The notes under the pieces are model-generated. The model was not told where the DNA came from and made no database searches. It saw only the letters and a program-made list of their open reading frames with translations. A stretch of DNA of 24,517 nucleotides, from the IMG/VR virus record IMGVR_UViG_3300048015_000333, positions 1-24,517 of that record. One strand, 5' to 3'. The DNA is from a virus. Of this stretch, positions 1 through 24,517 are shown in pieces; the first letter of the stretch is position 1; the number at the start of each line of letters is the position of its first letter. Both the position numbers and the translations under genes were made by a program.

Positions 1-1425
1 TCACAGCTTGTGGCTCCAGAGGCCCGTCTCGCCATAGGGGTCCGGGCGGGGCGGCTTGCCGAGGACCGGGCGGCTGAGGCAGGCATAGCGGGTCTCGTCG
101 GCGATGTGGTCCTCGGCCCGGGTGTCCAGGTCCTCGATCCGCATGGGATCATGCTGCAGGGCCGGCACCGTGCGGATGAAGTGCCGGCAGGTGTCGAAGA
201 CCACCAATCCCGGGCCGTCCTCGTCTCCGGCGATCCGCGCCCGCATCTGGTCCCAGCCGGTGAAGGCGCCCAGGCGGCCGACGCGGGTGTTGTCGGCGGC
301 CTTGAAATTCACGCCCTTCCGTCGAAACCGCTCTGAGATGGAGGACCCGTCCATGTGGGCGAAGATCGAGGGATCGGCGACGCCCATGGGGATCGGCTCC
401 CCCGCCTCGCGCTCCAGGATGCCCTGGGCCACGAACTCGGTCTCCAGGCGCAGGCCCTCGCCCGTGAGGGGATCCAAGCCATACCACTCGCGATAGCGCA
501 CCAGGGCGCCGCGCGGGATGACGTCGGCGCCGTCGACCCGGCGTTCCGAGGCCACCGCCCACCAGCCCACCGAAAAAGGCGCGGCGTACCCCCAGTCGAA
601 GGACCGGATGCGCGTCCAGTGCCAGGGGATGGGAAAGGGCTTCACCACATTGCGCGGCCGCCACTTGTCGAAGAACGCCCCCTCCACGGCGTTCCAGTCG
701 CCCTCCAGCCAGGCCCGCACCAGGGTCTCGGACCCCGATTGGGCGAGCCTGGCCACATAGGTCGGGTCCTGTTTCAACAGGGCGGGATTGTCCGGCAGGC
801 GGGCGGGGATGAACAGCCGCGTCAGAGTGAGGGTCGAGCCGTCGAAGGGGTTCGTGAAGGTTTCCGCCACCGGCTCGTTGGGCCCCGGATCGATATAGCG
901 CGCCTTGACCCAGGCGTGGCCCGCGCCCCCCGGATTGCAGGTGGCGCGAAAGCCGCAGGCCGCGCCCTCGGCGCTGCGCAGGGTGGCCTTCAGCTTGTTC
1001 ACCGGGCCCGGCGAGGGAAACTGCGTCAGCTCCTCCACATAGACCCGGCTGTAGGCGTGGCCCTGATAGAGGTCGGCGTCGGCGTCATTATCCAGGTGGC
1101 GGAAATAGAGGCGCGCCCCGCTCGGCCACTCGAAACATGACCGGCTCTCCGACCAGATCGCGCCTTCGGCCCCATAGATCTGCCGCGCCCGCACCAGGGT
1201 CGGCTCCAGGGCCCGGCGGGTCCGGCGCACCATCAGGCCCTGGGCCGCCGCGCCATAGGTCCTGGCGTGAAAGGCGAAGTCCCCCAGGGCCGCGTCGGTC
1301 TTGCCGCCGCCCCGCGCCCCGCCATAGACCACCTCGAAGTCCTGGGCGTCGACGAACCGCTGCTGCGGGCCCTCCTGCGGCGTCCACAGTCTCGGCGCGG
1401 CGGCGGGCGGCGGGGCGATGGACAC
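1..1425 (-). CDS. Phage terminase large subunit (packaging ATPase/nuclease)
   Basis: This is the motor that drives phage DNA into the procapsid and cuts the concatemer. The 474-aa protein is a usual length for the family. An N-terminal ATPase shows a Walker A motif, GGARGGGKT (residues 35-43), and a Walker B-like segment, VYVEEL, with acidic E131/E132. The CNPGG segment near residue 163 fits the coupling motif. The C-terminal RNase H-like nuclease has FDWGY (D277), a second acidic position in VADPS (D351) and a late D-rich segment (DTRAEDHIADE). The start is GTG at 1423-1425. The stop codon occupies the first three bases of the window, so the gene is complete. No small terminase is visible. 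It is the last structural gene on this strand in the window and is separated from the rest by an FkbM gene and a lipoprotein gene. Confidence 0.94.
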   Translation of the reverse strand: MSIAPPPAAAPRLWTPQEGPQQRFVDAQDFEVVYGGARGGGKTDAALGDFAFHARTYGAAAQGLMVRRTRRALEPTLVRARQIYGAEGAIWSESRSCFEWPSGARLYFRHLDNDADADLYQGHAYSRVYVEELTQFPSPGPVNKLKATLRSAEGAACGFRATCNPGGAGHAWVKARYIDPGPNEPVAETFTNPFDGSTLTLTRLFIPARLPDNPALLKQDPTYVARLAQSGSETLVRAWLEGDWNAVEGAFFDKWRPRNVVKPFPIPWHWTRIRSFDWGYAAPFSVGWWAVASERRVDGADVIPRGALVRYREWYGLDPLTGEGLRLETEFVAQGILEREAGEPIPMGVADPSIFAHMDGSSISERFRRKGVNFKAADNTRVGRLGAFTGWDQMRARIAGDEDGPGLVVFDTCRHFIRTVPALQHDPMRIEDLDTRAEDHIADETRYACLSRPVLGKPPRPDPYGETGLWSHKL

Positions 1426-1553
1426 GTATGCTGGCCCCCATCCCGGCCGCCCGACGTCGCCCCCAATTCACCCCCCGCGCGCTCTTCAGCTTTCGTTCAG
1501 GTTGGCTGGGGTTTCTAGCGACGGGGGCGAGGCTATTTGGACGTTAAAGGCTC
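1426..1553. other. Divergent intergenic region
   Basis: This gap of about 130 bases lies between the GTG start of the terminase (minus strand) and the ATG of the lipoprotein gene (plus strand), so it must hold or overlap promoters for one or both. I could not fix a convincing -35/-10 pair by eye. Confidence 0.4.
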
Positions 1554-2090
1554 ATGACCCAGACCTCACATCCCCTGGCGCGCGCCGTTCGGCCGGCCGT
1601 CGTCTCCCTGGCCCTCCTGGGCCTTGGCGCCTGCGCGACGGAACTGCCGGCCGGCCCCAGCCTCATGGCCATGCCCCGGCCGGGCGAAGACTATGGCGCC
1701 TTCCGCCAGCACGACGACTATTGCCGCGCCACCGCGGTGCGGACGGCCCAGACCACCCCGGGCGACGCGGCGGCCAACCACGCCGTGGGCGGGGCGGCCA
1801 TCGGGGCCGGAGTCGGCGCGGCGGCGGGCGCCCTGATCGGCAGCGCCAGCGGCGCGGCGGGGCCCGGCGCGGCGGTGGGCGCGGCCTCCGGCCTACTGTT
1901 CGGCGGGGCGCTGGGCGCCAATTCCGGCGACGCGGCCGCCGCCCGGATCCAACACCGCTATAATGTCGTCTACGCCCAGTGCATGACCGCCTATGGCGAG
2001 CGGATCGCCCAGCCCCGGCCCTATTACGCCTATCCCCGTCCCTATCTCGTCCCGGCCTATCCGCCGCCGCCCCCGCCCTATCCCTATTGA
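1554..2090 (+). CDS. Glycine-zipper outer-membrane-type lipoprotein
   Basis: The 178-aa protein has a lipoprotein signal peptide: a hydrophobic stretch at residues 13-25 and lipobox LGAC with the lipidated cysteine at 27. Residues about 77-125 form a Gly/Ala-rich glycine zipper (GGAAIGAGVGAAAGALIG and a second repeat), a motif that inserts in or packs against membranes. A conserved-looking YNVVYAQCM segment follows, and the C-terminus is Pro/Tyr-rich. Such proteins are common chromosomal envelope proteins in alphaproteobacteria and are not virion parts. It runs opposite to the terminase, and its stop overlaps the stop of the FkbM gene by seven bases. It is likely host-derived cargo or a moron. 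The exact function is unknown. Confidence 0.85.
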   Translation: MTQTSHPLARAVRPAVVSLALLGLGACATELPAGPSLMAMPRPGEDYGAFRQHDDYCRATAVRTAQTTPGDAAANHAVGGAAIGAGVGAAAGALIGSASGAAGPGAAVGAASGLLFGGALGANSGDAAAARIQHRYNVVYAQCMTAYGERIAQPRPYYAYPRPYLVPAYPPPPPPYPY

Positions 2091-3004
2091 GGGGCGGACG
2101 CCGGGGTTTCGTCGCGGATCAGGCTCAGGATCTGATCGGCCCGCGCCTTGGGCGCGAAGATGAAATTGTGCAGGTGAAAGGGGTCGACGCCGCGCGCGGC
2201 GCAGTCGGCGATTTCGGCGATCTCCACGAACCGCGGGGCCGCGTCGGCCGTCATGGCCCTGTAGCCCCGAGCGTGGAAGGCGTTGAAAATCTCCTCCAGG
2301 CGCGGATTGATCGTCACGCCGGCGGGCTGGTGATCGCCAAAGGTGATCTCCACGAACCAGATCGGCGGATGGGCTGACGACAGCATGGCCCCGGCGCCCT
2401 TGAGAAAATCCGCCTCGGCCCCCTCCACATCGACAATCACCAGACGGGTCTCGTCGGAAAACCGATCCCCGAGGGTCAGGTCCAGGGTCGAGACCGGAAC
2501 CAGGGTCGAATAGGTCTGGCCGCTCCAGCCCTTGATCAGGCTGGCGCCCGTGCCGCCGCCCCAGATCTCCATCAGGCCCGAGCGGTCCGCCAGGGCGATC
2601 GGATAGAGCTCGAACCGCCCCTCCCAGCCATTCACGAAGACATTGCGCATCAGATAGCGCTGATTGGTGGGCATGGGCTCGAAGGCGACCACGCGGCGGC
2701 CGCGATGGAGGGCGAGGCAGCAATAATAGCCGATATTGGCGCCCACATTGATCACCACCGCCACCTCGTCCAGCAGGCGCGAAATGTGCCGGGTCTCGAT
2801 CGGCTCGAAGGCGCCCCGCGCCATGTCCTCATTGCCGTTGAAGCGAAATCCCAGGACGGTCGGTTCGGGGATCCGCGCCAGGTCCCGCCGGTCGCGCCAG
2901 CTGCGATAGGCGGACGAGATCAGGGGCGACTTCGAGACCAGGGGCCTCAGCGCCCGGATCAGCCCCGCAAGTCCGCCGGCCGGCCGGGTCGCAACGGTCG
3001 TCAT
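2084..3004 (-). CDS. FkbM family SAM-dependent methyltransferase (copy 1)
   Basis: A 306-aa protein with the FkbM methyltransferase signature: SAM-binding motif I VINVGANIGYY (residues 84-94), an acidic motif II in AFEPMP (107-112) and the hallmark VDVEGAEADFL (191-201). Family members O-methylate sugars, polyketides or other small molecules. In phages and polysaccharide loci they are usually thought to cap or decorate surface glycans. The ATG start is at 3002-3004. The gene lies between the last virion-type gene (3214-3669) and the terminase, behind a pair of strong hairpins, which suggests insertion into the late region. A second, divergent FkbM gene is at 14183-14920. Substrate unknown. 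Confidence 0.9.
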   Translation of the reverse strand: MTTVATRPAGGLAGLIRALRPLVSKSPLISSAYRSWRDRRDLARIPEPTVLGFRFNGNEDMARGAFEPIETRHISRLLDEVAVVINVGANIGYYCCLALHRGRRVVAFEPMPTNQRYLMRNVFVNGWEGRFELYPIALADRSGLMEIWGGGTGASLIKGWSGQTYSTLVPVSTLDLTLGDRFSDETRLVIVDVEGAEADFLKGAGAMLSSAHPPIWFVEITFGDHQPAGVTINPRLEEIFNAFHARGYRAMTADAAPRFVEIAEIADCAARGVDPFHLHNFIFAPKARADQILSLIRDETPASAPQ

Positions 3005-3096
3005 TGGCGGGGCCTGCGCATGGGAGGGCTCTCGGAGTCCGGCTCTGAAGCCAGACCTTACCGCGCCGCGCCAGACTCGCCCAGACCGGGGCGCTA

Positions 3097-3144
3097 GAGC
3101 CTGTCCCGTTTTGATGGAACCATCAAAACGGGATTAACAGGCTC
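3097..3144. repeat. Nested inverted repeat (hairpin 1)
   Basis: An outer 8-bp stem (GAGCCTGT at 3097-3104 with ACAGGCTC at 3137-3144) encloses a perfect 13-bp stem (CCCGTTTTGATGG at 3105-3117 with CCATCAAAACGGG at 3120-3132) and a 2-base loop. There is no T-tract, so a canonical intrinsic terminator is not supported. It resembles dispersed intergenic palindromes. Confidence 0.85.
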
Positions 3145-3159
3145 GCTCGTTAAGATGGC

Positions 3160-3206
3160 GAGCACGATTCAACGTTTTGTCGTTTCCGACAAAACGCATC
3201 GTGCTC
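3160..3206. repeat. Nested inverted repeat (hairpin 2)
   Basis: A 9-bp outer stem (GAGCACGAT at 3160-3168 with ATCGTGCTC at 3198-3206) and a 10-bp inner stem (CGTTTTGTCG at 3173-3182 with CGACAAAACG at 3187-3196) with a TTTC loop. It has the same two-tier layout as hairpin 1, which lies 15 bases away. The pair sits between the 3214-3669 gene and FkbM copy 1. Confidence 0.85.
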
Positions 3207-3213
3207 CGGACGT

Positions 3214-3669
3214 CTAGGCGCCCGCCGATCCCGCAGGCGGGGCCGCCAGCCGCGCTTGCAGAGCCCGCGCCGCGCCCACGGTGGCGTCCAGGGTCTGATC
3301 GGTGGGGTCAAAGTCGGCTAGGGCCTGGCCGGGGACGCCCCGGGCCGCCAGGGCGGGGGCCAGATGCCGCAGGATCCGGGCCCGCTCGCCATAGGGATAG
3401 GCCCGAAGGCCCGTCCCCAGATTGACCAGGATCTCCGCCTGGCTCGCCGCCCGCGCCCGGTCAGGGCCGCTCAGGGCGTCCAGCCGCGCGCCCCAGGGAT
3501 CGGGCGTCGGCGAGGGCCCGGCGCCGGGGTTCAGCGCATTGACCTCGGGGGGGACCGCCGGCGTGGGCCCGCAGGCCATCTGCCGCCCCACTAGAAAGGC
3601 ATTGGCGTAGTCGCCCACATAGTCGGGACTTTTCAGCAGGCTCCAGTCCACATTCACGCCATCGGTCAT
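3214..3669 (-). CDS. Small phage protein, possible ejection-apparatus component
   Basis: A 151-aa protein that I cannot assign by a named domain. Its N-terminus (VDWSLLKSPDYVGDYANAF, then VGRQM) follows the W-x-L...NAF..GR pattern often seen in short podovirus proteins beside DNA-ejection genes. The rest is an Ala/Arg-rich, probably helical region with low hydrophobicity. It starts 3 bp after the stop of the DNA-transfer-like gene (3673), which suggests the same operon and a linked role in the internal core or ejection apparatus. Function is inferred from position only. Confidence 0.6.
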   Translation of the reverse strand: MTDGVNVDWSLLKSPDYVGDYANAFLVGRQMACGPTPAVPPEVNALNPGAGPSPTPDPWGARLDALSGPDRARAASQAEILVNLGTGLRAYPYGERARILRHLAPALAARGVPGQALADFDPTDQTLDATVGAARALQARLAAPPAGSAGA

Positions 3670-3672
3670 GGC

Positions 3673-4368
3673 TTAACCTCCAAAGGCCCCGAGGGCGTTC
3701 TGATAGGCGGAGGCGGTCGAGCCCCCGCCGCCGCCCAGGAAGCTCGATCCGCCCCGCGTCAGGCCATAGGCGCTCAGCGCATTACCGATCAGGGAATTGG
3801 CGCTGCCCGCCGCCGCGAGGTCCGCATTGGCGCTCGTGCTGGCGGCGCTGTTGTTGTTGGACGAGACGGCGTTGGCGTAGCTTTGCCCCGTGCCTGAGAG
3901 GGCGTTCGTGGCGCTGACCCCTGTCCCCACCACGCCCTGAAGGTTCTGCTCATATTGCTGGCCATACTGGTCGGCGAGGCCCGTGCCGTATTGGTCCAGG
4001 GCCTTCAGGGTCGCGCCGCTGTTCAAGAGGCCCGCCGACGCCTTGTTCTGCTGCGCCGCCTCGATCCCCTGGTCCAGGTTGAACTGATAGCCGGTGGAGT
4101 TGAGATAATCGTTCAGCGCCGCTTGGCTCGCCGCCGGGTCGCCGCCGATCCCCAGGAACCCCTGCAGGGCCGTATTGGCCGCGTCCCCCGCCTGGATATA
4201 GGGCTGCGCATTGGCGCTGTTCTGCTGATAGATCTGGCTTTGCAGGGCGTTATTGGCCGCCGCCGCTTGGCTTGCCTGGTTGGAGGCGTTGCTCGCCGCC
4301 CCGGCGCTGATCGCCGAGCCGGCCACGGCCCCCGCGCCCACGATCAGGGCCGGAATCAATGCAGGCAT
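3673..4368 (-). CDS. Putative phage DNA-transfer/ejection protein
   Basis: I chose the ATG at 4366-4368 (231 aa), because GAGGAGGG lies just upstream in coding sense and the open frame further up only shadows the neighbouring gene. The protein begins with a hydrophobic Gly/Ala-rich segment (residues 5-25), then an Ala/Asn/Gln-rich helical region, then QPYIQAGDAANTALQGFLG and GLLNSGATLKALDQYGTGLA (113-132). It ends in a Ser/Asn-rich tract and a polyglycine stretch. This layout matches a common podovirus family annotated as DNA-transfer or tail-tip proteins, thought to be ejected with the genome to help it cross the envelope. It overlaps the end of the upstream GNAT-like gene by 13 bases. Confidence 0.7.
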   Translation of the reverse strand: MPALIPALIVGAGAVAGSAISAGAASNASNQASQAAAANNALQSQIYQQNSANAQPYIQAGDAANTALQGFLGIGGDPAASQAALNDYLNSTGYQFNLDQGIEAAQQNKASAGLLNSGATLKALDQYGTGLADQYGQQYEQNLQGVVGTGVSATNALSGTGQSYANAVSSNNNSAASTSANADLAAAGSANSLIGNALSAYGLTRGGSSFLGGGGGSTASAYQNALGAFGG

Positions 4369-4850
4369 TTCGCCCTCCTCTTGGCGGTGGGAGACGCCTC
4401 CCAGGCGGCCCGTGTTAGAATCCATTGCCGCGCCGCGCCGAACGGGCCCTCGCGCCAGTCGCCCGCCTGGACAAAGCCGAAGCTCTTGGGCGGCCGGCTG
4501 CGCGGGTTGTCGCGCATCTCCAGCGTCACCACCGTCTGAAAGCCCAGCAGCCACACGGCGCCCAAGGCCTCAATCCCGGCGATCAGCGCCTCGCGTCCCC
4601 AGCCTTCCGGCGTGAAGAGGCTGTGCAGTTCGGCCACGAACCCCAGGGCGTCCTGGCGGATAAACAGATAGCCGCCGTGGTCGGACGCCAGGGGAAGCAC
4701 GTTCTCACGCCCCGCCAAGGCCCCGATCAGCGCCGGGTCCGCGTCTCCCATCATCACGCGAAGGGCCGGATGCGCCGCCACCGCCGTCCAGAACGCCGGA
4801 TCACGCTCAATGCGGACCCGTCCCCCGTAGCCTTGGCGCAGAGGGATCAT
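4356..4850 (-). CDS. Phage GNAT-fold acetyltransferase-like protein
   Basis: I chose the ATG at 4848-4850 (164 aa), preceded in coding sense by AAGGAG at a 7-base spacing. An upstream ATG at 4910 would start inside the R2 repeat and is unlikely. The protein resembles GNAT-like proteins found in podovirus tail regions. It has an HPALRVMMG start, a GGYLFIR strand, and ELHSLFTPEGWGREAL (roughly residues 75-90), which corresponds to the acetyl-CoA loop plus helix. Next come a V-T-LEMRDNPRS segment and SFGFVQAGDW. The role in phages is unknown; it could be enzymatic or structural. Codons for LRQGYGGR near the start come from a short dispersed repeat (see findings). Confidence 0.6.
   Translation of the reverse strand: MIPLRQGYGGRVRIERDPAFWTAVAAHPALRVMMGDADPALIGALAGRENVLPLASDHGGYLFIRQDALGFVAELHSLFTPEGWGREALIAGIEALGAVWLLGFQTVVTLEMRDNPRSRPPKSFGFVQAGDWREGPFGAARQWILTRAAWEASPTAKRRAKCLH
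4812..4838 (-). repeat. Short dispersed module (CGCCAAGGCT core) inside a CDS
   Basis: Read on the minus strand, this stretch begins CGCCAAGGCT and continues with a CGG-GGAC pattern. It matches the module at 18082-18107 at most positions. Here it lies in frame at the start of the GNAT-like gene and encodes RQGYGGRVR. Other copies are at 15411-15470, 20236-20298 and 20568-20599. Confidence 0.55.
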
Positions 4851-4896
4851 GGCGGGGCTCCTTGGAACGTTTGGGATCAGGGCGGGAGAGGGGTTC

Positions 4897-5047
4897 ACCA
4901 CAGATGACACAGATGGACACAGATGCGGGGTTGGGTGCGGTCCGCTCGCGGGCTTAGCGGCCGAAGGCGATTTAGGGCCTGCGGCGCCAGGCGCGCGGTG
5001 CGGCGCCGTCCCGGGATCTATCTGCGTCCATCTGTGTCATCTGTGGT
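4897..5047. repeat. R2 repeat, copy 1 (CACAGAT terminal inverted repeats)
   Basis: A 151-bp element whose ends are near-perfect 28-bp inverted repeats. The left end starts ACCACAGATGACACAGATGG; the right end is its complement with one mismatch. The interior is GC-rich and closely matches copy 2 (18163-18304) over GGCCGAAGGCGATTTAGGGC and the following GCGGCGCC/GGCGCCG hairpin. It fills the gap between the GNAT-like gene and the 123-aa gene. The structure is like a non-autonomous MITE or REP-type element, with no coding capacity. Confidence 0.85.
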
Positions 5048-5063
5048 TCAAAACCCCCGCGCG

Positions 5064-5435
5064 TCACGGGCTGAAGCCCCCGTTGTGCGGGTTGGTGATG
5101 GAGTAGGTGAAGCTGGCGAGGCTTGTCCCGCCATTATAGGTCGTGGTGATCGTGCCCGCGCCGGGGCCGATCAGATACCAGCCCAGGGCCTGACCTTCGG
5201 GCCAGGAGAAGGCCCCGCTATAGGTGTAATTGACCCCGTTCAGGGTGTAGCCCAGCATCGACCCGCCGCTCTGAGATGCGCTGACGGTGATCGAGCCGGT
5301 AATCCCGCTGAGGGTCTGGAAATTGGTCGAGCCGCCGCTGACGGCGTAGATGTTGGACCACGACACCGCCCCCGGCGTTCCCGAGCCCCCGCCCGCCGCG
5401 CCGGCGCTGGCCAGGGTCGCTATGGCGCCGGTCAC
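5064..5435 (-). CDS. Small Ser/Gly/Thr-rich tail-associated protein
   Basis: The preferred start is GTG at 5433-5435. It overlaps the TGA stop of the upstream fibre gene (5432-5434) as GTGA, a classic coupled start, giving 123 aa. An open frame further upstream only shadows the fibre gene. Composition is rich in Gly, Ser, Thr and Tyr with alternating beta-strand-like patterns (ITGSITVSASQSGGSMLGY, TITTTYNGGTSLASFTYSIT), as in small tail or fibre beta-sandwich proteins. I do not recognise a named family. Coupling to the fibre gene suggests a fibre partner, cap or chaperone. Confidence 0.65.
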   Translation of the reverse strand: MTGAIATLASAGAAGGGSGTPGAVSWSNIYAVSGGSTNFQTLSGITGSITVSASQSGGSMLGYTLNGVNYTYSGAFSWPEGQALGWYLIGPGAGTITTTYNGGTSLASFTYSITNPHNGGFSP

Positions 5436-6184
5436 GAAATCCCCGTCCCGCTGACGACCCAGGCATTGGCCGCCTCCTGGATCAAGGTGGCGAAACCCCA
5501 CTGCGCCAAGGCCACGTCCTTGCTGGTCGCCGAGCCTGCGATTTGCTGCGTCACGCCCGAGCCGCGCGTCAGGGTGATCGTCCCGGCCCCGACGTTCCGC
5601 ACCACGATGGCCGTGCCGATGGGAAAGGCGATGCTCGAATTGGGCGGGAGCGTCCAGGTCATGGCCGAGGCGTTATTCCCCCGCACCATCTTGCCGGCGT
5701 CGCCGAGGGCGAAGGTATAGGGGCTGTCCTGCTCGTTCACCGGCGCGCCCAGATAGCCCGCGCTGGTCGTCGAGAGCGAGGTCGCCGCCAGGGTCAAGTT
5801 GGTGGCCGTATCCCCCGCCTTGTTGAGCGGCGTAAACCCCAGGTTCCCCGCCGCCGCGCCGCTGGCCAGCATGGCCGCCGTGACTTCCCCCGAGCTGATC
5901 GTGGGCGCGCCATTGATCGGGTCCATGTCCGCGATCAAGGCCCCCGCCGAGGTCAGAAGCTGGGCCCGATAGGTCTCCGCCGGATTGAGGAAGATGGGGA
6001 CGAAGAGGCCCCCGCTGTCGGCCACCACGGGATTGCTGAGGGGCGTCGTCAGGGCCGCGCTGGAATAGACAGCCTGAGGCGTCGTCGTCCCCGTGGCGTA
6101 GAACTGCAACTTCGCCCCGGCGAGGGGCAGGCCATTGGCGTCCACGGCCCGGATCACGGGTTGGAGGAGAAGTTGTCCGGTCAT
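5432..6184 (-). CDS. Phage tail fibre / receptor-binding-type protein
   Basis: Start at the ATG 6182-6184 (250 aa). An upstream ATG at 6223 lies inside repeat R1 and is less likely. The N-terminal domain (about residues 2-92) has the well-known phage fibre pattern LLLQPVIRAVDANGLPLAGA, ...FYATGTTTPQAVYS, ...PLSNPVVADSGGLFVPIFL and YRAQLL...DMDPING. The middle contains an LGFTPLNKAGDTATNLTL repeat typical of fibres. The C-terminal domain (about 155-250) is beta-rich and ends AWVVSGTGIS. It probably forms a trimeric adhesin or an adaptor in the tail. The downstream gene overlaps its stop, so the two are probably made together. Confidence 0.78.
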   Translation of the reverse strand: MTGQLLLQPVIRAVDANGLPLAGAKLQFYATGTTTPQAVYSSAALTTPLSNPVVADSGGLFVPIFLNPAETYRAQLLTSAGALIADMDPINGAPTISSGEVTAAMLASGAAAGNLGFTPLNKAGDTATNLTLAATSLSTTSAGYLGAPVNEQDSPYTFALGDAGKMVRGNNASAMTWTLPPNSSIAFPIGTAIVVRNVGAGTITLTRGSGVTQQIAGSATSKDVALAQWGFATLIQEAANAWVVSGTGIS

Positions 6185-6216
6185 GGGGATGCCTTGCGGT
6201 TTCTGCTGACCCTTTC

Positions 6217-6351
6217 CCGTCATCCCGGAAAGGCGCGAAGCGGCTTATCCGGGACCCAGGAGACCGGGCGAGGCTTTAAGGTTCGCGGTTGAAAGATACG
6301 TTCCAGTCCCCTGGGTCCCGGCTCGCGGCTTCGCCTTGGCCGGGATGACGG
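6217..6351. repeat. R1 composite palindrome, copy A
   Basis: Bounded by CCGTCATCCCGG (6217-6228) and its complement CCGGGATGACGG (6340-6351). Internally, GGGACCCAGG pairs with CCTGGGTCCC around a GGTTCGCGG centre. It lies between the fibre gene and the 139-aa gene. Copies B, C, D and E are at 6827, 15298, 17939 and 20547. Confidence 0.85.
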
Positions 6352-6378
6352 AGAGGTTTTCGGGATGACGGCGAAGAC

Positions 6379-6798
6379 CTAGGCGCTCACCACCGCGCCG
6401 CTATCGACGGCATACCAGGACGACCCCGATCGCCAGACCGGAACGCCCGTGCCGTGGCCGGTGGATTCGCCCGCCTTGCAGCCGTCCAGGGCATAGGCCC
6501 AGTCGCCCTGATTGACGTTTGTGGTCGGCAGGCTCGCCACATTGGTCAGGGCCACATAGAAGGCGAGGCCCACATTGCCGCCGATCTCACCGCCCGCTTG
6601 CAGGCCGCCGCTGGCGATCACCTGCGTCGTGCTGGGCGCCGCCGCATTGGCCACGGTGAGCGCGCTCTCCACCTTGTCCGTCTGTCCACCGACGCGATTC
6701 CACAAAGCAAGCAGCCAGGATTGCCAGACTCGCGAGATCGTCTGTCCGGTCAGGAACGGCGTCGAGAACGGCGGGGCCGGGAGGGGTTGAGCGGGCAT
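6379..6798 (-). CDS. Small tail-associated phage protein
   Basis: Start at the ATG 6796-6798, preceded in coding sense by GGGAG at a 6-base spacing, giving 139 aa. The upstream in-frame ATG at 6840 lies in repeat R1. The N-terminus is Pro-rich, followed by an amphipathic helix (ISRVWQSWLLALWNRV, residues 21-36). The C-terminal half has a motif frequent in phage tail proteins: QGDWAYALDGCKAGES, then GTGVPVWRSGSSWYAVDSG (about 97-135). The cysteine replaces the usual R or N in the DGRKxGE pattern. It lies between gp10-like and fibre genes, so a role at the tail-needle or fibre attachment level is plausible but unproven. Confidence 0.65.
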   Translation of the reverse strand: MPAQPLPAPPFSTPFLTGQTISRVWQSWLLALWNRVGGQTDKVESALTVANAAAPSTTQVIASGGLQAGGEIGGNVGLAFYVALTNVASLPTTNVNQGDWAYALDGCKAGESTGHGTGVPVWRSGSSWYAVDSGAVVSA

Positions 6799-6826
6799 GG
6801 TGGGCTCCCGTGTTGTCCCCAAAATC

Positions 6827-6962
6827 CCGTCATCCCGCACGCAGCGCAGCGGAGATGCGGGACCCAGGGGACTGGGCGAGGCTTCAGGGTTCGCGAACCG
6901 CAGCGCGCGTTCCGGTCACCTGGGTCCCGGATAAGCCGCTACGCGCCTTTGCGGGATGACGG
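6827..6962. repeat. R1 composite palindrome, copy B
   Basis: Bounded by CCGTCATCCCGC and GCGGGATGACGG. It contains CGGGACCCAGG, a perfect centre palindrome GGTTCGCGAACC and CCTGGGTCCCGGATAAGCCG. This copy has no nested module, so it serves as the uninterrupted reference arm when comparing copies C, D and E. Confidence 0.85.
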
Positions 6963-6991
6963 GGAAGAGGCGGAGACCGCTCCCCGACCCC

Positions 6992-8521
6992 TCAATACCC
7001 CGGCCGCGCGGCGTTCAGCTCCACGTGGCTGAAGACCACGTTCACCGGGTCCGAACACCGCACCTGCACCAGCCGCCCCGGCGCCCGGAGCAACCCCAGC
7101 CTCTGCCAATAGGCCCGCGTCCGGTATTGCCCGAGCGGACCCAGCATGGCGGCTTGCCAGGGCGTGAAGGTCTGGCCCTGGTCGTCGGAAAAGCGCATCT
7201 CCACCAAGGGGTCGGCCCCCGGATCGACGGCGTTCCCCTGCCCCACCACCCCGTGCAGGACGAGGTTGAGACACCTAGGTGTTCCCTCCTCTACCTTGAT
7301 GAAGAGGCTGCCCTCGCGTTTCAGAGGGCCGCCCGCGTCGGTATAGGCGCCCACCTGCATGGTCCACAGATCGCCCGTGGTCATATCGCCCACATAGGCG
7401 ACGCCGTTCAGCATCACGGCGACTTGACCGCGAAAGGTGTCGAAGCCCGCGCTTTGCCACTCCTGCCACTCGCCGCGCTGATAGCTGTCGCCATAGGCTT
7501 GGGCCTGGGTCCCGATGCGGCTGAGGTCATAGGCGTAACTGCCGACGCCGGGCGCGTTCAGCACATAGAACTCGTGGCCCTCGAACTGCACGACGATGGC
7601 CGTCAGGCTGGAAGGATCGGCGCATTGCCGGATCTTGTCCTCGATGCTGGAGGAACTGATCCGCGTCGGCACGGAGCCCACCCGATAGACCACCAGGTCA
7701 TCCCCGACCCAGAAGAGGCTGTTGTCGGCGAACTGGATGGTATCCCTGGCGATACAGCCCCGCTGATAGCCGCGCCCCACCACCGGGGCGAAGGGGGCGG
7801 TGGCGTCGCTCGTCACTTGCCAGAACTCGACACTCTGAGAGCCGAAGATCACCAGCTCGTCGTTCAAGACCCCCACGGCCACATTGGGGTCGGGGAAACT
7901 TTCCGCCGTGGCGAAGTTCAGGCCCCCCTCGTTTCCCGCATCGTCGATCTGGCTATACCACCAGGTGTCGGTCCCAATCGCCATATAGGCGAAGCGTCCG
8001 CCCAGCCACGCCACGTCGCAGACCGGGGGCAGGACGCCATTGACGATCTGGTTGAAGTTGGCGCCGTCGAACAGATAGGCCGCGCCGTTCGCCACCATCA
8101 CCATCTGCTGCTCGCTGGCCGCGAACCGCACCCGGTCCGTCCCCGGAATGGTCCCGCATGACGCCCCGGTCGTCACGTTATAGGCCGTCGTCCCCGCCAC
8201 CACGAAGAGCCCGCCGCCATAGGAGAACGGCGCCCGAAACACCCCCCGCACGGGCCCCGACGCATAGGTCTTGAAGCTGACCAGGCCCGGGCGGGAATAG
8301 TGAACCTCCCTAAGGCCCACATAGGCCGCATAGGGCCGCTCTTCCCGAAGCGGCGTCTCCTCAATGATCATGTTGACCGGCAGGACGGAGGGAAAGCCGA
8401 AGGACCGGCTGAAGGCGTCGGTGAAGAACGGAATCCGCAAGCCCGTCGCCGCCGTGATCCCGTCGCTGCGGAATTGGGCGATCTGATCGGGAGGCGCGGA
8501 GCCTTCAGCTGGGCTGGCCAT
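6992..8521 (-). CDS. P22 gp10-like packaged-DNA stabilisation / tail protein
   Basis: A 509-aa protein, similar in length to P22 gp10 (about 470 aa). In the P22 family this protein joins the tail hub and plugs the portal channel to hold packaged DNA in. The sequence reads as a beta-propeller-like protein: repeated YLFDGANF, DVAWLGGRFAYM, NDELVIFGSQSVEFWQV and NSLFWVGDDLVVYRVG blades. These are followed by GHEFYVLNAPG and a C-terminal beta domain (VEMRFSDDQGQTFTPWQAA). The ATG start at 8519-8521 has AAGGGGGAG upstream. Its neighbours, gp4-like and fibre-type genes, fit the P22 tail order. Confidence 0.85.
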   Translation of the reverse strand: MASPAEGSAPPDQIAQFRSDGITAATGLRIPFFTDAFSRSFGFPSVLPVNMIIEETPLREERPYAAYVGLREVHYSRPGLVSFKTYASGPVRGVFRAPFSYGGGLFVVAGTTAYNVTTGASCGTIPGTDRVRFAASEQQMVMVANGAAYLFDGANFNQIVNGVLPPVCDVAWLGGRFAYMAIGTDTWWYSQIDDAGNEGGLNFATAESFPDPNVAVGVLNDELVIFGSQSVEFWQVTSDATAPFAPVVGRGYQRGCIARDTIQFADNSLFWVGDDLVVYRVGSVPTRISSSSIEDKIRQCADPSSLTAIVVQFEGHEFYVLNAPGVGSYAYDLSRIGTQAQAYGDSYQRGEWQEWQSAGFDTFRGQVAVMLNGVAYVGDMTTGDLWTMQVGAYTDAGGPLKREGSLFIKVEEGTPRCLNLVLHGVVGQGNAVDPGADPLVEMRFSDDQGQTFTPWQAAMLGPLGQYRTRAYWQRLGLLRAPGRLVQVRCSDPVNVVFSHVELNAARPGY

Positions 8522-8650
8522 GGCTCCCCCTTCTTCATCTCCGACCCGCCGCGACCGCGCGTCGCCTTGCCCCGGCCGGGGCCTTGAGGATAAGTGCCGC
8601 CCGTTGGTCGCGAGGGCTTTCAGGGCCCGGTCGCGGCGGGGGTAAGCGGT

Positions 8651-9388
8651 ATGGATATGTCGGTCGTGCGTCTGTGGTTATTGGCCTCGCAGATCCTCCT
8701 GGCCGCGGGCGCCGTGGCCGTGGTTCTGGGCGCGGTGGGCACCGTGCGCTTCACCGCCCTGCGCGAGCGTCTGGCCGTGGCCGAGGCGATCAGCCGGCGC
8801 CCCCCCGCGCCTGACGCGCCGGCGCCCGAGGGGCCGACCCCCGCCGCCGCGCCGGTGTCGGACACGCCGCCGCCCACCCCCGTCGCGGTCCCGGCGGGCG
8901 GTCCCGCCGCCTCCGCCGCCAGCCTCGCCCAGGTCACGGCCCTGCGGACCGAGAACCAGACCCTCAAGAACCAGCTCGCCGCCGCCCAGAAGGATCTCAA
9001 GGCCGCGACCGAGCATGCGGCCCAGGGCCACACCCCGTCGTCCGGCCCGCGCAGCCTGACCGATGCGCAGAAGACCCGTCTCCTGGCGGCGCTGAAGGCC
9101 ATTCCGGGGCCCCCGAATCTGGACGTCCTGACCCTCTCCGACCCCGAGGCGGCGGCCTATGGCGACCAGTTTGTCCGTCTGATCGACCAGGCCGGCTATC
9201 GCGGCCAGGCCAAGAACATCGGCCTGCCCAATCCCGCCCCCCGGGGCCTGCATCTGACCATCAAGCCCGGCAACGCCCGGGGCACGGCGATCAAATACGC
9301 CCTGGAGGCGGTCGGCATCCCCGTCACCGTCTCCGCCGGCGACACCGGCGCCTTCGACATCCAGATGACGATCGGGCTGAAGCCGTAA
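8651..9388 (+). CDS. Membrane-anchored coiled-coil protein, unknown function (cargo 1)
   Basis: Start at the ATG 8651 (245 aa); an alternative ATG is at 8657 and the ribosome site is weak. Architecture: one membrane helix (residues 8-30), a Pro/Ala-rich linker (50-85), a coiled coil (SLAQVTALRTENQTLKNQLA, about 90-122) and a compact C-terminal domain from GPRSLTDAQ (132) to the end. That domain includes DPEAAAYGDQFVRLIDQAG, a PRGL strand and AIKYALEAVGIPV. The same layout and motif landmarks recur in the 21855-22649 protein. It is transcribed against the tail operon and ends 23 bases before the stop of a gp4-like gene, so it is probably cargo rather than a virion part. Related architectures occur as uncharacterised proteobacterial proteins. 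Confidence 0.75.
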   Translation: MDMSVVRLWLLASQILLAAGAVAVVLGAVGTVRFTALRERLAVAEAISRRPPAPDAPAPEGPTPAAAPVSDTPPPTPVAVPAGGPAASAASLAQVTALRTENQTLKNQLAAAQKDLKAATEHAAQGHTPSSGPRSLTDAQKTRLLAALKAIPGPPNLDVLTLSDPEAAAYGDQFVRLIDQAGYRGQAKNIGLPNPAPRGLHLTIKPGNARGTAIKYALEAVGIPVTVSAGDTGAFDIQMTIGLKP

Positions 9389-9411
9389 GGGCCAGCCGAA
9401 GCGCCCTCTCC

Positions 9412-10074
9412 TCACCCCGCCGCGACCGAAAGCCCGATCACGCCATCCACCTGCCCCCTACCGCGCCGGTAATAGGTCCGGGCGAAGGCTTCCCGCCCCT
9501 CCTGCGCCGCCGCCGCGATCTCGGGCCGGATGTCGGCCCCGAACTCCGCCGCGATCACCACCGCCAGCATGTAGGGCAGATAGGCGATCAGCGGGTCGGG
9601 TAACTCGATGGCGCTGTCCAGGGCGGCGAAGTCCGCCTCGATGATCCAGTTTCCCGTATCGCCGCGAAACCAGAAGCGGGTGTTCCGACCTGTCGTCGAG
9701 ATCACATAATTGGCCGCCGCGCCGTTGATCAGGCGCCCATTGGGATTGATGGTCAGGTTGTAGGTCGCCCAGGACAGGCCCGCATCCACGACGCCGAACC
9801 GCGCGCCAGACCCGGGGTTGAGGGGCGCCGTGAGGGTGAAGGCCACGCCGCCGGGGATCTGATACTCGCCGCCGTTTTCAGCCTGGCCCGTCGCGCCCGT
9901 GAGGCTTTGCGGCCCCAGCCGTGGCCCGATCAAGGTTCCGAACATCGCCCGCTTCATCGCGTTGATCGCCACCAGGGCGTCCGCCGCCTCAGACGCCGAG
10001 GGCTCCGCGCCCGAGGCCCACAGGCCATGCAGACGACCGGCGCGCTCAATCACCTGGCGAACCGTCAGGGACAT
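9412..10074 (-). CDS. P22 gp4-like tail accessory (head-completion) protein, copy 1
   Basis: A 220-aa protein. The N-terminal helix pair (SLTVRQVIERAGRLHGLW, then SEAADALVAINAMKRAMFGT) and the C-terminal helices (PDPLIAYLPYMLAVVIAAEF, ...QEGREAFARTYYRRGRG) match the P22 gp4-type ring protein that extends the portal after packaging. Between them lies an inserted beta-rich segment (about residues 65-150: GGEYQIPGG, FTLTAPLN, TRFWFRGDTGNWIIEADF) not present in the shorter P22 protein. The 13447-14109 gene has the same length and plan. It is placed just upstream of gp10-like, as in P22-type tails. Confidence 0.7.
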   Translation of the reverse strand: MSLTVRQVIERAGRLHGLWASGAEPSASEAADALVAINAMKRAMFGTLIGPRLGPQSLTGATGQAENGGEYQIPGGVAFTLTAPLNPGSGARFGVVDAGLSWATYNLTINPNGRLINGAAANYVISTTGRNTRFWFRGDTGNWIIEADFAALDSAIELPDPLIAYLPYMLAVVIAAEFGADIRPEIAAAAQEGREAFARTYYRRGRGQVDGVIGLSVAAG

Positions 10075-10101
10075 GGGGGCCTCCGGGGGATGGATATCGA
10101 A

Positions 10102-11178
10102 TTAGACCGGCAGGTGGCCGGGCGTCAGGAACGGCGCGAGCTGGCGGTAGCCGTTGGCAAAGATGGCGACGGCAACGGCGACCGTGATCCAATTGGCGCG
10201 CCCGCGAACTAGGCTGATAATCATGGCCACCCAGATTAAGGATGTCAGGGCGCGCGAGAAAAGTTCAAGAATCGAAGCGAAGGGGAAGTTTGTGAAGATG
10301 AGGAAAGCGCAGATAAAATAGGCCAGAGGAAGTGTGAATTTCCCCAGAACCACGACGAAACAGTACAGCCATTTGGTCAGGACATCCGCCTGTCGCTGGA
10401 CCTGATCCCCAATAAAATAGACACCGAAGCCCAGCACCACCCAATACAGTTTTTTGTAGACCGCAGCCTCGGGCGCGAGCTGATAAATGCCAGAGTAGCG
10501 CGTCAAGACGAATTGAAGATAGTCGGCCCTGTCGGTCACCAACATGGCCACAAACGCGGCGCTGATCACCGCCGCCACAGGCAACAGGAAAGGCACGCGC
10601 CGCCAAATACGCTGGCGATTGGGGAAGGTGGAAATGATTGATGCGCCGATCCAAGTGACTACGAAGACAACCGATCCCCAGTGCGTCAGGAACGCCACTA
10701 CGCTAGCCGCGCCGATCAAGCGGGGCCGCGATTTCTGGTCTGCCATGGCCGACACGAGTGGCACCAACATAAAGATTAGCGCCGTGGCCTCGCGTAGCTG
10801 TTCCGAGGCTTTGGACAAGGCCACGATCAATAGGATCAAGGCCGAGATGAAAAACGGTGCCCGGGCGATCCAGATGATCCAGGCCGCCATGACCCCCCAA
10901 GCCGAATAGATGAGGAAGTGAAATAAGTTGAAATTCTGGTCGCCTAGGAGGGTGGCGGCCGTGGAGATTACGAACACCCAGATCGGATCTCGGCTTTGCT
11001 CGCGCAGATAGCCGCCCTGCGTCAGATACATGCTCTGATAACCGCGCAGGTCGCCGAGGGTGTGGAACCCCTCATATAGCCAATACAGGCCCCAGAGACA
11101 CGTCGAGAAGATGACCACGGCCGCTAGGCGGTTGGCTAGGTCCGCGCTTTCGATGCGTCTGGCGGCGCGGGCAGGCAT
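10102..11178 (-). CDS. Polytopic membrane protein, O-antigen/EPS polymerase-like (EpsG/Wzy type)
   Basis: A 358-aa protein with about nine to ten predicted membrane helices. After a first helix (AAVVIFSTCLWGLYWLYEGF) comes a periplasmic-type loop, GDLRGYQSMYLTQGG, with DPIWVFV. Later segments include SKASEQLREATALIFMLVPL, VVAFLTHWGSVVFVV and VLTRYSGIYQL. This pattern (D-x-x-Y loop, R-x-x-A-x-x-x-F helix, then a T/S-H segment) is that of EpsG/Wzy polymerases joining polysaccharide repeats. Base composition is visibly lower in GC than its neighbours. It sits between tailspike and gp4-like genes, on the same strand. The likely role is serotype conversion by altering host surface glycan. No strong ribosome site is seen. 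Confidence 0.65.
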   Translation of the reverse strand: MPARAARRIESADLANRLAAVVIFSTCLWGLYWLYEGFHTLGDLRGYQSMYLTQGGYLREQSRDPIWVFVISTAATLLGDQNFNLFHFLIYSAWGVMAAWIIWIARAPFFISALILLIVALSKASEQLREATALIFMLVPLVSAMADQKSRPRLIGAASVVAFLTHWGSVVFVVTWIGASIISTFPNRQRIWRRVPFLLPVAAVISAAFVAMLVTDRADYLQFVLTRYSGIYQLAPEAAVYKKLYWVVLGFGVYFIGDQVQRQADVLTKWLYCFVVVLGKFTLPLAYFICAFLIFTNFPFASILELFSRALTSLIWVAMIISLVRGRANWITVAVAVAIFANGYRQLAPFLTPGHLPV

Positions 11179-11244
11179 GGGGTGGAGGTGCGGTCCGTCA
11201 AAGGCTACGAGGCCCGAAGCAGGACCATAAGTGACTAGGCGCGG

Positions 11245-13083
11245 TCAACAGTGCGTGACGATGCCGTTGTTGACCGTGAAAGTCGTGAGCGAGACGGTAT
11301 TAGCCGCGCATGAAACGCCCGCCGTTCCGCTTACCGAATAGGTTGTCCCGTTGATCGTCGAGGGCGTGGAAGCGCCCACGGGTGTGCTGTTGATGCCGCC
11401 GCTAAAGGTCGCAGTCCCGTTCGCGCCGGTTAAGGTGATGGTCACAGACCCAGACCCGTAAAGGTGCATGAGCCCATTACCCGAGGATGGTGCGGCAAGG
11501 TCGAAATACTGCCCCGTCCCATTACCGTAATACCCGATCAAGCTGGCGCCATTTTGGAAAATGGCCTGCCCGCTGCTGGTGTAAAAGCTGAACAGATTGG
11601 TTCCGCTGGAGTTGTTGATCCCGAAGGCGAATCCGTTCGAAGGCGGTTGAAGATGCAGCCCAGGCCACGTCAAGGCGCTCCCGATATTGATCGTCTGACC
11701 AGACGGGATAGTAATGCCGCCGCCGAAGGAAGTGGGCGCATCGATCTGGTTGAATGGCGACCCGCCGCCCGCATTGGCACCAATCAGAAAGGCGCTGTTT
11801 GAGAGATCGTAGAAATACATCCCCGAGATTTGGTTTGGCAGGAAGCTCATCCGCGTCCAGGTCGACGGGGCATAGACTATAGGGACCGCCGCTAGGGAGC
11901 CGTGCGTCCCGTCGCTGTATGTCGCGGGAAAATTGCCGTTCGACGGGATTTCAATGTCCGTGTTGATCGTCCAGCTGTCGCTATTCGTCACAGTAACGGC
12001 CGGCACTACGTAAATCCCGGCTGAGTTTGTGTAGCCGTAGGGCCCAGTCCCGGCCGCTAAATAGATTGGCGTCATTGTGGCGCTGTCATAGACGGGCTGG
12101 ATTGAGCCGCCGACTAAGCTGACGAAATTCGCGTAATTTCCGACGATCCGGCCGATATCGGCGTTGATCAAGGTGATTGTGGTGACGCCGTTCCCGGCGC
12201 TCGTCCCCTCCAAATCCACGATATGGCCTTGGAAGTCCTTCAGCGTCGAGGCATAGGCCCCGGTCTTGGCCAGAAAGGCCCGCTTGTTCACGCCATCGCC
12301 GATCACGCGCACGCGGGTATAGGTGGCGTCCCAGGCCTGGATCTGCAGGATCGCCGCATTGGTGGCCAAATCCGACATACTGCTTATGTCGATGACCAGG
12401 TTTTCCAGGCCAAAGCCCTGCACCCAGGAGACGCCCGCGCCGCCGCCCGTGAAGGGCGTCCCGTCGATCACGAAGACGCCGCCGCTGACCGCGCTGGTGG
12501 GCCTGAGGATACAGGCGCCGGTTGTCGCGGGGGCGAAGCTGCTCTGGCCGCCCGCGCCATAATAGGACCCGCCGCCCCGCAGCACCTGGCCGTCATTATT
12601 GGGGCTCTCCACCAGCAGGCTGGCGGTGATCTTGTAGGTTCCCGAACAGCTGAGCGGCAGGCCGCTGGCCAGGGCCGCCTGGATCGCGCTCGTGCTGTCG
12701 CTTACCCCCGTGGGATCGGCGCCGAAGCTGTCGACGCTGGTCAGCACCTCGGCCTTGAGCGCGGCGAGGCTCGTAACCCCCGTCCCGCCATTGGCCAGGG
12801 GAAGCGTCCCCGTGACGCCCGTGGCGAGCGGAAGGCCCGTCCCGTTGGTGAGGTTAAAGGCCGGGGTTCCCAGGTTCGCCGCCACATAGGTGGCGACGGC
12901 GCTGGCCTGGGCGCCCTGGACGGTGGGCGAGCCCGCCGGTTGATCAACAATGACGTCCGTTCCGGCCACCGCGCCGCGCGCCAGCAGGCCGCTGGGCGGA
13001 AGATTCTGGGCGTAGGCGGGGGCGCCCTGGCACGAGGCCAGGAGGGCGAGCGCCGAGACGGCGGGGATCAGCCGGTGTCTCAT
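11245..13083 (-). CDS. Tailspike with pectate-lyase-type beta-helix and an N-terminal signal peptide
   Basis: Start at the ATG 13081-13083 (612 aa), overlapping the TGA of the upstream 52-aa gene by one base. Residues 1-25 form a Sec-type signal (RHRLIPAVSALALLASCQG) with a lipobox-like LASC (C18) and a possible AYAQ cleavage site (residues 23-26). Residues about 30-105 are a fibre adaptor with LPLATGVTGTLPLANGGTG. SVDSFGADPTGVSDSTSAIQ (116-135) is the entry strand of the pectate-lyase-3 beta-helix used by depolymerase tailspikes. A long Ser/Thr/Gly/Asn-rich repeat region follows, ending in NNGIVTHC. It probably binds or digests host polysaccharide. The signal peptide is unexpected for a virion protein. 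Confidence 0.82.
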   Translation of the reverse strand: MRHRLIPAVSALALLASCQGAPAYAQNLPPSGLLARGAVAGTDVIVDQPAGSPTVQGAQASAVATYVAANLGTPAFNLTNGTGLPLATGVTGTLPLANGGTGVTSLAALKAEVLTSVDSFGADPTGVSDSTSAIQAALASGLPLSCSGTYKITASLLVESPNNDGQVLRGGGSYYGAGGQSSFAPATTGACILRPTSAVSGGVFVIDGTPFTGGGAGVSWVQGFGLENLVIDISSMSDLATNAAILQIQAWDATYTRVRVIGDGVNKRAFLAKTGAYASTLKDFQGHIVDLEGTSAGNGVTTITLINADIGRIVGNYANFVSLVGGSIQPVYDSATMTPIYLAAGTGPYGYTNSAGIYVVPAVTVTNSDSWTINTDIEIPSNGNFPATYSDGTHGSLAAVPIVYAPSTWTRMSFLPNQISGMYFYDLSNSAFLIGANAGGGSPFNQIDAPTSFGGGITIPSGQTINIGSALTWPGLHLQPPSNGFAFGINNSSGTNLFSFYTSSGQAIFQNGASLIGYYGNGTGQYFDLAAPSSGNGLMHLYGSGSVTITLTGANGTATFSGGINSTPVGASTPSTINGTTYSVSGTAGVSCAANTVSLTTFTVNNGIVTHC

Positions 13084-13241
13084 CACAGGGTCTCCGAGGC
13101 GGTTTGGCCGACCCATTCGGTCTGGGGCGTGACGACCAGAACCTCGCCCTCGGGCGCGATCTCCAGGGCGTCCTGATCAGGGTCTATGGCGAGATCGACC
13201 TCGCCCTGGGGGTCGAGGGCGGGGTGGCCTTTGAAGGGCAT
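13083..13241 (-). CDS. Small acidic protein coupled to tailspike
   Basis: A 52-aa reading frame from the ATG at 13239-13241, preceded in coding sense by AAAGGA at a 7-base spacing. Its TGA overlaps the tailspike ATG as TGATG, so the two are translationally coupled. The protein (MPFKGHPALDPQGEVDLAID, ...LEIAPEGEVLVVTPQTEWVG) is acidic, with short alternating hydrophobic strands. I recognise no family. Coupling to the spike suggests a spike assembly factor, attachment adaptor or regulator. The ribosome site and the one-base overlap make it likely that this is a real gene despite its length. Confidence 0.68.
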   Translation of the reverse strand: MPFKGHPALDPQGEVDLAIDPDQDALEIAPEGEVLVVTPQTEWVGQTASETL

Positions 13242-13290
13242 GGGGGTGTCCTTTGGCGGTGGCGAAAGGGGTGGGCTGGGGTGGGCTTGG

Positions 13291-13418
13291 CTTCCCCCTC
13301 CACCGCTTCGCGGTCCCCCTCCCCCGCTGACGCGGAGGAGGAGAAAAAGGCGTCGCCTCTCACCTCTCCTCCCCCATATGAATGGGGGAGGGGGACCCCG
13401 AAGGGGTGGAGGGGGAAG
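13291..13418. repeat. R3 repeat, full copy (CCCCCTCC palindrome)
   Basis: 35-bp arms at 13291-13325 and 13384-13418 are near-complementary (CTTCCCCCTCCACC... and ...GGTGGAGGGGGAAG), around a centre with CTCCCCCATATGAATGGGGGAG. Each arm also folds on itself (ACCGCTTCGCGGT; ACCCCGAAGGGGT). A half copy lies at 20386-20438. No gene is visible in 13242-13446. Confidence 0.85.
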
Positions 13419-13446
13419 TTGCCGCGCGAAAAATCGTCGGCGAGCG

Positions 13447-14109
13447 CTAAACGTAACTCGCGCGCGTGGGGGCGCGCCGGCGGCCGGGGCGCAGGAACAG
13501 GGCCTCCCGGGCCCGGGCCACGCGGGCCTTAAGGGCCGCAGAGAGATCCGGGGCCGTGGACATTACATCGCTGAGCCGTTCGGCGAGCAGGGCCGCGAAA
13601 TCCCCCGCCAGACGCCCATTGATCGGCAATTCGCTGTCCAGGGTAAGATCCAGGGCGCTGACCCAGGCATTGGTGTCGTCGCGGTAAAAATAGAGCCCCT
13701 GCTGGATCCCCACGATCTCGATCCGCGCCCCGTCCGTGGGTTGGCGCCAGGCGACGCCGTCCGCCGCGCCGGTCGACCCTAGCGGGGGATGGGCGGGAGA
13801 GCCGGGCGCAAGGCCGGGGTCGAAGCCGAAGTCGTAGGGATCATAAGATCCGTAGATCGCCACGCTGTTGGGCAGGGTGACACTGACGCTCGCGCCGGCC
13901 TGGACCCGCAGGCGCTGGTTTTCGCCGGGGGTGGTGTTTCCGGTAATGTCGAGGGTCAGAAGCGGACCGCGCGCCTCGTGGATCGCCAGCGCCAAATCCT
14001 GGGCCGCCGCCAGACCCACCGCCAATTCATCCGCTTCGGCGGCGTCGCCGGCCGCGGTCGCTCTGATCAGGCGCAGGGCCTTGACGATGGCCGCGCGGAC
14101 AGTGGACAT
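13447..14109 (-). CDS. gp4-like tail accessory protein, copy 2 (paralogue)
   Basis: Start at the ATG 14107-14109 with GGGGAGA upstream (220 aa, the same length as the 9412-10074 protein). It has the same three-part plan. N-terminal helices (STVRAAIVKALRLIRATAAG, ELAVGLAAAQDLALAIHEA) resemble gp4 rings. A middle beta-rich insertion runs from TPGENQRLRVQAGASVSVTL to ARIEIVGIQQGLYFYRDDTN and AWVSALDLTL. C-terminal helices run LAGDFAALLAERLSDVM to ARVAREALF-like residues and a basic tail. YFYRDDTNAW parallels FWFRGDTGNW in copy 1. It may form a second ring, or it may be a diverged duplicate. The assignment rests on shared architecture. Confidence 0.6.
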   Translation of the reverse strand: MSTVRAAIVKALRLIRATAAGDAAEADELAVGLAAAQDLALAIHEARGPLLTLDITGNTTPGENQRLRVQAGASVSVTLPNSVAIYGSYDPYDFGFDPGLAPGSPAHPPLGSTGAADGVAWRQPTDGARIEIVGIQQGLYFYRDDTNAWVSALDLTLDSELPINGRLAGDFAALLAERLSDVMSTAPDLSAALKARVARAREALFLRPGRRRAPTRASYV

Positions 14110-14182
14110 GGGCTGTCTCCCCGGCATTTTTTAGATGATATGACGGCGCGATTTCGTCGCCGCGCGCTGTTCCGGGAGCCCG

Positions 14183-14920
14183 ATGTCAGACCTGTTTACC
14201 AAGGGAACCCTGGCCGAAAAGCTGGCGCGCAACACCGGCAACCTGCTGTTCGGCGATCGGGAGGCGGCGATCCGGGGGATCAATTCCCGGGTCCTGCCGC
14301 TCTATTATCCCCTGGTCATGCGCCGACGGCTGCGCGCCATGACCTTCGAGGCCCCGGTCTTTCTGGATTGCGGAGCCAATCTCGGCCAGGGGTTCGGCGT
14401 TTTCAAACAGATCTATGACCCGTTGCGGTTCGACTATCACTTCTTTGAGCCCAATCCCCATTGCCTGGCGCGCCTGAAGGCGGAGATCGCCAAGACGCGG
14501 TTCGCCAAGGCCCCGACGATCCGTCCCTTCGCCGTCTGGACCCGGGCCGAGACCTTGAACTTCTATGGGGTCGATGCGGCGCAGGACGCCTTCACCCAAG
14601 GGGGCACCTTGAAACCGGACCAGGGCGCGGCCGGGGCGGGGGCGCCTTTCCAGGTCCAGGCCATCGATTTCCTGGCCTATCTGGTCGATCTCCAGAAGGA
14701 CCATGACTACCTGGCCATGAAGCTCGATATCGAGGGCGCCGAGCTGGAAGTGCTGGAGCGCCTGTGGGCCCATGGCGACCAGTTGACCCGGCCCATGGAT
14801 ATGTTCGTGGAGTTTCACGCGCTCTATCAGGCGCCGGAACAGCGACGCCTGAACAAGGCCCGGGAGCTGCGCCTCAAGGCCACGGCTCCCGCGGGGGTGA
14901 CCCTGCACACCTGGTACTGA
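14183..14920 (+). CDS. FkbM family SAM-dependent methyltransferase (copy 2)
   Basis: A 245-aa methyltransferase. Motif I is FLDCGANLGQG (residues 60-70), the acidic motif is HFFEPNPHC (86-94), and the hallmark is AMKLDIEGAELEVLERL (178-194). The ATG at 14183 has CGGGAG upstream. It shares little beyond family motifs with the 2084-3004 protein, so the two are not a recent duplication. It is encoded on the strand opposite to the virion genes and ends 6 bases before the stop of the 14927-15232 gene. The probable role is methylation of a surface sugar or another small molecule. The proximity to the tailspike and Wzy-like genes fits modification of the phage receptor. Confidence 0.9.
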   Translation: MSDLFTKGTLAEKLARNTGNLLFGDREAAIRGINSRVLPLYYPLVMRRRLRAMTFEAPVFLDCGANLGQGFGVFKQIYDPLRFDYHFFEPNPHCLARLKAEIAKTRFAKAPTIRPFAVWTRAETLNFYGVDAAQDAFTQGGTLKPDQGAAGAGAPFQVQAIDFLAYLVDLQKDHDYLAMKLDIEGAELEVLERLWAHGDQLTRPMDMFVEFHALYQAPEQRRLNKARELRLKATAPAGVTLHTWY

Positions 14921-14926
14921 TCCCTC

Positions 14927-15232
14927 TTACGCCACCGTGCCGGGGATCGGGGCGGCGGGCGCGGGGGTCGACTTCTTGGCCAGCAGCTTGGCGCAGACCT
15001 GATCGATCAGCTCATCGGCCACGGGGTCGAGGGCGGTTCCCAGGCCCCCCGGAATGAGGGCCAGGGCGGCATTGGCCGCCGCCGTGGCGATCACCGGGAT
15101 CGCCGCCTCCACATCATTGGCCGCGGCCGTCAGGGACGCCGCCGCCTTGGCCACCGCGGGCGACCCCGCCGGGCCGACAATGCCGGCGAACCAGGCTTCC
15201 ACCTTGTGGAGAAGAAAAGAGAGATCAGACAT
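14927..15232 (-). CDS. Small Ala-rich phage protein, unknown function
   Basis: A 101-aa protein with ATG at 15230-15232 and AAGGA upstream at good spacing. It begins MSDLSFLLHKVEAWFAGIVG, then an Ala-rich helical region (VAKAAASLTAAANDVEAAIP, ...NAALALIPGG) and an amphipathic segment DPVADELIDQVCAKLLAKK. No named domain is recognised. It is on the virion strand between the 142-aa gene and the cargo FkbM gene. Its location downstream of the lysis genes suggests a small late protein. Two hydrophobic stretches leave open weak membrane association. Confidence 0.6.
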   Translation of the reverse strand: MSDLSFLLHKVEAWFAGIVGPAGSPAVAKAAASLTAAANDVEAAIPVIATAAANAALALIPGGLGTALDPVADELIDQVCAKLLAKKSTPAPAAPIPGTVA

Positions 15233-15540
15233 GGGGGATCCTTTTTTGCGAGAGGGGGGTGGGGGTGGGGGATTTTCTTGAAAACACTGTTCTTTTTCGT
15301 CATCCCGGGGCGCGTAGCGAACCCGGGACCCAGGAGACCGGAACGCACCTCAAGGTTCGCGAACCGCGAAATATCTCCCAGTCCCCTGGGTCCCGGATAA
15401 GCCGCTTCCCCCTACGCCAAGGCTTCCACCTCCGCCCCATGGGCTTCGGTGGACAGGTCGGAGGGCAGGTCGCGGCTTTCCGGGATGACGGGGAAGGGCG
15501 GACGTCGCGAGGATGAGCGAAAAGACAGGGCGAGCCCCGC
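15233..15540. other. Gap filled by repeat R1 copy C
   Basis: This stretch of about 308 bases has no convincing gene. It holds R1 copy C with an inserted module and a short tail with GTCGCGAGGATGAGCG, which resembles a stretch at 20505-20520. Small open frames here are repeat translations. Confidence 0.7.
15298..15491. repeat. R1 composite palindrome, copy C (with nested module)
   Basis: Ends CGTCATCCCGG and CCGGGATGACGG, centre GGTTCGCGAACC, with GGGACCCAGG and CCTGGGTCCC. The right arm is interrupted after CCGGATAAGCCGCTT by the CGCCAAGGCT module in its long form (15411-15470), containing CCACCTCCGCCCCATGGGCT. Copy B lacks this insertion. Confidence 0.85.
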
Positions 15541-15969
15541 TCACGCCACGGGATAGAGCCACGCCTTGGCGGCGGCGCGGACGGCGTCCTCGGCCGCCTT
15601 GGCGGCCAGGGGCGCGGCGAGGGGACCGATGACCGGCCCGGCGACCTGACGGACCTCGGTGCGGGCAACGCGCGCGGCGGCGTCGCCCAAGGCCGCCGTC
15701 GCCTCGGTGACGCCAGCGTCATAGGCCCGGGCCTGACCGCTCCGGCTCACCAGGCCCAGCACGAAGGCGACGGGGGTGGGCTTAGTGGGATTGGCCGCGA
15801 AGACCCCATAGGCGAGGCCGATCAGCGAGACGATGTCCGCCGCCGCGGCGCTCACCTGGTCGGGCTTCAGCCCGTGGATCATCTGCAGGCCGCCGACCAG
15901 CAGGGCCGACAGGATCTGGTCGGCATAGGTGGGCATGACGCCAGGCGGCGCGGGGGCGTTTGAGGTCAT
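15541..15969 (-). CDS. Small hydrophobic phage protein, unknown function (holin candidate)
   Basis: A 142-aa protein with ATG at 15967-15969 and GAGAGG upstream. It contains three moderately hydrophobic stretches (ILSALLVGGLQMIHGL near residue 19, IVSLIGLAYGVFAAN near 46, PVAFVLGLV near 66) and an Ala-rich C-terminal helix (AAKAAEDAVRAAAKAWLYP). No family is recognised. It lies upstream of the 14927 gene and just across higBA from the endolysin pair, so holin or antiholin activity is possible. It could equally be a late accessory protein. The spacing to the divergent higB start is 77 bases. Confidence 0.6.
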   Translation of the reverse strand: MTSNAPAPPGVMPTYADQILSALLVGGLQMIHGLKPDQVSAAAADIVSLIGLAYGVFAANPTKPTPVAFVLGLVSRSGQARAYDAGVTEATAALGDAAARVARTEVRQVAGPVIGPLAAPLAAKAAEDAVRAAAKAWLYPVA

Positions 15970-16000
15970 TGCTGGGGTCCTCTCTCGACTCGGACAGGAA

Positions 16001-16029
16001 TTGAAAAGCGTAGCGCGATGCGCTACTTT
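16001..16029 (+). promoter_or_regulatory. Probable higBA promoter with embedded HigA operator
   Basis: TTGAAA (16001-16006) and TACTTT (16024-16029) are separated by 17 bases. The spacer carries a perfect 7-bp inverted repeat, GTAGCGC-GAT-GCGCTAC (16010-16026), which overlaps the -10. The start codon of higB follows 17 bases downstream of the -10. This is the expected arrangement for autorepression by the HTH antitoxin. The palindrome and hexamers are seen; repression is inferred. Confidence 0.65.
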
Positions 16030-16046
16030 TCAAGATTGGGGGGGGC

Positions 16047-16319
16047 GTGGTGATCAGGAGTTTTCGAGACGCGACGCCGGAAACAATTCTTCGCGGCGGC
16101 GTCCCCCGAGGAGTCTCGGTCGAAATCGCCAAGGCCGCGCGGCGCCGACTTCAAAGCTTGGATGCGGCGGCCAGCCTCGATGACCTCCGGTCGCCACCCG
16201 GCAACCGGCTCCATAAGGTCGGCGAATTGTGGTCGATCAGCGTGAATATGCAGTACCGGATTACCTTCCTCTGGGGTCCCGAGGGCCCTGAGGACGTTTG
16301 GTTCGGCGACTATCACTAA
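16047..16319 (+). CDS. higB: HigB-type RelE-superfamily toxin
   Basis: A 90-aa mRNA-interferase toxin. It starts at GTG 16047 or the adjacent GTG 16050. It has the HigB landmarks: an IRSFRD start, ...EIAKAARRRLQSLDAAASLD, then PPGNRLHKVGELWSISVN (about residues 50-67), YRITFLW and a terminal DVWFGDYH. Toxins of this type cleave translated mRNA at the ribosome. The toxin-first order followed by an XRE antitoxin is characteristic of higBA. It runs opposite to the lysis genes and interrupts them. In a prophage it would act as an addiction or anti-phage module. Confidence 0.93.
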   Translation: MVIRSFRDATPETILRGGVPRGVSVEIAKAARRRLQSLDAAASLDDLRSPPGNRLHKVGELWSISVNMQYRITFLWGPEGPEDVWFGDYH

Positions 16320-16361
16320 GGTGCGCGAGGCGCGCTGGGAGAGACAAGGAGATCCCTTAAG

Positions 16362-16691
16362 ATGGCCGTGATCCGCGACTATACGGGTTTCGAAAGCCCC
16401 CTGCCTCATCCGGGCGAGCACCTGCGAGAGGATTTTCTGCCCCAATATGGACTGACGCCCTATGCCCTCGCCAAGGCCATGGGTCTCAAGGACCGCACCC
16501 GCATTGAGCGCCTCGTGCGCGAGACTCAGCCTGTGACCTCCGACACCGCGCTGCGTTTGGCTAAGGTCTTCGGCACGTCGGCGGATTTCTGGATGAACCT
16601 TCAAACGTCGCACGATCTGTCCAAGGCGGCGATTTCCGGCCGCGAGGCTCTGGAGAAGATCACACCGCTCACGGCACCCGCCGGAGCCTAA
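16362..16691 (+). CDS. higA: HigA-type antitoxin (XRE HTH)
   Basis: A 109-aa antitoxin with ATG at 16362 and AAGGAG upstream, 42 bases after higB. HigA/VapI features are clear: HPGEHLREDFLPQYGLTPYA (residues about 16-35), a helix-turn-helix through LAKAMGLKDRTRIERLVRE, VTSDTALRLAKVFGTSADFW and MNLQTSHDL. It should neutralise HigB and repress the operon through the palindrome at 16010-16026. The stop overlaps the stop of the convergent endolysin gene by three bases, consistent with tight insertion beside the lysis cassette. Confidence 0.94.
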   Translation: MAVIRDYTGFESPLPHPGEHLREDFLPQYGLTPYALAKAMGLKDRTRIERLVRETQPVTSDTALRLAKVFGTSADFWMNLQTSHDLSKAAISGREALEKITPLTAPAGA

Positions 16692-17128
16692 TCTGGCCGC
16701 CGGCCGCTGCGGATCATGGCGGCCAGGCGCAGGGCTCGCTCGCCGACGCCCTGGGGCGGATCCTCGGCCCAGTCGGAGAGCAGCATGGCGGCGCTGGCGG
16801 CGCGAAAATCGTGGGCCTCCAGGGCGCTCAGCATGTGGTGAAAGCCCATCAGGCCGCGCACCCCCAGATTGAAGGCCATGTTGGCCAGGGCGTCCTGGCG
16901 CACCGGGTCCAGGCCCCGCCACCAGGGGATCGCCGCATCCAGGTCGCTTGTGGTGGCGGCGATGTCGGCGGCGAGCTGGGCGTCGGCCTGGGCCAGGGTC
17001 CAGACCGAGCCCGGCGCCACGCCGGCATGACCATAACCACAGGTCCATACGCCCCGGGTGTCGGCATAGGCGGTGAGGCGGCGCCCCTCATCGCGCTTGA
17101 GGTCGTCGATCAACAGGGGCGTGGTCAT
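16688..17128 (-). CDS. Phage endolysin, GH24 (T4-type) lysozyme
   Basis: A 146-aa muramidase that cuts peptidoglycan glycan strands at lysis. It has the exact GH24 catalytic spacing: E14 in DEGRR, D23 in YADTRG and T29 in VWTCGYGH (E-x8-D-x5-T). DALANMAFNLGVRGLMGF (about residues 80-97) is the conserved second-lobe helix, and it ends with GERALRLAAMI. There is no signal peptide or SAR helix, so it needs a holin for release. The ATG overlaps the TGA of the membrane gene upstream as ATGA, indicating coupled translation of a lysis pair. Confidence 0.95.
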   Translation of the reverse strand: MTTPLLIDDLKRDEGRRLTAYADTRGVWTCGYGHAGVAPGSVWTLAQADAQLAADIAATTSDLDAAIPWWRGLDPVRQDALANMAFNLGVRGLMGFHHMLSALEAHDFRAASAAMLLSDWAEDPPQGVGERALRLAAMIRSGRRPD

Positions 17129-17373
17129 GCGGCGCCCGCCCCCTCGACGCGAAAAATATAGCCGTCCACAAGGTCCTGATGCCGCTCCAGCCGGTCCATG
17201 CGGCTTTGCAGGGCGGGGATGGCGTCCTTCAGGGTGTGGATGTCGTCGCGCATGGCGACCAGTTGCATGGCCGTCCAGCCCACCACCGCCAGGATGGCGC
17301 TCAATGCCACCACTGTGGCGGCGTTCAGCCAGTGATCGGCGAGGCGCCGGGGAGGGAGAGGATCGATCGTCAT
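17125..17373 (-). CDS. One-helix membrane protein of the lysis cassette (holin- or spanin-like)
   Basis: I chose the ATG at 17371-17373 (82 aa), with GAGGGA upstream in coding sense. An alternative GTG at 17388 adds five residues. One membrane helix (about residues 18-40, LNAATVVALSAILAVVGWTA) is followed by a charged coiled-coil tail (RDDIHTLKDAIPALQSRMDR, LERHQ). The N-terminus is short and probably cytoplasmic. It directly precedes and overlaps the endolysin ATG, so it is probably part of the lysis pathway as a pinholin-like holin or an i-spanin. A single helix plus coiled coil also occurs in other small phage membrane proteins. Confidence 0.7.
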   Translation of the reverse strand: MTIDPLPPRRLADHWLNAATVVALSAILAVVGWTAMQLVAMRDDIHTLKDAIPALQSRMDRLERHQDLVDGYIFRVEGAGAA

Positions 17374-17384
17374 GGCCGGGTCCC

Positions 17385-17852
17385 TCACGGATTGGAGCCG
17401 GCGACGTCTTCGACGTAGTAGGCGATGTCGACTTCCAGCGTCCCGGCGACCGGGGTGGCGGCGGCGGTGTGGACCGTCACCAGAACTTCGACATCCGCGC
17501 CCGTGGTGTTGGCGTAGAGCAGACCCGCCGCCGCAATGGTGGCGTCCGCCGTGGCGCCCGAGGCATGGCCCACCGTGGTCACGGCGGCCTTGAAGAGCTG
17601 GGTCGTCCCGACAATGCCGAGATCAAGGGCCAAGGTCGGCGAGCCGTTGCTGTCCAGTTGGCTCGCGGCCTTCAGGTTGCAGCTCGTGACCACGGCCCCA
17701 CGGGGCAGATAGCCCACGGCGAGGGTGTCGTTCGCCGCCCAGGTGGAAATGCTGCCCGAGACGGCGTGAAGGTGGGTGGATTGACGGGAAAGGCCGTGTC
17801 CGGACGACGGCCCGACCTTGGCGTTGAACAAAGAGGTGGCATAGGCGGTCAT
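17385..17852 (-). CDS. Putative capsid decoration / head-associated protein
   Basis: A 155-aa protein encoded after the major capsid gene and 11 bases before the lysis membrane gene. It is beta-rich: VSGSISTWAANDTLAVGYLP, RGAVVTSCNLKAASQLDSNG, LDLGIVGTTQLFKAAVTTV, and TLEVDIAYYVED at the end. The LPRGAVV...LALDLGI pattern is like small beta-sandwich proteins that follow DUF4043/N4-gp56-type capsid genes, which are thought to decorate the head. I cannot confirm function from sequence alone. The ATG is at 17850-17852 with a weak ribosome site. Confidence 0.65.
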   Translation of the reverse strand: MTAYATSLFNAKVGPSSGHGLSRQSTHLHAVSGSISTWAANDTLAVGYLPRGAVVTSCNLKAASQLDSNGSPTLALDLGIVGTTQLFKAAVTTVGHASGATADATIAAAGLLYANTTGADVEVLVTVHTAAATPVAGTLEVDIAYYVEDVAGSNP

Positions 17853-17938
17853 GCTGATCCGCGCCTTTCATGATGAGGGTTGAAGAGGGGGAAAGCGGAG
17901 GGAGGGGAAGCACGGAGCGCGGAGCGTTCCACCCCTCC

Positions 17939-18129
17939 CCGTCATCCCGGGGCGCCCGTCAGGGCGAACCCGGGACCCAGAGCCTGCCCCGGACTTGATC
18001 CGGGGAGACCGGAACGCACGCCAAGGTTCGCGAACCCCACCCTATCGCCCAGTCCCCTGGGTCCCGGATAAGTCGCTTCCTCCTACGCCAAGGCTCCGGA
18101 GGACAAGCCGCGCCTTTCCGGGATGACGG
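17939..18129. repeat. R1 composite palindrome, copy D (with two nested modules)
   Basis: Ends CCGTCATCCCGG and CCGGGATGACGG, centre GGTTCGCGAACC. The left arm carries an extra hairpin, GAGCCTGCCCCGGACTTGAT, continuing to CCGGGG. The right arm carries the short CGCCAAGGCT module (18082-18107, CCTACGCCAAGGCTCCGGAG). Copy B lacks both. Confidence 0.85.
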
Positions 18130-18162
18130 CGTGTGGGGGTCTCGGAAAAAAGAAAAACTTGG

Positions 18163-18304
18163 ACCACAGATGTCACAGATGGACACAGATATTGGATGGG
18201 GCGCGGCCCGCTCGCGGGCTTATCGGCCGAAGGCGATTTAGGGCCTGCGGCGCCAAGCGCGCGGTGCGGCGCCGTCGCGAGATATATCTGTGCTCATCTG
18301 TGGT
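18163..18304. repeat. R2 repeat, copy 2
   Basis: A 142-bp element with ACCACAGATGTCACAGATGG at the left end and ATCTGTGCTCATCTGTGGT at the right. The interior is almost identical to copy 1 (4897-5047), including CGGCCGAAGGCGATTTAGGG. Its right end lies 6 bases from the stop of the capsid gene (18311). Confidence 0.85.
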
Positions 18305-18310
18305 CGAACC

Positions 18311-19456
18311 TTATGAATCAGCGCCGGCCGCGACGAACACCGTGACCATGCCGTTCTGGACGCCGTTGAAGTTGATCTTCTTGACGCCGAGCAGCTCTTC
18401 CATGGCGACGCCGGGGCGGAAGCCGTAGTCCTTGATCATGTCGGTGCGGGGCGTGGGCTCCTGACCCCAGGCGACGCCCACCGCGCCGCCGCCGCAGACG
18501 AAGATCGGCCGGACGTCGGCGCTGGAGGCGCCCGCCCCGTCGAACGCCGCGCCGCCATTGGGATTGGCCGAGCAGGCGTCGCAATAGGCGTCGATCTCCG
18601 GGATTTCCCGGTGGATCACCCCGTCATAGATCAGATCCCCGTCCTGGAAGATCGGGTTCTTCTCCATGCCCATGCCCTCACGGCTGCGCGCCTGGGTGTT
18701 GGCGGTGATGATGGTGGAATCCGCCTTCAGGTCGCGGAAGGTGCGGGAGCCGTGGAACGCCACGTAGTATTCGCGCCCGTCGCCGTCCTCCACCCGATAG
18801 GGGCGGATGTGCGGGTCCGCCGTCTTGGCGATCCGCTTGGCGAGACCCATGATCGTCGCGCTGGTCTTGTCCGAGGCCGTGCCGACATTGGCCAGAGCCG
18901 TGGCGAAGGTGGCGTTATAGTTGCTCTTCAGGTGACCGAAGAGCACCCGGTCCGAGTTGGCCGCGACCCAGGTGTTCTGCTGCGCCGCCGTGGCCTGATC
19001 GAAGGGAACGATGGTCCCGTTCACGTCGGTCACCACCTGGCACAGGGCCTTGATGATGTCGTCGCGCAGCTTCTCGGATTCCCACACCATCAGGGCGTCC
19101 TTGGCCGCGTCCCAGAGATTGATCTCGGTGCGGAAGGTCGTGGATTTCGGCAGACGAACGCCATTGCGCCGCCAGTCGATGGTGATCGGGCAGTTGAAGT
19201 TCACCAGCTCCTCTTCCGCCCCGTCCAGCACCGTGGCGCCGGTGACGCCCAGGGACTTCAGACGCGCGATGAAGGGGATGTTGATGGTGCGGAACGCCTC
19301 ATCCTCCTTCTGAAACTTGGTGAGGATGATGCCGCCCTTGTTGATGTCGGCGTTCGACATGTAGGGCATGAAGCGGCTGTTGCGGACATATTCCTGGAAA
19401 TACTTGGTGATCCAGACTTGCCGCTCACTGGCAGTCGAAAGAATGGTCTCGGCCAT
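18311..19456 (-). CDS. Major capsid protein (N4-gp56 / DUF4043-type)
   Basis: A 381-aa coat protein with an HK97-like fold by family. Characteristic segments in order are the N-terminal AETILSTASERQVWITKYFQ, GGIILTKFQKEDEAFRTINI, FNCPITIDWRRNGVRLP, then INLWDAAKDALMVWESEKLR (the long spine-helix region). HIRPYRVEDGDGREYYVAFH and GRTFRDLK-like residues follow, and late RTDMIKDYGFRPGVAMEEL, VKKINFNGVQNGMVTVF. This pattern is well known in N4-gp56-family capsids of podoviruses. It follows the scaffold gene after 55 bases, the normal scaffold-coat order. The ATG is at 19454-19456. Confidence 0.92.
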   Translation of the reverse strand: MAETILSTASERQVWITKYFQEYVRNSRFMPYMSNADINKGGIILTKFQKEDEAFRTINIPFIARLKSLGVTGATVLDGAEEELVNFNCPITIDWRRNGVRLPKSTTFRTEINLWDAAKDALMVWESEKLRDDIIKALCQVVTDVNGTIVPFDQATAAQQNTWVAANSDRVLFGHLKSNYNATFATALANVGTASDKTSATIMGLAKRIAKTADPHIRPYRVEDGDGREYYVAFHGSRTFRDLKADSTIITANTQARSREGMGMEKNPIFQDGDLIYDGVIHREIPEIDAYCDACSANPNGGAAFDGAGASSADVRPIFVCGGGAVGVAWGQEPTPRTDMIKDYGFRPGVAMEELLGVKKINFNGVQNGMVTVFVAAGADS

Positions 19457-19511
19457 GGCCTAAGGGTCCTTGCTTGGTTGAGGGCCCAGACGGACGATCC
19501 GACAGGGCGTG

Positions 19512-20198
19512 TTAGCGTCGAATGGCCGCCGCGAAGGCCGCGCCGGGGCCCATGGGGGTCTCGGACAAGGCCCCGGCCCCGCCCGCATTGGGGGCGTTGG
19601 CCAGGGAGCGCGGCGGGGTGGGAACGGGCGTGGGTTGAGGCGTGGGCGCGGGGGCTTGTGCGCCCTGCGCCTTGGCGGCCTTCCACGCCTTGTAGTCGTC
19701 GAGATCGTCCGGGCTGACCTCGGCGAGCAGTTGCTCGCGTTGGCGCGCCTGACGAAGGAACGCATAGGGGTTCTTGGACTGTAGGACCTGCTGGTTGAAG
19801 AGCGGATCAGACCCGCACTTCTCGAAGCCCCATTGATGCAGCGCCTCCACCTCCGCCTCGCCGATCTGGCTGGCCAGAAGCTCCCGCGACAGATCCATCC
19901 GCACGGCCCAGAGTTGCTGGGCGGTCGTTTGCTCCGGCGGCGGAACGTCCGCCTTTCGACCGGCCTCAATCTCCGCCAACCGCTTTTCGGCGGCCTTACG
20001 CTTATCCCGCTCATCCAACAGCGCGGCCACGGGAACGTGGCCAGGCTCCGGCGGCGGGGCCGGCGTTTGGAGCGCGGGCGTCTCGCCCGCGTCCGGCGCG
20101 CTCGCGGGCGGCGGCGGCGGTTCCGTGACCTCGGCTTGAGCCTCAGTCACGCCTTCGGCGTCGCCCTCTATGAGGGCGGCCAGATCTTCTTCATCCAT
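19512..20198 (-). CDS. Scaffolding protein
   Basis: A 228-aa, highly charged, low-complexity protein directly upstream of the capsid gene. The acidic start (MDEEDLAALIEGDAEGVTEA) and Pro-rich stretch (about residues 26-54) are followed by a basic/acidic coiled coil (AALLDERDKRKAAEKRLAEI). A helical region comes next (VRMDLSRELLASQIGEAEVE, ALHQWGFEKC, then NPYAFLRQARQREQLLAEVS). The Pro/Ala-rich tail ends GPGAAFAAAIRR, the short basic C-terminal helix typical of coat-binding scaffolds. It should guide procapsid assembly and be released on maturation. The assignment rests on position and composition. Confidence 0.78.
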   Translation of the reverse strand: MDEEDLAALIEGDAEGVTEAQAEVTEPPPPPASAPDAGETPALQTPAPPPEPGHVPVAALLDERDKRKAAEKRLAEIEAGRKADVPPPEQTTAQQLWAVRMDLSRELLASQIGEAEVEALHQWGFEKCGSDPLFNQQVLQSKNPYAFLRQARQREQLLAEVSPDDLDDYKAWKAAKAQGAQAPAPTPQPTPVPTPPRSLANAPNAGGAGALSETPMGPGAAFAAAIRR

Positions 20199-20235
20199 GG
20201 TGGTTTTCCCTTATCGCCCGTTCAGCGGCGGCCTG

Positions 20236-20298
20236 CCTGTCCTCCGACCTGTCCACCGAAGCCCATTGGGCGGAGGCGGAAGCCTTGGCGTAGGAGGA
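20236..20298 (-). repeat. Free-standing CGCCAAGGCT module, long form
   Basis: On the minus strand this reads TCCTACGCCAAGGCTTCCGC and continues through CCCAATGGGCTTCGGTGGAC to GGAGGACAGG. It is nearly the same as the insertion at 15411-15470 inside R1 copy C, but here there is no flanking R1 sequence. That shows the module is a separable unit. Confidence 0.7.
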
Positions 20299-20385
20299 GT
20301 CTCGCCCGTATCCCGGCGGCGGATGTCAGCTTGACGGGGCCGACGGCCCGAGAGGCGCCCGTTACCCCCGGCGGCGGGGTTTCAT

Positions 20386-20438
20386 CTCCTCCCCCATGTG
20401 AATGGGGGAGGGGGACCGCGAAGCGGTGGAGGGGGAAG
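20386..20438. repeat. R3 repeat, half copy
   Basis: CTCCTCCCCCATGTGAATGG followed by GGGAGGGGGACCGCGAAGCG and GTGGAGGGGGAAG. It corresponds to the centre and right arm of the 13291-13418 element; the left arm is missing. The inner mini-hairpin here uses GCGAAGC, whereas the right arm of the full copy uses CCGAAGG. Confidence 0.8.
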
Positions 20439-20546
20439 CCGCCGCGCGCAAACCGCGCCGCTCATTCTCACCCCCTCCCCGCTCATCCTTGCGAAAGCAA
20501 GGGTCGCGAGGATGAACGGGAGTTTTGGGGTCTAAAGGCCCCCTCC

Positions 20547-20646
20547 CCGTCATTCCGCACGCAGCGACCTGTCCTCCGGAGCCTTGGCGTAGGCGGAAGC
20601 GGAGATGCGGGACCCAGAGCCTGCCCCGGGCTTGATCCGGGGGGGG
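20547..20646. repeat. R1 composite palindrome, partial copy E
   Basis: It begins CCGTCATTCCGCACGCAGCG like copy B, then is interrupted at about 20568-20599 by the CGCCAAGGCT module in reverse (GTCCTCCGGAGCCTTGGCGT), resumes GCGGAGATGCGGGACCCAG, and continues with the hairpin GAGCCTGCCCCGGGCTTGAT found in copy D. The right half of R1 is absent. Confidence 0.75.
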
Positions 20647-20665
20647 CCTGGCGTGATTTCGGGCC

Positions 20666-20827
20666 TTAAGGATACCGTCGATAAATGTCGTGCGATCCGA
20701 CATCGACCAGCTCAAACCGGTCGCCGTCCCTCCGGTGCAGAATGATCCGGTCGCCGCGGTCGCGGTCGCGTGTCGTCGCTTTCTGGTAGGCCCTCAGAAA
20801 CCGCCGGCGCGCCTCAAGCGTCGGCAT
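20666..20827 (-). CDS. Small RelE/ParE-toxin-like protein, possibly truncated
   Basis: A 53-aa frame from ATG 20825-20827 to TAA, overlapping the end of the upstream gene by 14 bases. The second half, RIILHRRDGDRFELVDVGSH then DIYRRYP, matches the C-terminal strand-strand-DIGSHDEVYR pattern of RelE/ParE-type ribonuclease toxins. The first half (RRRFLRAYQKATTRDRDRGD) is far shorter than the usual toxin core. It may be a decayed toxin, a minimal active form, or a coincidental resemblance. It is the last gene of a three-gene minus-strand run between portal and scaffold. An R1 fragment starts just beyond its stop, so repeat invasion may have accompanied decay. Confidence 0.5.
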   Translation of the reverse strand: MPTLEARRRFLRAYQKATTRDRDRGDRIILHRRDGDRFELVDVGSHDIYRRYP

Positions 20828-21266
20828 GCAGAGCGGCGATCTGGCGCTCCATCCAGACCCCGACGTCTTCGCCGTCGGCCAGAGCTTCGGCCTCGGGGCC
20901 GACCCGCGACCCCGGATCCAGCGCGGCGCTCAAAGCCAGGAGTCGGTAATAGTCCTCCACCATGGCGTTGTGCGCGGCCTCGGCGGCCTCGAACAGCGGG
21001 CCGTCTGGGTCCATGGCGTCCAGATTGCCGCGCAGGACATCAAGGCCGGACGACATCAAGGCCGTCAGGCCCTCCACAAGGGCCAGATGGCGGGACTGGT
21101 CCTGGGTGCTCTGCCCCGGCTTAGGCCCAAGCTTGGCGATCACCTCATCGACAACCGCGCGCATCCGCCGCGACCGCGCCGCCACGTCATCGTGCAAATC
21201 GCCAAACCCCGGGCTCGCCAACTCGTGGGCGAAACGTTCGACCGTGCTGGCTTCAGCTAGGGACAT
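20814..21266 (-). CDS. Helical protein of unknown function
   Basis: A 150-aa protein, ATG 21264-21266, beginning 7 bases after the stop of the 70-aa gene and lacking a strong ribosome site, so it is probably coupled. It is mainly alpha-helical and acidic: TVERFAHELASPGFGDLHDD, then SRRMRAVVDEVIAKLG, LALVEGLTALMSSGLDVLRG and AAHNAMVEDYYRLLALSAAL. No membrane helix or recognised domain. Its place upstream of the toxin-like 53-aa frame would suit an antitoxin or partner, but it lacks an obvious DNA-binding fold. It could also be a small phage protein made with the portal. Confidence 0.6.
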   Translation of the reverse strand: MSLAEASTVERFAHELASPGFGDLHDDVAARSRRMRAVVDEVIAKLGPKPGQSTQDQSRHLALVEGLTALMSSGLDVLRGNLDAMDPDGPLFEAAEAAHNAMVEDYYRLLALSAALDPGSRVGPEAEALADGEDVGVWMERQIAALHADA

Positions 21267-21273
21267 AGCAACA

Positions 21274-21486
21274 CTAATTTAGCATTTTTCGCCTGGCCGG
21301 CCAAACGGCTCGCGCCGGCCCGGCAGTTAAGCGCGACAATGGCTCCAGGATCTTCGGATCGGTTGTCTTTAGGTCCGCCACGCGCGCCTTGATGTCTGCA
21401 TCGCGCGTCGCCACTAGCCGCGCCTTCAACGCGGCCTCGGCCTCGGCCACGTTCATCTTGGAACCCGCATCATCAGGGGGAACCAT
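21274..21486 (-). CDS. Small charged protein of unknown function
   Basis: A 70-aa protein whose ATG (21484-21486) has GGAGG at an ideal 7-base spacing. Sequence: a short start, then a charged helix (NVAEAEAALKARLVATRDAD, IKARVADLKTTDP), a KILEPLSRL segment and a basic C-terminus (ARAVWPARRKMLN). No family is recognised. It is the first gene of the minus-strand cassette running to 20666. The divergent, AT-richer region upstream probably carries its promoter. The helical, charged composition would suit a small regulator or a binding partner, but this is speculative. Confidence 0.6.
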   Translation of the reverse strand: MVPPDDAGSKMNVAEAEAALKARLVATRDADIKARVADLKTTDPKILEPLSRLTAGPARAVWPARRKMLN

Positions 21487-21854
21487 CTTGAAACCTCCGA
21501 CGCTGTTTTTGGTCGGCGCAGGTCAAGTATCGCGCCGACGGAGGCAGTGGGCAATTAACTTGCCGCCGTACAGAGAAAACAAGAACAGGAATAGAACAAT
21601 GCGGTTGAAAGGAATCGCCGAGTCAGGTCAATTTTTGGAGGTCCAAATGCATTCTGGGGTGGCTAGACCCGTTCTTAACAGCCGCACACGTCGGCCCTAA
21701 ATTCCAAAATTTCAGTTCCAGTTTTCATTCGCTGGCCACGTGGGCAACAACGTTCTCGGTCAAATCGGCTAATTTCTTCAGATTTACGCGAAACTCACGG
21801 ACAAGCAGAACAGTGTCATTGCTGCAACCATTAGGATTGATAGAAGCAGTAGCC
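21487..21854. other. Divergent, lower-GC intergenic region
   Basis: About 370 bases between the start of the 70-aa gene (minus) and the ATG of the membrane coiled-coil gene (plus). It is visibly richer in A/T than the phage genes around it, so it is a candidate bidirectional promoter region of foreign origin. A 33-codon frame at 21600-21701 is not well enough supported to call. Confidence 0.5.
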
Positions 21855-22649
21855 ATGCAGAAACCGCCATTGTGGCTCCATTGGGTTCCGCATATTTCTC
21901 TCCAGACTGCGAACGCTTTCTACGCATGGGGATGGCGGGCCTCTTTTATAGGCGCTCTAATCACGTTCGGTGGGATCGCATTTCTGTATTGGGGAACACA
22001 TGTAAGAGACCAAGACACCGACTCGCGCCTTGCTCACTTGAATAAACAGGCTGCAGAAGCAACGAGTCTGGCTGCGCAATTAGGCGTTAAGGTCGACGCC
22101 CTGCCAACGTTTGTCGCCGAAAAAGAGAGGATACTAACCTCTCTTGCCGCCCAAATGACAACCACGGCGGCGGCACTCGACAGAGCGAGCGAAGAGGCTA
22201 AGGCGTCTCAGGCGCATGCCGAGGCGGCTTTGGAAAGTTTCCGCAGAGAAGCCGGGCCTCGCGTTCTTTCCGACGCGCAGAGCAAAATGATTGTCTCGAT
22301 ATTGCACAACAAGATTTCGATGAAAGTGACAGTCCAAAGTGATCCTGGCGATGTCGAAGCATACCCTTTCGCCCAACAAATTTTGGGATCAGTTAAATTG
22401 GCGGGCATCGACAGTGAGTGGCAGCCGTGGCCAACGCTTTTTACATGGTTCAATGAGCCTGGGGTTTTCGTTGTGACTTCCGGTGAAGTTGACAAACGAC
22501 AGGCGGATTTGATTTTGGCGGCTCTAAATGCTGCAGGGCTAGATGCCAAGCCTGCGCATACCTCCGAAGACAGGGCCCCTAAGCCGCCGACCCCGGGGTC
22601 GTTGTCTATCGTCGTCTGGAAGCGTCCGCCGCCCTCTCCGCCCAATTAA
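21855..22649 (+). CDS. Membrane-anchored coiled-coil protein, unknown function (cargo 2)
   Basis: Start taken at the ATG 21855 (264 aa); a GTG at 21813 would add 14 residues, and neither has a strong ribosome site. It has a membrane helix (about residues 28-47, RASFIGALITFGGIAFLYWG), a long coiled coil (about 52-132, RLAHLNKQAAEATSLAAQLG through EAALESFRREAG) and a C-terminal domain opening with GPRVLSDAQ (134). This is nearly the landmark GPRSLTDAQ of the 8651-9388 protein. Also shared are a DPxxxxxxY segment followed by an AG, and ALNAAGL near ALEAVGI. GC is lower than in the virion genes. Its stop is 11 bases from the portal stop. Likely horizontally acquired cargo. Confidence 0.75.
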   Translation: MQKPPLWLHWVPHISLQTANAFYAWGWRASFIGALITFGGIAFLYWGTHVRDQDTDSRLAHLNKQAAEATSLAAQLGVKVDALPTFVAEKERILTSLAAQMTTTAAALDRASEEAKASQAHAEAALESFRREAGPRVLSDAQSKMIVSILHNKISMKVTVQSDPGDVEAYPFAQQILGSVKLAGIDSEWQPWPTLFTWFNEPGVFVVTSGEVDKRQADLILAALNAAGLDAKPAHTSEDRAPKPPTPGSLSIVVWKRPPPSPPN

Positions 22650-22660
22650 TCGAGGCTAGG

Positions 22661-24517
22661 CTATCCAGCGGCGACTGAGGTTTGATCGACGGGTGCCTCC
22701 GTTTGCGCAGTAGCCACCCCCACCCCCGCCTCAAACCCCGCCGCCGCATGGTCCGCGTGGACCGCGTGGGCCTCGCTGAGGGCGTTCAGCATCTTGGCCG
22801 TGCCCGCCTCGCCGGTTTCCTGGGCCTTGGCCTTGGTGAGTTCGATCTGGGCCGTGGCGTGGGCCAGGCCGATCTGGTCCTTGACCGCCGACGCCTGTTG
22901 CTGCGCCTGGGCGGCCTGGTCGAGGGCGTCGATCACCGAGCGCTTGTGGGCGATGGGCGACAACAGGATGAGGTCCTTGAGGCTCATCTGCTGCTGATAG
23001 ACCGGGCTCAGCTTCACCAGGTCGAGGATTTCGCTGAAGGCCTCGGCTTGCAGGTTGCCGACGTCCTGCTGGGTGTCGATCTCGATATCCACGTCCATTT
23101 CGGCGACGGCGTTGTGATAGCCGAGCACCTCGCCCGTCTCGGGATGGGTCATCGGCTGGTTGAGGCCGACAAAGCGCGGGGCGTTCTCGTCGTCGGTGAC
23201 GCGGATGAATTGCGGCGCCTTCCAGAACTGCTTGGCCCGGCCCCAGCACTGGCGATAGACGCGAAGCTCGAAGTCCTCCAGGGCGCCGTAGAGATTGGCC
23301 AGTTCCGTGAGGCCGCTCTGTTGCCGCGCCAGCAGCGCGCGGCCGGAGGCATCCTCGCTGTTTCGCCCCAGCACCGCCGGGCTTGGTCCCATGCGCTCCA
23401 GTTCGGCCTTGGCCTCGGCCATCATTTCCAGGTTGCCTTGGAACTCGGCCACATTGGGGGCGAGGCCCCAGCCGTAAGGGATCACTCCGTCTGGCCTCGC
23501 CGCCTCGCGCCGGGCCTCCTCGGCGTCGATATTGATCGCGCTGGGGTCCTTGATCTCGATCCGCGTGACGCTGAGGAGGTGCAGGCTTTTGGCCCGGCGT
23601 TTGTTCACCTCGTCCTGCGGCCCGATCATGTCCCATACAGCCCCGTAGCGACCGTTGTCGCGCCGGACATAGGCGCTCTGAGCCTCGATGGGGCAGTCCG
23701 GGCGGCCCTTGTGATCGAGATAGGGCGAGGGCCCATGCTCCAGGATATCGGTCCCGGTGAAGACCGAGCGGCTCCAGGCGCCCTGATCCCGCCAATAGAT
23801 CTCCACCACCAGGAGGCGCCGCAGCTTGGGGTCGATCCAGGCCGAACCCGTCCCCGGGCCCGCCAGGGGGCGATCCTGGAAGCTCTCGTCCGGGATCATC
23901 ATACCCGCCCCGCCGGCCGCCTGGACGCTGGCGTCTATAGCCCCCGCCTTATCGGGATACAGGGCGGCCACATCGTCGGCGTACATCCACTTGGCGATGC
24001 CCAGATACCGGGCGTCCTTGAAGTCAGGCCGGCGCGACCGGGGGTCGTAGAAGAATTCTTCCCAGCGGATCTGGGTGATGGTCACCTGCGTATCCGGGTC
24101 CGCCCCGATCAGGGCCGCGCCGGTGCCGGGGACCAGGATGTCGCGGAACACGTCCAGCTTCAGGCGCTTGAAGCGATTGACGTCGGCGATGTAGCGCAGC
24201 ACGTCCGTCGCCGCGTCCGCCGCCGCCTCATCGCCCGGATTGCGCGGCCAGCACTTGGGATCGCTCGTCCCCTTCTGGCTGACCCCGATGATGCCGTTGA
24301 TGGCCGGCTTGATGCGGTTGACCACAATGGGCGGCTGACCGCGCTCGCGTAGGGCCGCCAGCTCGGCGCGGGTGAATTGGTCGCTGTCGTAATAGTCGAT
24401 GGCGGTCAGACTGTTGCGGCGGGCTTCGTAGGTGAGCTGTTCGTGGTCGGTGAAATAGCGCTTGAGGCGCATGAGGTCGGGGAGCGGCGCGGCGGGGATC
24501 TTCGCGGCTCGCGCCAT
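22661..24517 (-). CDS. P22-type portal protein
   Basis: A 618-aa portal, shorter than the P22 protein (725 aa). It forms the dodecameric DNA entry vertex that docks the terminase. Family segments in order are ARRNSLTAIDYYDSDQFTRA, PPIVVNRIKPAINGIIGVSQ, RFKRLKLDVFRDILVPGTGA, and the IRWEEFFYDPRSRRPDFKDA stem region. Then come YGAVWDMIGPQDEVNKRRAK and a wing/crown with NSEDASGRALLARQQSGLTE. The C-terminus is an Ala/Gln/Glu-rich helical barrel-like tail (ALDQAAQAQQQASAVKDQIG). The ATG is the last three bases of the window, so the gene is complete but its upstream region is not visible. It would be expected directly after the large terminase. Confidence 0.93.
   Translation of the reverse strand: MARAAKIPAAPLPDLMRLKRYFTDHEQLTYEARRNSLTAIDYYDSDQFTRAELAALRERGQPPIVVNRIKPAINGIIGVSQKGTSDPKCWPRNPGDEAAADAATDVLRYIADVNRFKRLKLDVFRDILVPGTGAALIGADPDTQVTITQIRWEEFFYDPRSRRPDFKDARYLGIAKWMYADDVAALYPDKAGAIDASVQAAGGAGMMIPDESFQDRPLAGPGTGSAWIDPKLRRLLVVEIYWRDQGAWSRSVFTGTDILEHGPSPYLDHKGRPDCPIEAQSAYVRRDNGRYGAVWDMIGPQDEVNKRRAKSLHLLSVTRIEIKDPSAINIDAEEARREAARPDGVIPYGWGLAPNVAEFQGNLEMMAEAKAELERMGPSPAVLGRNSEDASGRALLARQQSGLTELANLYGALEDFELRVYRQCWGRAKQFWKAPQFIRVTDDENAPRFVGLNQPMTHPETGEVLGYHNAVAEMDVDIEIDTQQDVGNLQAEAFSEILDLVKLSPVYQQQMSLKDLILLSPIAHKRSVIDALDQAAQAQQQASAVKDQIGLAHATAQIELTKAKAQETGEAGTAKMLNALSEAHAVHADHAAAGFEAGVGVATAQTEAPVDQTSVAAG

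Follow-up and report, generated by a model that had tools for sequence, protein, structure and literature searches.

Two opposite-strand genes in a P22-type virion block

Why should one phage carry, at two separate places among its virion genes, two small membrane proteins of very different composition that end in the same domain? The question is raised by a 24,517-base viral contig from IMG/VR (IMGVR_UViG_3300048015_000333), which was analysed over its whole length and is called the window here. The minus strand holds a P22-type virion block with genes for the portal (phrog_156), coat (phrog_334), head closure Hc3 (phrog_578), a P22 gp7-like ejection protein and terminase. The sequence runs from the stop codon of the terminase gene to the ATG of the portal gene, and the identical virus found in L006 continues beyond it, showing that the record is a trimmed fragment. 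Cyanophage Pam1 was the nearest catalogued phage (portal, 44%). The closest prophage portals (63-81%) were found in Caulobacteraceae genomes, plus one labelled only Proteobacteria, indicating that the host of this P22/Pam1-like podovirus most likely belongs to the Caulobacteraceae. Other cargo in the window included a glycine-zipper protein (1554-2090) and FkbM methyltransferases (2084-3004 and 14183-14917).

Both open reading frames named in the original prediction were present on the plus strand, at 8651..9388 (P0001, 245 aa) and 21855..22649 (P0002, 264 aa), opposite to the virion genes around them. P0001 was flanked by the minus-strand Hc3/needle-head gene (6992..8521; phrog_578, 1.2e-77) and by a conserved minus-strand virion-block gene of the tail region with weak PHROG matches only (9412..10074). 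P0002 lay between the minus-strand portal gene (22661..24517; phrog_156, 6.4e-95) and an uncharacterised minus-strand 150-aa gene without a PHROG or Pfam match (20814..21266). The P0001 ORF had a GC content of 73% and the P0002 ORF one of 54%, compared with 67% in the rest of the window; P0002 is part of a low-GC cargo island (21270..22650).

The two proteins had the common plan that had been proposed for them, a membrane helix (by hydropathy), a coil (by heptad score) and a C-terminal domain (by profile and AF2 model). In P0001, a TM helix at about residues 8-31 (8672..8743) was followed by a variable Pro/Ala linker, a coil at residues 92-122 (ALRTENQTLKNQLAAAQKDL; 8924..9016) and the domain at residues 130-245 (9038..9385). 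In P0002, the TM helix was at about residues 29-47 (21939..21995), the long predicted coil at about residues 52-130 (22008..22244) and the domain at residues 132-264 (22248..22646; profile match over 132-258). Both coils were judged by a crude heptad score, not by a trained predictor. An in-frame GTG at 8594 is a possible alternative start of P0001.

P0001 homologues were recovered at L004, L079, L080, L046 and L063. In a comparison of P0001 with the L004 homologue (79% identity), substitutions were distributed 41/24/78 over the three codon positions, whereas the overlapping minus-strand ORF gave the non-coding pattern 62/26/37, a contrast that shows P0001 to be a coding sequence of the plus strand. 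Its overall dN/dS was 0.25; that of the adjoining virion genes was 0.10-0.11. By part, the ratio rose from 0.04 (coil) through 0.13 (TM region, residues 1-45) and 0.25 (domain) to 0.33 (Pro/Ala linker), values which indicate that P0001 is held under purifying selection within the phage clade, most strongly in the coil and TM helix. Close relatives of P0002 were confined to the identical virus in L003/L006, and a search of viral contigs for further P0002-like genes found none. With no diverged close homologue to compare, the coding status of P0002 rests on its domain match, by which it is very probably a real gene.

The proteins carry two diverged copies of one domain

P0001 and P0002 matched each other in BLASTP at E=4e-4, with a pairwise identity of 26-27%. 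A profile for which bacterial relatives alone were used matched P0001 at 5.9e-17 and P0002 at 5.6e-11 among the window ORFs, and the next ORF at 0.15; this test is not wholly independent, since the relatives had themselves been recovered by profiles that started from the two window proteins. The AF2 model of the P0001 domain (pLDDT 88.1, pTM 0.81) had the order H-E-H-E-E-H-E-E, and that of the P0002 domain (pLDDT 76.1, pTM 0.73) the order H-E-H-E-E-H-(short E)-E; the P0002 alignment had taken in P0001-type rows and the P0001 alignment held a P0002 row, so that the models are not fully independent, and the comparison of folds covers these two phage proteins. Searched against the viral structure library, each model had a single significant match, in both cases the 188-aa protein A0A516ME84 (P0001, E 8.5e-10, TM 0.85; P0002, E 8.0e-8, TM 0.66). 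The shared C-terminal fold expected in the original prediction was thus recovered in the models, with like topologies and the same significant match.

The opening motif GPR-x-L-[ST]-DAQ was found at residue 132 in P0001 and 134 in P0002, as had been read from the sequence. Of the DP...Y...AG motif claimed to follow it, the AG stood, and the P0002 'DP' proved to be out of register; the true partner of 'DPEA' in P0001 is 'GDVEA', and the corrected motif reads D-x-[ED], then F/Y-A and A-G. The domain signature spans about 115-130 aa, R-x-L-x(3)-Q ... D-x-[ED] ... AG ... G ... [IV]-[IV]-G, and describes both proteins, P0002 departing from it by a W in place of the last G.

P0001 and P0002 represent a single domain family in two diverged copies, each at a cargo site of its own. 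Chance resemblance between two low-complexity, alanine-rich proteins might be argued from an identity of just 26-27%, but the profile and the fold refute it, leaving this explanation a negligible probability.

A fold search of the PDB gave no match below 1e-3. The closest whole-domain match, which was not significant, was the LytR_C domain of Rv0431/VirR (E 0.016, probability 0.95, TM 0.49). Partial Rossmann-like matches to PyrR, HGPRT, FolD and glutathionylspermidine synthetase were rejected as local beta-alpha-beta similarity. Neither protein had a significant match in Pfam, NCBIfam or PADLOC, and PHROGs gave one weak match, located in the P0002 coil region and not over the domain. The domain therefore appears to be undescribed in these four libraries, and an earlier description in the literature is possible.

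Phage copies, cargo sites and separate acquisition

P0001-type genes were found in six related Caulobacteraceae phages or prophages: the window, three further IMG/VR records (3300049255_000527, L004/L099; 3300047462_000728, L079/L100; 3300047171_000142, L080/L101) and prophage fragments in genomes G114 (L063) and G003 (L059). In five of the six the gene adjoined Hc3 on the opposite strand, the exception being the prophage fragment of the Caulobacteraceae MAG G003, in which it sat at a different site beside ejection genes. The other flank was the same tail-region gene in the four viral records; the G114 contig ends before this point. The site was closed in the more distant phages L102 and L103, where the counterpart of the 9412..10074 gene directly adjoined Hc3 (about 75% identical), at a distance of 63 and 3 bp. 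Cargo around the P0001-type gene varied and comprised a HicAB-like pair in L101, an HTH and DUF6941-like pair in L100, and glycosyltransferase-like and methyltransferase-like genes in L099 (names assigned by eye unless backed by Pfam). The corresponding interval for P0002, from the portal gene to its neighbour, was occupied by an HTH and DUF6941-like pair in G001 and measured no more than 186 bp in L013 and 134 bp in L014. The G001 pair was related to that beside the P0001-type gene in L079, indicating that the two sites share cargo. At both sites, an extra gene lies between virion genes and is absent from relatives, as in a moron.

In the tree, the P0001-type sequences clustered together, with L054 from a Caulobacteraceae genome as nearest bacterial neighbour (fork support 90/88). 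P0002 formed a long, weakly supported branch elsewhere, and a single clade for all six phage copies was mildly rejected (p-AU 0.032). The view that the pair is not a recent duplication, first drawn from the strong difference in composition, was upheld by the GC gap, the low identity and the tree, on which such a duplication was rejected. Most likely, P0001 and P0002 were acquired separately from alphaproteobacterial membrane-anchored proteins. That one domain family occupies two phage cargo sites, most likely through separate acquisition, is the part of our account held with high confidence. Membrane-protein cargo of prophages is a known kind; the domain appears to be new to the libraries used, and its occurrence twice in one phage is unusual.

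A sparse family, mostly on bacterial chromosomes

Profile searches found members in at least 7 of 149 Caulobacteraceae genomes, at least 9 of 150 genomes of the Bradyrhizobium family and at least 4 of 385 genomes in a class-level sample. At least 3 of 399 genomes in a phylum sample had matches, all of them already known, when 11 candidates were scored per genome; among the candidates scored in 101 genomes of Sphingomonadaceae (the Novosphingobium family), a search with no positive control, there was none. A related-locus search on the domain-bearing genomes yielded no confirmed relative; the genome profile searches did find members. No credible match was obtained by tblastn of P0001, P0002, their relatives and the family consensus against 50,697 phage and 72,556 plasmid records. 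Partial matches at E=4 in one such search were taken as noise, and a plasmid search with an approximate consensus probe, which gave no match, was not counted as evidence.

By hydropathy, a TM helix preceded the domain in 23 of 24 members, some of which had two, with a linker or coil in between; the remaining one (L081) had no TM helix as called. The family is sparse, mainly alphaproteobacterial, N-terminally membrane-anchored and mostly chromosomal, with occasional members in islands. Some chromosomal members recurred at housekeeping loci, carB/greA (L076, L095) and argJ/secA (L092, L094; gene names by eye), with no defence genes alongside. Three members lay in islands or near defence-type genes. 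In L077, a 60-aa ORF, an LmuB-like SMC/AAA ATPase (PADLOC LmuB, 5e-30) and a TM-coil-domain gene (L073) formed one operon, the last lying 14 nt downstream of the ATPase gene. In L065 the member was 0.85 kb from a PDC-M04A gene, and in L066 it was about 6 kb from a GAP1-N1 gene, with a resolvase gene also present.

The suggestion of an envelope-located moron family was supported as regards the membrane anchor and the placement of both genes. It did not hold for the family at large, since the prophage tally gave the P0001 type in six related phages or prophages and most other members were chromosomal, making the phage link a narrow one. With most members chromosomal and no credible match in catalogued phages or plasmids, the family is one of host proteins that phages have captured and not, in its own right, a family of morons.

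Proposed function and alternatives

Over the 24 members, the conserved columns were R, L, Q, D-x-[ED], F/Y-A, A-G, G and [IV]-G, most of them structural. Because they include no conserved catalytic set, the domain probably binds a partner or ligand, or serves in assembly, and does not act as an enzyme. The charge after the TM helix was positive in most single-TM members, which suggests a domain on the cytosolic side; the topology is ambiguous, since members with two TM helices, L073 and L088 among them, would place the domain outside. That dN/dS is so low in the coil suggests that oligomerisation is essential to the function.

Our leading reading, to which we assign a probability of roughly 0.4, is that P0001 and P0002 are coiled-coil-assembled inner-membrane factors that protect the lysogen by exclusion or defence. 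Each protein, assumed to be expressed from the prophage, would be anchored in the inner membrane through its one N-terminal helix and would self-associate through the coil into an oligomer. The alpha/beta domain would then be held just under the membrane, presenting a binding surface, and the lysogen would be protected as the genome entry of competing phages is hindered or infection is signalled at the inner membrane. The homology and fold of the domain, purifying selection that is strongest in the coil and TM helix, and the charge bias after the helix were counted in favour of this mechanism. Lysogen protection as the role is weakly suggested, and leads on account of the moron placement, the cargo neighbours, those island relatives that lie close to defence genes, and SieA of P22 as a precedent. 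SieA is described as an inner-membrane protein that blocks DNA injection by related phages and so protects the lysogen (PMC10883804), and the window phage has a P22 gp7-like ejection protein. Like P0001 and P0002, SieA is inner-membrane cargo of a P22-type temperate phage; it differs in having 162-164 aa and three predicted TM helices, compared with 245 and 264 aa and one TM helix each, and no coil or C-terminal alpha/beta domain enters its description in the part of that source consulted (PMC10883804). A SieA-like role is accordingly a conjecture by analogy. Against lysogen protection we counted the housekeeping-locus members with no defence genes beside them, the ambiguous topology, the lack of a PADLOC match for either protein, and promoter consensus scans that scored at chance level for both genes, with a consensus that may not fit Caulobacteraceae promoters.

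A host envelope or signalling role ranks just behind and is nearly as likely: the proteins would act in lysogenic conversion as membrane scaffolds or envelope-state sensors like their host relatives, with a fitness gain unrelated to exclusion. The relatives are mostly chromosomal and in some cases lie at housekeeping loci, and the other cargo of the window (the glycine-zipper protein and FkbM methyltransferases) looks envelope-directed. The LytR_C resemblance also falls on this side, VirR of Mycobacterium being a single-domain LytR_C solo protein that acts as an envelope scaffold (PMC11832169), and one relative weakly matched LytR_C in Pfam (E 0.12). However, LytR_C (PF13399) did not match P0001 or P0002 at E<=1, VirR serves a mycobacterial wall function with no significant sequence or structure match to our proteins, and its domain is extracytoplasmic whereas the charge bias favours a cytosolic one. 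The island members near defence genes speak against a host-physiology role, and a core envelope function fits poorly with a sparse spread, at least about 5-6% of genomes even in the richest families sampled.

Besides lysogen protection in the form set out above, a broader version, in which the domain marks an undescribed inner-membrane family for immunity or exclusion that bacteria keep solo or beside SMC/AAA ATPases, and in which the phage recruited it twice as exclusion factors that differ in specificity, seems to us unlikely. More doubtful is a reading in which the protein belongs to a multi-gene defence machine as its membrane sensor or effector, was captured alone and works with a host ATPase. 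The L077 operon is its model, and Lamassu LmuB is known to pair with variable effectors (PMC10586767); this is a single locus, though, with no ATPase gene beside P0001, P0002 or most relatives. The likeness to Lamassu (LmuA/LmuB/LmuC) is limited to the position of L073 behind an LmuB-like ATPase: no LmuB lies near P0001 or P0002, the L073 domain is absent from the LmuA effector types listed in PMC10586767, and the domain proteins had no match in PADLOC. A lytic-cycle accessory, whether an assembly helper, a lysis timer or an agent of membrane takeover, is improbable, even though both genes lie inside the virion block and the P0001 type adjoins the needle-head gene in five of its six clade members; their strand is opposite to the late operon, L102 and L103 have an intact virion block without the gene, and homologues occur on bacterial chromosomes.

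TolA shares the coarse plan of TM helix, long helix and C-terminal domain, and gave a very weak profile match (E 0.6-1). This was not significant and may be accounted for by alanine-rich helix composition; matches at E of about 1 were discarded as evidence of a relationship.

One phage thus carries, in two cargo sites, two branches of a family whose domain is unnamed in four family libraries, and its two small genes make a lysogen-host or phage-phage function directly testable. They also give an entry point to an uncharacterised family of alphaproteobacterial membrane proteins in which one gene is operonic with an LmuB-like defence ATPase.

Palindromic repeats in the virion block

The intergenic gaps of the virion block were filled by palindromic repeats, located at 4897-5036, 6212-6967, 13289-13432, 15323-15491, 17971-18302 and 20236-20642 of the window. 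These repeats look like dispersed repeats of the host that got into the phage, because a 17-base core of theirs occurred exactly 21 times in the Caulobacteraceae genome G074, where a reversed control gave 0, and 6 of 60 genomes contained one or more copies. It is as if the phage carrying them had resided for long as a prophage. The stretch 4817-5063, which holds one repeat copy, was missing in the related phage L004.

Cargo genes and their exchange

Further cargo comprised a lipoprotein-like glycine-zipper protein (1554-2090, plus strand) and two FkbM-type methyltransferases (2084-3004, minus strand; 14183-14920, plus strand), the first of which was absent from L004. A HigB-like toxin (PF05015) and HTH antitoxin pair was encoded at 16047-16691 on the plus strand, opposite to the virion genes. 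When the site of P0002, one of the two TM-coil-domain cargo genes, was viewed in phage L069, a low-GC pair of HTH and DUF6941-like genes occupied it (3515-4592); such a pair adjoined the P0001-type gene, the other cargo type, in phage L079 (4764-5620), indicating that cargo moves between both sites. In the bacterial island locus L077, a TM-coil-domain family protein was encoded in one minus-strand operon (8373-11739) with a 60-aa ORF and an 819-aa LmuB-like SMC/AAA ATPase, possibly an unlisted Lamassu-like arrangement.

Ends of the record

Position 1 of the window fell exactly on the terminase stop codon, and position 24517 on the portal ATG. Past the portal, the longer record of the identical virus (L006) held the apparent end of a sulfotransferase-type gene, as judged by eye.
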